Source: Pseudoalteromonas nigrifaciens | GTDB lineage: Bacteria; Pseudomonadota; Gammaproteobacteria; Enterobacterales; Alteromonadaceae | NCBI RefSeq assembly: GCF_002221505.1 | Contig: NZ_CP011036.1 | Location: forward strand, 1,426,001-1,490,000 | Reading direction: 5' to 3' | DNA length: 64,000 nt | In this document: positions 1-64,000 of the stretch, in pieces | Position numbering within the stretch: position 1 is the first letter of the stretch | Layout: the number at the start of each line of letters is the position of its first letter | Translations under genes and position numbers: made by a program | Notes under the pieces: model-generated | What the model was told of the DNA's origin: nothing | The model's input: the letters and a program-made list of their open reading frames with translations, nothing else | Database searches by the model: none

Positions 1-378
1 GTGCGTGATAGCGATAAGCCACGTATTGTTGAACTAGCTAGAATCATGACAGACCTTGGTTTTGAAATAGATGCAACAGGTGGTACAGCTGCTGCACTTG
101 AAAATGCTGACATTGCGGTTCGCCGTGTAAATAAAGTATTTGAAGGGCGCCCGCACATTCTTGATAGAATCAAAAGTGGCGAGTATAGCTATATTGTTAA
201 TACCACAGAAGGTCGCCAAGCGATTGAAGATTCGAAGGTGTTACGTCGTGGTGCTTTACAGCACAAAACCAACTATACTACGACCTTAAATGCGGCGTTT
301 GCAAACTGTACAGCAAACCAAGCAGATGACCGTGGGAAGGTGACGTCAGTTCAAGAACTACACCTGCGATTGAACTAA
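1..378 (+). CDS. carB: Carbamoyl-phosphate synthase large subunit, C-terminal fragment
   Basis: This is the last 125 codons of CarB; the gene begins before the window. The fragment is the MGS-like allosteric domain that binds ornithine and UMP in the E. coli enzyme, which makes carbamoyl phosphate for arginine and pyrimidine synthesis. Recognisable blocks are [10 protein letters not shown], the [18 protein letters not shown] stretch and the [12 protein letters not shown] loop, all very close to E. coli CarB. It ends 53 bp before greA, so the two genes may be cotranscribed. The reading frame is open at base 1 and no start is expected here. Confidence 0.97.
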
Positions 379-387
379 GGAAATGTG

Positions 388-413
388 CCAAGGCCGTTAA
401 ATTGCGGCCTTGG
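388..413 (+). other. Hairpin between carB and greA
   Basis: A perfect 9-bp inverted repeat (388-396 with 405-413, CCAAGGCCG / CGGCCTTGG) closes an 8-nt loop. No T-tract follows, so it does not look like an intrinsic terminator. It ends 18 nt before the greA ATG and could act as an mRNA-processing or stability element. Confidence 0.5.
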
Positions 414-431
414 GATTAAGTGAGAAAAAGT

Positions 432-908
432 ATGCAAACAATTCCGATGACAGTTCGTGGTGCAGATTTACTGCGCAAAGAACTTACCGAATTAAAAACA
501 GTTACCCGTCCTAAAATCGTCAGCGATATTGCAGTTGCACGAGAGCATGGTGACTTAAAAGAGAATGCTGAGTATCACGCTGCGCGTGAGCAACAGGGTT
601 TTTGTGAAGGCCGAATTCAAGAAATTGAAGCTAAGCTTTCAAATGTACAAATAATTGATGTAACTAAAATGCCTAATACCGGCAAAGTTATTTTTGGTAC
701 AACAGTTACTATTGTCAACGTTGAAACTGATGTTGAAGTTAAATACCAGATTGTTGGTGATGACGAAGCAAGTATTAAAGATAATCGTATTTCGGTTAAT
801 TCACCGATCGCACGAGGTTTAATTGGTAAGCAAGCAGATGATGCTGTGAACATTGAAACCCCTAAAGGCACCGTTGAATACGAAATCATCGAGGTTGAGT
901 ATATTTAA
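432..908 (+). CDS. greA: Transcription elongation factor GreA
   Basis: GreA binds the RNA polymerase secondary channel and stimulates cleavage of backtracked transcripts. The protein is 158 aa, the family length. The N-terminal coiled coil carries the hallmark [19 protein letters not shown] block with the acidic tip residues, followed by VIDVTKMPN, and the C-terminal FKBP-like domain has [13 protein letters not shown]. The start at 432 (MQTIPMT) matches E. coli MQAIPMT. An in-frame GTG at 420 would add four residues and is less likely. It follows carB on the same strand and ends at a strong terminator. Confidence 0.97.
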
Positions 909-930
909 TAACTCACTTTACGTGTAAATA

Positions 931-963
931 AAAGCCAGTGTATTAATACACTGGCTTTTTTGT
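931..963 (+). terminator. Intrinsic terminator after greA
   Basis: A perfect 28-bp palindrome (931-958) forms a stem with AAAGCCAGTGTA / TACACTGGCTTT and is followed by a T-run. Confidence 0.9.
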
Positions 964-1060
964 TTTAAAGTGTTTAAAAGTGTTAAAACAGCCCTTATAA
1001 ATTGGCCTTAAAAATTTTACTTTGTTACCATATACAGGCTGCAAATTAAGCAGTTTACTC

Positions 1061-1430
1061 GGAGATATTTATGAACGATACCGACCATCCCTCTAGATTG
1101 AGGGCAGAAAAATAACCCGTATTGGTATTTATCTTCTATAAATCTACCTAAGCGGTAGAGTAATTTTATTCTTTCCTATTTTTCTTCTCTCAGACACCTA
1201 GATATAAATAATGAAATTAGCCTTATTAAAGTGCTGATTATAGTTACTAGTACGCTGGTATTTTAATCAGTCATATAGTTTCATTATTTGATGGTCGTTA
1301 CCTTATGCTAATGTGTTTTACTCCTAATTAATGGCTATTAGCTAATCAGTAGTTTTAACTGTTTGAACGCCATGTTATTAATTTAAATAAAATACAATTA
1401 GCCTAGCATTAGCCAATCGGGAGATTCGCC
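1061..1430 (+). promoter_or_regulatory. Long structured leader of mgtE
   Basis: This is a roughly 370-nt untranslated region before mgtE, far longer than the other leaders nearby. It starts with a Shine-Dalgarno (GGAG, 1061-1064) and a 14-codon ORF. Short hairpins follow at 1089-1104 (CCCTC/GAGGG) and 1144-1158 (CTACC/GGTAG), then a pyrimidine-rich, C-containing tract at about 1167-1199. This layout (leader peptide, hairpins, possible Rho-entry tract, Mg2+ transporter) resembles the mgtA/mgtL arrangement. It does not match the M-box consensus as I know it. The function is inferred. Confidence 0.45.
1071..1115 (+). CDS. Putative 14-aa leader peptide upstream of mgtE
   Basis: The ORF encodes MNDTDHPSRLRAEK and ends at TAA. 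GGAG lies 6 nt upstream of the ATG, a good ribosome-binding site. Acidic residues and a proline come first, then basic residues, as in E. coli MgtL ([17 protein letters not shown]). In MgtL the acidic/Pro start makes translation sensitive to low Mg2+ by ribosome destabilisation. Its position before a Mg2+ transporter gene fits the same logic, but the ORF is short enough to occur by chance. Confidence 0.4.
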   Translation: MNDTDHPSRLRAEK

Positions 1431-2276
1431 ATGACGGTAATGAGCAAAAACTACGTAGAAAATAACCCACACTTTTCTCAAGCAGAAATAGGGGCGGCTA
1501 GAAAAGTGTTTTTAGCGCACAGCTATAATAAACAAGTGCACTTATTAACAATAATGGATGTTGAAGAAGCGGTTGCTATTTTACAGCACTGTTCAATTAC
1601 TTATGTACAAGACTTAATAAGTCGTTTAGAAAAAGACGGTTACGACAAACTCGCTCGACACTATGCGCATCAGTTGGGTTTTATTCACTCAGAAGTTGAA
1701 ACAGCGCAAAGTTATTTAAATACCTCGGCACTGGGGCATGTGCAGCAGCGTATTGGCTGGATCATAGTATTAGCGTTATTAGGTATAGTGTCTGGGTTAA
1801 TTATTACTCAATACGAAGACACATTAAGCCAGTTAGTATTGTTGGCAGTGTACATGCCGGTTATTGCGGCTGCGGGCGGTAACACAGGCTCACAAGCGGC
1901 TACTTTGGTAATACGGGCGTTAGCAACAGGCGAGCTGAAAAAAAGACAATGGTTTGCTGTGTTTCTTAAAGAAAGCCAAATTGCAGTGTGTCTTGCGTTA
2001 GCGGTGGCGGGCGTAATGGTTATTCGCATCTTATTTTTTAGCGATGTTAAATCTGCCGGTGGGTTCGATTTAAATATAATTGCGATGGCCATCGCAGTGG
2101 CATTGTTTATTCAGGTAACTATTTCTACTACGCTAGGGGGGTTATTACCTATTTTAGCGCGGGCACTTAAGCTAGACCCCGCGGTATTAGTGAGCCCTGT
2201 ATTGGCATCAATTGTTGATATATCGGGGATGTGGATTTACTTTACCGTAGTTAACTATTTTTTAGAAATTGGTTAA
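1431..2276 (+). CDS. mgtE: MgtE-like magnesium channel lacking CBS domains
   Basis: The 281-aa protein has a soluble N-terminal helical part (about 1-105) and a five-helix membrane domain (about 110-280). The membrane domain carries the MgtE signature MPVIAAAGGNTGSQAATLVIRAL, which in Thermus MgtE forms the Mg2+ pore. The CBS pair that gates typical 450-aa MgtE proteins is absent, so gating must differ or be simpler. GGGAG upstream of the ATG at 1431 supports the start. A second ATG four codons in is possible. It is a single gene behind a long leader. Mg2+ or Co2+ transport is inferred from the family. Confidence 0.85.
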   Translation: MTVMSKNYVENNPHFSQAEIGAARKVFLAHSYNKQVHLLTIMDVEEAVAILQHCSITYVQDLISRLEKDGYDKLARHYAHQLGFIHSEVETAQSYLNTSALGHVQQRIGWIIVLALLGIVSGLIITQYEDTLSQLVLLAVYMPVIAAAGGNTGSQAATLVIRALATGELKKRQWFAVFLKESQIAVCLALAVAGVMVIRILFFSDVKSAGGFDLNIIAMAIAVALFIQVTISTTLGGLLPILARALKLDPAVLVSPVLASIVDISGMWIYFTVVNYFLEIG

Positions 2277-2298
2277 ATCAAAAGTTTTAGGTTTATAT

Positions 2299-2340
2299 GT
2301 TTTGCGCTAATCACTTAACACTCAGTAATTAGCGCAAAAC
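2299..2340 (+). terminator. Hairpin after mgtE, possible terminator
   Basis: A 13-bp inverted repeat (GTTTTGCGCTAAT, 2299-2311, with ATTAGCGCAAAAC, 2328-2340) lies 22 bp after mgtE. The following T-run is short, so termination efficiency is uncertain. Confidence 0.55.
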
Positions 2341-2483
2341 TTAGTTTGAATTTATTCTTGCACATTTCCCCCTCTACCAATTACTTTTAACTAAAATTTC
2401 TTTAGGTTATTCATCTGCCATCAATTTGATCTATGCTGATATGGAGCAATACGGTTTAACGTCCTCTCAAATAAGGATAAATA

Positions 2484-3542
2484 ATGGCTAATATACTTTA
2501 CCCGGCACCTTTAAAAGTAGGTTCTAAAATTGCGGTGTGTTCGCTTTCAGAAGGGATCGCGGCTAAATATCATGCTCGTTTAGAGAGTGTAATAAACGGT
2601 TTAAAACAGCGTGGCTATGAAGTAATTGAGGGGGCGTTTTTACGGCGCAGCGAAGCAACAGCAGAATTAGCTACCAAAGCCCATGCAGAGCAGTTAATGG
2701 GCTTTTTAGTTGACGATAGTATTGATGCAATTATGCCTCCCTTTGGTGGCGAACTTGCGATGGAAATACTGCCGCAACTTGATTTTAATGCTATTAAACA
2801 GGCTAAACCCAAATGGCTTGTGGGGTTTTCAGATGTGAGTACTGTGGCCTGTGCACTCACTGCTAAATGCCAATGGGCAACGCTGCATTGTGCCAATTTA
2901 ATGCAATTGCACCCAAACGAAAAAAGCCCGTATTGCTTACAAATATTTGAAACCCTAAGTTATGCAGCAAATAGTGAGTTTACACAGGCACCATCAACAC
3001 ATTATCAAAAAGTAGCCCCCGATTATGCACAGCACCCAGAAGCCTTATTTAATTATACCGAGACGACTCAGTGGCAATGCTTAAATTACTTTGATCAGCG
3101 TACTATCGAAATGTCGGGGCGTTTATTTGGAGGCTGCCTAGATACCGTGGGTTTATTACTCGATTCACCATTTTTAGACCTGCATGAATTTAAAAAGCAC
3201 AGCGCGCCCGAAGGGCTAATTTTATACTTAGAAAATTCAGAGTTAACCCCCACTACTGTAGCGCGATTTTTACTGTCGTTAAAACTAGCCGGTATATTTG
3301 ACGACATTAACGGCATAATTATCGGCCGCAGTGAAATTACACAAGGCAAAAACCCCGAATTTGACTATCGCCACGCATTAAATGTAGCGCTTGGGGGCTG
3401 TATGTTTCCGGTTATTATAGATGCAGATATAGGCCATATTGCACCTAACTTAAATTTAATTAACGGTGCTACTTGCACATTAATTGCCGATATAAACGAA
3501 GGCAGAGTAATAAAAGCATCATTAAATACGTCGCTCTCTTAA
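2484..3542 (+). CDS. S66-family serine peptidase (LD-carboxypeptidase/MccF-like)
   Basis: This is a 352-aa S66 peptidase. The family includes LD-carboxypeptidase A, which trims murein tetrapeptides, and MccF, which inactivates microcin C-type acyl-adenylates. The nucleophile is Ser116 in GFSD, and the partners are Glu250 in LYLEN and His318 in DIGHIAPN. Length and the N-terminal SLSEG motif are closer to the MccF branch than to LdcA. There is no signal peptide, which suggests a cytoplasmic enzyme. A good Shine-Dalgarno (AAGGATAA) precedes the ATG. The substrate cannot be decided from sequence. Confidence 0.85.
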   Translation: MANILYPAPLKVGSKIAVCSLSEGIAAKYHARLESVINGLKQRGYEVIEGAFLRRSEATAELATKAHAEQLMGFLVDDSIDAIMPPFGGELAMEILPQLDFNAIKQAKPKWLVGFSDVSTVACALTAKCQWATLHCANLMQLHPNEKSPYCLQIFETLSYAANSEFTQAPSTHYQKVAPDYAQHPEALFNYTETTQWQCLNYFDQRTIEMSGRLFGGCLDTVGLLLDSPFLDLHEFKKHSAPEGLILYLENSELTPTTVARFLLSLKLAGIFDDINGIIIGRSEITQGKNPEFDYRHALNVALGGCMFPVIIDADIGHIAPNLNLINGATCTLIADINEGRVIKASLNTSLS

Positions 3543-3548
3543 TTGGCT

Positions 3549-3578
3549 TTGAATAACGTGCCGATACAGGGGTATAAT
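3549..3578 (+). promoter_or_regulatory. Predicted sigma-70 promoter for the ribB transcript
   Basis: TTGAAT (3549-3554) and a perfect TATAAT (3573-3578) are separated by 18 bp, about 32 bp upstream of the riboswitch. Confidence 0.6.
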
Positions 3579-3609
3579 AAGCTGGCTTTTATAATTCGTT
3601 ATTTAAGTA

Positions 3610-3784
3610 CATTCTCAGGGCGGGGCGAAATTCCCCACCGGCGGTATGTTTAATTACTATTTTAATTACATTTGTAGTGTTTAAATAAGCCCGCGAGCGC
3701 TTTGTTGTTTTATATAATATCAAAGGTCAGCAGATCTGGTGAGATGCCAGAGCCGACGGTTACAGTCCGGATGAAAGAGAATAT
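3610..3784 (+). promoter_or_regulatory. FMN riboswitch (RFN element)
   Basis: The conserved RFN blocks are present in order: TTCTCAGGGCGGGGCGAAATTCCCC, split here as the TCTCAGGGCGGGG strand and its ATTCCCCACCGGCGG partner; a variable arm; then AGCCCGCGAGCGC, GGTCAGCAGATCTGGTG, AGAGCCGACGGTTACAGTC and GGATGAAAGAGAA. It binds FMN and lowers expression of the riboflavin gene that follows, ribB. The last aptamer strand pairs with the first (TTCTC/GAGAA). No terminator separates it from ribB, which suggests control of translation start. Confidence 0.95.
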
Positions 3785-3909
3785 GGCTTAAATATAGCGT
3801 TAATAGTGCGTGGCTTTTGGCTGTGTGCTATTTATGTTTTTTAATTTAAGTTATTGTTGGTACTTATACTTTAATGCTTTTAGAGTTTATTTTATCGATC
3901 CTTTCAGTG

Positions 3910-3937
3910 TCCTGAATCTATTTATTTTTAATCAGGA
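3910..3937 (+). promoter_or_regulatory. Possible Shine-Dalgarno sequestering hairpin of the ribB riboswitch
   Basis: TCCTGA (3910-3915) can pair with TCAGGA (3932-3937), which contains the AGGA ribosome-binding site of ribB, across a 16-nt A/T-rich loop. This would be a simple translational expression platform. Confidence 0.45.
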
Positions 3938-3942
3938 ATATA

Positions 3943-4599
3943 ATGATGATTCAGTCTCTACTTACTCAATTTGGCGAGCCGTTAACGCGCGTCGAAAATG
4001 CCATTACCGCACTACAGCAAGGCCAAGGCGTATTGGTTGTTGATGACGAAAACCGTGAAAACGAAGGTGACTTTGTATTTTCAGCCGAGCATTTAACCAC
4101 CGCCCAAATGGCTGAGATGATCCGCGAAGGCAGCGGCATTGTGTGTTTATGCATGGGGGAGGAGCGCATAAAACAGCTCGATCTACCGCAAATGGTTACT
4201 CATAACACCAGTCAAAACAATACCGCTTACACCATAACCATTGAGGCCAAAGAGGGCGTAACTACTGGCGTTTCTGCAGCCGATAGAGTTACAACGATTA
4301 AAGCCGCCACAGCCGACAATGCTAAACCTGAGGATTTATCGCGCCCAGGGCATGTATTTGGCTTAAAAGCTAAAACGGGTGGAGTACTGGTACGCCGTGG
4401 TCATACCGAAGCATCTGTAGATTTAATGCAACTTGCGGGTTTAAAGCCGTTTGGCGTTATTTGCGAGCTAACTAACCCCGATGGCTCAATGGCGCGTTTA
4501 CCTGAGGTGAGCGGTTATGCAAATAAGCATAATATGCCAGTGGTATCGATAGAGGATTTAGTGCAGTACATTCAAATTGCACAACAAAAAGTAAGTTAA
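3943..4599 (+). CDS. ribB: 3,4-dihydroxy-2-butanone 4-phosphate synthase
   Basis: RibB converts ribulose 5-phosphate to L-3,4-dihydroxy-2-butanone 4-phosphate and formate, the four-carbon unit of riboflavin. It is a stand-alone 218-aa enzyme (no RibA fusion), as in E. coli. Visible blocks are [10 protein letters not shown] (acidic metal/substrate loop), [28 protein letters not shown] and [11 protein letters not shown]. Two adjacent ATGs (3943 and 3946) lie 5 and 8 nt after AGGA; the second gives MIQS and is equally plausible. FMN feedback through the upstream riboswitch is expected. Confidence 0.97.
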
Positions 4600-4609
4600 C
4601 TGCAATAAA

Positions 4610-4645
4610 AAACCCCTGTTTAATTAAATTAAACAGGGGTTTAAA
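4610..4645. terminator. Bidirectional terminator between ribB and the nitroreductase
   Basis: A 16-bp inverted repeat (4610-4625 with 4627-4642, core ACCCCTGTTTAATT) is flanked by A and T runs on opposite sides. It serves the convergent ribB and nfsB-like genes. Confidence 0.85.
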
Positions 4646-4671
4646 TTATTAAAAACGGGCGATAAACGCGA

Positions 4672-5328
4672 TTATAAAACCTGAATTACTTGCTCAGCGT
4701 CTAAACGCGATTTAGGTAACTTAGCATTATAGTCCTCAGCGCTATCGTGATAGCCCAGCGCTAATGCGACATCACATACGTAACCATCTAATTCTTTCGC
4801 AAAAATTTCACCAAGTAACTGCGCATCTACGCCTTCCATTGGGGTAGAGTCAATGCCTAAACGAGCAGCTGCGTGCATGGTATTACCAAGTGCAATGTAA
4901 GTTTGCGCTTTAGTCCAAGTTGCATTATTGCCTTGCTCATCGGTATTCATATCTACAAACGCAAACGCGCCAAAAGCTTGTTCACGGTTTTCGCTTTGCG
5001 TGCGACCATTTTTAATATCTGTGTCTATAACGTGTGCGTAATCATCACGGGTATAGTTAGTTTTGTGAGCAAAAAGCACAATATGCGATGCTGTTTTTGC
5101 GTGCTTTTGATTAAACTGAAACATATTTGCAAAGCTGTCATGAAAACGTTGCTTAGCTTGATCAGACTCAATAACAATAAACTTCCACGGTTGTGAGTTA
5201 ATTGATGAAGGCGATAAACGCATAGCTTCATAAATTACGTTAAGGTCGTGATCGCTAATACGTTTAGCTGCATCATAATGTTTGGCCGTGTGGCGTTTTT
5301 CTAAATCGCTAATAATAGGGTGAGTCAT
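4672..5328 (-). CDS. nfsB: NfsB-like FMN-dependent nitroreductase
   Basis: This 218-aa oxygen-insensitive NAD(P)H nitroreductase aligns with E. coli NfsB end to end. It has the N-terminal RHTAKHYD block (FMN phosphate contact), LSPSSINSQPWKFIV, PMEGVDA and the C-terminal GYHDSAEDYNAKLPKSR. Such enzymes reduce nitroaromatics and quinones using bound FMN. GGAG precedes the ATG. It is divergent from a LysR regulator, a common pair in which the regulator controls the reductase. It lies beside the FMN-regulated ribB gene, which may be coincidental. Confidence 0.92.
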   Translation of the reverse strand: MTHPIISDLEKRHTAKHYDAAKRISDHDLNVIYEAMRLSPSSINSQPWKFIVIESDQAKQRFHDSFANMFQFNQKHAKTASHIVLFAHKTNYTRDDYAHVIDTDIKNGRTQSENREQAFGAFAFVDMNTDEQGNNATWTKAQTYIALGNTMHAAARLGIDSTPMEGVDAQLLGEIFAKELDGYVCDVALALGYHDSAEDYNAKLPKSRLDAEQVIQVL

Positions 5329-5496
5329 GGTTTTCTCCGGGTAAATTTAACTTTAAAACAATCATACTTAACAGATAAAAATTAACGATTGGTTAGAGTA
5401 ATAAGTGCTTAGTGCGAATGGCAGCTAATATACGCTTTGCTTTGTGAAAAATAAACAGCATAATAATTGAAACATTATCAAATAAAAATAGATAAT

Positions 5497-6432
5497 ATGC
5501 AGATAGACGATCTTAAACTTATTTTAAAAGTTGCAGAATTTAGAAGCATTACTTTAGCCGCAGCAAAATGCGATATGCGCACCGCAACCGCGAGTGCTGC
5601 CATTAAACGTGTAGAGTTAGCCCTTGGCAGTGAGCTGTTTATAAGAACAACACGCCACTTACGCCTTTCGGCAGCGGGTGAGCGTTACATTCCTCAGTGT
5701 GAGCAAGCACTTGCAGTGCTAGAGCAAGCAAAACAAAACCTCAAAGGCGAACATGATGAAATTGAGGGAGAGCTGCGCGTTGCACTGTCATCAGATTTTG
5801 GGCGTAATTTAGTGATCCCCTGGATTGATGAGCTTATGGATAATTATCCTAAACTCAGTTTAAGAACGCATATAAGCGACAGTAACGTTGATTTTTATCG
5901 TGATTCGGTGGATATAGCGCTGCGTTATGGATCTCCGAGCGATACTAATATGTATGGTTTTAAAATTTGTAATGTACCACGGCTCCTTTGCGCCACTAAA
6001 GAATACTTAATAGCACATGGTAGCCCCAATCACCCAGACGAATTGAATCGTCATCAGGGCATGTTTTATCAACTACAAGACATTATAAATAACAGCTGGG
6101 AATTTACCGACGGGCAAAGTAAGTTTAAAGTTAAAATGCAAGGTAAGCGTGCCTCTAACGATGGCGATTTAGTTAGGCGCTGGTGCGTTGCAGGTAAGGG
6201 GCTGGCGGTTAAGTCAGCGCTCGATATAGCAGATGATTTACTGGCCGATAGGGTGGTTACGGTGATGCCAAATTATCAACATGTTAGCGGTGAGTTATGG
6301 CTTATTTGCCCAAGCAGGCAGTCGATTACTCCCGCGGTGCGTTTACTGCGCGATGTGTGCCGTGAAAAATGCCGCACAATTTTAAAACAGTTAATTGCCA
6401 AAGGTATTATTGATAAAAGTGTATTGGACTAG
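5497..6432 (+). CDS. LysR-type transcriptional regulator
   Basis: This is a 311-aa LysR protein: N-terminal winged helix-turn-helix (about 1-60, LILKVAEFRSITLAAAKCDMRTATASAAIKRVE, with Arg/Thr where most members have Gln-Ser) and a periplasmic-binding-protein-like effector domain. The in-frame TTG at 5467 would add ten residues; ATG 5497 (MQIDDLKL) matches family N-termini better. It is transcribed away from the nitroreductase, so it probably controls that gene and itself. The effector is unknown. Confidence 0.88.
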   Translation: MQIDDLKLILKVAEFRSITLAAAKCDMRTATASAAIKRVELALGSELFIRTTRHLRLSAAGERYIPQCEQALAVLEQAKQNLKGEHDEIEGELRVALSSDFGRNLVIPWIDELMDNYPKLSLRTHISDSNVDFYRDSVDIALRYGSPSDTNMYGFKICNVPRLLCATKEYLIAHGSPNHPDELNRHQGMFYQLQDIINNSWEFTDGQSKFKVKMQGKRASNDGDLVRRWCVAGKGLAVKSALDIADDLLADRVVTVMPNYQHVSGELWLICPSRQSITPAVRLLRDVCREKCRTILKQLIAKGIIDKSVLD

Positions 6433-6552
6433 CCATTTATTTACGCTTGATAATTTTAAGTGTAGGGTATAAATATAAGGCTTTAGCTTAAGGTGGTAAA
6501 TATTAAGTCGGGCAGTTAAATTTAAATAAAGGACTTTTAATAAGGTGTGCTT

Positions 6553-7176
6553 ATGGATTATTTAGTTGCAACCGTATTTTTTGCTGTATCAGCTTCGGTC
6601 ACTCCTGGGCCAAATAACATCATGCTTATGACCTCAGGGGTAAATTTTGGCGTGCGAAAAAGCCTACCTTTACTTACGGGGATCTGTATTGGTTTTGCCT
6701 TAATGATACTACTGATAGGCTTAGGCTTTGGGCAATTATTTGCGTTGTTCCCTAATTTGCATTTAATTATTAAGTGCTTAGGAACACTGTACTTGCTGTA
6801 TTTAGCATGGCTTATTGCTAAATCTGGCAGTGTAAACTCAACAAACAGTCAAACCAAGCCGCTTACTTTTATAAAAGGAGCACTATTTCAGTGGGTAAAT
6901 GGTAAAGCATGGGTTGTAGCCACTGGTGCTATTGCGGCGTTTACAACCGTTGGCGCAGGTTATTACGGGCAAAGTTTTACATTAGCGCTGACGTTTTTGT
7001 TGGTTGCTTTTCCGTGTGCAGGAGTATGGTTGTTTTTTGGTACATTATTAAAGCAAGTATTAAAGTCTGAACGTTATAGACGCTACTTTAATTATACTAT
7101 GTCGGCGTTACTGGTTTTATCGGTAGCACCTGTGGTGAAAGAAATTACGCTGCAGGTATTCTCCCAAGGCGTTTAA
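6553..7176 (+). CDS. LysE/RhtB-family amino-acid exporter
   Basis: This 207-aa inner-membrane exporter has about six hydrophobic segments. The family signature SVTPGPNNIMLMTSG lies near the N-terminus and an FQWVNGKAWV motif in the middle. LysE/RhtB members export amino acids or related metabolites with proton exchange. The start at 6553 has AAGG 7 nt upstream. The in-frame GTG at 6547 is less likely. It is a single gene and the substrate is not predictable. Confidence 0.87.
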   Translation: MDYLVATVFFAVSASVTPGPNNIMLMTSGVNFGVRKSLPLLTGICIGFALMILLIGLGFGQLFALFPNLHLIIKCLGTLYLLYLAWLIAKSGSVNSTNSQTKPLTFIKGALFQWVNGKAWVVATGAIAAFTTVGAGYYGQSFTLALTFLLVAFPCAGVWLFFGTLLKQVLKSERYRRYFNYTMSALLVLSVAPVVKEITLQVFSQGV

Positions 7177-7238
7177 ACAAAACACCCTGAGAGCAAATTT
7201 AATCAATAAGAAGTCAATGGGCCTAGGCTCGACCATTT

Positions 7239-8909
7239 TTAAAAGTCGGGCGCTACTTCAAACTCTAACTGCTGATGATTAATCGGGTGGCAAAACGATA
7301 AGTACTCGGCATGTAAATGTAATCTATTGGCTTTTTCACCGTAGTGATCATCACCAACTATGGGCATATTTAAGCCTAACTTATGCGCGCAATGTACTCT
7401 TAGCTGGTGCGTACGCCCCGTTTTAGGGTAAAGGTGCAAGCGGGTAATATTCTCTTTTCGCTCTAACACCTGCCAAGTAGTAAGGGATGCTTTACCGTGT
7501 TGATAACACACTAATTGGCGCGGTTTGTCATCAAAATCTAAGCGCAGAGGTAAATCAATTGTGCCACTATTTTCAACTACATTTCCGGCAACTAAAGCAA
7601 CGTAACGTTTTTCTATGGTACGCTCTATAAACTGTTTTTGCAGGGCTTTATGCGCTCTTTTATTGAGTGCAATAATTAATAACCCTGATGTTGACATATC
7701 TAAGCGATGCACAATGAGCGGGCCGGTAGCATGTGGAAATTGTGTTTTAATGCGCAAATAAACCGAGTCTTCAATATTAACCCCAGGAACGGACAAAAAT
7801 TCAGCTGGTTTATTGATCACTAATATGTCCTGATCTTGGTAAATAATAGTTAAATCTTTACCAATAGCAGGGTTGATCAATAATGGATTTTCTTCTACAT
7901 GTAAGCCTTTGAGCATATGCCCTAAAATGGGTTGGCATTTACTATAACAAGACGGGTAGTAATGTTTATGATGCCTAATAGCTGATTTAGGCGCAGCGCC
8001 CCACCAAAATTCTGCCAAAGCTAAAGGTTTTAAATTATGTTGATACGCATATTGCAATAACTTAGGCGCGGCGCAATCTCCTGCACCTGCTGGTGGCGTA
8101 TGCTCAGGCAAGGGTGCAAAAATAGCGTTTAGATCTTTAGTTTCTTTATTAGCATTTAAAAATTGGTATTGCGCAAACAGCTTTTTTTGTAAGCTTTTAG
8201 AAAGTGTTTTACGACGTTTTTTTAAGTGTGCAATTTCATCAGTAATATTATTTAGAGCTTGCTGCAGGGTGTCGAGTTTACTTTGCCATTGCTGCTTTAG
8301 TGCTTGCAGTTGCTTTTTTTCGACAATACTTTGCCCAGCTAACTGAATTTTTAGCTGCTCAAAGTCAGTTGGGGATAACTGAGTGCTTGCATCAGTGCGT
8401 TGTTGTTTACGCATTCGGCGGCTAACTTGCATTAACGCTTGCTGCGCTTCTAACTGCTGCTGATAAGTGGCATTGGCTTGGTTAAATGCGTTATTAAGAG
8501 TGCTAAATTGCTCACTATTTTCTAGCTGCTCAATTTGGGCGTTAATATTATTAATAATGCTGCTTTGTGCTAAATACTCAGCATCGTGTAGCTGCATATC
8601 GGCCACGGCAGGTACAAAGTTAATTTTACTGCTTACGCCCTCAAGTTGCCCCGAGTAAGCGGCTAAATAACCAAGCTGTTGCTGATTATTTTGCACCACG
8701 AGTACGCCAAACATTTTACCCGACTCTTCATTATTAGCTGGGTTTGCCAAGTACTCTAACTGTGTTTCGAGCTGTTGTTGCAACTGCTCGGTTGCTGCTA
8801 CAGCAATTGCTTTAGGCTCATAGTAAAAAGGAAAAGTAAATTTATCTGGTAGCGCCATGTGATTTACAGGCGCTGAAAATGGCGTAAAGCAAGTAGCAAT
8901 ATTTGGCAT
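7239..8909 (-). CDS. Long-form RluA-family pseudouridine synthase
   Basis: The 556-aa protein has an RluA-type catalytic domain in its C-terminal part, with catalytic Asp404 in HRLDMSTSGLL and the downstream GRTHQLRVH and VGDDHYG motifs. It isomerises uridine in rRNA or tRNA. The N-terminal 300 residues are unusual for bacterial RluA: an FTPF motif, a long Gln-rich coiled coil (about residues 110-260) and a PxGAGDCAAPKLL-QYA segment. The latter is typical of the long RluA-like proteins of Vibrio and Alteromonadales. ATG 8909 is preferred to TTG 8951, but neither has a strong Shine-Dalgarno. Confidence 0.88.
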   Translation of the reverse strand: MPNIATCFTPFSAPVNHMALPDKFTFPFYYEPKAIAVAATEQLQQQLETQLEYLANPANNEESGKMFGVLVVQNNQQQLGYLAAYSGQLEGVSSKINFVPAVADMQLHDAEYLAQSSIINNINAQIEQLENSEQFSTLNNAFNQANATYQQQLEAQQALMQVSRRMRKQQRTDASTQLSPTDFEQLKIQLAGQSIVEKKQLQALKQQWQSKLDTLQQALNNITDEIAHLKKRRKTLSKSLQKKLFAQYQFLNANKETKDLNAIFAPLPEHTPPAGAGDCAAPKLLQYAYQHNLKPLALAEFWWGAAPKSAIRHHKHYYPSCYSKCQPILGHMLKGLHVEENPLLINPAIGKDLTIIYQDQDILVINKPAEFLSVPGVNIEDSVYLRIKTQFPHATGPLIVHRLDMSTSGLLIIALNKRAHKALQKQFIERTIEKRYVALVAGNVVENSGTIDLPLRLDFDDKPRQLVCYQHGKASLTTWQVLERKENITRLHLYPKTGRTHQLRVHCAHKLGLNMPIVGDDHYGEKANRLHLHAEYLSFCHPINHQQLEFEVAPDF

Positions 8910-9221
8910 GGGCAATATAATAATGAAGTTTTTAACAAGATAATTAGCCAATATAATAACATAGTCGCTGCTATGTCACTAAGTGTGTTGTGTTATTAGT
9001 ATGTGCCTTAATTGTTTGATGTAACGGGTTGCTGCAAAGTTTTAATTAAATGAGTAGCGCCATTATTTATCGTAATTCGTGTTAAAATATTAGCCCGTTA
9101 AAAAATCAATGTTTTAGTGAGCTAGGCTGGACTTTAATTTTACAAAACGCTAAGCGTTAATATCGTGTGTGTAGCATCAACTAGATTACTAATAAGCAAA
9201 TGCATTTAAACAGAGGTTATT

Positions 9222-9485
9222 ATGAAAACACAGCCTATGGCGTGTCGGTTAGGCTGTGGGGCATGTTGTATTGCGCCAAGTATTAGCTCGCCCATTCCAG
9301 GAATGCCAAACGGTAAAAAGGCCGGAGAGCGTTGTATTCAGCTAGATGAGCGTAATTTATGTAAGTTATTTGGCGACGCCAGTCGGCCAAAAGTATGCAG
9401 CGATTTTAGCGCCACATTAGATGTATGCGGTACAACTAATGCGCAGGCTTTAGCGCTTATTACTGAGCTTGAGGAGTTGACCTGA
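9222..9485 (+). CDS. YkgJ/YeiW-like cysteine-cluster protein (putative metal-binding)
   Basis: This 87-aa protein has the CxxxCGACC cluster at its N-terminus (CRLGCGACCIAPSISSPIPG) and further cysteines at CIQL, CKLF, CSDF and CGTT. This is the UPF0153 / zinc-iron-chelating pattern. The motifs are nearly identical across gammaproteobacteria, but the function is not established. A good ribosome-binding site (AGAGG) precedes the ATG. Confidence 0.88.
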   Translation: MKTQPMACRLGCGACCIAPSISSPIPGMPNGKKAGERCIQLDERNLCKLFGDASRPKVCSDFSATLDVCGTTNAQALALITELEELT

Positions 9486-9540
9486 GCAAGCCTATCATCT
9501 ACAACCACCTGGTAAATAATAAGCTTGCTTATGAAGTGGG

Positions 9541-11409
9541 CTACCAGCTATACGTTGCGCTTAGCGTATATTGCTCGCCACGTCCAGGAGTGCCCGGGAT
9601 CTCTTGAAACGATTCATTCCACAGGTTATCTGCGGCCAATGTAATAAATAAGTTTTTAATCTGCGGCGGCATTATTTTTAAGGTTAAATGAGTAAATAAC
9701 GCATCATCATCGCCACTGCGCAGCGTATTTTCATGTTGTTTGCGCCACTCGTTATCTATACGAAACTCTAAAATATCTGTTGGGTTCCAAATAGCCGCAA
9801 GGGTTAGCCTATGGTCTGGGTAGTTTAATGCGTAAAAGCTGGCATCTATATCGGCTGCGCCATAATTCTCTGATTTTTTTAAAAAGCTATAACTGGCAAT
9901 AATTTCTGCGTTATCAAAATGCTTAGTTGCAAGAAACTCAACCCCCGAGGTATTAATATCTACCGGATTGGCAAAGCGGGCAGAAGTGGCATCAAAACTA
10001 TAAGTCCAATCGGTTAAGTTATCATCTTGGCGATAAAAAACAGCAGAGTTAAAGCGCCAACTTTGTCGTTCTAATAATAAGCCCAGCTCGAGGTTTTTAG
10101 TACTTTCGCGCTCAAGGTTATAGTTACTTCTAAACAAACCGCCAGTGTCACTGCCGCCAATTGCGGTATAGCCTGCTACTTGGCTTGCCTGTGCATACGA
10201 TAAATAAACAGTGCGCTCAGTGCCGTCGCTATTTTGTGTATTTAAAGTTATATCACCAATAAGTGAAATTTCAGAATCGTCACGATTGGTATCGTCAAAA
10301 GCCGCACCAAGGCGAATAGTAAGGTGTTGATCGCTCTCAAGTGCCATTTGGTACTCTGGCAGCACACTTACTTTATAATAATTACGTGAGGTAAAATTAT
10401 TTTCAAGCGTGGTCGATTCAATCGAATCGTTAATAAATTGCGCAGAATAATTGAGAGCAAAAGACGTGCTGTACGCATGGCGCCCTGAAAGTGCTAGTGA
10501 TTTAACGTCGGTTTGATGAAACGCTTCGAACGACATTGGGTTTTCACGAGAATACACATAGTGATCCTCGTGTTTACGATAATATGTAGATACTTCAAAC
10601 GAGCTCTCGGCGCTATAGTTTTGCTTATGGTTGAGCATAAATAGCTGAGTTTTAAGATCTTCAGTTTCGTTAACCCCAAAAGGAGTATACAAATTTGGCC
10701 AACCAAAAAACTTTTCTTGAGAGCCAAAAAACAGATCGGTTTGTGAGTCTGGCCCCACTAATTGAACACGGCTTGAGGCGCGGGTAAAGTCATGATCGCC
10801 ATAATCAATAGAGCCATCACTTTGTGAGTGAGAAAACTCGCCTTCCACACCCAGCTGCCAATCGGTAATACCATCTAATGGTATATTCACGCCCGCATGC
10901 AGGCTTTGTAAATTAAAATCATTGCTACCAACCCCAAGTGATACGCTACCACCTGTACTAATTGGCTTCCAAGCAAACGATACTGTACCAACTGAACTGT
11001 TAACGCCATAAAGTGCATTATCTGCTGCGGTGAATATAGCTGGGCCGCGTAGCATTTGCGGCGCTATAGGAATTTCGGCAAAGTAATGTCCCGACTGCGG
11101 ATCGAACAAAGTGGCGCTGCCAACCCTAAAACCAGTATTTTCGAAAATACCACCACGAATGGTTACATCTGCTTGTGCTTCGGCCATATTACGCGATTGC
11201 ACATCAACACGCGGATCATACTCTAAATTAGAAACCGGTGAGTCGAAAGTGCCCACGGGTTCTTTATTTGCCGTAGGGGAGGCTTCAACCGTTATTTGCT
11301 CTATTGCAGTGGCATTTTTAGTTTCCACTTCAGCGTAGGCAAAGCTAGTAACACTGCATAGCAATGTAGGTAATAATACGGGTAATATAAGGCGCGGGGC
11401 ACGATTCAT
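9541..11409 (-). CDS. TonB-dependent outer-membrane receptor
   Basis: The 622-aa protein has a 26-residue signal peptide (cleavage near AYA-EVETK), a plug domain (about 35-160) with IEQITVEAS and DVTIRGGIFENTG, and a 22-strand-type beta-barrel ending in aromatic Tyr-Ser-Trp. It takes up a large ligand through the outer membrane using TonB energy. The ligand is not identifiable. The barrel is somewhat short for a siderophore receptor and resembles small TonB receptors of marine bacteria. The neighbouring genes do not indicate the ligand. A weak Fur-like site lies upstream. Confidence 0.9.
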   Translation of the reverse strand: MNRAPRLILPVLLPTLLCSVTSFAYAEVETKNATAIEQITVEASPTANKEPVGTFDSPVSNLEYDPRVDVQSRNMAEAQADVTIRGGIFENTGFRVGSATLFDPQSGHYFAEIPIAPQMLRGPAIFTAADNALYGVNSSVGTVSFAWKPISTGGSVSLGVGSNDFNLQSLHAGVNIPLDGITDWQLGVEGEFSHSQSDGSIDYGDHDFTRASSRVQLVGPDSQTDLFFGSQEKFFGWPNLYTPFGVNETEDLKTQLFMLNHKQNYSAESSFEVSTYYRKHEDHYVYSRENPMSFEAFHQTDVKSLALSGRHAYSTSFALNYSAQFINDSIESTTLENNFTSRNYYKVSVLPEYQMALESDQHLTIRLGAAFDDTNRDDSEISLIGDITLNTQNSDGTERTVYLSYAQASQVAGYTAIGGSDTGGLFRSNYNLERESTKNLELGLLLERQSWRFNSAVFYRQDDNLTDWTYSFDATSARFANPVDINTSGVEFLATKHFDNAEIIASYSFLKKSENYGAADIDASFYALNYPDHRLTLAAIWNPTDILEFRIDNEWRKQHENTLRSGDDDALFTHLTLKIMPPQIKNLFITLAADNLWNESFQEIPGTPGRGEQYTLSATYSW

Positions 11410-11536
11410 GTTTTTCTCATTTTTGTATATGTAATTGTGCTAACAATTAAATCCGAAACACGCCTGTTAAGGCGTGATAAAGTAGTCAAATAATTGTAAT
11501 TTGGCTTGGTATTGTATATTAATCTTAAAAAATTGC

Positions 11537-11556
11537 ATTTGATAATCATTCGTAAA
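11537..11556. promoter_or_regulatory. Weak Fur-box-like site
   Basis: GATAATCATT (11541-11550) matches the central ten bases of the Fur consensus, but only about 12 of 19 positions match overall. It lies between the TonB receptor and msrA and could serve either promoter. Confidence 0.25.
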
Positions 11557-11573
11557 GTAGGGTAATTGATTTT

Positions 11574-12083
11574 ATGAGCACAGTACAAACAAACGAAAAT
11601 TCGCATCTAGAAAGTATTTACTTTGCCGGAGGCTGCCTTTGGGGGGTACAAGAGTTTATTAAGTACTTACCCGGCGTTGTTACCACTGAGGCTGGGCGAG
11701 CTAATGGCACAAATAATAATACACAAGGTGAATACGACGGTTATGCCGAGTGCGTGAAAGTAACCTTTGATATAACAGCCGTGACACTCTATAAACTGAT
11801 TGAATACTTTTTTGAGATTATTGACCCTTACAGCGTTAATAAGCAGGGTAACGATGTTGGTTTAAAATACCGTAGTGCTATTTATAGTAAACAGCAATGT
11901 CACTTAACAATTGCAAACGACTATATAAATCAACGCGCTGATGCAGATAAAATAGTGGTACAAGTTCAGTTGCTAACCAATTATGTTCCCAGCGATGCAG
12001 AGCACCAAGACCGGTTAACTAATTTTCCCGATGACTATTGTCATATCCCACCTGAGTTATTACATAAATATAAATCGAAATAA
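11574..12083 (+). CDS. msrA: Peptide-methionine (S)-S-oxide reductase
   Basis: MsrA (169 aa) repairs methionine-S-sulfoxide using a cysteine nucleophile. The active site reads AGGCLWGVQEF where most MsrA have GCFWGxE: the Cys and Trp are kept, but the substrate-contacting Phe is Leu and the motif's last residue is Gln. Other conserved parts, GYAEC, FFEIIDPYSVNKQGNDVGLKYRSAIY and the NFPDDYCH tail, support the family. The substitutions suggest a divergent subgroup or altered substrate range. The resolving cysteine is not obvious. Confidence 0.87.
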   Translation: MSTVQTNENSHLESIYFAGGCLWGVQEFIKYLPGVVTTEAGRANGTNNNTQGEYDGYAECVKVTFDITAVTLYKLIEYFFEIIDPYSVNKQGNDVGLKYRSAIYSKQQCHLTIANDYINQRADADKIVVQVQLLTNYVPSDAEHQDRLTNFPDDYCHIPPELLHKYKSK

Positions 12084-12185
12084 AGTTAAAGTCTGCTATA
12101 TCAATTATGCTAAGAGCAACTGTTTCTCTCATCAGTAAGCTCTGTGGCTACAACAAAAGATTTAATAAAAAACATTCAGCCACAA

Positions 12186-12212
12186 AAAAGCTCACAAATT
12201 GTGAGCTTTTTA
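12186..12212. terminator. Bidirectional terminator between msrA and the lipoprotein gene
   Basis: A 12-bp stem (AAAAGCTCACAA / TTGTGAGCTTTT) with a one-base centre lies between convergent genes. Confidence 0.85.
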
Positions 12213-12231
12213 TGTGCTTTAAAACCTGCCG

Positions 12232-12777
12232 CTACTTTTGTGGCGGGAAGTTATTTAAAATTTTAGCGACTGTTTTTCTAACCGACAGTTCACGTTGCTC
12301 AGGAGATTGGTTTTTCTTTAATCGACCATCTTCAGCGCCGCGCCATACTAACTGGTTTGATTCACGGTCAATAATATCAATAACTAAAGTACCTACTTCG
12401 TATTCACGAGCAGATATATCGTTTTGATACCCTAAACCCCACGAGCTCCAACGAGCGCCGTAGCCAATATTAAAAGAACTTACGTCTAGCTCTTTATCTA
12501 CCGATGCATGGTAGTTTACCAGCACGTCTGCTTGAGCAGGATCGGCTAAGCTCATGCCCATTTTTTGATTAAGCTCACTGCTTATTGCGCTGCGTACACG
12601 TTTTTCCATTAACGCATTAATTTGATAATTATTGGTGTCTTTTGTTAAATCTGCATTTTCTACCCACGCAAACGTTTTATAGTTAGCAAAGTTTGCTGAC
12701 TTGTCGTAATCCCAATCTGCGGTTTGCGTACAAGCAGTTAAAAACGCAAGTGCGGCTACAATAAAAATATTTTTCAT
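12232..12777 (-). CDS. DUF4136-domain lipoprotein
   Basis: The 181-aa protein starts with a lipoprotein signal peptide, lipobox LTAC with Cys16. The mature part is a DUF4136 domain (DWDYDKSANFANYKTFAW at its start, and GTLVIDIIDRESNQLVWRGA near the end). Function is unknown. It is probably anchored in the outer membrane facing the periplasm. AGGAG lies 8 nt before the ATG. It follows mksB on the same strand with a 109-bp gap, so it probably has its own promoter and is not part of the condensin operon. Confidence 0.88.
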   Translation of the reverse strand: MKNIFIVAALAFLTACTQTADWDYDKSANFANYKTFAWVENADLTKDTNNYQINALMEKRVRSAISSELNQKMGMSLADPAQADVLVNYHASVDKELDVSSFNIGYGARWSSWGLGYQNDISAREYEVGTLVIDIIDRESNQLVWRGAEDGRLKKNQSPEQRELSVRKTVAKILNNFPPQK

Positions 12778-12886
12778 ACAGTTTACTCCTAATCTTTTTT
12801 ATAAAATAACACACATTGTTAGGCAGTGTGATATTTAAGCGCTTAACAACAGTTTAGCTGCTATAGCTGAACCATTGATTAATTAC

Positions 12887-15661
12887 TTAATGTTCAACTT
12901 CTATCCAGTCTTTTTCGTCTACCCAGTTTTGTGCACCGTCTTTAACTGAGCGAATTGGCACAATATAATCGCAGCTTGTTTGTGGTTTAACTGAGGCAAA
13001 TATAGGGACGAAGCCAAAGCTAAGTGCGGTTTCAATAATTGCCTTTTGATTTTGCGGATCAATGTCGGCGGCTTCATCTATGTATATAGGTATACGGTAT
13101 AAATTTTGTTCTTGTGAGCTTAACAAATAGCGAATAAACAACATACCACATAATAACTTAATAGTTATGCGCGTACCGTTTGAACCCGCCGAGTCTATTT
13201 TGTCAAAGTGTTCGGTATCGCCTGCGCGATTGACTACTTCAAAACGAATATCAAATAAATCGGTGAGGGTAAGGCCAGCTTTGTCGGAGGCGAGCTTAAT
13301 TAAATGATCTTTCGCCTCGTTTACTGCGCTTTCGCTATACGGTTCTTGGCTGAGTAAATCCAGCGTGTCCCCTTGCTCAAACTGATGCGAGGTACTAATT
13401 ATAGTATCTATACTATCAACTAACATTTTGCGCGGTATTACATTAATTTTAAATGCTTGCAGGTTCGAAATACGATGCTGGCTAATGCCTTTATTAAAGC
13501 TGTTCATTTCGCGGCGCAGGCGGTCTAAATCTTCGCGTAGGCCTTTAATGGTTGCGGCTACTTCTGTTAGGGCCACACGGCCTTGACGCTCAACGGCATC
13601 GCGTTCGTTATCAATGTTATGAAACGCACTAATGAGTTTTTGATACTTACTAAACTCATCGTTTTCGTTATCAAACTTGGTAATACCGGCATTATAAATA
13701 TGCAAATAGGTATTGCGTACGTTTATCTCAAAGTTACGCAGCTCTTGGCAGTCTTTATTAAAGTGGTGCACTAGGTCGCTTAAATTATCAAAGTCTATTG
13801 TTACCTCTATCATGTAAGGGGTAACTTTGCCGCTGTATAAATCAAGCGTGTGATCAATTCGTTCGCTTTTCACTTGGCGCAGACGATCTGATTGGCGATT
13901 AATTTGCGCCTGTTTTGATTTAATAATTGAGCGTCTGTCGCTAATTGAGCCGCTATTTTTTTGAATGTCTTGTAGGTAGTCGTCAACCTGATCGCGCTCA
14001 GCTAACAACTGCTCTTTTAGCATGGTTTGTGCTTCAGCCGATTGCAGCATAGTGTCAAACTGCTCTAAACGTTTAAGGGCGGCCTCTGCGCTCATTAGTT
14101 CATTGTACAAGGTGTCTTTTTCTTTTTGCTTATCGGCCACATTTGCAGCTACATCGCGCTGTTGCTTAAACTCTTTTAAAGCATGCTCAAGGGCACTTAA
14201 TTGAGCGGTTAGCTGCTCTTTATTTTCGCCGCTTTGCATTTGTACAGGGGAGAGCTTTTTAAGCTTAATACTCGCGCCAGGTAAGCTAAGCACGCCGCCT
14301 TTTACGTTTTCGCTTAAGTGCGATAAAAACGCACTAAATGCGTTTTCGTCATCAATGCTTATGTCGCCATTGCTGGTGGTTGCAAACGAGAGCATGTCGG
14401 GGTTTAAAATGCGCGAAATTTCTTCCACTTCTTTTAACGACAGCTCTTCGCGCATGCGGGTAAATAAATTAAACTCCAAGTTTTTAAGTTGTAGCTTTAA
14501 GCTCTTAATCTGTTTTTGGGTTTCGCTAATACGGTAGTCAAGTGTATGCAGGCTTTGCCCTTGTGCGCTGGTAATAGAGTGTGAAAGCGACTCGTAGTCT
14601 TGCTTTAACTGGGTAAGGCTCGTTTTAAGCGTGGCTTTGTTAACCAGTTCAAATTCGTTTTTAAGTGCGTTAAAATCTAAAAACCATTGCTCTATTTGCG
14701 TTTGCCTGCGCTCTATATCGCGCGACTGTTGTACGTACAAACTTTGCTTTTGTTCAAACTCGTGTTTTTCGTGTTCTATGTTTTCAAGTGCTATTGCTAG
14801 CTCTTCTAGTTGCGACTCTTGGTAGTTGTCAAAATCAATCAGTGCTTGGTCAATTTTTGGCGCATAAGCCGCTAATTTACCTTTTAGAACGGTTTGGTTC
14901 TCTAGCATCGACTCAAGCGCCGCTATGGGCTCTTGCATCGATTCAAGGGCGTGCAATTCACGTTTACTGCGGTTTACTTTATCGAACGAGCGACGCCACA
15001 CTTCATAAAAGTCGACCTTAGAGTTAGACATGTGGCGCTCAAATACACGTAGCATAAAGCGTTTTACATCGGCGGCACCGAGTTTATGTAAGTTAAGAAT
15101 ACGGCGAAATATTTCTTTATAAATAGTCGAATCTTGAACGTTATTAAGCGGGATCATTTTTAAGTTGATCTCGTCGTCAAACGGGGTTGCGCCGCCGGTG
15201 AGTAGGGCGTTTAGTTCTTGCGCTTTTAGCTCTATGGGGTTGTAACCAAGCTGTTTTAAATGGCTGAACAGCTTAGTGTATTTAATAATGGTTTTACCTT
15301 GGGTGTACTGCTCTAAATCAAGCTTGCCTTGGTAGCAAAAATATTGATGCGCATAACCGGCAATTTTCCCCAAACCCGCTACACCAATCACTACTGAGCC
15401 ATGGGGCAAATTTGCTTCAAGCAAAATGTAGGATTGATCTGACGAAAAATAAAACTTTCGGGTTTCGTCTAAATCGTGGCCATCCCATTCGGTTAGGCGT
15501 AAATCGTTAATAAGCGGAAACTGCAGGGCATTTATTACTGAGCTTTTACCCGTATTGTTGGGCGCGCAAATAGAGCTGCTTTTATCCAGCGGGATCACAC
15601 ACTTTGCGTAACCTGCGGTATTGAGTAGGGCGAGTTTACTTAGTCCGTATAAATTTTTCAT
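12887..15661 (-). CDS. mksB: MksB, SMC-like ATPase of the MksBEF condensin
   Basis: This 924-aa MukB-like SMC protein has a Walker A at residues 33-40 (APNNTGKS), two long coiled-coil arms separated by a hinge near the middle, and a C-terminal head with SAGSNGTRITIKLL (signature-like) and Walker B IPIYIDEAADID (about 857-865). MksBEF complexes extrude DNA loops and compact the chromosome. With the MksG nuclease they restrict plasmids (Wadjet). Its ATG overlaps the mksE stop (ATGA), so the two are translationally coupled. No toprim nuclease gene follows, which points to a chromosome-organising rather than a plasmid-cutting role. Confidence 0.88.
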   Translation of the reverse strand: MKNLYGLSKLALLNTAGYAKCVIPLDKSSSICAPNNTGKSSVINALQFPLINDLRLTEWDGHDLDETRKFYFSSDQSYILLEANLPHGSVVIGVAGLGKIAGYAHQYFCYQGKLDLEQYTQGKTIIKYTKLFSHLKQLGYNPIELKAQELNALLTGGATPFDDEINLKMIPLNNVQDSTIYKEIFRRILNLHKLGAADVKRFMLRVFERHMSNSKVDFYEVWRRSFDKVNRSKRELHALESMQEPIAALESMLENQTVLKGKLAAYAPKIDQALIDFDNYQESQLEELAIALENIEHEKHEFEQKQSLYVQQSRDIERRQTQIEQWFLDFNALKNEFELVNKATLKTSLTQLKQDYESLSHSITSAQGQSLHTLDYRISETQKQIKSLKLQLKNLEFNLFTRMREELSLKEVEEISRILNPDMLSFATTSNGDISIDDENAFSAFLSHLSENVKGGVLSLPGASIKLKKLSPVQMQSGENKEQLTAQLSALEHALKEFKQQRDVAANVADKQKEKDTLYNELMSAEAALKRLEQFDTMLQSAEAQTMLKEQLLAERDQVDDYLQDIQKNSGSISDRRSIIKSKQAQINRQSDRLRQVKSERIDHTLDLYSGKVTPYMIEVTIDFDNLSDLVHHFNKDCQELRNFEINVRNTYLHIYNAGITKFDNENDEFSKYQKLISAFHNIDNERDAVERQGRVALTEVAATIKGLREDLDRLRREMNSFNKGISQHRISNLQAFKINVIPRKMLVDSIDTIISTSHQFEQGDTLDLLSQEPYSESAVNEAKDHLIKLASDKAGLTLTDLFDIRFEVVNRAGDTEHFDKIDSAGSNGTRITIKLLCGMLFIRYLLSSQEQNLYRIPIYIDEAADIDPQNQKAIIETALSFGFVPIFASVKPQTSCDYIVPIRSVKDGAQNWVDEKDWIEVEH

Positions 15662-16206
15662 TCCTCGTCCTCTGTTAGGTAGGTTTCTTCGTTTACTTCC
15701 ATTAAGGCATCTATATAGCGATGGATAGGGGCTTGTAGCATAAAGCCTGCTTCTACTTCGCGTGCCAAACCTAAGCGTACCATGCGCAGGTACACGTCTT
15801 TGCGCAGATCTGAACCCGAAAATATCTCTAGTTGATCAAACAAGTGTTTGTTAATTTGCACTAAGGTTTGCATTAACTCTAAATCGTTTACTTCGTCGAA
15901 CAAGGCGCGCATTGGGTCTTTGCCGGTGTTGGCGTAGTGCTCAATTAAAATATAAATAGTGAGCGCAATAGCACGGGATATTTTGCCCATATTGGGTGTA
16001 CTTTCGTCGCTGCTAAAGTAATAAAAGCCACGGCTGTCGTGTTTTAGCTCATTACCTAGGGCGCTAAATAGCGCGCTGTACGCGTCTATGTTTTGATCCA
16101 GCTCTTGCCACATTAGGTTGTCTTGTTCGCAAATATGATAACCCGCCACTAATTTTTTATTAATTGCTTGTAAGTGGGTAAGCTCGTTTAAGTTTATTTG
16201 TGTCAT
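15658..16206 (-). CDS. mksE: MksE, winged-helix subunit of the MksBEF condensin
   Basis: This is a 182-aa MksE-type protein between mksF and mksB. It has paired winged-helix domains and an acidic C-terminus (NEETYLTEDEE). It is the small KITE subunit that binds the MksF kleisin and contacts DNA. The assignment rests mainly on operon position and size, with family-like blocks such as SRAIALTIYILIEHYANTG. It begins 5 bp after mksF and overlaps mksB by 4 bp. It is a little shorter than the Pseudomonas protein. Confidence 0.8.
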   Translation of the reverse strand: MTQINLNELTHLQAINKKLVAGYHICEQDNLMWQELDQNIDAYSALFSALGNELKHDSRGFYYFSSDESTPNMGKISRAIALTIYILIEHYANTGKDPMRALFDEVNDLELMQTLVQINKHLFDQLEIFSGSDLRKDVYLRMVRLGLAREVEAGFMLQAPIHRYIDALMEVNEETYLTEDEE

Positions 16207-16211
16207 GGTGA

Positions 16212-17498
16212 TTACTCATCTGCCTTACTAGGTGTTTGCGGCTGTGAATTATAGGGATAAAGAGAAAAATACTGACCGGCAATTTTAAAGCGCGCTTTTT
16301 CATCGCTTTGGCTTTTTTCAAGCTCGTTGTCACTTACTAATTTTTGATACAAAAACAGCATTTCTTCGGCATCTAAATCGGGGTAACTTTCGTCTAAAAA
16401 TTGCAGCAATGGTTGCGGCTTTTTACGTTTTGTATTGAAGCGTTTTGCAAAGCTGCTTTTAACATCGTTGTAATCGGGAATATTAGGCGTTTGAAAAGGC
16501 GGTACATCTTGCTGATCAGGCAATTGATATTCTTGATGCTCAAACTCAACCAAACTTGCCATATAGGCAACTATATGGCGTTGTTGCCCCAGCGAGTAAC
16601 GCTGTGCGTCGCTCACAAAATGCGGTTGCACCGCAGTTAGCATGTTGTCTACGCCATTTTTACGCACTAACCCAAGCACTCTTGCAGCTTGGCGGGTAAT
16701 TAAGTTATTACGGCGTAGTTCTTCACGCAGTGGCATAAGCATGTCGGCACTTTTACGCAGGCTTTCGCGGCCGATTAAATGCATTTCGAGAATACGGGTA
16801 CGTAATTGCTCTAGCATGCGTTTGTCGGTATATGCTTTACCCGATTGCTCAATACGCTCTATTTGCGTACTAATTTGCTGCTCTATAAGATTAAAGCAGG
16901 CATGAAAATCGCCTCGAATATCAACCATTTCTAGCATTGGCTCTATGTATTCGTCAAACGCTTCTATTACCGCTTTATAACGCTTTTGCAGCGATTGCAC
17001 CGCGTTATTAGATTTAGCTTGCTCAACAATATTTAAAATGGCGTTTTCGTTGTGTGCGTACAGTTTCATTATTTTGCGCACCCGATCATCCATAATACGG
17101 CTAAAACGGCGTAAGTCGTCAAAGTCTTCCACTTCGCCCGCGTTAGCTAAGCGATCGCCAAGGCGGGCTAAATCCTCTACTAATACGCTAATTTCTTGTG
17201 CTAAACCTAAATGTTCTTCTTGCAGTAAAAATGTAGCAAAGTCGGCAATGGCACGGTTTATTTCAAGCTGCGAAGATTTCGCTAAAGGAATTATAATATC
17301 TTGATTTAACAAGCGATTAGTTTCTTTATAAATACGCTCGTTATGCCATGTAGGTTGTTTTTGTTTAATGGCATTTTGCAAATCTTTAATACTAAAGTCT
17401 GCCATTTTAAAACGTTTAAATAATAGCTCTAGCACCCCCCAATGTTCGCTAAGGGTATTTAATAGCTTTTTAGCTGGGATCATAAGGCGTTTATACAT
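16212..17498 (-). CDS. mksF: MksF, kleisin subunit of the MksBEF condensin
   Basis: The 428-aa kleisin-like protein has an N-terminal winged-helix region (LLNTLSEHWGVLELLFKRFK), a helical middle domain rich in coiled coil, and a C-terminal winged helix that should contact the MksB head. It closes the ring around DNA. It is the first gene of the mksF-mksE-mksB operon (leftward), divergent from nhaD. The start is uncertain: the ATG at 17498 has an AGG directly against it, and an in-frame ATG lies five codons later. Confidence 0.8.
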   Translation of the reverse strand: MYKRLMIPAKKLLNTLSEHWGVLELLFKRFKMADFSIKDLQNAIKQKQPTWHNERIYKETNRLLNQDIIIPLAKSSQLEINRAIADFATFLLQEEHLGLAQEISVLVEDLARLGDRLANAGEVEDFDDLRRFSRIMDDRVRKIMKLYAHNENAILNIVEQAKSNNAVQSLQKRYKAVIEAFDEYIEPMLEMVDIRGDFHACFNLIEQQISTQIERIEQSGKAYTDKRMLEQLRTRILEMHLIGRESLRKSADMLMPLREELRRNNLITRQAARVLGLVRKNGVDNMLTAVQPHFVSDAQRYSLGQQRHIVAYMASLVEFEHQEYQLPDQQDVPPFQTPNIPDYNDVKSSFAKRFNTKRKKPQPLLQFLDESYPDLDAEEMLFLYQKLVSDNELEKSQSDEKARFKIAGQYFSLYPYNSQPQTPSKADE

Positions 17499-17626
17499 CC
17501 TAGTATGTTGTTAAATAAGTAGCTAAATAAGCTAGTTATTCGTAATTTTAATAGCGCTGATAGCTATATGGTATTCGTTTTTACAACGATTTAATAATAG
17601 TTTTTACCAGGTCATAGTGATAACAT

Positions 17627-17668
17627 CCGCACCGAAAATAGGCACACGAAATGTGCGGCTCTATTTTC
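17627..17668 (+). promoter_or_regulatory. Switchable hairpin in the nhaD leader
   Basis: GAAAATAG (17634-17641) pairs with CTATTTTC (17661-17668), enclosing GCACA/TGTGC (17642-17646 with 17652-17656). Alternatively CCGCAC (17627-17632) pairs with GTGCGG (17653-17658). The two folds share bases and exclude each other. It lies 47 nt before the Na+/H+ antiporter start. It could be an ion- or pH-responsive RNA or a protein site; I do not recognise a known riboswitch class. Confidence 0.4.
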
Positions 17669-17714
17669 TTCATAGGTTCAATTTTTACATTATTCCAAAG
17701 GTTGTTCAATTATC

Positions 17715-18962
17715 ATGGTTTCCTCTATTATCCTGACTTTAATAGCGATTGCATTTTTGCTGATCGTTATTGAGGATATAATCCACGTAAACAAAGCTAA
17801 AACGACACTTTTTTTTGGTACGCTCTGCTGGATTATCTCTTTTATCTTCCCTATTAATGGGCAAAGCCCTGATACGATTCAATCACTCCTTAATCATAAT
17901 ATTTTAGAAATTGCCTCCTTATGGTTGTTTTTAATGGCGGCAATGACCTTTGTTGCCTATTTAAACTCAAAAGGGTTTATCGAAAATATTGTTAACCGGA
18001 TTATGCCAAAACGAATTAGCGAACGTAAGTTAATGTTTTTGGTTGGTGTTTTTGCATTTATATTCTCTTCTATTTCCGATAACGTAACCGCTACGCTTAT
18101 ATCTTTAGCGGTGGTTTTATCATTAAAACTTGAAGCCAAAAAGCTAATTAGATACGCCACGCTGATTATCTTTGCGGTTAACTCCGGTGGTGTGTCGTTA
18201 ATTACCGGCGATGTAACCACGTTAATGATATTTTTAGATGGCAAAGTAACTATTAGCAATTTGTTATTGTTAATTGGGCCAGCATTTGTAAGTGTGATGC
18301 TGTTAGCCGCACTGTTGTCAATTGGCTTAAATGGCCAGCTCGACTTTACTAAAACGAAGCAAAAACGCATTGAAAAAACCGATATTACAATTGCAGTTAT
18401 CTTCTTATCTACGGTTATTGCTACCTTAACACTGAGTGTTTTATACAGTGTACCGCCATTGCTTACCTTTTTGTTTGGTTTGTCTATGATGTTTTTAGTA
18501 GCGCAATTTTTAATGCGCAAAAAAGACATAAACAAAGACATGATAGATTTCATTCGTGAAATAGAATACGACACCTTGTTGTTTTTTGTAGGTGTATTAT
18601 TACTGGTAGGAGCGCTAAAAGAAGTTGGTATGTTAAGCCACTTTAGCGACCTGTACACAATAATGGCACCTGAATACGCAAACTATTTAATGGGTATATT
18701 GTCGGCAGGCGTTGATAACGTACCACTTACAGCCGCGTTATTAAAAGCAGATATAGTAATGACACAACAGCATTGGCTGTCGTTTACTTATGCCACAGGC
18801 GTAGGGGGCTCTATGTTAATTATAGGCTCAGCGGCGGGTATTATTGCCATGAGTAAAGTTAAAGAACTGACCTTTATGAACTACTTACGTTTGTCGTTTT
18901 ATTTATTAATTTGTTACACCGTAGGCTATACCGGCTCATATTTAATGGCTGGTTTTGTTTAA
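17715..18962 (+). CDS. nhaD: NhaD-type Na+/H+ antiporter
   Basis: This 415-aa inner-membrane protein has about 11-12 hydrophobic segments and belongs to the ion-transporter superfamily. NhaD hallmarks are the two inverted-repeat motifs SSISDNVTATLISLA and SAGVDNVPLTAALL, plus the SGGVSLITGDVTTLMI and GVGGSMLIIGSAAGI stretches. It exchanges cytoplasmic Na+ (or Li+) for protons, important in a marine bacterium. The ATG at 17715 has a poor Shine-Dalgarno, which is compatible with control through the structured leader. It ends at a strong terminator. Confidence 0.92.
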   Translation: MVSSIILTLIAIAFLLIVIEDIIHVNKAKTTLFFGTLCWIISFIFPINGQSPDTIQSLLNHNILEIASLWLFLMAAMTFVAYLNSKGFIENIVNRIMPKRISERKLMFLVGVFAFIFSSISDNVTATLISLAVVLSLKLEAKKLIRYATLIIFAVNSGGVSLITGDVTTLMIFLDGKVTISNLLLLIGPAFVSVMLLAALLSIGLNGQLDFTKTKQKRIEKTDITIAVIFLSTVIATLTLSVLYSVPPLLTFLFGLSMMFLVAQFLMRKKDINKDMIDFIREIEYDTLLFFVGVLLLVGALKEVGMLSHFSDLYTIMAPEYANYLMGILSAGVDNVPLTAALLKADIVMTQQHWLSFTYATGVGGSMLIIGSAAGIIAMSKVKELTFMNYLRLSFYLLICYTVGYTGSYLMAGFV

Positions 18963-19012
18963 TATTAGTTATTAAAGTGCTTGACAGCTAGATGTCTAAA
19001 CGATAACTTTCA

Positions 19013-19060
19013 AAGCCCCAGTAAAGTATTGAGCTTTTCAATATATTGCTGGGGTTTTGT
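19013..19060 (+). terminator. Terminator after nhaD
   Basis: AAGCCCCAG (ending 19021) pairs with CTGGGG (19049-19054), followed by TTTTGTTTT; an inner TATTGA/TCAATA stem extends it. Confidence 0.85.
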
Positions 19061-19097
19061 TTTATTAGTGATTGCGAAAATAGCCATTAATACAACA

Positions 19098-19270
19098 TTC
19101 AGAAGAGGTGCGATACTTAGGTATTTAATGTGAGGTGACGAACGCCGTTGAGCATTAAAGAGGGAAGTACTCGCCGAGAAAAATAACACGTCGTCGTCGT
19201 TGTTTTTCGGTTTATGGGGCTGAATCCTCAAAACTGTCACCAATATAGGTGGAGAGCTTCTGGCAGTGAA
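19098..19270 (+). promoter_or_regulatory. Lysine riboswitch (L box)
   Basis: The conserved core strands are present in order: AGAAGAGGTGCGATAC, AGAGGGAAGTACTCGCCGA, GGGGCTGAATCCTC, ACTGTCA and GGAGAGCTTCTGGCAGT, with outer pairing CAGAAG / CTTCTG. It senses lysine and should lower lysC expression when lysine is abundant. It ends about 70 nt before the lysC ATG. There is no clear terminator, so control may be translational. Confidence 0.93.
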
Positions 19271-19342
19271 TTTTCTTACCTTATATTTGCTGCCAAGTTC
19301 TTCTTGTTTTATTACGGTTTGGATGCCGTGAAAGGAGACGAA

Positions 19343-20734
19343 ATGACAACCCAATCAGTGCCACATGTAGTATTAGGCAACAAATCAAATTATACCGTTG
19401 CTAAATTTGGCGGCACCAGCGTAGCTAACTTTGCAGCTATGGATCACAGTAGTAAAATAATAGTAGCAGATAAAAGCGTGCGTATTGTTGCACTAAGCGC
19501 CAGCGCAGGAGTCACTAATCATTTAGTTGAGCTGTGCAATAGCAGCCTTAGCGAAGATGAGCGCCAAGCGCATATTAACGGTGTGCTAGCGATTCAGCAG
19601 GCTATTTTAGCTGAATTGAGTTTAGATACCGATTTAGAGCAGGGCTTTGCCCAGACGTTAGCGGCATTTGAAAAACTAGCCAGCCAAACGTTACAAACAA
19701 AAGCGCTACATGACGAGCTATTAAGTTTTGGCGAGCGATTATCAACTTATTTATTTACCCAAGTGCTGCGCTCAAAAGGTTTAAATGCAATACGCTTTGA
19801 CGTGCGTCAAGTGCTTAAAACCGACAGTCAATTTGGCAAAGCAACCCCTAATGTTGCAGCTACTGCACAAGCGGCAAGCGCATTACTTGTTCCGCTGTTA
19901 GACGATCAAGTAATTGTTACACAGGGCTTTATTGGCAGCGACGAACACGGCCAAACGACCACTTTAGGGCGCGGTGGATCAGACTACAGCGCGGCATTAC
20001 TGGCCGAGGCTATTCATGCTAAAAGTGTACATATTTGGACTGATGTAGTGGGTATTTTTAGTACCGACCCGCGTTTATGTGTAAAAGCCACGCCAATTGC
20101 ACGCCTCAGCTTTGACGAAGCCGCCGAAATGGCTACCTTTGGTGCAAAAGTATTGCATCCGGCAACTATTTTACCCGCCAGCCGCAGCCATATTAATGTG
20201 TTTGTAGGGTCGAGCCGTGAACCTGAGCGTGGTGGTACTTGGATTGAGCGTGAAAAGTCGCAACTGCCAGGAATCCGCGCAGTAACACAACGCAAAAACC
20301 AAATATTACTTACTCTTAAAAGCCCAGAAATGCTATTAGCTAGTGGCTTTTTAGCACGAGTGTTTACTATTTTAAGTGAGTTTAATATTTCGGTAGATTT
20401 AGTGACCACCTCTGAAATTAGCGTAGCAATAACGCTTGATAACGCGCCTAATGCATCGCGCCCAGAGCTTGATCAGGGGTGTTTAGATAAACTTGCTGAG
20501 TTTTGCCATGTATCGGTAGAAAATAACTTAACTTTAGTGGCGCTTATTGGCTCAGAAATACAGTTACGCCAGCATGAAATGAACTTAATGCAGGTATTAA
20601 GTGACTTTAATATACGGCTAATTTGCCACGGTGCAAGTAAGCATAACTTGTGCTTTTTGGTCGAGCAAGGCGAATCCGACAACGTAGTGCAAGCTATTCA
20701 TAGCCGACTATTAGAGAGCGATTGCGCGGCCTAA
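19343..20734 (+). CDS. lysC: Aspartokinase (LysC, lysine-sensitive type)
   Basis: This 463-aa monofunctional aspartokinase phosphorylates aspartate at the start of the lysine/diaminopimelate branch. The kinase domain starts at KFGGTSV (residues 21-27), and includes FGERLST, GFIGSD and TTLGRGGSDYSA; two C-terminal ACT domains (about 315-463, ILLTLKSPEMLLASGFLARVFTILSEFNISVDLV) bind lysine. The start at 19343 (AAGGAGA upstream) follows the riboswitch. An open frame runs back to 19214 but that part is riboswitch RNA. The 3' end overlaps the convergent phosphopantetheinyl transferase by 24 bp. Confidence 0.95.
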   Translation: MTTQSVPHVVLGNKSNYTVAKFGGTSVANFAAMDHSSKIIVADKSVRIVALSASAGVTNHLVELCNSSLSEDERQAHINGVLAIQQAILAELSLDTDLEQGFAQTLAAFEKLASQTLQTKALHDELLSFGERLSTYLFTQVLRSKGLNAIRFDVRQVLKTDSQFGKATPNVAATAQAASALLVPLLDDQVIVTQGFIGSDEHGQTTTLGRGGSDYSAALLAEAIHAKSVHIWTDVVGIFSTDPRLCVKATPIARLSFDEAAEMATFGAKVLHPATILPASRSHINVFVGSSREPERGGTWIEREKSQLPGIRAVTQRKNQILLTLKSPEMLLASGFLARVFTILSEFNISVDLVTTSEISVAITLDNAPNASRPELDQGCLDKLAEFCHVSVENNLTLVALIGSEIQLRQHEMNLMQVLSDFNIRLICHGASKHNLCFLVEQGESDNVVQAIHSRLLESDCAA

Positions 20735-21454
20735 TACAGCTAAATTAATAAGAGAGCACTGCCAGTCAGTGCTTTTTTCACTCACTACACTTATATCAAA
20801 CTTACCCACCACAGCACTGCTGGCATTAAGCTGTGAGCAAGTTAACTCAGTAAACACATTAGGGCTTAGCAACTTGGCAATAGGGCGGCTAGTGGCTTTA
20901 GCGAGCGCTTCTTTTAAGGTCCAAATTCTAAAAAAGTGTTTAGCTTGATCCTCTGCATTGGCAGGCTTGGTGATCAGCGCAATTTCATCGGTATGATAAA
21001 AATGCTTTGCGAGCTTTTCAAATGGGCGCTTTGTGCTTATTTTTTCAATATCGAAACCAAACTGGGCTTTTGTAGGGTTAAGTGCAGCGCCAACAAAACC
21101 ATTAGAATGCGATATACAGGTATTAATAACGGTGTGGCTGTTATTAATGTGTAGCGCTAATTTACTTGTTTGTAGGTTAAACTCTGAACTTATATTACAC
21201 GGCTTAATGCCCGCCATATTAGGGTGCGAGGTTATAACTAAATACTTAAGTAATAATCGCGTGGCTAAATATTCTTGCTTGGCCGATACACTTTTACGGC
21301 GGTTTATTATTTGCAGCTCAAAAGGGCTTAAATAATCAGGCAAATTATATTGGCTTATATCGAGCGTTTTAGCGTCAAACAATAAAATAGGGCTTTTATT
21401 GTTACTAAAAGGCTGATTAATTTGCAGGGTGTTTTTAAAGTAAAGTGAACTCAT
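20711..21454 (-). CDS. 4'-phosphopantetheinyl transferase (Sfp/AcpT family)
   Basis: The 247-aa enzyme transfers the phosphopantetheine arm from CoA to carrier proteins. The Sfp-type motifs are present: FGFDIEKI (Mg2+-binding Asp/Glu) and FRIWTLKEALAKA (the W-x-x-KEA motif), with CISHSNG upstream as the P-loop-like CoA contact. The family usually serves polyketide or non-ribosomal peptide carrier proteins or a specialised ACP; none is encoded in this window. It is convergent with and overlaps lysC by 24 bp, so no terminator separates them. Confidence 0.9.
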   Translation of the reverse strand: MSSLYFKNTLQINQPFSNNKSPILLFDAKTLDISQYNLPDYLSPFELQIINRRKSVSAKQEYLATRLLLKYLVITSHPNMAGIKPCNISSEFNLQTSKLALHINNSHTVINTCISHSNGFVGAALNPTKAQFGFDIEKISTKRPFEKLAKHFYHTDEIALITKPANAEDQAKHFFRIWTLKEALAKATSRPIAKLLSPNVFTELTCSQLNASSAVVGKFDISVVSEKSTDWQCSLINLAVLGRAIAL

Positions 21455-21627
21455 AAACGCTCAAAATAATAATAAATTTAATACCGATTACCTGCTTGTA
21501 TGCATAAGCTGAACATATAGTGAGCGGTTGTTAGTTGTTGTGCGCGCTAGGTACATTTTTATTACTAAGGCGCGATGAAATATGGTTTAATTCACAACAG
21601 CTAAAATAATAACAGATTTGTAGGTGT

Positions 21628-22953
21628 ATGACACAAGTGCGTGATGGTTTTCAAAGTCGACTTGGTTTTGTATTGGCCGCCGCTGGCGCAGCGGTAGGTT
21701 TAGGTAATATATGGGGTTTTCCTACGCAGGCTGCTAATCATGGTGGCGGTGCTTTTTTACTGGTTTACTTTATTGTTATATTTTTACTTGCTTTGCCGGC
21801 TTTATATACCGAGCTGTATTTAGGGTATTACGCCCAAGCTAATCCGGTAAAAGCACTTAGGCAAGCATGGCAAAATAAAGCCCCTAAAGTAGGCGCGGCT
21901 GCAGGTTATATTGGCCTTGGCGGCGCTATTGTAATGCTTAGCTTTTATTCAATAGTGGCGGGGTGGATGCTGTCGTATGCTATTGAACCCGTAACTACAT
22001 TTTTAGGCTTTAGCGGCGCTAGCGAATTTTTACACAGCGACTCTGCGCTGCGTAATTTTGTGTTTACCCCACTTATGCTTATTTTAACCGCGAGTATTAT
22101 TTTAAAAGGGGTTAAATCGGGTATTGAAACCTGGTCACGGCGTTTAATGCCGGTGCTACTAGTATTGCTAATTGGTTTAATTATTTATATTGCAACGCTA
22201 GATGGTGCAAGTGATGGCTTTGCAGCGTATTTAATACCTGATTTTAGCCAAATACTCGACCCTAACTTAATTATTGCAGCTATGGGGCAAGCCTTTTTCT
22301 CCTTATCGCTAGGTGTGGGCTGTATGATGATTTACGGCTCGTATTTAAAACCCGGTGCTAACTTACCAAAACTGACTGCCAGCGTAGCACTACTCGATAC
22401 CAGTGTGGCCTTTTTAGCTGGTTTACTTATTGTGCCTGCTATTTATGTGGCGCAGCACAACGGCGTAGAAGTATTTAGTAACGGTAAATTAATTGGCGAA
22501 GGGCAGCTTATTTTTGCCATTTTACCAGCGTTATTCAGCACCATGGGCGATATTGGCTTATTGGTTGGTTTATTGTTTTTTGTATTAATGTCGATAGCCT
22601 CGGTTACTTCTACTATATCAACCACCGAAATTCCGGTGGCGTTTTTAGTCGAAAACCACGGCGTTGATCGCACTAAAGCTACGTGGCTGGTTAGTGGCGT
22701 AGTGCTAGTGTTTGCCAGCTTAATAATACTTAATTTTGATTGGTTATTTGGCTTGGTTATTATGGTATTTACCCAGTACCAATTACCGTTAATGGGGCTG
22801 TTTTACTTTGTTACAGTGGGCTGGTTATGGCAGCGCGGTAACAAATTACACCAAGCAACTAGCGGCGCGCATTACTGGTTTGCTCAGTACATACGTTTTG
22901 TTTGCCCAATATTAATGACCTTGGTATTTGCCAATGTGGCATTTAGTAGTTAA
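21628..22953 (+). CDS. Neurotransmitter:sodium symporter (NSS/SNF family)
   Basis: The 441-aa inner-membrane protein has about 11 membrane helices, typical of bacterial NSS members. The unwound TM1 region is AAAGAAVGLGNIWGFPTQAANHGGGAF, shown here as its GLGNIWGFP core, and TM8 has VTSTISTTEIP. It imports an amino acid or amine with Na+. The substrate is unknown. It is a single gene with its own terminator, convergent with the peroxidase. Confidence 0.92.
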   Translation: MTQVRDGFQSRLGFVLAAAGAAVGLGNIWGFPTQAANHGGGAFLLVYFIVIFLLALPALYTELYLGYYAQANPVKALRQAWQNKAPKVGAAAGYIGLGGAIVMLSFYSIVAGWMLSYAIEPVTTFLGFSGASEFLHSDSALRNFVFTPLMLILTASIILKGVKSGIETWSRRLMPVLLVLLIGLIIYIATLDGASDGFAAYLIPDFSQILDPNLIIAAMGQAFFSLSLGVGCMMIYGSYLKPGANLPKLTASVALLDTSVAFLAGLLIVPAIYVAQHNGVEVFSNGKLIGEGQLIFAILPALFSTMGDIGLLVGLLFFVLMSIASVTSTISTTEIPVAFLVENHGVDRTKATWLVSGVVLVFASLIILNFDWLFGLVIMVFTQYQLPLMGLFYFVTVGWLWQRGNKLHQATSGAHYWFAQYIRFVCPILMTLVFANVAFSS

Positions 22954-22974
22954 GCATTACTGCACGTTATAAAT

Positions 22975-23000
22975 AAAACGGGAGCTTTTGCTCTCGTTTT
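22975..23000. terminator. Bidirectional terminator between the symporter and peroxidase genes
   Basis: AAAACGGGAGC (22975-22985) pairs with GCTCTCGTTTT (22990-23000) around TTTT, with one G-T pair. Confidence 0.85.
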
Positions 23001-23006
23001 GCTTTG

Positions 23007-23501
23007 TTATCTAGCTGTTAGCAATAACTGATTTTCAATTGCCTGCTTTAATGTTTCTGGCTTGGTGCGCGGCGCATAACGAGAAACAAGTTGGCCTTGC
23101 GAATTAATTAAAAATTTAGTGAAGTTCCACTTTATTACTCGTCCTTGCGAAATACCTCTGGTGTGCAGTTTTAAGTAATTAAACAAGGGGTGAGCTTCTG
23201 GGCCGTTTACCATTACTTTAGCAAATATTTCAAATGTAGTATTAAATTGCGCTTGATAAAAGCTGTTAATGGCTAAATTATCAAGCGGCTCCTTTTGGCC
23301 AAATTGATTGCACGGAAACGCTAAAATGGTAAATCCACTGTTTTTATACTGCTGATACAGTTTTTCTAAAGCGGTTAACTGCGCCGAAAAATGACATTCA
23401 CTGGCAATATTTACAATAAGTAGCGTTTTGCCTTTTAACTGCTTAAAAGAAAAAAGCGCCTTGTTACAGCATTCTGCATTAAATTGATAAATACTATCCA
23501 T
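23007..23501 (-). CDS. Glutathione peroxidase family thiol peroxidase
   Basis: This 164-aa cysteine-type Gpx reduces peroxides, usually with thioredoxin as donor in bacteria. Motifs are NIASECHFSAQ (peroxidatic Cys, where most have NVASxCGFT), FPCNQFGQKEP and WNFTKF, which supply the Cys-Gln-Trp-Asn active-site set. It has no signal peptide, so it is cytoplasmic. The HFSA variant of the first motif is divergent. AGGTGAT precedes the ATG. Confidence 0.9.
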   Translation of the reverse strand: MDSIYQFNAECCNKALFSFKQLKGKTLLIVNIASECHFSAQLTALEKLYQQYKNSGFTILAFPCNQFGQKEPLDNLAINSFYQAQFNTTFEIFAKVMVNGPEAHPLFNYLKLHTRGISQGRVIKWNFTKFLINSQGQLVSRYAPRTKPETLKQAIENQLLLTAR

Positions 23502-23619
23502 AGATCACCTACTTAAATTCCTATTAAATAAACTTTATAAAGACTTCATTCGCTTTTTTATCAACCGATTGACATAATCAGGCATGGTTTTTAAGTTATC
23601 AGTTTAATAGGTCATTTTT

Positions 23620-24501
23620 ATGTCAATGAAAGTAGCATTTATAGGTTTAGGCGTAATGGGTTACCCAATGGCGGGGCATTTAGCAAAAGCAGGGCACAGT
23701 GTGTGCGTTTATAACCGTACTCAAGCTAAAGCTCAAAAGTGGGCTAACGAATTTAGCGGCAGCTTTGCAGCTACTCCACGCGAAGCTGTAAACGATGCCG
23801 ACATTGTATTTATGTGTGTGGGTAACGACGACGATTTACGCTCGGTAGTATATGGCGAAAATGGAGTATTAGCCGGTATTAAAGCGGGCAGTATTTTGGT
23901 CGATCATACCACTACTTCAGCAACAGTGGCACGCGAAGTGGCAGCAAAAGCAGCGTTATTAAAAGTCGACTTTACTGACGCGCCAGTATCGGGAGGCCAA
24001 GCTGGCGCCGAAAATGGCGTGCTTACGGTAATGGCTGGTGGCAGCGAAGCTGTATTTGCCAAAGTGCAGCCTGTTATGACGGCATTTAGTCGTTTTAGCC
24101 AATTGTTAGGTGGCGTAGGCTCAGGGCAATTATGTAAAATGGTTAATCAAATTTGTATTGCGGGTGCAGTACAGGGCTTAGCCGAAGGCTTACATTTTGC
24201 AAAGCAAGCAGGGCTTGATGGTGAAAAAGTAATAGAAACTATTTCTAAAGGCGCAGCCGGTTCGTGGCAAATGGAAAACCGTTACAAAACCATGTGGGCA
24301 GGGGAATACGACTTTGGTTTTGCAGTTGATTGGATGCGTAAAGACTTAGGCATAGCGCTTAATGAGGCTAAAAATAACGGCGCAACGCTAGCAATGACAG
24401 CCACAGTAGATGGGTACTACGCCGACGTGCAAGCATTAGGCGGTGGCCGCTACGATACATCAAGCTTACTTGCACGCATTGAAGCACAGCATAAAAAATA
24501 A
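23620..24501 (+). CDS. Beta-hydroxyacid dehydrogenase (3-hydroxyisobutyrate/tartronate semialdehyde type)
   Basis: The 293-aa NAD(P)-dependent oxidoreductase has a Rossmann motif GLGVMGYPMAGHL (residues 9-21), the substrate-binding DAPVSGGQAGAENG motif, GSGQLCKMVNQ with the catalytic Lys, and a C-terminal helical domain. The family oxidises short beta-hydroxyacids such as 3-hydroxyisobutyrate, D-glycerate or succinic semialdehyde in reverse. The window has no valine-degradation genes, so the substrate is open. It is a single gene. Confidence 0.88.
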   Translation: MSMKVAFIGLGVMGYPMAGHLAKAGHSVCVYNRTQAKAQKWANEFSGSFAATPREAVNDADIVFMCVGNDDDLRSVVYGENGVLAGIKAGSILVDHTTTSATVAREVAAKAALLKVDFTDAPVSGGQAGAENGVLTVMAGGSEAVFAKVQPVMTAFSRFSQLLGGVGSGQLCKMVNQICIAGAVQGLAEGLHFAKQAGLDGEKVIETISKGAAGSWQMENRYKTMWAGEYDFGFAVDWMRKDLGIALNEAKNNGATLAMTATVDGYYADVQALGGGRYDTSSLLARIEAQHKK

Positions 24502-24664
24502 CGTTTACCTTGAGTATATCGTTGTAGACGCCAAGCTTGCGTGATGTGCAAAGCCCGTAAAGTGATTTATTCACCAAGAGGTTAAGAGGCGCTGCGCTTT
24601 TAGAGGAAGTGATAGATCTAAAAAGATCATTGTTGGTTTTATGTCTTCTCATTTACTTAAAACA

Positions 24665-24704
24665 AAAAACGCGACGCTTTAGTTATAAAGCGTCGCGTTT
24701 TTGT
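24665..24704. terminator. Bidirectional terminator before sbcB
   Basis: A 16-bp stem AAAAACGCGACGCTTT / AAAGCGTCGCGTTTTT (24665-24680, 24687-24702) with a 6-nt loop serves the convergent dehydrogenase and sbcB genes. Confidence 0.92.
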
Positions 24705-24733
24705 ATGCGTTGTACCAATAAACTTAAAGCAAG

Positions 24734-26185
24734 CTACATGCTTTGTGCGTAGTTATATAAGGCTTTTAAAATGGTTAGGTTTTTTTCACTGTCGTCGTGC
24801 TCATGGGCTAAATTCTCAAGTGTGATCATAAAGTCTTGAGCGTTAATTGAGGGTTGATCTTCCCCGTGCATTAACTTGTTTTGACAATACTGACGCCATT
24901 GATCCAGCTCTTGCTGGTTAAGCGTTTGCGGCCAGTTACGAGCGCGGTATCTAAACAATAAAGTATTAAACTTTTTATTTTCAAAATCGAGTTTTAAATC
25001 GGCTAAGTCTTCGGGTTTTGCATCGCGAATAATCGCAAATTTAGCTTTATCTGCATGGCTAGTAAACCCATCGTAAAGTAAATAGTCAACGTTAGTTGTT
25101 GCGCTGTAATCGCCTTGTTCGTTAAACACCTCAGTTACTTTATCGCGCAACTCGCTATTGGCTTTTAACACCGCCAAGTTTTTTAAACATTGCTCGCGGT
25201 CAATGCCTAAACGCGCTGCATTTTCAGGTAATAACGTTTTAGCAGGTGCTAAAATAGGGCACTTGTTTAAATGCACTAGTTTTAAGCCTACGGGTAATTC
25301 GTCTTCAGCTAAATCAATACGCTTGGTATATAAACGTTTACGTAATTGCTCAACACTTAAATCAATAAGTACTTGTGGGCTTTGAGTTAAATCAAAACAA
25401 ATTACGGCATTTTTATTTACCGGATGAAAGCTCATAGGTGCAACCCAGCTAGTACAGCCTTGCGTTGCTGGAATGCGTGAGCTGGTATGTACGAGCGGGG
25501 TCATGTTAAATACATCAACCAACTCAGCTAAGGCTTTTTTACCACGTAAACTAAAAAAGAAGTTATACAGCTTCGGCTGCTTGTCTTTTATTAGTTTAGC
25601 CAGTGCAATAGTAGCGGTTACATCGCTTAGTGCATCGTGCGCCGCAGCGTGTTCAATACCGTTGGCAACGGTTAAATGCTCTAACTTAAAGCTTGGGCTA
25701 CCGTCTTCTTTTAACGGCCATTCAATGCCCTCTGGGCGCAGTGCATAACAAGCACGCACTAAATCAATAATATCCCAACGGCTGTTGTTGTTTTTGTATT
25801 CGCGCTCGTACGGATCGTAAAAGTTACGATAAAAGCTATAACGGCTTACTTCGTCATCAAAGCGAATACTGTTATAACCGGCAACACAGGTATTTGGCAC
25901 ACTAAATTGTGCATGAATTTTTGCTATAAATTCAGCCTCAACCAAGCCTTTTTTCATCGCCACTTGTGGCGTAATGCCGGTAATTAAACACGCCTCAGGA
26001 TGCGGCAAGTAATCCGCCTGCGGTTTACAGTATTCAATAAGCGGCTCACCAATAATATTCAAATCAAGATCGGTACGAACACCCGCAAACTGGCTCGGCT
26101 TATCCTTTTGCGGACTAGCCCCCCAAGTCTCGTAGTCGTGCCAGTATATTGTAGGTTGTATTTCGTGGTATGTTGGTTCGCTCAT
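24734..26185 (-). CDS. sbcB: Exodeoxyribonuclease I with a phage-supplied N-terminus
   Basis: SbcB degrades single-stranded DNA 3'-5' in repair and recombination. The 483-aa protein matches E. coli Exo I throughout: HDYETWG (DEDD exonuclease residues), CLITGITPQ, YNSIRFDDEVSRYSFYRNFYDPYEREY, NGIEHAAAHDALSDVTATIALAK and a C-terminal helical domain. The first nine residues (MSEPTYHEI) and the start codon come from prophage DNA. Host sequence begins at the att core, which encodes QPTIYWHD. The native start, MAYQEQN, survives at 58398-58418. Promoter and ribosome-binding site (AAGAGA) are therefore also phage-derived, in a region shared with the integrase. Confidence 0.95.
   Translation of the reverse strand: MSEPTYHEIQPTIYWHDYETWGASPQKDKPSQFAGVRTDLDLNIIGEPLIEYCKPQADYLPHPEACLITGITPQVAMKKGLVEAEFIAKIHAQFSVPNTCVAGYNSIRFDDEVSRYSFYRNFYDPYEREYKNNNSRWDIIDLVRACYALRPEGIEWPLKEDGSPSFKLEHLTVANGIEHAAAHDALSDVTATIALAKLIKDKQPKLYNFFFSLRGKKALAELVDVFNMTPLVHTSSRIPATQGCTSWVAPMSFHPVNKNAVICFDLTQSPQVLIDLSVEQLRKRLYTKRIDLAEDELPVGLKLVHLNKCPILAPAKTLLPENAARLGIDREQCLKNLAVLKANSELRDKVTEVFNEQGDYSATTNVDYLLYDGFTSHADKAKFAIIRDAKPEDLADLKLDFENKKFNTLLFRYRARNWPQTLNQQELDQWRQYCQNKLMHGEDQPSINAQDFMITLENLAHEHDDSEKNLTILKALYNYAQSM
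26136..26158. other. attL core (left prophage junction)
   Basis: This 23-bp sequence (starting TCGTGCCAGTATATTG) is identical to 58375-58397. It lies inside the sbcB coding region (codons for QPTIYWHD) and is the crossover region of the prophage. Confidence 0.93.
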
Positions 26186-26272
26186 TCTGTCTCTTAGCCC
26201 TTTTATAATGCGGGTTTTTAGTGCGCTTTAGTTTGTTGTTGTATCTTTGTGTGTGTTGTAATCTGCGCATTG

Positions 26273-26315
26273 TGTGTATATTATTGTGTATAATTTTTTT
26301 GCTAACTGTGTATAA
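26273..26315 (+). promoter_or_regulatory. Left arm-type integrase sites (three copies)
   Basis: TGTGTATAT (26273-26281), TGTGTATAA (26285-26293) and TGTGTATAA (26307-26315) are directly repeated just inside attL and before int. The first two are 12 bp apart, the same spacing as the pair at the right end, which fits arm-site binding by the integrase N-terminal domain. Confidence 0.6.
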
Positions 26316-26323
26316 AATATTAA

Positions 26324-27550
26324 ATGGCAATCAGTGACACCAAATTAAGAAAGCTGCTAGATAAAAATCAAACACCGTGCGTATTATCGCATAGAGACAG
26401 TTTAAGTGTAAGAGTATCAGCCAAAGGCACAATCACTTGGCAGTATCGTTGTCGCGTGGATAACAAACAAGTAATAATATCGCTTGGCCGTTATCCGGGG
26501 CTAAGCATAAAAGAAGCGCAAGACTACATACCACTACTTCAAAACTGGCTAAGCCAAGATAAAGACCCACGAATCGAACTAAAGCTTATGCGCAACCAAG
26601 CCAAAGGTTTACCAACAATGGCAAAAGTGGCAACCGATTGGTTAAATAAAAAAGTACCCGACCTAAAAGAAAAAACCCAAACTTTATACGCAAACCAAGT
26701 GGGCAAATGGATAGTGCCGCTTTTAAATGACGAAGCAATGCCACTCGACCTAATGACCATAAAAGACTGGTTTACCTATTTTGATAAAGTAAAAGAACAG
26801 GGTAGCGCTAAAACAGCCGGCACAATATTAGTGCGCATAAAATCAATAATAGGCTGGGCAGAAAAACGCGGTGAAGCAAAACCATTTAATCCAGTACTAA
26901 CCTTAAACGTAAACGACGTAGGCGAACAAGCAACAATAGGCCAGCGCGTAATGCGCTTTGATGAAATAGCAAAACTGTGGATACAAATAGAAAGCTCAAA
27001 AGCCACACCAGCAACCAAAGCATGTTTGCAATTAATTTATATAACAGGTGCTAGGCAATCAGAAGTTCGCTTGGCCAAGTGGGAGCATTTCGACTTTGAT
27101 AACAACATTTGGACAGTACCGCCCGAAAACTCAAAAACAAACCAAGCCATACGCAGGCCAATATCTAAAAAAATGCACAGCATATTAAATACACTCGCCA
27201 TGGTTTACGGCAAAAGCGGCTATTTAATACCAGGCAATAACCCGCGCAAACCAGTAACCACCCACAGCATAAACCGTTATTGCTGCAGAATGTGGGATCA
27301 CCTATTTACTAAGTACAAAACACCCAAGTTTTTACCACACGACGCCCGCCGCTCAATATCAACATTGCTCAGTGAAAACGGCATAGCACCACACGTAACC
27401 GAAAAAATGCTAGGCCACACAATGCGCGGAGTAATGGCAATTTATAATAAACACGATTGGATAAAAGAGCAGGCCGAAGGGTACGAGTTATATTGCCAGC
27501 TAATCGAAAACTCGATAAAAGTAGAATTAGCCAAAGCATTGCCTGTATAA
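26324..27550 (+). CDS. Prophage tyrosine integrase
   Basis: The 408-aa integrase of the P4-like family has an N-terminal DUF4102-like arm-binding domain (about 1-90, SVRVSAKGTITWQYRCRV and ISLGRYPGLSIKEA), a core-binding SAM-like domain (about 95-190) and a catalytic domain with Arg244 (TGARQSE), His339 and Arg342 (HDAR), His365 (LGH) and nucleophile Tyr374. It recombines attP with the sbcB site. It starts 138 bp from the hybrid sbcB start and is divergent from it, with the arm sites between them. Confidence 0.95.
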   Translation: MAISDTKLRKLLDKNQTPCVLSHRDSLSVRVSAKGTITWQYRCRVDNKQVIISLGRYPGLSIKEAQDYIPLLQNWLSQDKDPRIELKLMRNQAKGLPTMAKVATDWLNKKVPDLKEKTQTLYANQVGKWIVPLLNDEAMPLDLMTIKDWFTYFDKVKEQGSAKTAGTILVRIKSIIGWAEKRGEAKPFNPVLTLNVNDVGEQATIGQRVMRFDEIAKLWIQIESSKATPATKACLQLIYITGARQSEVRLAKWEHFDFDNNIWTVPPENSKTNQAIRRPISKKMHSILNTLAMVYGKSGYLIPGNNPRKPVTTHSINRYCCRMWDHLFTKYKTPKFLPHDARRSISTLLSENGIAPHVTEKMLGHTMRGVMAIYNKHDWIKEQAEGYELYCQLIENSIKVELAKALPV

Positions 27551-27618
27551 ATACACAGGTTGTTAAAGTCTGAACGAAAACTTAACCTGTTTACTAAATA
27601 AAATTAAAAGGAATTATT

Positions 27619-29121
27619 GTGGATTACACATATTTTCAAAATGAAAAAGGCAACTTTACTGCTAAAAAATTACCTACTGCAAAAGGTAAGTTCATCAGCA
27701 TTAAAGATGAAAGCGATCAAGCGGACTTTCAAGATGAAATAAAAGAGCATAAGCCAAGAACAATTGATGAATTCATTACCGGTTATGGTTATTACTATGA
27801 TGACTCAACGATATACGATGTTGACTTAGAAACATTTGAAGAAGCAATACAGAAAAACAAAGGCAACTGGCTAGGAGATAAAAAGTGGTTAAGCACTTAC
27901 TGGGCAGAGTTGCTAGATTACGTAATTGATCTAGAAGATGGAGGGGTAACTTTTAAAAATGATTGGAGTTTAGTAAGCGATATAGATGCAGAAGAGCTTA
28001 TTAGCACCGGTTTATTTCAATTTAGTAAAAGCTTTACTGCTGCACAGTGGAAAGTAATGCTAAAGAAAAACAAAGTAAATGCGCTTAGGCAGCTTGCCGA
28101 AGAGCTAGAAATTAATGCAGACCAAAAAAAAGAGCCACTAGTAAACGAGTTAACCAAGGTAGCACTTAAGCAGTCGGAAAAAATCAACACAGAAATAGTG
28201 CATTTACAAGTTTCAATTAAGCCAATGGCAGAGCTAAAAGAATCTCTTAAATGGGCTGTAGATACTTACATTAATGACATTCAGCAAGCACTTAAATCAT
28301 TTGACTACCCTAAAATGTATATTAAGGCAGTGTGGGAGCATATAAACCCTTACAACAACAAAACACATTTAGGGAAACTGGTATCACAAGAAATAAAAAA
28401 TATTGAAAATAGCAACAGCTTGGGTGCGCCAATAAACAACCAAGAATCATGGATTGATGCCAAAACAAAGCACACACTAAAGCCAGCAATAAAAATTGCT
28501 TTTGAATATACCAACCAAGAAAACGAAGCGACAAGAAGAGAGTTAAGGCTTGACGCAATAATGTTCGAAAACGGACTAACTTACTTTTATGGTTTTTGCT
28601 ACCTTGCTAACGCAACGCGCACATTCAGAGCCGATAGAATAGAAAAAGACATAGCCATAGTAGAAACCGGTGAGCTAATAAGCGTAGAGCAACTAATAAA
28701 ACAACAGTTAGAAGGATTAAATAATCACAGCAACGAAAACCCATTAGCAAAGTCGGTTATTCAAAAAGCGAACGCCCAAAATAAAGAAAAAAGCAGTTTA
28801 TTCAACAACAATCAAAAGCAAAGCCCAACAAACAACCAAGCACCGCAAAAGCCAAGTAAAAGCAGCGTCATTGTTGGGTGGTTATTAGGTTTAGCGGCAA
28901 TTGGAGGTGCAGGCTCAAACTTTGAAAACAAAGAGTTTTTTGCTGGGATGATGTGCTTTTTCGCAATATTTTTAGTGATCCCGCCAATATTAAATAAATT
29001 AAACGCTAAAAATAAAAAAATGGCAGAAGAAAAAGGCGCAATTAGCTCAAACTTAACCCAAAAATCAGCAAATATATTTGGTTTAATCCTCATACTAATT
29101 GCAGCTTTTATTGGCAGCTAA
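27619..29121 (+). CDS. Accessory prophage protein: SAP-like and WYL-like regions with C-terminal membrane helices
   Basis: I do not recognise this 500-aa protein as a family. Around residues 150-184 (LRQLAEELEINADQKKEPLV) it resembles a SAP/HeH DNA-binding helix pair. Residues about 290-345 look like a WYL ligand-sensing domain (TRRELRLDAIMF, then RTFRADRI). Three hydrophobic segments follow at about 412-430, 438-458 and 483-500 after a Gln/Asn-rich linker. The GTG start has AAAAGGA upstream. It has its own terminator and sits between int and the repressor, where temperate phages often carry genes expressed in the lysogen. A role in immunity to other phages is a guess from position and the WYL-like part. 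Confidence 0.7.
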   Translation: MDYTYFQNEKGNFTAKKLPTAKGKFISIKDESDQADFQDEIKEHKPRTIDEFITGYGYYYDDSTIYDVDLETFEEAIQKNKGNWLGDKKWLSTYWAELLDYVIDLEDGGVTFKNDWSLVSDIDAEELISTGLFQFSKSFTAAQWKVMLKKNKVNALRQLAEELEINADQKKEPLVNELTKVALKQSEKINTEIVHLQVSIKPMAELKESLKWAVDTYINDIQQALKSFDYPKMYIKAVWEHINPYNNKTHLGKLVSQEIKNIENSNSLGAPINNQESWIDAKTKHTLKPAIKIAFEYTNQENEATRRELRLDAIMFENGLTYFYGFCYLANATRTFRADRIEKDIAIVETGELISVEQLIKQQLEGLNNHSNENPLAKSVIQKANAQNKEKSSLFNNNQKQSPTNNQAPQKPSKSSVIVGWLLGLAAIGGAGSNFENKEFFAGMMCFFAIFLVIPPILNKLNAKNKKMAEEKGAISSNLTQKSANIFGLILILIAAFIGS

Positions 29122-29127
29122 ACAAAC

Positions 29128-29151
29128 AGCCCGCACTTAGTGGGCTTTTTT
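29128..29151 (+). terminator. Terminator after the accessory gene
   Basis: A 7-bp stem AGCCCGC / GTGGGCT (one wobble pair) is followed by six T. Confidence 0.85.
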
Positions 29152-29170
29152 GTGCCTGTAATTTAGCAAA

Positions 29171-29809
29171 CTAAAACGACTTACCAGCAAATATTATTTT
29201 ACCCACCAACGTGCAATTGCCGTTTATCGGTATTAGTTGCTCAGGCCAGTTAGGGTTAGCGGCTTTTAAAAACTTTTGGCCGCTTTCAATTATTAGCTGC
29301 TTGAAGGTGGCTTCGTTGTTGTCATCTAAACGCGCTACTACGTATGAACCGTGAACGCACTCAGCCTCTGGGTCTACAAATATTAAATCACCTTCGTAAA
29401 ACTTAGGCTCCATACTCACGCCATGAACTTTTAGCGCAAATGTTTGATCGCTGCACTTTACAGGGCATAAATAACGGTCTGCATCATATTCTTTTATTTC
29501 ACTTATTTCAGACCATGCCCCCGCTTGTACCCAGCTTATTAATGGCACAGCCGCTTTAAGCGTAGGCCCTAATGAAACATTGCTATTGATACTCTTTTCA
29601 CCGTCTTGAGTTTCACCAATACCAAACAGTAAGTATTCTGGAGTGCAGTTTAGAGCTTCCGCGAGGGCGTCTATTTTACGAGGGCGTTTTGTTTCTCCAG
29701 ATTCAATATTGTGAATAGAGTTTTGTGCTAAGCCCGCCATTAGACCTAATTGCGCTTGCGTCATCCCTAACTGAACACGTTTTTTTTCTACTCTTTTACC
29801 TAAATCCAT
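29171..29809 (-). CDS. Prophage repressor, CI/LexA-like with S24 peptidase domain
   Basis: The 212-aa protein has an HTH_XRE domain (about 5-60, MTQAQLGLMAGLAQNSIHNIE) and a C-terminal S24 domain. The predicted self-cleavage bond is Ala96-Gly97 (WVQAGAW), with catalytic Ser132 (GVSMEPKF) and Lys170 (EATFKQL). It should hold the prophage silent and be inactivated by RecA after DNA damage, so induction by the SOS response is expected. Classical P2 C repressor lacks this domain; the HP1/K139-like lineage differs. It is divergent from the Cro-like gene across four operators. Confidence 0.93.
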   Translation of the reverse strand: MDLGKRVEKKRVQLGMTQAQLGLMAGLAQNSIHNIESGETKRPRKIDALAEALNCTPEYLLFGIGETQDGEKSINSNVSLGPTLKAAVPLISWVQAGAWSEISEIKEYDADRYLCPVKCSDQTFALKVHGVSMEPKFYEGDLIFVDPEAECVHGSYVVARLDDNNEATFKQLIIESGQKFLKAANPNWPEQLIPINGNCTLVGKIIFAGKSF

Positions 29810-29829
29810 TTGTAAATTCCTAATGTAAA

Positions 29830-29939
29830 ATCGCTTAAAGTGATAAAAGCTGATTATCTGCTTTTTATATTATTTTGTCTAATCAGTTAAATCGATATTG
29901 ACATCGGTTTAACTGATGTCTATTATCGGTTTACTTGAT
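29830..29939. promoter_or_regulatory. Repressor/Cro operator region with four sites and two promoters
   Basis: Four related 15-bp near-palindromes are visible: ATCGCTTAAAGTGAT (29830-29844), ATCAGTTAAATCGAT (29882-29896, inverted), ATCGGTTTAACTGAT (29903-29917) and ATCGGTTTACTTGAT (29925-29939). The rightward promoter is TTGACA (29898-29903), 17 bp, TATTAT (29921-29926), covered by the last two. The leftward promoter is TAGACA (29881-29876), 17 bp, GATAAT (29858-29853), flanked by the first two. The centres of the three right-hand sites are 21-22 bp apart. Confidence 0.85.
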
Positions 29940-29959
29940 AAATAGAGCTTGGAGGAAAT

Positions 29960-30178
29960 ATGAGCGCCGTAGAAAGAGCGATAGAAATAATTGGTGGTCA
30001 GACAAAAGCCGCCAAGTTATTAAACACAAAACAAAACATTATCTGGTACTGGCTTAATCGCCATTGCCAAGCCCCAGCGAAATACATTACCCGTATTTCA
30101 GAGCTAACAAACGGCCAAGTAACAGTAGATGAGTTACTAGCCGACCACGTTAAAACCGACAAGGAGAGCGCAGCATGA
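29960..30178 (+). CDS. Cro-like regulator (YdaS family)
   Basis: This 72-aa helix-turn-helix protein of the YdaS/Cro type (AIEIIGGQTKAAKLLNTKQNIIWYWLN) is the first gene of the rightward early operon. It presumably binds the same operators as the repressor to commit to lytic growth. GGAGG precedes the ATG at an ideal distance. Its stop overlaps the next start (ATGA). Confidence 0.88.
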   Translation: MSAVERAIEIIGGQTKAAKLLNTKQNIIWYWLNRHCQAPAKYITRISELTNGQVTVDELLADHVKTDKESAA

Positions 30179-30468
30179 GCAACGAACAGCAAATAATTAT
30201 GCTCGATATTCACCCAGACGCAAAAGCAATGTTGTTTGCACTACTGCAAGAAAACAACCAATTGCGCGCTGAGCTTGAAGAGCAAAAAGACCGCTTAGTA
30301 AACAGCGCAGAAGCCATGGAAGTTTTAGGCTGTGCCCATGCCAAGTTTTGGAAACTCAATAAAATGGCTGGGTTTCCAAAACCGGTGCAATTTGGCAAAA
30401 GCAACTACTACCGCATAAACGAGCTAATAGCATTTAGAACCAAGTACCAACAAAACGTGAATAACTAG
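30175..30468 (+). CDS. AlpA/Cox-like DNA-binding protein, putative excisionase
   Basis: The 97-aa protein has a short coiled coil (residues 20-45) followed by a winged-helix AlpA-like segment (MEVLGCAHAKFWKLNKMAGFP then FGKSNYYRINELIAF). The position directly after cro is where P2 and HP1 encode Cox, the excision and promoter-control protein. That role is inferred from position and fold. Confidence 0.65.
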   Translation: MSNEQQIIMLDIHPDAKAMLFALLQENNQLRAELEEQKDRLVNSAEAMEVLGCAHAKFWKLNKMAGFPKPVQFGKSNYYRINELIAFRTKYQQNVNN

Positions 30469-30478
30469 GAGCAGGGCA

Positions 30479-30751
30479 ATGAGCACATACCAAGTATTTA
30501 GTCGTGAAACGTTAAGCAGCTTTAAAACATTAGCAGAGCAATGCCGCTATTTATTGAGCTGCAAAATTACTACCCGCAAAGCCATATTTGGTTTTGACCC
30601 AGTATTTCAAGCGCGCGTTGGTGATTTTGACTTGCCGGTTTATTGCAATGGCGACGAGTACCAAACAATACAAAAAGCCGTTTACTGGTTAAAAACACAA
30701 GCAACTAATTACCTAAATGCAGCAACCCGTAGCCAGCAAGGAGTTAATTAA
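30479..30751 (+). CDS. Early prophage protein of unknown function
   Basis: A 90-aa protein that I do not recognise. Ribosome-binding site GGAGCAGGG precedes the ATG, 10 bp after the AlpA-like gene, so it is part of the early operon. It has two cysteines and a YCNGDEYQTIQKAVYWL stretch and no membrane segment. Confidence 0.75.
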   Translation: MSTYQVFSRETLSSFKTLAEQCRYLLSCKITTRKAIFGFDPVFQARVGDFDLPVYCNGDEYQTIQKAVYWLKTQATNYLNAATRSQQGVN

Positions 30752-30753
30752 TC

Positions 30754-31140
30754 ATGGCAAACACAGCTATTAACTACCCAAACCCAGCACCATTAAAAGC
30801 AGTTGAAGGCCGCCACGTACCAAAAGGCTTGGCCGAAATAAAAGCATTAATGGGCAGTGAGCGCCACACGCCAGAATACGTGTATACCAAAGTGCTAAGC
30901 GAGCAAGAGCGCACATTAGTATGTTTTGCGGCGGGCCTAAAGCGACACCATTTAGAAAGCGGCTTTGCTAATTTTGATGCAGATACTCGCCTAAAAATTC
31001 ACAAGGCTATTTTGCAAATGGAGCAATTAGTAAAAGCATTTACCGACGCTAACGCCATGGCCCCCGCTAAGTTTGTGCAACATGCACCGCGCGTTGAAGC
31101 CAATATCAACTATTCACATTTAACCATTACTAAGGCGTAA
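30754..31140 (+). CDS. Early prophage protein of unknown function
   Basis: The 128-aa protein starts 2 bp after the previous gene, with AAGGAG 9 nt upstream. It is predicted helical, with a Pro-rich N-terminus (INYPNPAPLKAVEGRHVPKGL) and a helical core. P2-like phages carry the small replication accessory gene B in this area, but I see no decisive similarity. Confidence 0.75.
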   Translation: MANTAINYPNPAPLKAVEGRHVPKGLAEIKALMGSERHTPEYVYTKVLSEQERTLVCFAAGLKRHHLESGFANFDADTRLKIHKAILQMEQLVKAFTDANAMAPAKFVQHAPRVEANINYSHLTITKA

Positions 31141-31142
31141 CA

Positions 31143-31733
31143 ATGAGTTCATTAAATCGCGGAACGGTACGCAATGCCGACGACTACTACATAACACCGC
31201 ATTGGTTAATTGAAGATTTTTTAGCAGCGTTTAGTGAAAGTAATTGCTTTCGCTTTGATCCTGAAAATTATCCACGCGTTCTCGACCCAAGCGCCGGCGG
31301 TTGTGAAAAATACCCAATGAGCTACCCAACGGTATTAGAGCAAGAGGGTTTTAGAGTTGAAAGCTGGGATATACGTGAAGACTCACGCGCTAACTTAACA
31401 GGCGTTAACTTTTTAAACGTCCCTAGTTATGAATCACGCAAATACGACATGATCATCACCAACCCACCATTCTTCCAAGCGCAAGCGTTTGCCGAGCACG
31501 CACTTGAAATGGTTGAAGACGGCGGTTTGGTAATTATGCTGCAACGCTTAAATTGGCTAGGTAGCCAGAAGCGTAAGCCAATGTGGCAAAAACTGCCGTT
31601 AGCCGCGGTGTATGTGCATAGCAAGCGCCCAGGCTTTGACCCACAAAAACCAAGTAAAACCGATTCAACCGAATACGCTCACTTTGTATTTTGCAAAGGC
31701 TACGAGCTAGCCCCTGAGCTTTTTGTAATTTAA
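31143..31733 (+). CDS. Phage SAM-dependent DNA methyltransferase-like protein
   Basis: The 196-aa protein has N6-adenine-methyltransferase features: VLDPSAGG (motif I-like) followed by an acidic WDIRED and the catalytic NPPF motif in MIITNPPFFQAQAFAEHALE. A KPSKTDSTEYAHFVF tail is typical of short phage enzymes. It starts 2 bp after the previous gene. It is a second, unrelated methyltransferase besides the D12-type one later. It may protect phage DNA or regulate; specificity is unknown. Confidence 0.8.
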   Translation: MSSLNRGTVRNADDYYITPHWLIEDFLAAFSESNCFRFDPENYPRVLDPSAGGCEKYPMSYPTVLEQEGFRVESWDIREDSRANLTGVNFLNVPSYESRKYDMIITNPPFFQAQAFAEHALEMVEDGGLVIMLQRLNWLGSQKRKPMWQKLPLAAVYVHSKRPGFDPQKPSKTDSTEYAHFVFCKGYELAPELFVI

Positions 31734-31766
31734 CGCCAATAACAACACCCCCAAGGACACTAAAAA

Positions 31767-32045
31767 ATGAACGCTATCAAAGACCAAGCTGTATCTAAAA
31801 ATAAGCAATTACTACTTAATATTGTTTTACACGCTATTGAGCAAGTTAACTTTGCAATTCGCAATTTAAACAAGCGCAGCACTATTGGCATGCTAATGCA
31901 GTGCGAAGACACGTTAACCGACTTGCTGCCTATCGTAAAAATGATTGCAGACGACGACGTTAATTTTGAAAGCGTTTACAGCCAAATGAGCATTGCGTTA
32001 AGTGCAGCACAAATTGGCGGTGAGCCAATGGAAATAGAGCTGTAA
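31767..32045 (+). CDS. Early prophage protein of unknown function
   Basis: A 92-aa, all-helical looking protein with an acidic end, unrecognised. AAGGACA before the ATG and a 2-bp gap to the replication gene place it in the early operon, possibly coupled to replication-protein synthesis. Confidence 0.72.
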   Translation: MNAIKDQAVSKNKQLLLNIVLHAIEQVNFAIRNLNKRSTIGMLMQCEDTLTDLLPIVKMIADDDVNFESVYSQMSIALSAAQIGGEPMEIEL

Positions 32046-32047
32046 CA

Positions 32048-35000
32048 ATGAGCATGTGGCCCATTGTAAGCTTTGATGTTGTAACAGCGGTTTTAACCAT
32101 GGTTAAAGCCGTTGACGACATTGAACACAGAAATTTTTTAATAAGCGGCCTTGGCCGTTTTACTGCGTACAGCCAATATAAAATGGCTAAGCAATACCTT
32201 GCCAAAATTACCCCGCCTAGCAACGCCTGGTATAAAGACGAGCCTATAAACCCAAGTGAGCAAGCCCACATTTGGCTTTATAATGTGCTTAAAAATGCAG
32301 AGCACCGCATTGACGTAACCAACTTAAAAATAAGCGTGCCTGCAAAAGCCGCGCTTAAAAAAGTGCATAACAACAACATTCATAATTACATTGTTAAAGA
32401 CATTGTAGAAAGCAAGCGCGCGCCAAGCATACAAGCTAGCTTTGTGCGCCAAACTGCAAAAAACATGGAGTTTGCACAAAAGCAGCGCGACGTAAAAAAG
32501 CCCCAACCTGTAGCAGCAAAGAATTTACAACAAGCGGATGGCGATCAGGTTACTAAATCTGCCATGTCGGTTATTGCTGCTATTGATGATGCAGAGCAGG
32601 TTGCTTATGTTTATAAGTGCCTAGCTGGCGTGCCCAAGCCGTTACAAATGCGTGTTGCTAAGCGTTATATTGATAAATACACCCACATTAAAAATACGGG
32701 CAAAGCCAAAGGCGAAACGCAAGAGCAATACAACGAAAGGCTAATAATTGCGAGCCGTAAAAACTACGACTTTAGCGATAAAAAAACAGCGAATAAAAAG
32801 CAAGTAATTACAGTAGCCGAAGTGCGCAAGCAAATTACCGCAAACGACTGGTTGCGCCGCACAATTACAACACTACAACCACGCCTAAAAATACTTGAGC
32901 AAATTGTTAGCAATATGCCATTGCCATGGCACATTTTAGCCAATGCCGATAAAACCAAAAAGCACGGCAATGTGCTGGCTATGCAAACGGCTGAAATGAT
33001 ATCTGACCTAAAAAAAGAGCAGCCAACATGGGATGCAACCGACATACACGAAAAAGTAAACGAGTTTGCAGGTCAATTTAGTATCCAACTTAAATATGCA
33101 GTTAAGGGCGTTTACTTAACCGTGCCGGATGCCGAAGTAGACCTTTTAAAAGCGCAGTGCCACAAATGGTGGTCGCGCAAGCTTAAAACTATTCGCAGCC
33201 GCTACCTAGAGCACCTAGAAATTGCAACGGGCGAAGTGGGCCGCGATTTATTTAATAGCACAGATAAAAAAGGTAATAAAAAAACAGAGCGCCGCGGTAT
33301 TAGCGCCTATTGCTCAAAACAAGCAGTGGCCGAATACACCACCAACCAAGAGCGCGGCAAACGTTACCTAGAAAGCTTAGAATTAGTAAACGAGCAAAGC
33401 GATGTTATATCGCTAATGAAAGCGGTTGAGGCAGGCGTTGCCAACCCCGAAAACATGCGTAACGAGTTAATGCTACGCATTCGCGAAACCGAAGAATTAG
33501 CCGACGAAATGGGTTATACGGGCGGTTTTTATAACATTACTGCGCCTAGCCGTTTTCATGCAAACTCGCCTACGTGGGATGGGTCAACCCCAAAAGACGC
33601 TAGCCTGTATTTAAATAAGCTGTATTCGCAAGCGCGCGCTAAATTAGACCGCCTTGAAATACCGTATTTTGGTATACGGGTAGCAGAACCGCACGCCGAC
33701 GGTTGCACACACTGGCACATGCTTTTGTGGATGCCAGCGCGTTACTACGACCAAGTTAATCATTTATTGCGCCGTTATTTTACCCGCGAAGACCGCGAGG
33801 TGTTTTTTCAGCGCTTTAAAAACCGCAAAGCATTACGCGCACGCTACACAAAGGCGCGCCGTATTTGGGGTTTAAATAAATCTAAAAAGGTGTACACCCG
33901 TGCACCGGTTAAAAACTACTTTCCGAGCAGCCCACGCTATACCGCTATAAAAATGCTACCTGCGCAAATTGGCAAAGATGGTAAAAAAACAGGCGGCGCA
34001 GCGGCTTATGTTGCTAAGTACGTAAGTAAGAATATTGATGGTTTTGCATTGGCAAACGAGTACGACGCAGAGACAGGAGAAAAACTAACCCAAGCAGTTA
34101 ACCCGGTTAAAGCATGGGCTAGCACATGGGGCATTAGGCAATTTCAGTTTCAAAAGTCGCCATCTATTACCATTTGGCGCGAACTGCGCCGAGTGCGCGA
34201 AGAGGTGCAAGGTAACGAGCAGTTAGAGCAAATACGCCAAGCGGCCGACAAGGGCGACTTTAAAACCTTTGTTGCGCTAATGGGTGGCTTTGGCATTGGC
34301 CGCGATGCGCGCTTTAAGCCCGCTTATCAGCATACCGAGTACGGCAATCAATACGCAGAATTTACTAAAACTCTAAAGGGCGTTGAAGACACCTTTGGCC
34401 TTTGCACGCTTGTTACTCGCGTTCATACCTGGTCTAAGCAAGCTATAGGCACAGCAGCAGCAGAAAACACCGCCGTTATTGGTGGGCAGGATGCCAACAA
34501 CGTCAGCGCAGCTGACCTACCTTGGACTAGTGGGAATAATCGTACGCCTTACTCAGTAGGGCATACAGACGCATTATTGCTAAATATGATCGGTTTTACT
34601 TCAAAAGAGATCATTAACGTTAAAAAGGATCTGTTAGCGGGTAAGCGGGTTAGAAATAACGGCCATATTTACTTAATTGAAGACGGCCATTTAGTGGTAC
34701 TGGATGAAGCGGCGCAGCAAAAAGAGCATCGCCAACACGCTATTGACTATATAGCCAACAGCGAAGCGCAAAAACACGCCCCAACTAACGAGCAAACCGC
34801 CGCTAAATGTAAAAACAAGCTTAGCGACTTTAGCCCTGCGCAAATAAAAGAGCTAAACCAAGGCGGCAACGTGATCAGCGGCAACCGTGTTTACTACATG
34901 CAAGAGCGCGAGCTACACAGCTTTGAGCAACTAAACATGCAAGCGCCAAAATCGGCTATTAAACCAACCCCAACCGAAAAACATTTTGCATACGCTCGCG

Positions 35001-35182
35001 AGCTTTACGACCTAGCGCACATGTATGCAGAGCTTGACGGGCGTAACACCCCATCAAATACCCAATTTAATAAACACACGGCCGACATTATCGGCGACTT
35101 AGATTTAGCTAGATTAGTTCTAGCAGGCGAAGCCACATCAATCAGCAGTAATGATTGGTGGGCACTAGACTTAATGGCGTAG
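32048..35182 (+). CDS. Replication initiation endonuclease (P2 gpA-like, HUH family)
   Basis: The 1044-aa protein nicks the origin for rolling-circle replication. The HUH metal site is PHADGCTHWHM (His555 and His557, with His549 nearby) and the catalytic pair is Tyr654 and Tyr658 in AAYVAKYVSK, as in the P2 gpA/phiX174 A group. It is much longer than P2 gpA (about 760 aa); the extra is an N-terminal region of about 300 residues of unknown role, with a repeated helical segment and a KKPQP-type linker. It is expressed as part of the early operon. The origin is expected within or near the gene but I cannot locate it. Confidence 0.92.
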   Translation: MSMWPIVSFDVVTAVLTMVKAVDDIEHRNFLISGLGRFTAYSQYKMAKQYLAKITPPSNAWYKDEPINPSEQAHIWLYNVLKNAEHRIDVTNLKISVPAKAALKKVHNNNIHNYIVKDIVESKRAPSIQASFVRQTAKNMEFAQKQRDVKKPQPVAAKNLQQADGDQVTKSAMSVIAAIDDAEQVAYVYKCLAGVPKPLQMRVAKRYIDKYTHIKNTGKAKGETQEQYNERLIIASRKNYDFSDKKTANKKQVITVAEVRKQITANDWLRRTITTLQPRLKILEQIVSNMPLPWHILANADKTKKHGNVLAMQTAEMISDLKKEQPTWDATDIHEKVNEFAGQFSIQLKYAVKGVYLTVPDAEVDLLKAQCHKWWSRKLKTIRSRYLEHLEIATGEVGRDLFNSTDKKGNKKTERRGISAYCSKQAVAEYTTNQERGKRYLESLELVNEQSDVISLMKAVEAGVANPENMRNELMLRIRETEELADEMGYTGGFYNITAPSRFHANSPTWDGSTPKDASLYLNKLYSQARAKLDRLEIPYFGIRVAEPHADGCTHWHMLLWMPARYYDQVNHLLRRYFTREDREVFFQRFKNRKALRARYTKARRIWGLNKSKKVYTRAPVKNYFPSSPRYTAIKMLPAQIGKDGKKTGGAAAYVAKYVSKNIDGFALANEYDAETGEKLTQAVNPVKAWASTWGIRQFQFQKSPSITIWRELRRVREEVQGNEQLEQIRQAADKGDFKTFVALMGGFGIGRDARFKPAYQHTEYGNQYAEFTKTLKGVEDTFGLCTLVTRVHTWSKQAIGTAAAENTAVIGGQDANNVSAADLPWTSGNNRTPYSVGHTDALLLNMIGFTSKEIINVKKDLLAGKRVRNNGHIYLIEDGHLVVLDEAAQQKEHRQHAIDYIANSEAQKHAPTNEQTAAKCKNKLSDFSPAQIKELNQGGNVISGNRVYYMQERELHSFEQLNMQAPKSAIKPTPTEKHFAYARELYDLAHMYAELDGRNTPSNTQFNKHTADIIGDLDLARLVLAGEATSISSNDWWALDLMA

Positions 35183-35190
35183 GAGAAAAT

Positions 35191-35475
35191 ATGACTATTC
35201 AAATTTCAAAAGTATTAATGCCAAAGGCATGCATTAGTTGCCAGGCATTTTGCCCAAAGGGTTTTGCAGGTGATCAGCATAGCCCGTTTGTTACAAAATT
35301 CGATAAGCCAAAGCCAAAAACCCAATACGGCCAATGCGGAAAAAATAATAACAGCGTATTTGCTACCGAAATTTGCACCGGTTATCAGCAAGAACCTAAC
35401 GCCAATGTATTTACAGTAACTAACAGACCACAACCAAAACAGCGGGTGACGTTTTCAATAATTGGACAGTATTAA
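35191..35475 (+). CDS. Small cysteine-containing phage protein
   Basis: The 94-aa protein starts at ATG 35191 with AGGAG 7 nt upstream. Two cysteine groups (CISCQAFC and GQCG...ICTGY) suggest a zinc or iron-sulfur fold. It begins 8 bp after the replication gene. The frame of the next ORF opens inside its 3' end. Confidence 0.65.
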   Translation: MTIQISKVLMPKACISCQAFCPKGFAGDQHSPFVTKFDKPKPKTQYGQCGKNNNSVFATEICTGYQQEPNANVFTVTNRPQPKQRVTFSIIGQY

Positions 35476-35498
35476 ACGAAGACCGCCGCAATCGAGGG

Positions 35499-35819
35499 GT
35501 GCAGCATTTTATGTGTAAATGCGTATGCGGCACTACTCGCGTAGTACGCAAAGATAATTTAGGTCATGTCCAGGGCTGCGGTTGCGAGCGAAAAGAATAT
35601 AAATTTCGCACAGGGCAAATAAAAACAACAGCAAAGCCAAGCACTAAAAAAGCGAGAATTGTTTCACCAAAAGCAGTAAGCGCACCGGCTAAAATGCCGC
35701 ACCACGAAAACCAAGAACCGCGCCCGCAATACCAGCAGCGCAGCAAGTCAAAACGCGAGCTGCTAGAAGAGCGCTTAATGCAAATGCAGTTAGAAAAAGA
35801 ATTAAGCGAATTATGGTGA
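35499..35819 (+). CDS. Small phage zinc-ribbon protein, start unclear
   Basis: A CxC-GTTRVVRKDNLGHVQGCGC motif (CKCVCG then GCGC) is the pattern of short phage zinc-ribbon/DNA-binding proteins, followed by a basic tail. The GTG at 35499 is the first start codon in frame, but family-like sequence (GDVFNNWTVLNEDRRNRG) continues upstream to 35424 without any ATG, GTG or TTG. The real N-terminus may come from a -1 frameshift out of the preceding ORF around AAAAC at 35436-35440, or the gene may be broken. Confidence 0.5.
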   Translation: MQHFMCKCVCGTTRVVRKDNLGHVQGCGCERKEYKFRTGQIKTTAKPSTKKARIVSPKAVSAPAKMPHHENQEPRPQYQQRSKSKRELLEERLMQMQLEKELSELW

Positions 35820-35822
35820 TCA

Positions 35823-35933
35823 ATGAAACCAAACGTTAAACGTCGCAACTGGGTGTACCACTCAGTTGTAAAACACAAATCATTAAATAAAACATTAAAC
35901 AAAAAGGAAACGCACTATGCACCCACAAAATAA
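35823..35933 (+). CDS. Possible 36-aa basic peptide
   Basis: The short ORF begins MKPNVKRRNWVYHSVV and is strongly basic. It starts 4 bp after the previous gene and overlaps the next by 17 bp. The ribosome-binding site is weak. It may be spurious. Confidence 0.25.
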   Translation: MKPNVKRRNWVYHSVVKHKSLNKTLNKKETHYAPTK

Positions 35934-36264
35934 CAAACCACTAGATAAAGGCCGTGTTGCTTGTATTGCCGAAAAATACCAGCAAGGCAATGAAACCAAA
36001 AACCGTTACGCCACTTTAGGCCGAGCCACTAAATGGCCGAGCAGCAACCAAGGCGGCAGCGACAGTATTGAAATAGAACTCGACACGATGCCAATTAATC
36101 AACAAGGCCCGTTAAAACTATATATATTTTGGGAAAGCGAAAACCAACAAAGCCAAGGTTACGCGCCGCCGCAATACCAAAGCCAGCCAGCGCCGCAGTA
36201 TGATCAGCAGCAATACGCGCCCCAAAATCCGGCACCACAACAATACGGCCAACAGCGCCAGTAA
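35917..36264 (+). CDS. Phage protein with Gln/Pro-rich tail, possibly single-stranded DNA-binding
   Basis: A 115-aa protein with an ordered N-terminal part (GRVACIAEKYQQGNETKNRYATLGRAT) and a C-terminal 45 residues made almost entirely of Gln, Pro, Tyr and Ala. This is similar in layout to SSB proteins but lacks the acidic tip. AAAAAGGAAA precedes the ATG. The role in replication is inferred only from layout and position. Confidence 0.6.
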   Translation: MHPQNNKPLDKGRVACIAEKYQQGNETKNRYATLGRATKWPSSNQGGSDSIEIELDTMPINQQGPLKLYIFWESENQQSQGYAPPQYQSQPAPQYDQQQYAPQNPAPQQYGQQRQ

Positions 36265-36271
36265 ATAAAAA

Positions 36272-36306
36272 AGCTAAAAACAACTGCAGCACAGTTGTTT
36301 TTAGCT
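36272..36306 (+). terminator. Strong hairpin ending the early operon
   Basis: A perfect 15-bp stem (AGCTAAAAACAACTG / CAGTTGTTTTTAGCT) with a CAGCA loop, with T5 in the descending arm. It probably terminates the early transcript. Its last bases also form the first copy of the repeat cluster that follows. Confidence 0.7.
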
Positions 36307-36425
36307 ATGAAGTACTATCAATCGAGTACAGCCAAATATAACTATGTGGTACCAGAATTAAAGTTAACACCTAGTCGCATAGTTAAATTTAACTGTGTTG
36401 GCCACAATAGATAAATTTAGCTATG
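36300..36425. repeat. Cluster of TTTARCTATG motifs
   Basis: Copies lie at 36300-36309 (TTTAGCTATG), 36337-36346 (TATAACTATG), 36378-36387 (inverted, TTTAACTATG), 36388-36397 (TTTAACTGTG) and 36416-36425 (TTTAGCTATG). The third and fourth abut as a 20-bp palindrome. A sixth exact copy (36643-36652) is inside the methylase gene. It also holds a 19-bp repeat (36339-36357 equals 36644-36662). No gene is seen in 36265-36446. This could be operators, a replication origin or part of cos. Confidence 0.55.
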
Positions 36426-36446
36426 CAAGCAGCTAAGGAATAAAAA

Positions 36447-37130
36447 ATGACAAACCAATCTGAACACGAAAGTTACTTAGGCGCTAAAGGTGGAAGTGGT
36501 GTTTACCAAGCAATTATTAACGTAATGGCCCCGCATGAACTTTACGGCGAATTGTTTTTAGGTACTGGCGTTATATTTAAAAAGAAAGCGCCGGCTAAAT
36601 ACAACGTGGTAATTGATAAATCACAAACCATGCTAGACAAGTTTAACTATGTGGTACCAGAAAATAAAATATGCGGGTGTGCAATCGAGTATTTAGAGAG
36701 TTTTAAACCATTTTGCAAAACCCAGCTTTATCTTGATCCGCCATACATGCCAGAAACCCGCACCAGTAATGCACGTTATGAACACGAAATGACAGAGGCC
36801 GATCACCAGCGCTTATTAACAGCAGCAAAAAAGCATAACCCTGATAAAGTTAAAATTATAATATCCGGTTACAGCAATCCGCTATATAACGAAATGCTAA
36901 AAGATTGGTGGCGCAAAGACTTTCAATCCATGACACGCGGCGGCGTTCGTACCGAAACTATTTGGCTGAACTATAAGCCAGGCGATGTGCATTACCACAC
37001 GTTTGCAGGTGAGAACTTTACAGACAGGCAACGTATTAAGCGAAAAGCCGAGCGTTGGGCAAAAAACTTTGAAGCGTTACCGCCAGGCGAACGGCAAACA
37101 ATACTCGCCGCACTATTATCAGTTGAATGA
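36447..37130 (+). CDS. D12-class DNA adenine methylase
   Basis: The 227-aa enzyme has the alpha-class order: SYLGAKGGSGVYQAIINVMAPH and GELFLGTG (AdoMet-binding FxGxG), then LYLDPPYMPETR (catalytic DPPY). It methylates adenine N6; the recognition site is unknown. A C-terminal extension (about 180-227) is basic and helical. It starts after a 180-bp repeat-rich gap and has its own terminator, suggesting a separate transcript. It may protect phage DNA from host restriction or regulate late functions. Confidence 0.88.
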   Translation: MTNQSEHESYLGAKGGSGVYQAIINVMAPHELYGELFLGTGVIFKKKAPAKYNVVIDKSQTMLDKFNYVVPENKICGCAIEYLESFKPFCKTQLYLDPPYMPETRTSNARYEHEMTEADHQRLLTAAKKHNPDKVKIIISGYSNPLYNEMLKDWWRKDFQSMTRGGVRTETIWLNYKPGDVHYHTFAGENFTDRQRIKRKAERWAKNFEALPPGERQTILAALLSVE

Positions 37131-37156
37131 AAAAGCCCGTTTAATACGGGCTTTTT
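37130..37156. terminator. Terminator between the methylase and ogr
   Basis: AAAAAGCCCGT / ACGGGCTTTTT with a 5-nt loop. It works for both convergent genes. Confidence 0.92.
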
Positions 37157-37178
37157 AATGCGTGCAATAAAGTAAAAA

Positions 37179-37424
37179 TTAAAGGCCAACCAGCTCTAAT
37201 TGCTGTTCGCGAGGTAGGCTTTTAATAAGCGCCGCTGCTAATTGTTGCGTGCTTTGTACCGGAGGGTTTAAGAAGTGATCGAACGATTGGGTAATACGAA
37301 ACGTCGCCCCGCATTCACGAGTATTAGTACACGAACAATATAAATTTACTACGTGAGCGCTTTGCGTTTCACGCGATGTAATCGTAGCTTTAGCTTCGCA
37401 ATTTGGACAAGTAACCCGCGCCAT
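37179..37424 (-). CDS. ogr: Ogr/Delta-type late gene activator
   Basis: The 81-aa zinc-finger protein has CPNC near the N-terminus, then CSCTNTRECGATF, the Cys4 zinc site of P2 Ogr and P4 Delta. Ogr binds upstream of late promoters and contacts the RNA polymerase alpha subunit. The ATG at 37424 (MARVTCPNC) matches Ogr starts; an in-frame TTG upstream is unlikely. Here it lies near the portal operon rather than beside tail gene D as in P2. Confidence 0.88.
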   Translation of the reverse strand: MARVTCPNCEAKATITSRETQSAHVVNLYCSCTNTRECGATFRITQSFDHFLNPPVQSTQQLAAALIKSLPREQQLELVGL

Positions 37425-37464
37425 AATATTCACCAATCGTTAATAAAGTACACTGTTATTATAT

Positions 37465-37485
37465 ACAGTGCTTTTATGCATAACA
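37465..37485 (+). promoter_or_regulatory. Putative late activator site, copy A
   Basis: ACAGTG-N11-AACA, the same layout as at 40667-40687, upstream of the PapB-like gene. It contains GTG-N12-ACA, close to the TGT-N12-ACA spacing described for Ogr sites in P2. It overlaps a CACTGT-N8-ACAGTG inverted repeat (37451-37470). Confidence 0.4.
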
Positions 37486-37529
37486 AATAAGCATTTACAA
37501 ATAGTAGCAATATACCTAAAATAAATTAA

Positions 37530-37547
37530 TTATCACTTAAGTGATAA
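37530..37547. promoter_or_regulatory. 18-bp perfect palindrome before the PapB-like gene
   Basis: TTATCACTTAAGTGATAA lies 20 bp before the start of the small regulator and is a candidate operator for it. Confidence 0.55.
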
Positions 37548-37566
37548 GTAATTTAAGGGTTTTAGC

Positions 37567-37839
37567 ATGCAATATTTGTTTAAAGGGTCACAAAGCCAAG
37601 AGCGATTAGATATGCTTTTGTCGTTTGGTAAAAGTACCAGTGAAGATATAAAATCGGCGCTTAGCGATTACTTAGTTCGCGGCATTGGTAAAACAAATGC
37701 CGCGTTACTTAATGGCGTAAAAAGCCCCAACTTAACAAGAGCACTTAAGCGTCTTGAGGCCACAGCGGGGAAGGTCGAAAAAATAAAAGCGCACGATGCG
37801 CAGCATAGCAAGTTTTACGCTTTACGCGCTGGGCTCTAA
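37567..37839 (+). CDS. PapB/FocB-like small DNA-binding regulator
   Basis: This 90-aa protein has the PapB-type pattern: TSEDIKSALSDYLVRGIGKTNAALLNGV then SPNLTRALKRLEA, an HTH that recognises short repeats. Such proteins are found in plasmid and phage regulation as well as pili operons. It is convergent with the portal gene and overlaps its end by 18 bp. A perfect palindrome upstream suggests self-regulation. Confidence 0.65.
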   Translation: MQYLFKGSQSQERLDMLLSFGKSTSEDIKSALSDYLVRGIGKTNAALLNGVKSPNLTRALKRLEATAGKVEKIKAHDAQHSKFYALRAGL

Positions 37840-38862
37840 ATCAAAATTTAGCTGTAACTTACTGCCAATTTCAGGATCCCTTGCTACTTCATCACTCATT
37901 AATTTAATAAGCGGTTTAGTCTCGTTTTTAAAATACATGGCATCATATTTAGTCGGGTCGCCAAGGCCTGCATTGTTAGCCGGAATAATCCCCGCCAAGC
38001 CCGGCGGAAAGCGGTGGGCGTTTAATATATCTTGCGCCGATACGTTTTTAACGTTCATAAACTCGTCTTTACTTTCAAAATTACCAACGGGGATTATTTG
38101 TAAGCCTTTTTCTTTACCGTTGGGTATGTTTACAAACAACGAGCGAAAGTTACCCACGCCCTTACTGTCTTGTATTTTTTCTTTTATATCGTCTTCAACG
38201 TCGGGGTCTAAGTTCGGGTCGGTCGCATACATAATAAAACCCATGTGCGCACCGTTTAAAAAGTATTTACGGCGGAACAAAGTAGCGTCTTCATTTAATA
38301 AAGTAGCCTGCAAACCGCCTAAGTAATCGGCCAAACCATACACTTGCTGCACTGGGTCGTACTGGCGAACCCAAATAATGTCGCGCTTTTTATATTTTTT
38401 AACTTGGCTGTTTCGCTCAAGCACCACCGCGCCGCCATCACCAGCAACACGCGTGCGGTAACTAGGCAGCGGAAACAACCTTACAACTTGCCCAAATCCA
38501 TTGCGTATTTTTAAAATTGCCACATCGCCAAATTGCACCAAATTTAAAAACCCCGCCTGTACTTGCTGCGCACTCATACCGCCAGACATAAAACGCCCAG
38601 CAGCCATATTTGCACGGCTGTGCACTATGCCACCGTGCTGCGCATTACGGCGGGGTAAGTTAGCTAATAAATGCCGGTCAACTGGCGGTTCCCAGTAATT
38701 ATCCATATCGTTATAAAAAAGTGAGTCGTAATCGGTTAGCCACATGTCGGGCATAACTTGTTCGGGCAAGCCAAACACAACGGGCGCATTTTGCTTACCT
38801 TGCTGATCGTGCGGCTGGTCTGTTAGTTGCTCAGCGTTTTGGTTTAATTCTGCATTGTCCAT
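37822..38862 (-). CDS. Phage portal protein (P2 gpQ-like)
   Basis: The 346-aa portal ring subunit is where DNA enters the capsid and the tail attaches. P2-Q features include [39 protein letters not shown] and the [14 protein letters not shown] motif near the C-terminus. It starts inside the last codons of the terminase gene (19-bp overlap), the P2 P-Q order, transcribed leftward. Confidence 0.93.
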
Positions 38863-40628
38863 CGTGATTTTCTCTTATGTGCGTGGTTAAGTGGTTCGTT
38901 AATAACAGCGTGGCTAATAGCAAAAAATACGTCTGCATGACCTATGGTGTTATCGCGGCTCGCTTTAAACGTTATGGCACCGCCCGAGTCGGTACTGGTG
39001 CGGCGTATTGAAAGGCAGCTCATAGCAATGTCTTTATGTTGGGCGTCCCACTCCAAACGGCCGCCCTCGATAAGGTCAATCATTTTAAGTACTAAGCGGG
39101 TTTTGCTGCTTACGCTGTAATGTATAGCCGTGGCTTCGCGCGGGTATAACGTGCTTATAGAGTCAAACACCCCCGCGCCAATGCCTGTTGTATCTACACC
39201 AATGTAGGTAACGCGGTATTTAGCATATATTTTTTGAATTTCGCTAACGTGGTGCGAAAAGTTCATACCGCGCCAATAGTGCTTTTCGAGTATTCTAAAT
39301 TTTTCACCGGCTTTTTCGGGCGGGGCAACCACCACTAATGCAGCGTTATCGCGGGTGCGTGATGGGTCGTAACCTAACCACACCTCGCGGTTACCAAATG
39401 GCTGTACCGCATTGGGTTTGTGATCTTGCCAGCGGGTGGCGTCCACCATGGCTTTTTCAAGGTCGCTAAATTTAAATATACTGTCGGCATCGTCCACAAA
39501 TATGCACATAAACAGGTTATTAAAATCATCGGCGTTGTATTCGTCGCGCAGTTCTTCAATGTCGAACAGCTCACAACCACCGCGCAAGGCATCTTCAATG
39601 GTAACTACATAGCGCCATTGTTTATCGGGGCACAGCCTGCCGTTATCGCGTAATTCTACAAAGGTAGGGAACTCAATTTCTTCGCGCTCAGCGCGGCCTT
39701 GTCGCCAATGATCACCAGTCCAAAATGTATACGCAGGGTGGGCTTTAGTAGAAGGGGTCGAAAAATACGTTTTACGCCACTTTTTGTGCGTGGCCATAGC
39801 ACTGGCAAGCTTGTTTAGCTCGTTAAACTTACCAATCCAAAAATACTCATCTACATACACATGGCCGTGGTAACTTTGCGCCGTTTTACTATTTGTACTT
39901 AAAAACCGCAGCTCAGCATCACCATGTTTAGTGTGCAAAGTAATTGGGTTACCGGTTAGCTCTATTTCAAAAAATTCATGCGCAATAGCAATTATATAAC
40001 TGCGAAACACCTCAGCTTGTGAGCGGCTAGCCGACAAAAATATTTGTGGGTCGCCCGTTAAAACCGCATCTTTAAACGCTTCACCCGCAAAATAGTAAGT
40101 TGCCCCAATTTGGCGGCTTTTTAAAATATTACGAATGCGTTGATGCAAGTTGTCGTGCATCGTTTTTTGGTATTCAAACAGCGAGTCGAACCAAGTACCA
40201 AAGTCATCCTCAGTTAAATGGCTAACATCGTTTTTACGCTTACGGCCTTTGCTTTTTTTACTGTCGCTACCGCTGCTTTTATTATTTTTATTGCTTGGCT
40301 GGTTGGTGCCATGGGGTTGTTCGGCTTGTGCTGCTTTTTCTTGCTGCACGCGTTGTTTTTTAAGCTTAACGTGCTTTTCTATCAGCATGTCGAGCTCTTT
40401 TATTTGGTTGCCTGTTTTATCGCTAACATCGGTAAGTATTAAAATGCGCCGTGCAATCGCTTCATCTACGTCTTCTTCGCGCAGCATATCGCGCCAATTG
40501 TATTTATCGGCCCAATAGTAAATTACACGGTTGTTTGGTAACGCCAGTTCCGCGCGTATTTCGTCGGGCGTGTGGTGGCGCAAATAAAGCCGCTTAGCGG
40601 CTTCGCGAATTTCAGAAGAGTAGGCCAT
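38844..40628 (-). CDS. Terminase large subunit ATPase (P2 gpP-like)
   Basis: This 594-aa terminase has an N-terminal HTH ([21 protein letters not shown]), a basic KSKGRKRKN linker, an ATPase domain (about 150-380; [17 protein letters not shown]) and an RNase H-like nuclease domain ([18 protein letters not shown]). It pumps DNA into the prohead with the gpM-like small subunit. Leftward operon start, divergent from the scaffold gene. The ribosome-binding site is weak. Confidence 0.93.
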
Positions 40629-40666
40629 TTAGTATTACAATATGCTCATAAAAATGATAACTGCGT

Positions 40667-40687
40667 ACAGTGTATTCATTTACAACA
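40667..40687 (+). promoter_or_regulatory. Putative late activator site, copy B
   Basis: ACAGTG-N11-AACA in the 194-bp divergent gap between terminase and scaffold genes, where P2 has its Ogr-dependent PP/PO promoters. It matches copy A at 37465-37485 at 14 of 21 positions, including both end blocks. Confidence 0.45.
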
Positions 40688-40822
40688 AGCTTATAACTGC
40701 TTAAAAATACTCACGTTTCCTAAAAACCCCATATAGGAATTTGCAAAAAGCTAACTAGGTGAACACGCCTTTTTTTATGGCTATGCTGCGTTTAAATATT
40801 CAGTAACGCACACGGCAAACTA

Positions 40823-41746
40823 ATGGCAAAGCAAACAGGTTGGGTAATTGCAGCAACAGAAGGCGCAACGGTCGACGGTCGCATTATTTCAAAAGAATGG
40901 ATTAATCAAATGGCCGCATCGTATTCAGTTGACGAATACACAGCACTTATTTGGCCAGAACATTTCCGCTCAAGCTGGGGCCCAACCGAGGGCAAAAACT
41001 GGGGCCAAGTTGACGAAGTAAAAGCCGCTAAAAAAGACGGTAAATTACGCCTGCTTGTAAAAATCACCGCTAACGACTACCTACTAGCTGCCAACAAAGA
41101 CGGCCAAAAGCTGTTTATGTCTATTGAGCCAAACCCCGACTACAAAAGCGAAGGCCGTTGCTACCTACAAGGTCTTGCCGTTACCGACTCGCCAGCCAGT
41201 TCAGGCACCAGCCGCCTAAAATTCTCTATTGGTGACAATGAAGCCGATCACGAATATAGCCAACTTGAAGCGCTAACACACAGTGACTTTATTACCACCA
41301 ATAGCGAACCAGCTAAAGATATTCCAGCCGACAAGCAAACTAAAGCGCTAGGGCTATTTGCTCAACTATTTAGTTTATTTTCTACCGATCAGCAGCAAGC
41401 AGATCAAGAGCCAACCACCGAGGAAGAACCCATGAACAAAGAACAGTTTGATGCCCTAATGGGCAAGGTTGAAGGATTAGATGCCAAGGTGACTGACCTT
41501 GAAACTAAATTCAGCAAACCAGAAGGCGAAGAAAAAACGCCAGCCAAAGAGCCAAAAACCGAAGAGCCAGAAGGTGATAAGCCAGCAACAGGCGTAACCG
41601 CTGAGCAATTTAGCCAGCTAATGGAAAAAATGGACGGCTTTGGCAAAAAAGTAGACGGCATGCAAACCAAATTTAACGCCCTTAGCCAAGAGCAAAACGG
41701 CCAAGAGCCCGACCCAGTAGGCGGCGAAACCGTAGACCTGGTTTAA
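40823..41746 (+). CDS. Capsid scaffold and protease (P2 gpO-like)
   Basis: The 307-aa protein has an N-terminal serine protease domain with a plausible triad Asp18 (TVDGR), His47 (WPEHFRS) and Ser123 (AVTDSPASSG), matching D19/H48/S107 of P2 gpO. A linker rich in Glu, Pro and Lys and a C-terminal coiled-coil scaffold (about 205-290) follow. It directs capsid assembly and cleaves itself and the capsid protein. First gene of the rightward late operon. An internal start at 41432 may give a separate scaffold. Confidence 0.92.
   Translation: MAKQTGWVIAATEGATVDGRIISKEWINQMAASYSVDEYTALIWPEHFRSSWGPTEGKNWGQVDEVKAAKKDGKLRLLVKITANDYLLAANKDGQKLFMSIEPNPDYKSEGRCYLQGLAVTDSPASSGTSRLKFSIGDNEADHEYSQLEALTHSDFITTNSEPAKDIPADKQTKALGLFAQLFSLFSTDQQQADQEPTTEEEPMNKEQFDALMGKVEGLDAKVTDLETKFSKPEGEEKTPAKEPKTEEPEGDKPATGVTAEQFSQLMEKMDGFGKKVDGMQTKFNALSQEQNGQEPDPVGGETVDLV
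41432..41746 (+). CDS. Possible nested scaffold protein from an internal start
   Basis: In the same frame as the gpO-like gene, ATG 41432 (MNKEQFDALMGKVEGL) is preceded by AGGAAG with 5-7 nt spacing, a better ribosome-binding site than that of the full gene. It would yield 104 residues containing only the coiled-coil scaffold, like Nu3 within lambda C. Confidence 0.4.
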   Translation: MNKEQFDALMGKVEGLDAKVTDLETKFSKPEGEEKTPAKEPKTEEPEGDKPATGVTAEQFSQLMEKMDGFGKKVDGMQTKFNALSQEQNGQEPDPVGGETVDLV

Positions 41747-41800
41747 CCAAACGCTTAACCACGTTTACCTTTATTAATGCATAACAGAGCGAGATAACGC

Positions 41801-42829
41801 ATGCAATTAAATCAAATAGCCGCTGGGTTTTTAAAAACATACTCAACGCAACTAGCAAAAACATTCGGTGTTGAAGACGTAACTAAACAGTTTGCAGTAA
41901 CAGCACCAATGGAAACCAAACTACGTTCCGCGCTTTTAGAGTCGGTCGAGTTCCTGCGCATGATCAGCACTATGCCAGTCGATCAGCTAAGTGGCCAAGT
42001 AGTAAAAGTAGGTAACTACGGTATCGCGACAGGTCGCAAAGCCGGTGGGCGTTTTACATCGGGTCAAGACGTTGGCGGCTTTAAATATCAGCTTACAGAA
42101 ACCGATTCATGTTCAGCGCTTCCATGGGCGCTTTTGTCTGCATGGGGTAATGCCGGCAACCAAAATGAGTTCATGAAAAAAATGAACGACAACGCAACGC
42201 ACCGCTTTGCACTCGACATGCTGCGCGTTGGTTTTAATGGTACATCAATCGCCGCTACATCAGACCCAGTTGCAAACCCATTGGGCGAAGATGTAAACAA
42301 AGGCTGGCATCAAATCGTTAAAGAAGAAGCGGCCGACCAAATAGTAACTGACCCTATTTACTTTAATCCAGACGCAACCGAAGCGCTTAAAGATGGTGAA
42401 TACAAAACGTTAGATGCCATTGTTACCGAGCTTAAAAATACGCTTATTCACCCATCACTGCGAAACGACCCGCGCCTAGTAGTGCTAGTTGGTAGCGACT
42501 TAACGGCCACGGCGCAAACAAAGCTAATGAACCAGGCTGACAAGCCAAGCGAACGTGTGGCCGCTCAGCAAATGGATAAAAACATTGGCGGCATGCGAGC
42601 ATATACGCCGCCGTTCTTCCCGGGCAAACGCATTGTAGTAACTATGCTAAGCAACTTGCATATTTATACGCAGCGCGGCACATCACACCGTAAGTCTGAA
42701 AACGTTGAAGACCGCAAGCAGTATGAAGACAAGTACTGGCGTAACGAAGGCTACGCAATTGAAGAGTTTGAAGCGTATGCAGCAATCGACGAAGCCAACA
42801 TGAAAATTGGCGCCGCACCAGCAGCTTAA
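41801..42829 (+). CDS. Major capsid protein (P2 gpN-like)
   Basis: The 342-aa HK97-fold capsid protein has P2-N-like motifs such as LRMISTMPVDQLSGQVV, DMLRVGFNGTSIAATSDP and the C-terminal RRGTSHRK-type region (here YTQRGTSHRKSENVEDRKQYEDKYWRNEGY, quoted only as QRGTSHRK...YWRNEGY). The first 25-30 residues are probably removed by the scaffold protease. It follows gpO by 54 bp. Confidence 0.94.
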   Translation: MQLNQIAAGFLKTYSTQLAKTFGVEDVTKQFAVTAPMETKLRSALLESVEFLRMISTMPVDQLSGQVVKVGNYGIATGRKAGGRFTSGQDVGGFKYQLTETDSCSALPWALLSAWGNAGNQNEFMKKMNDNATHRFALDMLRVGFNGTSIAATSDPVANPLGEDVNKGWHQIVKEEAADQIVTDPIYFNPDATEALKDGEYKTLDAIVTELKNTLIHPSLRNDPRLVVLVGSDLTATAQTKLMNQADKPSERVAAQQMDKNIGGMRAYTPPFFPGKRIVVTMLSNLHIYTQRGTSHRKSENVEDRKQYEDKYWRNEGYAIEEFEAYAAIDEANMKIGAAPAA

Positions 42830-42897
42830 GCGCGACAGGTAAATGCATTGCTAGGTTAACCGCCTAGCAATTAACCCATTTATAAAAGGTAAGTGCC

Positions 42898-43425
42898 ATG
42901 AGTGCCATTGCAAATTTTAAAAAACGCCGCCTAGCTGAAAAAGCCAAACAAGGTGAACAGCAAGTAAAGCCAACAACGGCGCTTGCGTTACTTGCAACAT
43001 TGTTAGGCTGCGACGAATCAAAAGCCATTGAAACCGCGCAACAATACATTGACCAAAACATTCATTTTTTTAATGTGAACATGAGCTTTGATCCTGCAGC
43101 GCCAGGCGAAGATAAAACCGCTGTTGCAGACGTCACACTTGATGAAAGCGGCAGCATTGAAAACATTGATGTTTCAAACGTTGAACATGCAACCGACGAG
43201 CTAAACGAAAGCATTAACAGTGCAAGCAATGCGGCAGGCGACATTGAAAGCGCCGCAGATAAAGCCAGCGACGCCGCCAGCGATTTGGCCTACCAAGCCG
43301 ACGATATTAACGCCGCAAATAGCGACTTAAAAGACACGGTTGAAGAGCTAAAAAAGCCGTCGGCGGCGCAAGAATCCTCCAATTCAAAGAGCAAAACCAA
43401 GCAAAAAAACAGCTCGAAAAAGTAA
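42898..43425 (+). CDS. Extra acidic late protein, possible upstream partner of a frameshift fusion
   Basis: The 175-aa protein has a basic start (MSAIANFKKRRLAEKAKQ), a middle part of unknown fold, and an acidic helical repeat region rich in Asp, Ala, Ser and Asn (about 100-150), then a Lys/Ser tail. I do not recognise it. P2 has no gene between capsid (N) and terminase small subunit (M). Its frame contains a slippery A-AAA-AAC at 43404-43410, where -1 slippage would enter the gpM-like frame and give a fusion of about 395 aa. Confidence 0.65.
   Translation: MSAIANFKKRRLAEKAKQGEQQVKPTTALALLATLLGCDESKAIETAQQYIDQNIHFFNVNMSFDPAAPGEDKTAVADVTLDESGSIENIDVSNVEHATDELNESINSASNAAGDIESAADKASDAASDLAYQADDINAANSDLKDTVEELKKPSAAQESSNSKSKTKQKNSSKK
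43404..43410 (+). promoter_or_regulatory. Candidate -1 frameshift heptamer A-AAA-AAC
   Basis: In phase with the upstream ORF (CAA AAA AAC). A stem-loop follows at 43432-43460 (CAGGC-AAA-GGGC-AGTAC-GCCC-CAA-GCCTG), 21 nt downstream, rather far for a classical stimulator. Confidence 0.45.
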
Positions 43426-44084
43426 GCCTAACAGGCAAAGGGCAGTACGCCCCAAGCCTGCACTTACAGCTTATTGAATTAGAAGACGACCTAAAACGCT
43501 TAAAAAGCTATGTAACCCGCGCCGACAAAATCACCCACAAACGTGAGGTGTTATTGCCAAAGTGGTTACCCATTGTTGAAGACTACTTAGCAAAAAAAGG
43601 AAAGCAAAATGAAGACAACCCGATTTTCGCGTATTGCACGATTTGGATGTTTGATGTTGGCAACTTCGCTCGTGGGCTTGAGTTTGGTTTCAGAGCCATT
43701 GAGTTTAACCAGCCCATGGCTAGCAGCATTCGCCGCAAGTGGCCTGGTTTTATTGCCGACACTGTTTTTGATTGGGCGCAAACCCAAGCAGAAAAAGGCC
43801 ACAGCATTGAGCCGTATTTTGGCCAAGTGTTCAGCAACGTTGCGAACCATTGGAAATTACCAGAGCAAGTTACGGCTAAGTACTACAAGTTTGCGGGCCT
43901 TGCGTTACTGCGCAGCAAAAATGGCGACATTAGCCCGTCAACCGTTGGCGACGTGCAAAGGCTACAGCAGGCCGACGGCTACTTAGCTAAAGCAGCAGAG
44001 CTACATAAGCACGCACAAGTAAAAACAGTACGAAACAAAATAGCCATGAGATTAAGAGCCATTGCCGAGCTAAACGCCCAGTAA
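43410..44084 (+). CDS. Terminase small (endonuclease) subunit, P2 gpM-like, without a normal start
   Basis: The frame encodes a typical gpM: AKKQLEKVSLTGKGQYAPSLHLQLIELEDDLK, given here as its SLHLQLIELEDDLKRL core, then LLPKWLPIVEDYL and a C-terminal helical domain. The open frame runs from 43344, but no ATG, GTG or TTG occurs before GTG 43548, which would remove the conserved N-terminus. A full-length protein would begin near 43371 (P2 gpM is about 247 aa). The likely solution is the -1 frameshift from the preceding ORF; start-codon loss or a non-standard start are alternatives. Confidence 0.75.
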   Translation, partial: QLEKVSLTGKGQYAPSLHLQLIELEDDLKRLKSYVTRADKITHKREVLLPKWLPIVEDYLAKKGKQNEDNPIFAYCTIWMFDVGNFARGLEFGFRAIEFNQPMASSIRRKWPGFIADTVFDWAQTQAEKGHSIEPYFGQVFSNVANHWKLPEQVTAKYYKFAGLALLRSKNGDISPSTVGDVQRLQQADGYLAKAAELHKHAQVKTVRNKIAMRLRAIAELNAQ

Positions 44085-44105
44085 TAGCCATTACTCCCAA
44101 CCCTC

Positions 44106-44170
44106 CAGTGCATTAGCCGAGTGTTTTAACGGGCGACCGTTAAAAAACCACTAAGACGCTAACTGCACTG
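44106..44170 (+). other. Nested hairpin between gpM-like and gpL-like genes
   Basis: The outer stem is CAGTGCATTAG (44106-44116) with CTAA-C-TGCACTG (44159-44170). The inner stem is TTTTAACGG / CCGTTAAAA around a GCGA tetraloop (44124-44145). It is the only sizeable non-coding gap in the late operon. Role unknown; mRNA processing is one option. Confidence 0.5.
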
Positions 44171-44195
44171 AACCCAAATTATTAAGGTATGCGGT

Positions 44196-44645
44196 ATGTC
44201 ATTTGGATTTGAAGCAACAGCACAAAACAGCATTGCAATAGATGCAACCAGCGGCTGGCCAGCATTAAGTACCGGTGAATTTCGCGATCATCGCCGCATA
44301 CCTGAGTTTTTTGAAGAAACCGTACTAGCAGACTCGCTCAACCGCAGCGTGCTCGAAGTACAACAACAACTGCTTAAATACATTGCGAAAGAAAACACGG
44401 ACGTTGCTTTCACCCAAACAAACGGCGTGCCTAACTTTAGCCCCAGCCAGCAAAGCGTTTACCGTGGTGCCGTGTATGCACGTTCGCACTCAGATTTAAT
44501 GGGGTATTTTTCATCGGTAGACCAAAAAGCCGCAGGAAATAACAAAGCCGACGATGTTGAACAACAAAACGCAATACTGGCGCAATCTAACCGTAGCATT
44601 CGTTTATTGCTTGGCCTTGGCCGCGCAGGAGTGCAATTGCTATGA
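44196..44645 (+). CDS. Head completion protein (P2 gpL-like)
   Basis: The 149-aa protein matches gpL in size, position and motifs (DHRRIPEFFEETVL, YRGAVYARSHSDLMG). GpL stabilises the packaged head and forms the connector to the tail. It is followed with a 4-bp overlap by the tail completion gene. Confidence 0.9.
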   Translation: MSFGFEATAQNSIAIDATSGWPALSTGEFRDHRRIPEFFEETVLADSLNRSVLEVQQQLLKYIAKENTDVAFTQTNGVPNFSPSQQSVYRGAVYARSHSDLMGYFSSVDQKAAGNNKADDVEQQNAILAQSNRSIRLLLGLGRAGVQLL

Positions 44646-45124
44646 GCCAAACAATTACCCAATTGCAGCAACTAACCAGCTTTTTATTGCAAAGCCTAAA
44701 AGGCGCAATACACACCAATAATTTAGACGCATGGCAAGAGCGCGGCACACTAATAATAAGCGGCGAAGACAAAGGCCAAGACGGTTACGCAGTAGCAAAG
44801 TGGAAACACACAGCGGTTATAGCAATCGAAGATTTTCCGCACCGCAAAGTAAACCCATACAACTTACTAGCAATGGTGAGTGCCTTTTTAATAGATAGCG
44901 ACTGGCCACGTGACGAATACGGCCTTGATGACCCCGAAATAGACATTGACGTAGTAAGCAAAGACAACGCAACAGTGCTAATCGACGTGCAACTAATTGA
45001 CGACATCGAGCTAATACCCGCCGACAACGGCCCCGTATTATTTAACGATGCACGTTATTACGTATCGCTAGCCCCAATTAGCATAGCCGAAGACGTAGAC
45101 GTAAATATTAAGGGCCAATCATGA
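44642..45124 (+). CDS. Tail completion protein (P2 gpR-like)
   Basis: The 160-aa protein resembles gpR: LTSFLLQSLKGAI at the start and AVIAIEDFPHRKVNPYNLLAMV. Required for joining tail and head. Overlaps gpL and the gpS-like gene by 4 bp each (ATGA). Confidence 0.85.
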   Translation: MSQTITQLQQLTSFLLQSLKGAIHTNNLDAWQERGTLIISGEDKGQDGYAVAKWKHTAVIAIEDFPHRKVNPYNLLAMVSAFLIDSDWPRDEYGLDDPEIDIDVVSKDNATVLIDVQLIDDIELIPADNGPVLFNDARYYVSLAPISIAEDVDVNIKGQS

Positions 45125-45777
45125 GCTTAGTGATCACCCCAAATAGTAAACAAGCACTCAGTGCAAAACAGCAATTGCAGCTATTGGCATTGCCTAGTAC
45201 TAAACGCATTCGCTTACTTAAAACCCTTGGCCGATACGAGCGCAAATTAGCGCGCCAACGCATACGCGCGCAAACCACGCTAACCGGCACTAAGTTTGCC
45301 CCGCGTGCAAATGGCAAAAAAGGAAAAATGCTTAAACGCATGGGTAAAACATTAGAACCCTACGTAAAAGCCACTAATCGCTTAGAGCTAAAACATAAAA
45401 ACGCCCTAACCGGACGAGTAGCCGCGCTGCAACAACAAGGCGGCAGCGAAAAAATGACCGCCGCCCGTATGGCCCGTATTCATGGCAAGCCAGATTACAA
45501 AGCACCATGCACCCGCAGCCAAGCTAAAGCGTTATCGGCCGAAGGGTACAAAGTACGTAAAACCAAAGGTAAAGGCTACCGACGCGCAACCATAAAAGAA
45601 ATTATGGCAAGCCTTAATCACGGCAAAGCGACCTTAATTTTAAGCAAATTACGCGGCGAAAAATCACGTAATAGCTGGAGCATACCCGTTAAAGCCCGCC
45701 CGTTTTTAGGCGACACACCGCAAAACGTGCAAGCGCAATTAGCACAAATTTTAAACAACCTTAATAAACGAGGATAA
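45121..45777 (+). CDS. Virion morphogenesis / tail completion protein (P2 gpS-like)
   Basis: This 218-aa basic protein of the phage virion morphogenesis family has LKTLGRYERKLARQRIRAQ (RIR-type motif) and KGKMLKRMGKTLEPYVK, plus a C-terminal TIKEIMASLNHGKATLIL segment. Works with gpR in finishing the tail. It ends 4 bp before the sheath gene. Confidence 0.87.
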   Translation: MSLVITPNSKQALSAKQQLQLLALPSTKRIRLLKTLGRYERKLARQRIRAQTTLTGTKFAPRANGKKGKMLKRMGKTLEPYVKATNRLELKHKNALTGRVAALQQQGGSEKMTAARMARIHGKPDYKAPCTRSQAKALSAEGYKVRKTKGKGYRRATIKEIMASLNHGKATLILSKLRGEKSRNSWSIPVKARPFLGDTPQNVQAQLAQILNNLNKRG

Positions 45778-45781
45778 ACTA

Positions 45782-46888
45782 ATGTCACTAGGTAAAGTGC
45801 AAGTTAATAATTTAAATTTGGGGCAGGGTGACATTAGTGCCATCGAACGCCACTTTTTATTTGTAGGCCGCGCAGGTGATGCAGCCGAAGAAAGCCAATT
45901 GTTTAGCATTGGCGCGCAAACCGACTTAAGCAAAACATTTGCCGATAGCCCACTGCGCGATCAGCTTATTGCAGCGCAAAAAAACGCAGGCCAAAACTGG
46001 ACGGCAGCGGTTTACCCACTAGCCGAAGCCGAGAACATTATTGACGCAATTGACCGCGCCAACGAAGTACAAAGCTTTGAAATGGTTATTGTATGTAACG
46101 AGCAAAAAACCAGCGCCGAAATTACCACTATTCATGATCACCTAGAATCGTTAAAAGCCACATTAGGCCGTTTTGTATCTGCATTAATTGCAGTGCCAGG
46201 CATAGATGTTGCCACGCAAACATGGCCCGCTTATGAAGCCGCAACCGTGGCACTGCAAGCAGGTGTTGCCGCGCACTTAGTAGTACCTGTACCGCAATTA
46301 CACGGCAATAACGTAGGCGTATTAGCGGGGCGATTATGTGATCGTAGCGTAAGCATTGCCGACAGCCCAATGCGCGTAGCCACTGGCAGCGTACTTGGCC
46401 TAGGCGCAGCACCGGTTGACAGCGAAAGCGAACCACTATCGCTAGCAACACTAGAAACCCTAGCCAATGCCCGCATGAGCGTGCCGCAATGGTACAGCGA
46501 TTTTGAAGGCACCTACTGGAGCGATGCCCAAACGCTAGACGCAGAAGGCGGCGACTACCAATACCTAGAGCACCTACGCCCAGTGCATAAAGCCAGCCGC
46601 GAAGTGCGCGTATTAGCCATTCGCCGTGTAGCAAACCGCGCGCTTAACTCAACGCCAAACAGCATTGAGCTAAACAAAGCGTATTTTATGAAACCGCTAC
46701 GCGCCATGAGCAAAAGCACCACTATTTTAGGTACCCAGTTCCCCGGTGAAATACAGCCGCCAATTGAAGGCGATATTTCAATTGTATGGACCACCAATAA
46801 AACCGTGGTTATTTACATGGTGCTACGCCCATACAACAGCCCTAAAGAAATTACCGTCAACATCATGCTTGATTTAAGCAGCAACTAG
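45782..46888 (+). CDS. Contractile tail sheath protein (HP1-like, DUF2586)
   Basis: The 368-aa protein in the sheath position. It is shorter than and different from P2 FI and resembles HP1-type DUF2586 sheaths: NLNLGQGDISAIERHFLFVG near the start and RVLAIRRVANRALNSTP plus FPGEIQPPIEGDISIVW in the conserved C-terminal domain. Polymerises around the tube and contracts on infection. Confidence 0.9.
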   Translation: MSLGKVQVNNLNLGQGDISAIERHFLFVGRAGDAAEESQLFSIGAQTDLSKTFADSPLRDQLIAAQKNAGQNWTAAVYPLAEAENIIDAIDRANEVQSFEMVIVCNEQKTSAEITTIHDHLESLKATLGRFVSALIAVPGIDVATQTWPAYEAATVALQAGVAAHLVVPVPQLHGNNVGVLAGRLCDRSVSIADSPMRVATGSVLGLGAAPVDSESEPLSLATLETLANARMSVPQWYSDFEGTYWSDAQTLDAEGGDYQYLEHLRPVHKASREVRVLAIRRVANRALNSTPNSIELNKAYFMKPLRAMSKSTTILGTQFPGEIQPPIEGDISIVWTTNKTVVIYMVLRPYNSPKEITVNIMLDLSSN

Positions 46889-46899
46889 GAGAACTGATC

Positions 46900-47349
46900 A
46901 TGCGTTTATCAGGAATGAATTTTAACGTGAATTTGGGCGACATTATGGTGCAAGTTGACACCGCATCATTAGCTATTACCGACAACAGTGCTGTAAGCCA
47001 AACAGGCGGCGTACCAGACGGCTTTGTAGATGGCGATGTAGCAGCCAGCGGCGAACTATCGGTTAACGCCAGTAACTTTGCACTCATATCAGATGCTGCA
47101 AAAAGCGCCGGTTCCTGGCGCGGCATGCAAACGTTCGACATTTTGTTTTATGCCAAAACCAGCAAAGACGAAATGAAAGTAGAAGCCTTTGGTTGCCGCA
47201 TTAAACTCAGCGACATTTTAGACATAGACAAAAAAGGCGGCAGCGCCAGCTTGTTTAAAATACCGTTTGATGTAACCAGCCCCGACTTTGTAAATATCAA
47301 CGGTGTGCCGTACCTGCGCAGCGAAGAAATTGAAAACATAGTGCAATAA
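46900..47349 (+). CDS. Tail tube protein (HP1-like, DUF2597)
   Basis: The 149-aa tube subunit has MRLSGMNFNVNLGDIMV and SLAITDNSAVSQTGGVPDGFVDG, the DUF2597 pattern. It follows the sheath gene by 11 bp; AGGAG precedes the ATG. Confidence 0.9.
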   Translation: MRLSGMNFNVNLGDIMVQVDTASLAITDNSAVSQTGGVPDGFVDGDVAASGELSVNASNFALISDAAKSAGSWRGMQTFDILFYAKTSKDEMKVEAFGCRIKLSDILDIDKKGGSASLFKIPFDVTSPDFVNINGVPYLRSEEIENIVQ

Positions 47350-47364
47350 AAAGGCAGTTAGTAA

Positions 47365-47565
47365 ATGGATGATCTAGACCACCTAGTAATTGCACAGGAA
47401 CGCGCTGAAAAACGTTTTGTTGATCAGCGCCTAAACGGACTTAAAAACAGCCGCGTTATTAGTGCAACGGACTGCATTGATTGCGGCGACCCAATACCAA
47501 AAGCGCGACAAAAAGCCATAAAAGGTGTGCAGCGCTGCGTACCGTGCCAATCGTTAAGCGAGTAG
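47365..47565 (+). CDS. DksA/TraR-type zinc-finger protein
   Basis: This 66-aa protein has the C4 zinc finger CIDCGDPIPKARQKAIKG...CVPCQ, as in the short DksA/TraR proteins found in many P2-like phages. It might modulate RNA polymerase during late expression. It sits between the tube and lysozyme genes. Confidence 0.9.
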   Translation: MDDLDHLVIAQERAEKRFVDQRLNGLKNSRVISATDCIDCGDPIPKARQKAIKGVQRCVPCQSLSE

Positions 47566-47569
47566 CAAA

Positions 47570-48121
47570 ATGAACAATATTAAAGTGAATTACAATTTTA
47601 TTTCAGAGCTAGAAGGCGGCGCGCAACTAAACGGCTATGTGCCCGATGCAGCCAATTCTAAATCTGGAGTAACCATTGCCACTGGCTTTGATATTGGGCA
47701 ATGCGACGAAGCTGCATTGAAATACTTATTGCCCGAATTTATTGCTAATAAATTAAAGCGTTTTTGCTTATTAAAAGGCAACCAAGCATTAAAAGCATGT
47801 AAGCAAAACCCGCTTAACATTAACGAAAATGAAGCAACCATTATTGATTTATGCGTTAAGCAGCAATCAACCGATTACCTAGTTGCTACTTACAACAAGC
47901 ATTCAGCCATTAAGTTTGAGCAACTGCCAGAACCTATGCAAACCGTTATTGCGTCGGTGGCATTTCAATATGGCAATTTAGCCAAGCGTTGCCCTAACTT
48001 TTGGCGCACGGCCATAACCCAAAACACGCAAGCCATGATTGACGAACTGGTTAACTTTGGCGACCGATACACAACGCGCCGCTGGCGTGAAGCTACTTAT
48101 TTACAACAAGCGGAGTGCTGA
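47570..48121 (+). CDS. Phage endolysin (pesticin/T4-lysozyme-like muramidase)
   Basis: The 183-aa protein has a catalytic-type ELEGG near the start and GYVPDAANSKSGVTIATGFDIGQ (split GYVPDAANSKSG / VTIATGFDIGQ), typical of the pesticin C-terminal lysozyme group. No signal peptide, so it needs a holin. It starts 4 bp after the zinc-finger gene and its stop overlaps the holin's ribosome-binding region. Confidence 0.85.
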   Translation: MNNIKVNYNFISELEGGAQLNGYVPDAANSKSGVTIATGFDIGQCDEAALKYLLPEFIANKLKRFCLLKGNQALKACKQNPLNINENEATIIDLCVKQQSTDYLVATYNKHSAIKFEQLPEPMQTVIASVAFQYGNLAKRCPNFWRTAITQNTQAMIDELVNFGDRYTTRRWREATYLQQAEC

Positions 48122-48123
48122 TC

Positions 48124-48513
48124 ATGGGCTGGTTTTCAAAAGTATTTAATGGCAACCCAATAGAAGCCATTGGCAAAGCGGGCGATGCATTATTCACATC
48201 AGACGAAGAACGCCAGCAGCTAAGCAACGATTTAGCAGAGATTCAGCAAAAACCGCTGCTAATGCAAGCGCTAGCAAATACCCATGCAGCACAACACCGC
48301 TCAACTTTTGTAGCGGGTGCACGCCCTTTTTTACTCTGGGTGTGTGGTTTTGGCTTTTTGTTTACTTTTTTAATAAACCCTATTTTGCAATGGATTATGC
48401 CTGAAGCCGGAACGCCAGAACTGCCAACAGATGTAATGATGGAATTAACCCTCGCATTACTTGGCCTAGCAAGTTTAAGGACAGTAGAAAAAATTAAAGG
48501 AGTAGCCAAGTGA
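48124..48513 (+). CDS. Holin of the 3TM/GTA type
   Basis: The 129-aa protein has an N-terminal amphipathic region and hydrophobic helices at about 60-85 (RPFLLWVCGFGFLFTFLI) and 98-115. ATG 48124 (MGWFSKVF) has CGGAG 8 nt upstream. It opens the inner membrane for the endolysin. Confidence 0.8.
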   Translation: MGWFSKVFNGNPIEAIGKAGDALFTSDEERQQLSNDLAEIQQKPLLMQALANTHAAQHRSTFVAGARPFLLWVCGFGFLFTFLINPILQWIMPEAGTPELPTDVMMELTLALLGLASLRTVEKIKGVAK

Positions 48514-48764
48514 AAGAAGTAGCCGACTGGATAATGGTAGCCATTGCCTTTATTAGCCTAGTGCTAACCGTATTAGTGCCGCTGTTAGTGAGCCTATTTA
48601 ACGCCCACAAAGCAACGGCCAAAGAGCTAAGCGACCACAAAACCCATGTGGCCGAAACGTACGCCACCAAACCCGATTTTGAAAAATTAACTGATCGTAT
48701 GGAAAGCCGCATTAAAGACGGATTTGAAACACTCGAAAAACTATTCACCAAATCTAAGGAATAA
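48510..48764 (+). CDS. Small membrane protein of the lysis cassette
   Basis: The 84-aa protein has one N-terminal membrane helix (about 7-30, IMVAIAFISLVLTVLVPLLV) and a coiled-coil tail. Layout resembles DUF2730 proteins or an Rz-type spanin, but no partner Rz1 lipoprotein is seen. GTG start overlapping the holin stop. Confidence 0.75.
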   Translation: MKEVADWIMVAIAFISLVLTVLVPLLVSLFNAHKATAKELSDHKTHVAETYATKPDFEKLTDRMESRIKDGFETLEKLFTKSKE

Positions 48765-48766
48765 CC

Positions 48767-49030
48767 ATGAAAAAGCACGTTGTACTAACACTTGGCGCAA
48801 ACGACATCAACTTTGAAGTAACCACCGAAACTTATAACGGTTACCTAAACGACATTATGCCAAACAACAAAGTGGCTCCAGCGCATAACTTTGTAATGCG
48901 ATCAGTAGTAGACGAAGACAAAGAAAAGCTACGTAAAGTACTCGACGATTCGCCAGGTGCAGCAATGCAAATTTGTGGCTTGCTACAGCAGGAGTTTGCC
49001 CCAGCAATTGAAATTAGCGTAAAAAAATAA
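48767..49030 (+). CDS. Tail assembly chaperone (P2 gpE-like), unshifted product
   Basis: The 87-aa protein sits directly before the tape measure gene, where contractile and non-contractile phages encode the tail chaperone pair. The gene ends with GTA-AAA-AAA-TAA; the A-AAA-AAA heptamer (49021-49027) allows -1 slippage to the next open frame. Produces both a short and a long form. Confidence 0.8.
   Translation: MKKHVVLTLGANDINFEVTTETYNGYLNDIMPNNKVAPAHNFVMRSVVDEDKEKLRKVLDDSPGAAMQICGLLQQEFAPAIEISVKK
49021..49027 (+). promoter_or_regulatory. -1 programmed frameshift site A-AAA-AAA
   Basis: The seven-A heptamer is in phase with the gpE-like frame and directly followed by its stop TAA. Slippage reads on as K-I-N-A-L-V-E-A. 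Confidence 0.8.
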
Positions 49031-49218
49031 ATGCGCTGGTTGAAGCCATAGACAACAACCAGATCGAGCAATTGCTAACGTATCGGCGGAAAATACTCCC
49101 GCACGAAGACGACAGCGAACTAAACATTGCTCGTGCTGCATGGCTTTTAAAACGCCAGCGTGAAGACCTAGAAACACTCGTTGCCAATGCAGTGTGCAAA
49201 GCCTTTGGAGGCAAGTAA
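49027..49218 (+). CDS. Tail assembly chaperone extension (E' part, made by frameshift)
   Basis: The 63-codon open frame has no start of its own need and begins at the slippery site. It reads INALVEAIDNNQIEQLL and ends AVCKAFGGK, typical of T/E' chaperone tails. The fusion with the upstream frame would be about 150 aa. Its stop abuts the tape measure ATG. Confidence 0.8.
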   Translation: MNALVEAIDNNQIEQLLTYRRKILPHEDDSELNIARAAWLLKRQREDLETLVANAVCKAFGGK

Positions 49219-50979
49219 ATGAGTTTACCGCAACAGCTAATGTTTACCGTTGGTATGATTGACCAAATTACTAAGCCTATTGCAAAAATAAGCAGTAGCC
49301 TTAATGGGTTAACCAACGACTACCAAGCTGGCACCATGAAAATGGCGTCGGGCGTTGCGGGTATTGCGGCCAGTGGTTATGCACTACAAAACGCACTCAT
49401 GCCAGCCATAGAAATGGACCGCGCACTAGGCGAAGTAAGCTCGCTTGGTGTGCGCGAGTCTGCATTAAAACAACTTACCGACACCTCGTACCAATTTGCG
49501 CTTAAGTACGGCAAATCGTCTACCGAATTTGTTAAATCGAGTTACGACATACAAAGTGCCATTGCCGGGCTAAACGATGCCGACTTATCGGCATTTACGC
49601 TATCGAGCAACGTATTAGCTGCGGCCACTAAGTCAGACGCAGGCACTATTACCAATTACATGGGCACCATGTACGGTATTTTTAAAAACCAAGCCAACGA
49701 AATGGGCAAAGGCGAATGGGTAGAACAACTAACCGGCATGACCGCAACCGCAGTACAAGCGTTTAAAACCACAGGTACAGAAATGTCGGGCGCATTTACC
49801 GCCATTGGTGCACAAGCAACCAGTGCCGGTATAAGCATGAACGAACAAATGGCCATACTAGGCACATTGCAAGCAACCATGTCGGGCAGTGAAGCAGGCA
49901 CAAAATACAAATCGTTTTTAGCTGGAGTAGGCAAAGCGCAAGACGCACTCAACCTAACCTTTACCGACAGCCAAGGCGCAATGCTGCCAATGGTCGACAT
50001 ACTAAACCAAATAAAAGGCAAGTACGGCGAAACCATAGACGTAGCAGAAGGCGACGCACTTAAAAAAGCATTTGGCTCAGCCGAAGCCGTAGCCACCATA
50101 AACTTATTAATGAACGACATTGATGGCCTAGGTAAATCAATAAACGACCTAGGTGATGTAACCGGCATGCAACAAGCCGAAAAAATGGCAATGAGTATGA
50201 CCGACCAAAGCGAGCGACTAAGCCAAAGCTGGTATGTAATTCGCGCTGCATGGGGCAGCGCAATACTGCCCGTATTTAACGACTTTGTAGGCATGATTGC
50301 CGACATGGGCACCAGCGTTGTGTGGTTTACCGAAGCATTCCCTAATTTAACAAAATGGATAGGTTACGCCGCCGTTGGCGTGCTTGGCCTTGTAGCTGCA
50401 GGCGGATTATTTACGCTAATGATGGGCGCAGGAAAAATGGCCATAGTTGCATGGACAGTAGGCGCAATGGTGTGGGGCGGTATAACCACCGCACTAACCA
50501 CAGGGCTAACATTTTTAAAAGGCGCAATGCTGGCACTTAACATTGTTATGTACGCCAATCCAATTTTATTAATTGTTGCAGGAATAGTTGCCGCTATTGC
50601 CGCCGTGGGTGCATTGATTTATTACTGGGACGACCTAAAAGCAACTATGGGCGAATGGGGGTGGATAAAAGCAATTGTAGGCGTGTTTACCTCGGTTTGG
50701 TCAACCATTAAAAATTTATTTACTGGCTACCTAAATTGGTGGATAGACAAAATAAACATGCTGCCCGGCGTAGACATAGAACTAATAAGCTCAGGCTCTA
50801 ATGCCAGCACATCAAGCATCGACGCAATAGAGCCAATTAGAAGTAAAGCCGAAAAAGGCGGTATTACTCAGCAAATAAGTAACGCAAACCAACAAAAATC
50901 AACCAGCGTTGGCACTGTTAACGTGTACCCAGCCAAAGGCGAAACTAACTTTATGAACTTTGTGGAAATGCAGTCATGA
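49219..50979 (+). CDS. Tail tape measure protein (P2 gpT-like)
   Basis: The 586-aa protein has the TP901-type N-terminal region (ALGEVSSLGVRESALKQLTD, LSSNVLAAATKSDAGTI, AGTKYKSFLAGVGKAQD) and a hydrophobic stretch at about 370-480 that crosses the membrane during injection. Its length sets tail length; it is short compared with P2 gpT (about 815 aa), so a short tail is predicted. Confidence 0.92.
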   Translation: MSLPQQLMFTVGMIDQITKPIAKISSSLNGLTNDYQAGTMKMASGVAGIAASGYALQNALMPAIEMDRALGEVSSLGVRESALKQLTDTSYQFALKYGKSSTEFVKSSYDIQSAIAGLNDADLSAFTLSSNVLAAATKSDAGTITNYMGTMYGIFKNQANEMGKGEWVEQLTGMTATAVQAFKTTGTEMSGAFTAIGAQATSAGISMNEQMAILGTLQATMSGSEAGTKYKSFLAGVGKAQDALNLTFTDSQGAMLPMVDILNQIKGKYGETIDVAEGDALKKAFGSAEAVATINLLMNDIDGLGKSINDLGDVTGMQQAEKMAMSMTDQSERLSQSWYVIRAAWGSAILPVFNDFVGMIADMGTSVVWFTEAFPNLTKWIGYAAVGVLGLVAAGGLFTLMMGAGKMAIVAWTVGAMVWGGITTALTTGLTFLKGAMLALNIVMYANPILLIVAGIVAAIAAVGALIYYWDDLKATMGEWGWIKAIVGVFTSVWSTIKNLFTGYLNWWIDKINMLPGVDIELISSGSNASTSSIDAIEPIRSKAEKGGITQQISNANQQKSTSVGTVNVYPAKGETNFMNFVEMQS

Positions 50980-51311
50980 GTATTTATAGCGACCTACATA
51001 TTAAAAACGGCGATGTGGTGTTAGACGCAGGCAACAACCCAACGTATTTAAGCAACCGCGACGTAATAGCCCAAGACATAGTGCACGCAATTTTAGACAC
51101 CGGCCTTGCAAACTTATTAGTAAGCGACCGAGGAACAGGCGTAACCCAAGACACCCAAACGCAAATAAAGCTACTGGTTGAAGACGACTTACGCATTATG
51201 CCTGGCACCGTGCAAGTTGAGCAAAACCAAGTTAACAAAGGCCAGTGGTGGGTAACTGCTAAAACCATCGAGTTTGGCGCTATTTCATCATTGATCATCG
51301 AGGCACAATAA
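50976..51311 (+). CDS. Baseplate-associated protein (DUF2590, gpW/gp25-like position)
   Basis: The 111-aa protein (IYSDLHIKNGDVVLDAGNNP; VSDRGTGVTQDTQTQIKLLVEDDLRIMPG) fits the DUF2590 pattern of HP1-like phages and occupies the place of the gp25/W baseplate wedge. Overlaps the tape measure by 4 bp and the J-like gene by 1 bp (TAATG). Confidence 0.82.
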   Translation: MSIYSDLHIKNGDVVLDAGNNPTYLSNRDVIAQDIVHAILDTGLANLLVSDRGTGVTQDTQTQIKLLVEDDLRIMPGTVQVEQNQVNKGQWWVTAKTIEFGAISSLIIEAQ

Positions 51312-52507
51312 TGGCTGACCTAACCCCAATAATCGACTTTAAACGCATTGTAGAAAACGCAGGCATTCCCACTACTGAGGAAGGTTGGAAAACGCTATTT
51401 AAACAAGACGTAGACGCAAGCGGCAGTATTATTGCAAACGAGTCGCCATATTCACCATTTTGGCGACTTATTAGCGCCATTGTGGCAAAACCTGCAACAT
51501 GGTTAGTAAACAAAGTATTAATTGAAAAAATACTGCCAAACCTGTTTTTACAAACAGCCACCGACAGCCAATTTATTGAAGCCAAAGCGTGGGAGCACGA
51601 CCTAACCCGAAAAAGCGAAGAGCGCACACAAGGCAAAGTGCGTTTTAACCGCGCCGCCAATACAGGCCCCAGCTTATTAATTAGCGCCGGTACAGTAATA
51701 CAAACCGATGCCATAAACGGCACGGTTTACCGTGTGCTAACCATTAACGACGTAATATTGCCTGAAAACCAAACCAGCGTATTAGTGCCAGTAATTGCCG
51801 AAAACGCAGGCGCAGCTTACAACCTAGGCGCAGGTTATTACCATATTTTACCCGAAGCGGTAACAGGCATTAGCAGCGCTATAAACGACGAACACTGGCT
51901 TGATGCACTCGGTGCCGACGCAGAAACAAACCAAGATTTAAAACTACGTACCCGCAACGCATTTACCGCCGCAGCGCCGTGGCACATTGACGCCGTTTAC
52001 CGCGCTATTTTAACGCAGCGATCAGGCCTTGATACCGACAACATATTTTTTGAGCACGACGCCCCGCGTGGCCCGGGCACTGCAAACGCCTATATTTTAT
52101 TAGACACAGGCACACCCAGCCAAAGCCTAATTGATGATTTAAACGACTATGTTATGGCAAAAGGCTTTCATGGCCATGGCGACGACTTACAAGTAATGGC
52201 CATGCCAGGCATTAATGTAAGCGTAGGCGTAACCATTTACCCACACGCCTACTTGCTCGAAACCCAAGTAACGGCATTGCTCGCCAATGTTGAAAACTTT
52301 ATACGCAGCGCGTTTAGAGAAAACACCGACTACACAGTAACTAAAACGCAGCCCGCTAGCCGCTTTAGCTTTAGCCGCCTAAGCCAAGAGTTACACAAAG
52401 AGTTTGACGGTATCGACTCATTAAACTGGCACCAAACCGATATAACCAGCCAAAACAACGTGCCGCGCTTAACCGCGCTAACCATAGAAAACGGTAATGC
52501 GCTATGA
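51311..52507 (+). CDS. Baseplate protein J-like
   Basis: The 398-aa gpJ-type wedge component has KVRFNRAANTGPSLLISAGT and the conserved VPVIAENAGAAYNLGAG region, followed by RTRNAFTAAAPWHIDAVYRA. Overlaps neighbours by 1 and 4 bp. Confidence 0.92.
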   Translation: MADLTPIIDFKRIVENAGIPTTEEGWKTLFKQDVDASGSIIANESPYSPFWRLISAIVAKPATWLVNKVLIEKILPNLFLQTATDSQFIEAKAWEHDLTRKSEERTQGKVRFNRAANTGPSLLISAGTVIQTDAINGTVYRVLTINDVILPENQTSVLVPVIAENAGAAYNLGAGYYHILPEAVTGISSAINDEHWLDALGADAETNQDLKLRTRNAFTAAAPWHIDAVYRAILTQRSGLDTDNIFFEHDAPRGPGTANAYILLDTGTPSQSLIDDLNDYVMAKGFHGHGDDLQVMAMPGINVSVGVTIYPHAYLLETQVTALLANVENFIRSAFRENTDYTVTKTQPASRFSFSRLSQELHKEFDGIDSLNWHQTDITSQNNVPRLTALTIENGNAL

Positions 52508-53136
52508 ACATAAACTGGCAAGCGCTTACCAAAATGCCGTATTGGCTAGCCCGCCCCAAAAGCGAGCTAGACAAACTACGCCAAGCAGCCGTTATTTATT
52601 GGCAACGCGTAGCCGACATACTGGCATGGCCTGCAAGGCAGCTAGACCCAATGACCGCCGAACTAGAGCTAGTAAACCTACTCGCATGGGAGCGCGACAT
52701 TAGCCAAATACCCAACGAAACCGAGCTAATGTACCGCACCCGCGTTAAATACGCCCTGCAATTTGCCAAAGGAGCAGGCAGTAAAGAGGGGTGGTATTTT
52801 ATGTTTGAAAAACTCGGTACGCCGTGGATCACCATTGACGAACGAGTAAGCGAAACCGATTGGGATGTAGTGAGTTTACAGCTTTTAGACTCAGATTTAG
52901 CCGAGCGAAACCAGCTTATAGATAACATCTGCAGACAGTACGGCCGAACAACACGGCGCTACCAATACGACACAATTGCCAGCATGCCACTTATTGCACC
53001 GCCAAACGACTTTGCATTAGACAGCCTAACCGGCTTTGCAAAGCTCAATGACGACATGAGCCCAAAGCTTGGATTGGCGTTAATGGATAACGAATCACAT
53101 TTTATTATTGCAACAAATAAACAGCTTATTAGCTAA
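52504..53136 (+). CDS. Tail protein I-like
   Basis: The 210-aa baseplate protein lies between J and the fibre gene, as P2 gpI. The conserved region is LELVNLLAWERDISQIPNETELMYRTRVKYALQFA, with LLAWERDI as a recognisable core. It attaches the fibre to the baseplate. Confidence 0.87.
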   Translation: MNINWQALTKMPYWLARPKSELDKLRQAAVIYWQRVADILAWPARQLDPMTAELELVNLLAWERDISQIPNETELMYRTRVKYALQFAKGAGSKEGWYFMFEKLGTPWITIDERVSETDWDVVSLQLLDSDLAERNQLIDNICRQYGRTTRRYQYDTIASMPLIAPPNDFALDSLTGFAKLNDDMSPKLGLALMDNESHFIIATNKQLIS

Positions 53137-53154
53137 AACAAAAGAGGAATTAAC

Positions 53155-55608
53155 ATGGCTTCAGTAATTACAATTGCAGGTGAAAAGCTTTTTGCTGAAA
53201 AAGCGCAAGCTAATGAGCAACTAGACATAGACACGTTTATTTTTGCAAACGTACCCGCTCAAGACCCAGCAGCACCAATTAACCGCGATGAGCTTTTACC
53301 AAGCGATCATATAGTGCATCAACAAATAGTGCAGCAAGTAGGCCGCATTAACGAAAACGTAGTGGTTTACTCAACCGTGCTAGACAGCGTAACAGGCCCG
53401 TTCGAATTTAATTGGGTGGGGTTGTTTTCTTCAGTAAACCAAACATTAGTAGCTATTAACCACATACCAAGCACCGCCAAAACAATTACCGAACCAGGCG
53501 CGGCGGGTAACACCCTAAACCGTAACTTTGGTATTGAATATTCAGGTATAGCGGATTTAACGGGTATTAACGTAGCGCCAGAAACATGGCAACTAGACTT
53601 TACCGCGCGCCTAAGCGGCATGGACGAGCTAACCCAGCAATTAGCCAAAGATTTAAACGGTGTAGACTCATTTATTGATGATGGCTTTAAAGTAACACCG
53701 CGTAGTGCACTTAACTCATTTGAAATAAAGCCAGGCGTTGGTTACATAAATGGATTACGAGCTGAGCTTAAAGAAGTTACTTATTTAAATGTTAGTGAAT
53801 ACCCAAAATACGTTTATGGGGATGCTTATTTTGAAGGCGATGCAGCATCAACATGGGCGCCACGTGTCCAATGTTATACATCGGATGTTGAAATAGACGA
53901 CTTTATTGATGAGCAAGGCAGAAAGCACTTCTTGGCCAAGCTGGCTATTATTCATGGTTATAATGAGGTTGAAGAGAAGCGTATAAAATTTAATTTAAGA
54001 CAGGATAGCTCAGTAAGAGCTTTTGAAAAATTAGACGATGCAAAAAAAGACAGGTTATTAAAGTTAGATCAAGAATTTAAAGTAAATGAAAGGAATGCAG
54101 TTTATAAAGTTAGAAAAAAAAATGAAGAGGTTGTAGATAACACATTAGCAATACAGTTATACGAGAATGATTTTATAGGTAAACTCATGATGGATAAGGA
54201 AGTTACTGAAAAAAATTTAGGGATAGTTGCAGGGGATGTAGCTTATGATCTGTTCAATATAGACATTCTAGATAGTGTAAGAGATATACTCATAGAAAAG
54301 AACATAAAGTTTGTAATTGATAGCTCAGAAGATATAGCAATTAGAAGAGAGTTTAAGTTTGTCCGATCGTTAGATTTAAAACCATTAAGAATTAAAACAG
54401 CAGGAGGTGGGGGGTTCCTAAGAACAGGCATTGTTAAAGATGAAATAGAGGGTCAGAAAGTGCTTTCAGTTGGAGAGCAAAAAACCTTTGTTAAAGGAGT
54501 AAGGTTAGAGGGAGGTTTACCAGTTCGATTTAGCTCTTTAGTTGGCAGCGACGGCAAGCTGCCGAATAGAAGAGGAAGAAATACAACTTGTTTGTACTTA
54601 GGGAATATGTATGATTTTGAAATTGATGTTATTTTATCATATGGCGAAAATGCAATATATGGGAAAAGTATTTTTAATGGTAGTGGTAAAGTAAACATAG
54701 AGTGGTGCCATAAAGGATGGGCTTTAAAGCCTCTTTCTATAGGGTCCGCAGGTAGTGCATGTACAAGCTTAGATTTTAATACAAATTTTGATTTCACAAT
54801 ACACCCTTTTGACATTGAAAATGTTGTTTACTCTAAATTCAAAGGGTATTGCCAAGCTATAAGAATGCAGTATGAGCATTATGAAAGTGATGAAATAGCA
54901 ATTATTTTTAGAGATGAAGGGTTAGGATCTGTGTCATTTGAGTATGGCATAGAGGCAGTAGAGGCAATGTATAGATATAATTCAATTGTGCCTTCGTATA
55001 TAGATATGAAGTTGCGCATCGAGTTAGGAAACAGCAAGGAAAATCACTTTGAAATAGATGCCAGCAGAGTTTCAAACGTACCATTTTTAGATCAAGCATA
55101 TTTCTCAACTATACCACCCGGTGTTTTGGCATTCAAGAACACGCAATTTAGCGGCTCTACGGTAAGACAATCAACAAATGAAACTCCTGTATTCCATAAG
55201 CCAAATAAAGAGACGAGAATAAGCTTAGATGGTGGGTATATTGAAAGTGGGGAATATTTTAAAATGAAATCAAATAATTCAATATGGGAAAATGTATCAT
55301 CTACAGGTGCTAGGTTTGAAAATGGTTTCTTATATCCCGATGGTAACGAAACTAATTTTAATGTAAACAATGGTATAAATTTAATAGATTTAGGTGAAAT
55401 TGAAATAGATAGTAATGGTGAGGTAGAAATAAATGCCCCGAGTGGTTTTGGTAGAATTTTATTTGTTAATATACATGTAGTTAGAAGTACAAATGAATCA
55501 ATCAATGGCTTGACTATAATGGAAAGAAAATCATTTTCATGGAAATATAAAACAGGGTTAGGGAATGGTTTTTTTGTAAACGCGTCAATACTTTGTTTGA
55601 AGAGTTAG
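53155..55608 (+). CDS. Tail fibre protein (gpH-like), mosaic
   Basis: The 817-aa protein has an N-terminal about 190 residues that form the conserved tail-collar fibre domain (DUF3751-like, ASVITIAGEKLFAEKAQANEQ core), which docks on gpI. From about residue 200 (base 53750 onward) the DNA becomes markedly AT-rich, with frequent AGA, ATA and GGG codons unlike the flanking phage genes. The rest is probably beta-helical and unrelated. This indicates a swapped receptor-binding module. No separate fibre-assembly gene follows. Confidence 0.88.
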   Translation: MASVITIAGEKLFAEKAQANEQLDIDTFIFANVPAQDPAAPINRDELLPSDHIVHQQIVQQVGRINENVVVYSTVLDSVTGPFEFNWVGLFSSVNQTLVAINHIPSTAKTITEPGAAGNTLNRNFGIEYSGIADLTGINVAPETWQLDFTARLSGMDELTQQLAKDLNGVDSFIDDGFKVTPRSALNSFEIKPGVGYINGLRAELKEVTYLNVSEYPKYVYGDAYFEGDAASTWAPRVQCYTSDVEIDDFIDEQGRKHFLAKLAIIHGYNEVEEKRIKFNLRQDSSVRAFEKLDDAKKDRLLKLDQEFKVNERNAVYKVRKKNEEVVDNTLAIQLYENDFIGKLMMDKEVTEKNLGIVAGDVAYDLFNIDILDSVRDILIEKNIKFVIDSSEDIAIRREFKFVRSLDLKPLRIKTAGGGGFLRTGIVKDEIEGQKVLSVGEQKTFVKGVRLEGGLPVRFSSLVGSDGKLPNRRGRNTTCLYLGNMYDFEIDVILSYGENAIYGKSIFNGSGKVNIEWCHKGWALKPLSIGSAGSACTSLDFNTNFDFTIHPFDIENVVYSKFKGYCQAIRMQYEHYESDEIAIIFRDEGLGSVSFEYGIEAVEAMYRYNSIVPSYIDMKLRIELGNSKENHFEIDASRVSNVPFLDQAYFSTIPPGVLAFKNTQFSGSTVRQSTNETPVFHKPNKETRISLDGGYIESGEYFKMKSNNSIWENVSSTGARFENGFLYPDGNETNFNVNNGINLIDLGEIEIDSNGEVEINAPSGFGRILFVNIHVVRSTNESINGLTIMERKSFSWKYKTGLGNGFFVNASILCLKS

Positions 55609-55610
55609 TC

Positions 55611-56102
55611 ATGCTAACACTTAACTCATTATCAATTACCCTTAAGTCACTTCGTATTACGGCAAGCCAAGAGCTTGCCAGTGAAGACGCTAGCGGCCAG
55701 TCGTCTAGCACCGACCAAGCCGAAACGGGCATTAAAGCTAAAACATTGGCTGTGAGTGGTTTTTTAACATTCACTCAAGCTGAGCACTTAGCACAATTAT
55801 TTGATATGGCCGAAGCCACCGAAAGTGGTGCACGGGTTATTTTTCGCATAAGTAATCATACGGCCAGTGCACTGGGGGTTAAACAAGTACGCTTTAGCAG
55901 CAAAATTGAAGCTGTAGAGCAGCAAACTACCCGCCAATGGTCTGTTAGTTTTACCCTTAGCGAATGCCGTTCTGTGCCTGAAAAAGTGGAAGAGCGAACA
56001 CCCCCAGCCGAAGCAAACCAGCAGGGCGGTAAAAGCAATGTGCAATATGCAAATATTGGTGATCATCTACAAAAAAACTTTGAATCGTTGAGAACCGTGT
56101 AA
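55611..56102 (+). CDS. Conserved tail/baseplate protein after the fibre gene
   Basis: A 163-aa protein, not firmly identified. ATG 55611 is 2 bp after the fibre stop; an upstream TTG would overlap the fibre. It contains AKTLAVSGFLTFTQAEHLAQLFDMAEA (core LTFTQAEHL), predicted to mix beta strands and helices. GC content returns to the phage average here. The place corresponds to P2 gpU. Confidence 0.72.
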   Translation: MLTLNSLSITLKSLRITASQELASEDASGQSSSTDQAETGIKAKTLAVSGFLTFTQAEHLAQLFDMAEATESGARVIFRISNHTASALGVKQVRFSSKIEAVEQQTTRQWSVSFTLSECRSVPEKVEERTPPAEANQQGGKSNVQYANIGDHLQKNFESLRTV

Positions 56103-56791
56103 TGGCTACCGCAAACGCTCGTTTTATTGCCCGCGCTTATATCAACGATTCAAAAGTTGATATGAAAGACCACTGGATAGTGCTGCAAGCATCAACGCCA
56201 GGTAACTGCCAAATAACAGTTAACCAAAACGTTGCTAAGTTAGCACCGGTTGCGGTTGATCTTGGTTGGGGCAATATGGTCGACCGCGTATTTAACGGCT
56301 ATGTTGAACGTGTAATGCCAGCCGTAAACGGCTGGTATACGCTATTTTGCCGTGAGTGGTCGGCATCACTCGCTTATAATTTAACAGTAATGCTGCGCCA
56401 TCCAACCATGCGCCAAGTGCTTGACGAAATCACAGCACAAACGGGCGTTGAATTTGTAATACCCGATAAAACTTACGCCAATACATCAATACCTTGCTTT
56501 TACTCTGATAGCTCAGGCTATGCCATGCTAAACAACATCGGCCGTGCATTTCGCATTGCCGATTTTGTATGGTATCAACAAGGCAACGGTAAAGTTTATG
56601 TGGGCAGCTATGTCGATTCGTTTTGGTCCGATAAACCCGTATCAATAGCTAACGAACTCATGACCGATCATCAAGCAGGTAAAACCGCAAAAATGGCAGC
56701 AGCCCCAATGATACGCCCAAACGTTATAGCCAACGGCGAGCGTATAACCGCTGTTGAGTTTCAAGGCACAAACATGAAGATAAGTTGGTAA
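56102..56791 (+). CDS. Baseplate hub protein (P2 gpD-like)
   Basis: The 229-aa protein resembles the phage late-control D/gp27 hub: an N-terminal beta domain (HWIVLQASTPGNCQITVNQN), then LRHPTMRQVLDEITAQTGVEFVIP and YSDSSGYAMLNNIGRAF. Overlaps the previous stop by one base (TAATG). Shorter than P2 gpD (387 aa). Confidence 0.75.
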   Translation: MATANARFIARAYINDSKVDMKDHWIVLQASTPGNCQITVNQNVAKLAPVAVDLGWGNMVDRVFNGYVERVMPAVNGWYTLFCREWSASLAYNLTVMLRHPTMRQVLDEITAQTGVEFVIPDKTYANTSIPCFYSDSSGYAMLNNIGRAFRIADFVWYQQGNGKVYVGSYVDSFWSDKPVSIANELMTDHQAGKTAKMAAAPMIRPNVIANGERITAVEFQGTNMKISW

Positions 56792-56793
56792 CG

Positions 56794-57537
56794 ATGGAAA
56801 AAGCAATATTAAGAATTGTGCGCCGGTTGTTTCCAGAACTAACGGGCCAATTACATTTACCGCGCTGGGGCAGAGTGGTTGCATTGCCCGAACTACCTTT
56901 AGAGGATGGCGAACGCGGTAGCGATGCATTTTACCCACGCTATGCCGCAAACGTTCAACTCATTGACGAAAACGGCACAGACACCAAATCAAAACCACTT
57001 CAAGCCGTGCCGTTACCATTGCCAGGCGCGGGCGATAAAGCAGGCCGACTAGAACCGCCGGCTATTAATTCAATTGTAGAAATTGGCTTTGCCTATGGCC
57101 GAGCCGATAAACCATTCATTAGAACAGTTCTACCCTTTGGTTGGGACCTACCCGCAATCAAAGAAGGTGAAACCCGCACTCAAGTACGCGAAGGTGTATA
57201 CCAACACATAGATGAGCACGGCAACTTTGAAAACAAAACCGACGAGTCATTAAAAGACATCATCGGTAAATTAGCCGACCTACAATGTGAAAGCCGCAAA
57301 GTAATAGCAACCAAAGAGCAAGAGCATAAAAGCCCTAAAACATGGATAGGCAGCGACAGCGAAAACGTACTCAAACTACTATCAGAGTTAATGGCCACAG
57401 TAAAAGATATAGCAACAGAATGCGCAACACATAAACACAGCCCAACAATGGCACCACCAACAACAGCTGCAGTGTTTACAAGTAAAGCAGATGAAGCAAG
57501 CGCCCAAAAATCTAGGCTCGACCCAATAACAAAGTAA
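56794..57537 (+). CDS. Baseplate spike protein (gpV/gp5-like)
   Basis: The 247-aa protein has an OB-fold-like N-terminus (RVVALPELPLEDGERGSDAFYP; PPAINSIVEIGFAYGRADKPF) and a C-terminal region with THKHSPTMAPPTTAAVF, reminiscent of the His-x-His metal site at the tip of P2 gpV. It punctures the outer membrane. Start ATG 56794 lies 2 bp after the hub stop. Last gene of the late operon. Confidence 0.82.
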   Translation: MEKAILRIVRRLFPELTGQLHLPRWGRVVALPELPLEDGERGSDAFYPRYAANVQLIDENGTDTKSKPLQAVPLPLPGAGDKAGRLEPPAINSIVEIGFAYGRADKPFIRTVLPFGWDLPAIKEGETRTQVREGVYQHIDEHGNFENKTDESLKDIIGKLADLQCESRKVIATKEQEHKSPKTWIGSDSENVLKLLSELMATVKDIATECATHKHSPTMAPPTTAAVFTSKADEASAQKSRLDPITK

Positions 57538-57555
57538 CACACAAGCCCCACAATC

Positions 57556-57581
57556 AAACCCAGCCAAGCGCTGGGTTTTTT
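57556..57581 (+). terminator. Terminator of the late operon
   Basis: AAACCCAG / CTGGGTTT with a 7-nt loop, then a T-run, 18 bp after the spike gene. Confidence 0.9.
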
Positions 57582-58081
57582 ATTGCCTGCCACTCACTGC
57601 AGCTAAGATAACAACGCCAATACAAGCAAGGTAAGTTTAAGCCACATAAACCAGCTCCACACAGAATGTAAGTGACGGAATCCGCACTCTTCCTCACCCT
57701 CCTGCGCGCTCTTTATCGTTATTTTTTTACAGTTTTAAAGTACTTCATTTCAAACGCCAGCCAGCGCCCTGTATAAGGTTCTTAGCGGATCAAGGATCTG
57801 AAAAGATCGTGATTAATTTCACTGTTTTACAGTTTAAGCCCCTGTAATTTATAAGAAATAAAACAAAATAGAATTGCTAAACAATAACTTAGCTCGTTTA
57901 CGTGACGTTTTAAAGATCAAAGGAGTTTTCACGGATTATTAAAAAGCATTACAAAACAGTAGTTTAAGTGAAAGCAAAACTGAAATTAAAAAAAGTGTAA
58001 TTTTTTCGAAAAAACCCTATTGCGCGATCTGAAAAGCAGGTTAGCTTAGATGTAAGTCACAAAATAGGTATTTTAAATATA
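57582..58081. other. Gene-poor right end of the prophage
   Basis: About 500 bp, AT-rich in its second half, without a convincing gene. GATCTGAAAAG occurs twice (57795-57805, 58026-58036); the first copy lies in GATC-TGAAAA-GATC. No clear terminator or tRNA. Confidence 0.5.
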
Positions 58082-58249
58082 ATGGAAAAGCTAGATCGAA
58101 TCGCAAAACTAAACACAGAAATGTTGGCTGTATTAACCCTATTAATCAGAGACGAAAATTACACAGAACTGAAGCACCAACTATTGGACTCAGCACTGCA
58201 AAGGCTTTTAAATAATAGCGAGTCTATAAATCAGGAGTTGTTGAATTGA
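58082..58249 (+). CDS. Possible small helical phage protein (55 aa)
   Basis: The ORF MEKLDRIAKLNTEMLAVLTL continues to QELLN and looks like one amphipathic helix or coiled coil. It ends directly at a good terminator, which favours a real transcription unit. There is no clear Shine-Dalgarno. This spot near attR is a common place for lysogen-expressed accessory genes. Confidence 0.45.
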   Translation: MEKLDRIAKLNTEMLAVLTLLIRDENYTELKHQLLDSALQRLLNNSESINQELLN

Positions 58250-58272
58250 AAAAGGGCTTAATGCCCTTTTTT
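58249..58272 (+). terminator. Terminator after the small ORF
   Basis: AAAAAGGGC / GCCCTTTTT with a TTAAT loop, followed by T. Confidence 0.88.
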
Positions 58273-58292
58273 ATTTTAGAAAACGAAAGCAG

Positions 58293-58313
58293 TGTGTATA
58301 AAAGTGTGTATAA
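58293..58313 (+). promoter_or_regulatory. Right arm-type integrase sites (two copies)
   Basis: TGTGTATAA at 58293-58301 and 58305-58313, direct repeats 12 bp apart, matching the left-end copies. Confidence 0.6.
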
Positions 58314-58340
58314 ATTAGTTGAAGGTAAAGTAATAGGTTT

Positions 58341-58418
58341 TTAAAAACAAGGTTTTACATGGGAATTATCATAATCGTGCCAGTATATTGTAGGTTGATT
58401 TTGCTCTTGATATGCCAT
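58341..58418 (-). pseudogene. sbcB: Orphaned native start of sbcB
   Basis: Reading leftward from ATG 58418, codons give MAYQEQN (host), then QPTIYWHD (att core), then phage codons DYDNSHVKPCF and a stop, 25 residues in all. AAGG lies 8 nt before the ATG. This is the original translation start of the host exonuclease I gene, cut off by prophage insertion; excision would rejoin it to the gene body. Confidence 0.88.
58375..58397. other. attR core (right prophage junction)
   Basis: Identical in all 23 bp to 26136-26158 in the same orientation. Confidence 0.93.
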
Positions 58419-58755
58419 GCGTAAAACCTTGAGTAGTTAACTTTAAAGCGCCAAAAATAGCGCCAAGTTACTAAAATTATGAATTATTTAGATTATGGCA
58501 TATGGGCGGGGGAGTTTATAGTTTTGGGTGAAAAATGATGTGCTTGCTTTTTAAGCATAAGTGAAGCAAAAAGTAAGTAGAGGGGCTACGACAACTAGAT
58601 AAATTATATGAGAGTAAATTAATGAATCATCACTAGACTAAAGTCTATAGGTTAGTTTAATTCACCTATCGAATTTATTTTAATCGTTTGTCGATTTTGT
58701 GTTAATTCTCTAAAGTTCAGTTGTCGGCAACAAGCACGACTTAACTAATAGGACT
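58419..58755. other. Intergenic region between the sbcB remnant and the TPR gene
   Basis: Should hold the native sbcB promoter (leftward) and the TPR-protein promoter (rightward; TTGTCG near 58688 with TAAAGT 17 bp later is a weak candidate). Small repeats include two GCGCCA near 58449-58463 and an AGACTAAAGTCT hairpin near 58637. No gene seen. Confidence 0.4.
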
Positions 58756-58761
58756 ATGACC

Positions 58762-59169
58762 ATGAAATTAACACTTATCAAAACTATCGCTCTTAGCTCA
58801 CTACTTACATGTTCAGCTGCTGCAATGGCTGAGCAAAGTGATTACAAATTAATGGTTATTGAAACCGCAACTGCACCACAGCAGTTGGAGCAATCGTTTA
58901 ACAGCTGTGCGCTTAACGTTAAGTCAAAAAATTACGCTGAAGCTGAAGCCGTGTGTACACAAGCAATTGCACTATTAAATAATGCACAAGGCTCTAAATT
59001 TAAACTACGCCAGCTTACATCGTACGCGTTAAGTAACCGTGGTGTTGCACGTTTAAAAGCAAATAACGAGACTGCTGCAATCGCTGATTTATACGAGGCA
59101 GTGCAGCTTAATAAAAACGCACTTGTATCTCATAATTTAACGCGCGCTAAACAAGAGCTATCTTTATAA
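58762..59169 (+). CDS. Periplasmic TPR-repeat protein
   Basis: The 135-aa protein has a signal peptide cleaved after AMA (residue 23), then two or three TPR-like helices (FNSCALNVKSKNYAEAEAVCTQAIALL; ALSNRGVARLKANNETAAIADLYEA). Two cysteines could form a disulfide. ATG 58762 lies 8 nt after AGGA; ATG 58756 is too close. Function unknown. The same pattern of small secreted TPR proteins is common in Pseudoalteromonas. Confidence 0.82.
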   Translation: MKLTLIKTIALSSLLTCSAAAMAEQSDYKLMVIETATAPQQLEQSFNSCALNVKSKNYAEAEAVCTQAIALLNNAQGSKFKLRQLTSYALSNRGVARLKANNETAAIADLYEAVQLNKNALVSHNLTRAKQELSL

Positions 59170-59239
59170 GAAGCATTAAATAGCAAAGATTAAAAAGGGC
59201 GATGCCTTTCTAAAGTATTCTTATTAATTGTGAATAACA

Positions 59240-59273
59240 AAAAATGCCGCTCATTTTACTGAGCGGCATTTTT
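59240..59273. terminator. Bidirectional terminator between the TPR and MFS genes
   Basis: AAAAATGCCGCTCA / TGAGCGGCATTTTT with a 6-nt loop. Confidence 0.92.
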
Positions 59274-59300
59274 GTATCACTAATTTATGTGGTTGCTAGC

Positions 59301-60470
59301 TTAGCCTGCAACGGGTGTACTGCCTGTTGGAATGTCTTTCATGCTTTTAATTAGCATGTAAATACAGGTGGTGGCTAAGCAGCCGCCTAAATAAAGTAAA
59401 ATACCATCGCTTGCATCAGAGAAGTTAGCTGCAAGCATTGGGCCTAGCACAGAGCCTAGGCTGTAGCTTAAAAGCATGATTTCGGTTGCTGATACAATTT
59501 TAGCCATAGGCAAAGAGTCGCAGGCGAGCGTAATGGCAATAGGGTAAAGTGCAAAACTTGCTGCCCCTAACACTAAATAGCTAACAACTAAGCCGCTAAA
59601 GCTGGTTGTTTGCAATATACCTAACACGCTTGCTGCACCTAAAAAGCAAAACATTGCCATGAGTAAGTTTTTACCCATACGAGTAGATAAGTAACTTACA
59701 AGTGGCTGTACTAACATGCCGCCAAGAATAATAATTGCCATTAACAAACCTGTATATTGAGCTTGCTCGCTTTGTGCTGCGATATATACAGGCATTAATC
59801 CGTAAATTGGCCCCAGTAATAGCCCCGACGCTAAGCAACCTAATATTGCTGGGCGGCTAAGGGTTTTAATTTCTTTTAATGGCAGTTTTTGTAGTTCTTG
59901 GCTATCTGGTTGGCCTGATGTAATTAATAACGGTGCTAAAATTGCTAGCAATAATAAACCAACTACAAATAAGTAGGGCACAGCACCTACCGTGCCTAGC
60001 GGTGCTATAGCAAGTTGGCCTACTGCGCTGCCGCCATAAAGCGAGGTCATGTAAAGGCCTAAACGTTTAGCACGAGCTTTAGGCGTGTTGGTCATTAATA
60101 ACCACGATTCAACCACCACAAATACACCTGCAACGGCCATACCGGCAACAAAACGCGCCATTAACCAAACCCCAGCTTTAGGCATAACTAGCTGAGCAAG
60201 AACACTTAAAATTAATAAACTAAGAAATAAAATAAAAGCAAACCTGTGGCCTATTTTTACCACTATGCGTTCAATGCATGTAGCGCCAATAAGTAAGCCA
60301 AAATAAAATACACTCGCTAGCCATGGGGCAAGATCTACATCGAGTTTAAATGCCGATAGCGATAGCGGGATCAGGCTCATTAAAAAGCCAGAAGCTATAG
60401 CAAAAAAAGACAAACCGATAACAGGTGCTAACGGGTTATTTGACTTGCTAGTAGCAACGAATTCTATCAT
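59301..60470 (-). CDS. MFS transporter (YcaD-like)
   Basis: A 389-aa inner-membrane carrier with 12 predicted helices. MFS signals include GHRFAFILF after helix 2 and ARFVAGMAVAGVFVVVESWLL, typical of the YcaD/UPF0226 subgroup. The substrate is unknown. It is transcribed leftward from a 423-bp intergenic region. Confidence 0.87.
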   Translation of the reverse strand: MIEFVATSKSNNPLAPVIGLSFFAIASGFLMSLIPLSLSAFKLDVDLAPWLASVFYFGLLIGATCIERIVVKIGHRFAFILFLSLLILSVLAQLVMPKAGVWLMARFVAGMAVAGVFVVVESWLLMTNTPKARAKRLGLYMTSLYGGSAVGQLAIAPLGTVGAVPYLFVVGLLLLAILAPLLITSGQPDSQELQKLPLKEIKTLSRPAILGCLASGLLLGPIYGLMPVYIAAQSEQAQYTGLLMAIIILGGMLVQPLVSYLSTRMGKNLLMAMFCFLGAASVLGILQTTSFSGLVVSYLVLGAASFALYPIAITLACDSLPMAKIVSATEIMLLSYSLGSVLGPMLAANFSDASDGILLYLGGCLATTCIYMLIKSMKDIPTGSTPVAG

Positions 60471-60893
60471 TAGAATTATCCGATTTTAAGGTCATAAATA
60501 AACGCTGTTTACCGACTATGTTTTAGGGCGATTATTTAATGTTGGTTGATTTTGCGGCGAATGTAGGACTCTTTTGAAAGGAAGTAAAGTGATTTTTTAT
60601 TAATCAATGAAAATAAATTTTTAACTGCACAATTACGTAAAATAAGCGCACAATTGCGACGTGTTTGTGTTTTAAACGTATTAAAATTGTATGGTTTTTG
60701 TTATTTTATTTGCTTGGTTTAATGCGATAAGAGCAATAAATTTAAGCTATTGAGCAAACCATTAGTAAATGTTTTTAAGTTATAAACAGTTGCGGCACAA
60801 CAAATAAAAGTAACAGCCTTTAAAACGATTACTTTTATGTGTTGTAAACGAGCGGTTTTAATTTATGCAGCTGAGTTAAAACTAAACGTTTGA
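60471..60893. other. Intergenic region upstream of the MFS gene
   Basis: A 423-bp AT-rich stretch without an obvious gene. Two direct repeats GCACAATTACG (60627-60637) and GCACAATTGCG (60648-60658) are 21 bp apart, two helical turns, and could be a regulator site. Confidence 0.4.
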
Positions 60894-61841
60894 TTACTGC
60901 ATTAGCAGCGCTAATTGATGATACAAACCAATACCTATTAAAACATTAAACGGAAAGGTAATACCTAAAGAGCACAGCATAGCAAGGCCAATATTCGCTT
61001 CTGGAATAGCGGCTTTTATGGCTGCAGGCGCTGCAATGTATGAGGCACTGGCAACTAGGCTCCCTAAAACTACAATTGAACCCATTTCCAGGTGTAAAAG
61101 TGTACCGACTGCTACGCCAAGCGTGCCCAAAAATAAAGGGGTAATAATAGCAAATAAAGCTAACTTCCAATGATGCCAAGGCACAGGGCGCAAAGTTTGC
61201 GCTGCGGTTAAACCCATTTCAAGTAAAAATAATGCCAGTACAACCTTAAAGCCGTTAGTTAATAAGCTGGTAACTTGGCTACCTTGTTGCGTGCCATACA
61301 TTATGCCAATAATTACACCGCCAACGAGTAAAATAACGCTTTTATTGGTTAGCGCTTCGTGCCAAACCGCTTTTAAAGACAGCTTTTTAGCTGGCGCACT
61401 TTCTTTATTAAATTTTCTATATATTAGCAGGCCAACAATAATGGCCGGCAGCTCTAGCATCACTAAATACAAAGTTACTTCAGCGCCTACAACCAAACTA
61501 GACGACTCTGCGTAGGCAAGCGCAACAGCAAATGTACCCGCACTAACAGAGCCATAATGCGCCGCAATACTGGCACTATTAGCATGAGAAAGTGTAATAA
61601 CGTACTTTAAAATAGGGTACAGCATTAAAGGAATAAGCCCCCCAAGCAGCATAATGGCCCCCATTTCAGGGAGTAGCTGCCAATTTAAATTACCGTGTAA
61701 AACCATACCGCCTTTTAAACCAATAGTAAGCATTAGCAGTAAGCTTAGGGTTTCGTAAGTGGCTTTGGGTATAGCAAGATCAGAGTGTATAAGTCCGGCG
61801 ATTAAACCTAATATAAAAAACATAACAACAATATCGGGCAC
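60894..61841 (-). CDS. sbtA: SbtA-type sodium-dependent bicarbonate transporter
   Basis: The 315-aa membrane protein of the SbtA (former DUF897) family has ten predicted helices in two inverted repeats. Key motifs are AAHYGSVSAGTFAVALAY and GSLVASASYIAAPAAIKAAIPEAN, the Na+/HCO3- binding pair in cyanobacterial SbtA. It likely imports bicarbonate with Na+. In a heterotroph it would feed carboxylases or pH control. No SbtB PII-like partner is encoded next to it. Divergent LysR regulator upstream. Confidence 0.9.
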   Translation of the reverse strand: MPDIVVMFFILGLIAGLIHSDLAIPKATYETLSLLLMLTIGLKGGMVLHGNLNWQLLPEMGAIMLLGGLIPLMLYPILKYVITLSHANSASIAAHYGSVSAGTFAVALAYAESSSLVVGAEVTLYLVMLELPAIIVGLLIYRKFNKESAPAKKLSLKAVWHEALTNKSVILLVGGVIIGIMYGTQQGSQVTSLLTNGFKVVLALFLLEMGLTAAQTLRPVPWHHWKLALFAIITPLFLGTLGVAVGTLLHLEMGSIVVLGSLVASASYIAAPAAIKAAIPEANIGLAMLCSLGITFPFNVLIGIGLYHQLALLMQ

Positions 61842-61949
61842 GGTGTTTCCTAGCTATAAAATTAAGTGGCGCTATTGTAGAGAAAACTTTGTATAGTAAA
61901 TAATAAAATGAACAGTGGTTATGTATAGATAACTATCTATGAGGTGGGT

Positions 61950-62903
61950 ATGGATTTAAGGCATATATCGTTTAGATTACTAGAAGTGTTTATGAGTGTA
62001 GTAAAAACCCGCTCGTTAAGTGAAACAGCAAGGCAGCTTTATTTAACGCAACCTACTGTTTCACTTCAAATAAAGCGCTTACAAGAAGAAATAGGAGAGC
62101 CACTAATAACTATGCAACAGCAAAAGTTACAGGTAACCGAGGCTGGCCTTGAGCTATTTAGAACCTGCAAGCAGGTGTTTGCTCATTTTGAAGATTACCA
62201 AGATTTTTTAGCCGAATTACGTGGAGGCGAGCGAGGGCGGTGTAAAATTGCCATGGTAAATACGGCGCAATATATTTTGCCTAAATTACTCGGCCCATAT
62301 AGTAATTTGCATCCGCATGTAGAGTTACCGCTGGAAATAGGCAATCGCGAAGAGGTATTAGCTCGCTTTGAGCGTGGAGAAGACGATATTTACGTTTTTA
62401 GCCACCCACCATCGTTAGAGCAAGCCCAAGCAGCTCGGTTTTTACATAATCCATTAGAATTTATAGTGCCTAATAATCATCCTCTATTGAATAAAAAAAA
62501 CGTAACGTTGGCGGACTTAATGCCATATCGATTTTTACTGCGTGAAAATGGTTCTGCCACACGTATGCTATTTGAAAGTGAGCTACAAAGTAGGGGCTTA
62601 GTACTTAGCGACGGCGTTAAAATGGCGAGTAACGAAGCCATACGGGTTGCAGTGTCGTCGGGTATGGGAATTAGCTTGCTGTCGCATCATGTTTTACCAA
62701 AAGGTGATAATAGCTATACAAAACTGCATGTGATCGACACCGATATAGCCAGCCAATGGTACTTTGTAATGCGTACCGACAGACACATTTCGCACGCAGC
62801 GCGCAGCTTTTTAAAGTTTGCCCAAGCTAATTTAGAGCATTACCTCGATACAAAATGGGTGCGTAATGAACTCCATAGATTACATTTAGAACCTAAAACT
62901 TAA
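61950..62903 (+). CDS. LysR-type regulator divergent from sbtA
   Basis: The 317-aa LysR protein has an N-terminal wHTH (LEVFMSVVKTRSLSETARQLYLTQPTVSLQIKRLQEE) and an effector domain similar to the RbcR/CmpR/CysB-like branch (VELPLEIGNREEVLARFERGEDDIYVF). RbcR and CmpR control carbon-concentration genes, which fits its position 108 bp from sbtA. GAGG precedes ATG 61950; the GTG at 61944 is less likely. Confidence 0.9.
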   Translation: MDLRHISFRLLEVFMSVVKTRSLSETARQLYLTQPTVSLQIKRLQEEIGEPLITMQQQKLQVTEAGLELFRTCKQVFAHFEDYQDFLAELRGGERGRCKIAMVNTAQYILPKLLGPYSNLHPHVELPLEIGNREEVLARFERGEDDIYVFSHPPSLEQAQAARFLHNPLEFIVPNNHPLLNKKNVTLADLMPYRFLLRENGSATRMLFESELQSRGLVLSDGVKMASNEAIRVAVSSGMGISLLSHHVLPKGDNSYTKLHVIDTDIASQWYFVMRTDRHISHAARSFLKFAQANLEHYLDTKWVRNELHRLHLEPKT

Positions 62904-63131
62904 ATTAAATAAGCAGTCGTTATGTTGCAATATAACTACTTATAATAGTTATATTGCTATCAATACATGGTTATAAAAAGACCCATAATACTTAGCTCTA
63001 ACTATTTATTATTTTGGTTTTATTTTAAATAAAGCTAAGTAAGGTTTAAGTTTAGATTTTGTTAGGGCTTTTTTACTTAGTTGGAACTAAAATTGCTGCA
63101 TAGCTTGTAACGCAGCAATGGGTTTGAGCTA

Positions 63132-63539
63132 ATGACAACAATAACGTTTAAAAATCAATACAGTAACTATAACTCCTCTAGTGTAACTAAAGCGGCAAGC
63201 CCAAGCGAAGTTGCGGCAATCAATCCCCCCATTGATGAAAAAGCAGGTGATGTTAAAGGCATAAACTCAGCCCCTAAAGAGCAATCATTTTTAGAAAAAG
63301 CTCAAGAAGCGCTTGTTTATCAGCGTTTAGGTGTAAATAAAGACAAAATAGACGAGCTAAAAGCGGCAATAGAGGAGCTGACTAAAGAGTTACAAGCGCA
63401 AGGCGCTGATCTTGATGTAATTGCAGATAAAATTAACGAACTTGAAAAAATGCTTGAGCAAGAATACCAACAAGGGCGCGATCGAATGGATATGAAACCT
63501 CAGCATGAGCCGGGTAAAATAATTTCTGCACTTGTTTAA
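63132..63539 (+). CDS. Small coiled-coil protein of unknown function
   Basis: A 135-aa cytoplasmic protein with a disordered Ser/Pro-rich N-terminus and a central coiled coil (about 65-115, DELKAAIEELTKELQAQ core). Not recognised. A single gene; no strong Shine-Dalgarno beyond GAGC before the ATG. Confidence 0.78.
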   Translation: MTTITFKNQYSNYNSSSVTKAASPSEVAAINPPIDEKAGDVKGINSAPKEQSFLEKAQEALVYQRLGVNKDKIDELKAAIEELTKELQAQGADLDVIADKINELEKMLEQEYQQGRDRMDMKPQHEPGKIISALV

Positions 63540-63626
63540 TTTACATAATATTGAATAGTTTGCATTGTTATTGTGCTTACTTTTGCTAAGGTAAAAACTT
63601 ATAACAAAAATAAACAAGGATTACTA

Positions 63627-64000
63627 ATGAAAACCCTGCAGCAGCAACTAGGTAACTACGGGCTTTATCACCGCTCAAAACGCAATGTACTCACCCACCT
63701 GTTAGGTATTCCGCTCATTGTATTTGCCGTATTGTGTTTATTGGCGCGCATTCAGATCCCGTTGGGAGGCCTTGTTATAGATGGCGGACAACTTATTGTA
63801 TTTGTATCAGTTGTGTATTATTTAATGTTGAGTGTGTCGTTGGGTCTTATTATGGCTGTGCTATTAACTATATTACTTGTGGGCGCGCAACCTATTGCAG
63901 CTATGGCATTTACTCCTTGGTTAACGATTAGTATAGGACTGTTTGTATTTGGTTGGATTTTACAGTTTGCTGGCCACTATTTTGAAGGTAAAAAACCCGC
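63627..64000 (+). CDS. Mpo1/YGL010w-like (DUF962) membrane protein, cut by the window end
   Basis: Begins at ATG 63627 (AAGGA upstream) and runs off the end of the window after 124 codons. Family marks: YGLYHRSKRNVLTHLLGIPL at the start and QFAGHYFEGKKP at the end, with four hydrophobic helices between. Yeast Mpo1 of this family is an Fe(II) dioxygenase acting on 2-hydroxy fatty acids; the conserved His residues (HRSKRN...H, GHYFEGK) are present. Confidence 0.85.
   Translation, partial: MKTLQQQLGNYGLYHRSKRNVLTHLLGIPLIVFAVLCLLARIQIPLGGLVIDGGQLIVFVSVVYYLMLSVSLGLIMAVLLTILLVGAQPIAAMAFTPWLTISIGLFVFGWILQFAGHYFEGKKP

Follow-up and report, generated by a model that had tools for sequence, protein, structure and literature searches.

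Replacement of the 5' end of a host gene upon integration is already known from the dusA elements and from SXT at prfC, and sbcB is a known integration site of the phages 2851 and Sf101. The dusA-associated integrases, described by Farrugia 2015 (PMC4482086), are also found in Vibrio IMEs (PMC8409611). In the excerpts of these accounts available to us, both a new start of the dusA coding sequence and a promoter, either putative or measured, come from the element (PMC4482086, PMC8409611, PMC11131426), and the carriers of dusA-type integrases include P2-like prophages, e.g., a P2-family prophage in Halomonas (PMC11131426). The SXT ICE is described as inserting into the 5' end of prfC with a new promoter and N-terminus (Hochhut and Waldor 1999, cited in PMC8409611). 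Sf101 integrates in Shigella into the 5' end of sbcB with a 13-bp att that covers FHDY, and the use of sbcB by phage 2851 of E. coli is reported through the literature citing it (PMC4159516, in the sections available). Regulated gene integrity follows another principle. In the accounts available of SPbeta and spsM, the mobile element interrupts the host gene and excision restores it. SpyCI at mutL is a further case.

The locus described here is a prophage within sbcB, the exonuclease I (Exo I) gene, of Pseudoalteromonas nigrifaciens. It lies in the window, i.e., the whole analysed stretch of 64,000 nucleotides. The earlier note on this DNA had presented the exchange of the gene start as out of line with known elements, an assessment not supported by the available accounts of dusA elements and SXT (PMC4482086, PMC8409611). 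The locus resembles the dusA type in that a conserved gene is entered at its 5' end, a remnant of the host start is left at the far att site and the element supplies an in-frame 5' coding sequence. However, the target is sbcB, and what is replaced in the protein is a short, variable leader that contributes no strand of the fold. SXT differs in being a conjugative element in another gene. With 2851 and Sf101 the window prophage shares the gene and a core over the HDY codons, as far as these are described, and its integrase groups with the integrases of sbcB prophages of E. coli in a single clade. In contrast to these lambdoid phages, the window prophage is P2-like; a replaced start is not discussed in the available sections of PMC4159516.

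A P2-like prophage supplies the start of sbcB

The 23-bp core TCGTGCCAGTATATTGTAGGTTG is present in exact copies at both ends of the prophage (Table 1), which lies inside the 5' end of sbcB as the earlier note had claimed. A direct-repeat search over 20000-64000 (seed 14, minimum 18) listed four families, the longest of which is a 39-nt extended core with copies 85% identical. The Asp of the encoded QPTIYWHD (D17) is invariant in the Exo I alignment and is a catalytic residue. The gene is the sole sbcB match in the genome, and both Exo I Pfam domains were found in its product. The comparison proposed in that note, with uninterrupted sbcB in related genomes, showed that the empty sites of close relatives (e.g., G086, G068, G015 and G063) read MAYQEQNQATIYWHDYETWG, with MAYQEQN rather than MSEPTYHEI, and that their upstream region is the DNA beyond attR in the window. 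Thus, MAYQEQN is the native start. The att reading and the empty sites bear out the claimed exchange of the N-terminus and upstream DNA for phage DNA: the nine phage codons MSEPTYHEI open sbcB on the minus strand, and the orphaned host start remains at attR in a 25-codon ORF. AAGAGACAG before the sbcB ATG is a plausible candidate for a phage ribosome-binding site. A scan for consensus promoters directed towards sbcB found none in the phage segment of the window or in its E. coli counterpart, which is not evidence of absence.

Table 1. Features of the prophage and the flanking sbcB region in the window.
Feature	Position	Strand	Remark
sbcB, exonuclease I, start supplied by phage	24734..26185	-	reads MSEPTYHEIQPTIYWHDYETWG...
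Core at attL	26136..26158	-	encodes QPTIYWHD; Asp is D17
P2-like prophage, left to right core copy	26136..58397		about 32.2 kb
Nine phage-encoded codons	26159..26185	-	MSEPTYHEI; sbcB reading against empty sites
Phage DNA separating int from sbcB	26186..26323	-	presumed to hold the new sbcB promoter and leader
Arm-like site	26273..26280	-	TATACACA; -131 from IYWHD codon
Arm-like site	26285..26292	-	TATACACA; -143 from IYWHD codon
Arm-like site	26307..26314	-	TATACACA; -165 from IYWHD codon
Tyrosine integrase	26324..27550	+	sbcB-associated clade
CI-like repressor	29171..29809	-	HTH and S24
P2 gpA-like replication endonuclease	32048..35182	+	
Portal, terminase, scaffold, capsid block	37822..42829		
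Tail sheath, tail protein, tape measure, fibre, baseplate genes	45782..57537	+	
Arm-like site, attR side	58293..58300	-	+88
Arm-like site, attR side	58305..58312	-	+76
Orphaned host start of sbcB	58341..58418	-	25-aa ORF reading MAYQEQNQPTIYWHDYDNSHVKPCF
Core at attR	58375..58397	-	second exact copy
Host region upstream of sbcB	58419..58530	-	similar at empty sites

The prophage resembles P2-like phages in its gpA replication protein and its P2-type head and tail families, and its gpA gene shows DNA identities of 81% to Pseudoalteromonas phage C5a and 84% to PY3. However, the 3' end of int lies towards attP in P2, whereas the 5' end of int faces attL in the window prophage. The int gene is oriented away from sbcB, its start and the sbcB ATG being 138 bp apart.

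An in-frame start is retained at all loci read

A script read 76 loci, 30 of them outside the genus; of those in the genus, 16 have int matched over its full length, 12 are decayed and 18 retain arms only. All 76 have an in-frame start adjacent to sbcB, which is ATG in 74. Resampled leaders gave a chance level of 15.3 of 76, and the other frames gave 2/76 and 10/76. The leader of one further locus (L253), outside the pattern of the script, also has an in-frame start on separate reading. The excess over the 15.3 expected shows that a usable start is kept; the importance of its regulation is a separate matter.

This result bears on the possibility that the swap is a pure by-product, functionless except that sbcB requires an in-frame start of some kind, with captured starts spreading by drift. 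The N-terminal residues of sbcB vary, and residues 1-9 precede the portion alignable to solved Exo I, which is in keeping with such a by-product, as is the decreased expression from the new start of one dusA element in the account available (PMC8409611). However, the retention of a start in 76/76 loci argues against it, without implying regulatory importance, and we consider a pure by-product possible but unlikely. It is less likely still that the start modules are regulatory parts, in which Int or an excision factor at the arm sites would set Exo I in lysogens, excision would free the host promoter, and phage promoters would repeatedly have become permanent promoters of a core repair gene by virtue of a regulation that benefits the host.

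The mini-ORF proposed for attP has 27 codons in the window phage as suggested, but its tail is not constant among phages: lengths range from 19 to 31 codons, with nine different tails after the core across 11 prophages, and phage mEp234 has a 19-codon version. A functional peptide product was considered and rejected; such a function appears unlikely since nothing beyond the core is conserved in the 11 prophages and mEp234.

The integrase clade extends to lambdoid phages

The sbcB-associated integrase clade is present in eight families of the order. In a family search the integrase adjoins sbcB at 12/12 loci outside the genus. In an order search, for which 30 loci were fetched from a longer match list, it adjoins sbcB at 20 of the 22 fetched loci with the best scores (which include the window and one of the 12) and at none of the next eight. 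The sbcB-adjacency label was followed on a tree of 46 selected integrases, which came from a rapid search, has long branches and does not include L254, L219, L238 and L255. The label changes once when L249 is omitted and twice when L249 is included. L249 and L254 are high-scoring integrases that do not adjoin sbcB; next to L249 lie a transposase of IS type and an apparent start of another integrase, and L254 is interrupted by stops. No integrase match of at least 60% identity was found among the records of a phage collection.

A phage start module for sbcB is present in 575 of 5426 complete E. coli genomes. Isolated lambdoid phages bear it in their own genomes (13 records, eight phage names). 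Two E. coli sbcB prophages (L230 and L243) fall in the clade of the window integrase, and the int-att module of L230 has matches in Sf101 and mEp234. The E. coli integrases have 36% identity to the window integrase, and their genes are oriented divergently from sbcB.

Lambdoid prophages of E. coli thus have the integrase clade and the sbcB site in common with the window phage, which weighs against a phage takeover of Exo I. Under a takeover, the promoter would be replaced so that the Exo I level tracks the state of the phage, through repressor, Int or excision factor, in a way that benefits phage DNA, e.g., in rolling-circle replication. The new 5' region between int and sbcB contains arm-like sites, so that bound Int might influence int and sbcB alike, and the window phage encodes a gpA-like protein. 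However, lambdoid phages are not known to replicate by a gpA-type start, and the rolling-circle benefit offered in the earlier note was rejected as a general reason because these phages employ the same clade and site. Phage-type starts also persist in genomes where no integrase was detected, so they work without one, and the consensus scan identified no operator or promoter in the phage segment. Such a takeover is improbable, even more so than regulation useful to the host.

Decayed prophages leave fossil starts across the genus

Among 108 genus genomes, one per species and related, hence not independent samples, a phage-derived sbcB start was found in 46, of which 18 have arm-like sites only and no detected integrase. 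At least two distinct arm-like sites with 12-, 22- or 34-bp spacing occur in 28/28 genomes with int and 18/80 without, on a motif defined post hoc, once phage sequences had been seen; a single site occurs in six of the 108 genomes and none in 56. Resampling over all 108 genomes gave expectations of 0.64 (two sites) and 0.11 (spaced). A stricter spacing script over a shorter span found pairs or triples in 26/28 genomes with int and 13/18 arms-only genomes, and in 1.155 Mb of fetched sequence (both strands) spaced pairs and triples were confined to att or fossil att sites. The count leaves aside G051, G060, G071 and G075, with starts partly like phage-type or fossil starts and few or no arm sites, and likewise the int fragments near sbcB, weak or C-terminal, of G047, G051 and G068.

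Full-length int matches were obtained in 16 genomes; in two of these, G070 and G078, a single stop falls within the aligned stretch. Seven of the 16 besides the window were inspected for gene content. P2-like genes were found in five, and the prophages of G078 and G092 look like remnants, since few or no such genes occur in the 60 kb fetched for each. At attR, 3/11 orphans have their own arms upstream; in these three prophage-bearing genomes the displaced start is itself phage-derived. The body of sbcB is open in 107/107 genomes, which tends to argue against regulated gene integrity, where an integrated element keeps its target silent. In the alignment, G032 retains by eye what appear to be the first codons of int.

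A reverse origin, with MSEPTYHEI-type starts as host alleles acquired by phages, is highly implausible: some genomes without int bear starts resembling phage starts and phages must once have acquired the module, but int-less copies retain arm-like sites at phage spacing, G032 keeps its apparent int codons (alignment, by eye), and full-length int is scattered across the sbcB tree (15 changes against a shuffled mean of 15.2; tree without G059, whose sbcB is partial).

Discussion

These observations are very probably explained by gene-preserving 5'-end integration of the dusA kind, in which the phage start replaces the host start, can persist after decay and can be replaced again. The swap, the conservation of frame, the integrase clade, the fossil starts and the serial replacement are documented here by sequence comparison. 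The tyrosine integrase would recognise the sbcB codons that surround Asp17, which are highly conserved. The replacement would lie in attP, beside the 5' end of int, and would consist of an upstream segment followed by a start codon and a short leader that runs into the core in frame. Integration would thus exchange the host start for that of the phage and leave Exo I whole, save for residues at the variable N-terminus that lie outside its conserved part. The window integrase presumably performs this swap, with the TATACAC sites as its likely arm sites; the phage segment probably contains a working promoter, and selection may keep Exo I expressed. Phages with integrases of this clade would do the same in several families of the order. 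A phage-derived start could become fixed once the prophage decays, and later integrations could replace it again. No counterpart of the captured fossil starts and serial swaps was found in the available excerpts of the dusA-element accounts (PMC4482086, PMC8409611, PMC11131426), and the scale and history of sbcB start replacement appear to be new.

Exo I is an enzyme of recombination and mismatch repair. A conserved DNA-repair gene has an exchangeable beginning, with a phage start and upstream DNA in 46/108 genomes of the genus. Divergent SbcB N-termini in databases need not be annotation noise. Within the genus, loci with a prophage, with a decayed prophage, with arm sites only and with a second replacement form a graded series for studying promoter capture, and differences in Exo I between lysogens become directly testable.

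Anatomy of the prophage-sbcB locus

The earlier note had claimed that the prophage substitutes the start of sbcB, the exonuclease I (Exo I) gene, and strands the host start at attR; the core repeat, the MSEPTYHEI start of sbcB and the MAYQEQN orphan were all found as described (Table). Of the four repeat families listed for positions 20000-64000, the core repeat belongs to the longest. The cores enclose a tyrosine integrase, a CI-like repressor, a gpA-like replication endonuclease and P2-type head and tail genes. Among named loci, those closest by integrase are from Pseudoalteromonas, and the window most likely belongs to a chromosome of this genus. At attL, 138 bp separate the integrase gene from sbcB, and the two genes point away from each other. 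The core codons of sbcB reach Asp17, which is invariant in an alignment of 12 and is the first catalytic Asp of DEDD exonucleases. The replaced residues 1-9 precede the part alignable to solved Exo I sequences (from residue 10 or 12).

Three TATACAC-like sites are located at attL, at -165, -143 and -131 relative to the IYWHD codon, and the attR side has another two, at +76 and +88. Their arrangement resembles the arm sites of a tyrosine-integrase attP, and they are presumably bound by Int. A count over both strands of the fetched sequence (1.155 Mb) places spaced pairs or triples of these arm-like sites only at att sites or at fossil att sites, where a phage-type start and its sites are kept with no integrase detected (arms-only). 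The spacing script recovers 26 of the 28 genomes with an integrase and 13 of the 18 arms-only genomes.

Features of the sbcB locus in the window and of related loci in other genomes
Feature	Position	Strand	Remarks
sbcB	24734-26185	minus	both Exo I domains
attL core	26136-26158		exact 23-bp direct repeat
WYL-domain protein	27619-29121		500 aa, between int and repressor; weak match to CRISPR- and defence-associated WYL regulators
Imperfect direct repeat	36330-36357 / 36635-36662		28 nt, 305 bp apart, within prophage
Orphan ORF	58418-58341	minus	begins MAYQEQN, stops after 25 residues
attR core	58375-58397		exact 23-bp direct repeat
Small gene past attR	58756-59169		several relatives have it duplicated or shifted to upstream of sbcB; two copies in G097 and G057
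Second copy of native sbcB upstream region	G074:C47:76545-76665 (L206)		without core; ~4.3 kb upstream of sbcB with native start
Split native sbcB upstream region	G006:C73:4374-4780		two partial matches, ~0.3 kb of other DNA between
Integrase of sbcB clade	L249 1-1500		adjoins IS-type transposase and apparent start of another integrase, not sbcB
C-terminal integrase fragments	L033 6619-6825; L052 3252-3707; G048:C210:163579-163971		extra, same family, in or near prophage
Protein near lone integrase of G092	L197 7435-11607		1390 aa, kinase domain like PD-T4-6 defence proteins

Native and replacement starts

At related empty sites, in close relatives where no integrase was detected, the sbcB gene begins with MAYQEQN and not MSEPTYHEI, as the earlier note had anticipated, and the upstream DNA matches the region beyond attR in the window. 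Relatives with an integrase have other leaders, such as MSEPTY[HY]E[NTI], MNNESYQEN and MANREYYDT. The native start adjoins the far core in the integrase-bearing genomes G000 (that of the window, which is C1:1426001-1490000), G101, G005, G084, G036 and G003. The second copy of the native upstream region in G074 is perhaps an old attR remnant, left after the native start was regained.

An in-frame phage-derived start was read by script in 76 of 76 cases (16 with a full-length integrase match, 12 decayed, 18 arms-only and 30 outside the genus), which are related sequences rather than independent trials, the integrases of loci L230 and L243 being identical. The start is ATG in 74; resampled leaders would have ATG in ~15.3 of the 76. 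In each of the remaining frames, an ATG occurs in 2 and in 10 of the 76, respectively. Locus L253, missed by the script pattern, likewise has an in-frame ATG. The agreement on frame holds across leaders differing in length and sequence; the leaders of G046 and G034 differ by a nine-base gap.

In E. coli, the 5' region of K-12 sbcB was matched in 5371 of 5426 complete genomes (over at least 80% in 4793). A match covering 80% or more of the phage-type 5' module occurs in 575 of the 5426. The module is located at sbcB in all ten of the matches listed, and a plasmid carries one of its 579 occurrences. For the K-12 5' region, 60 matches taken at even spacing included seven truncated sites, in which the match starts at query base 177-184 (codon 7-9); in all five of these that were fetched, a tyrosine integrase lies ~180 bp upstream and MTDTDKQ replaces the start MMNDGKQ. 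The isolated phages HK140, mEp234, HK544, Sf101 and others carry the int-to-core segment including the start (8 names and 13 records, 12 of which cover 80% or more of the query), which is direct evidence for the origin of the start in the E. coli counterpart. The mEp234 record labels its attP as being of 'type 2851' and as resembling sbcB, and this attP encodes a 19-codon ORF beginning MTDTDKQPTFLFHDY. Strauch 2008 is reportedly a study on phage 2851.

Fossil starts and repeated integration in the genus

Among 108 genus genomes, one per species, an integrase match beside sbcB is full-length in 16 and decayed in 12, and every one of these 28 genomes has two or more distinct arm-like sites at phage spacing in the sbcB 5' region. 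The other 80 comprise 18 with at least two spaced sites, six with one site and 56 with none. By resampling over all 108, two sites would be expected in 0.64 genomes and the spacing in 0.11. The arms-only genomes form five groups (G032/G033/G026/G104; G050/G061/G106/G007/G094/G052/G053/G093; G021; G080; G083/G018/G045/G044), and G032 retains what reads, by eye, as the first int codons.

On a quick-search sbcB tree of 107 rows, with the first 40 codons excluded, the full-length integrases are scattered (15 changes vs. a shuffled mean of 15.2) and the arms-only starts are clustered (7 vs. 16.9). Thus, the sequences indicate that integration at sbcB was repeated and that some captured starts were inherited by several species. 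The attR orphan start has its own arm sites upstream in G034, G072 and G037 (3 of 11 attR examined), indicating that the start displaced by the present prophage was already phage-derived. The G037 orphan, MNKTDQDQ, is similar to two other starts: MNKTDQKQ, from the phage of G027, and MNKTDQNQ of G030, a genome in which int survives only as a remnant.

An integrase clade associated with sbcB

A family search matched 16 of 395 genomes at E <=1e-60, and the integrase adjoins sbcB divergently in 12 of 12 matches outside the genus. An order search with an alignment query gave some match at 1e-50 in 120 of 394 genomes, from which 30 loci were fetched. By score, 20 of the best 22 fetched loci lie beside sbcB, compared with none of the next 8. 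These 20 cover 8 families and include the window and G133, the latter already in the family search. In a quick-search tree of 46 selected integrases, the sbcB ones fall on one side of a branch when L249 is left out, with one label change without this locus and two with it. L249 is possibly a case of tandem elements, and the extra C-terminal fragments suggest stacked or recombined elements. The L254 integrase is interrupted by stops.

Function of the start replacement

The mechanism class is known, as is sbcB as an enteric target. In the accessible portions of PMC4159516, PMC3519850, PMC8309913 and PMC7175801, sbcB is reported as an Stx2c phage site and Sf101 in its 5' end, with no mention of a replaced start. 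The literature searched, which covered few subscription journals and was accessible in part, described neither an sbcB-wide integrase clade nor replaced or fossil sbcB starts, and contained no publication on a Pseudoalteromonas prophage at sbcB. Mageeney 2020 is said to be a study on elements in protein genes.

Gene-preserving integration is the simplest reading. As far as the accessible text of the two papers goes, dusA elements follow the same logic of start replacement: the 5' end is replaced and putative promoters are supplied (PMC4482086), and the measured expression from the new start of one such element was lower (PMC8409611, which also cites SXT/prfC). Phage control of Exo I is possible because arm-like sites lie upstream of sbcB; a scan of the phage segment in the window and in the E. 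coli counterpart found no consensus promoter towards sbcB. The earlier suggestion that such control serves a rolling-circle phage leaves unexplained the lambdoid phages that use the sbcB site; P2-like genes including gpA are present in five of seven further genus prophage regions examined (G027, G088, G034, G072 and G037), and few or none occur in the 60 kb fetched for each of G078 and G092. Under gene-preserving integration, the phage would carry an sbcB start as the price of its integration site.
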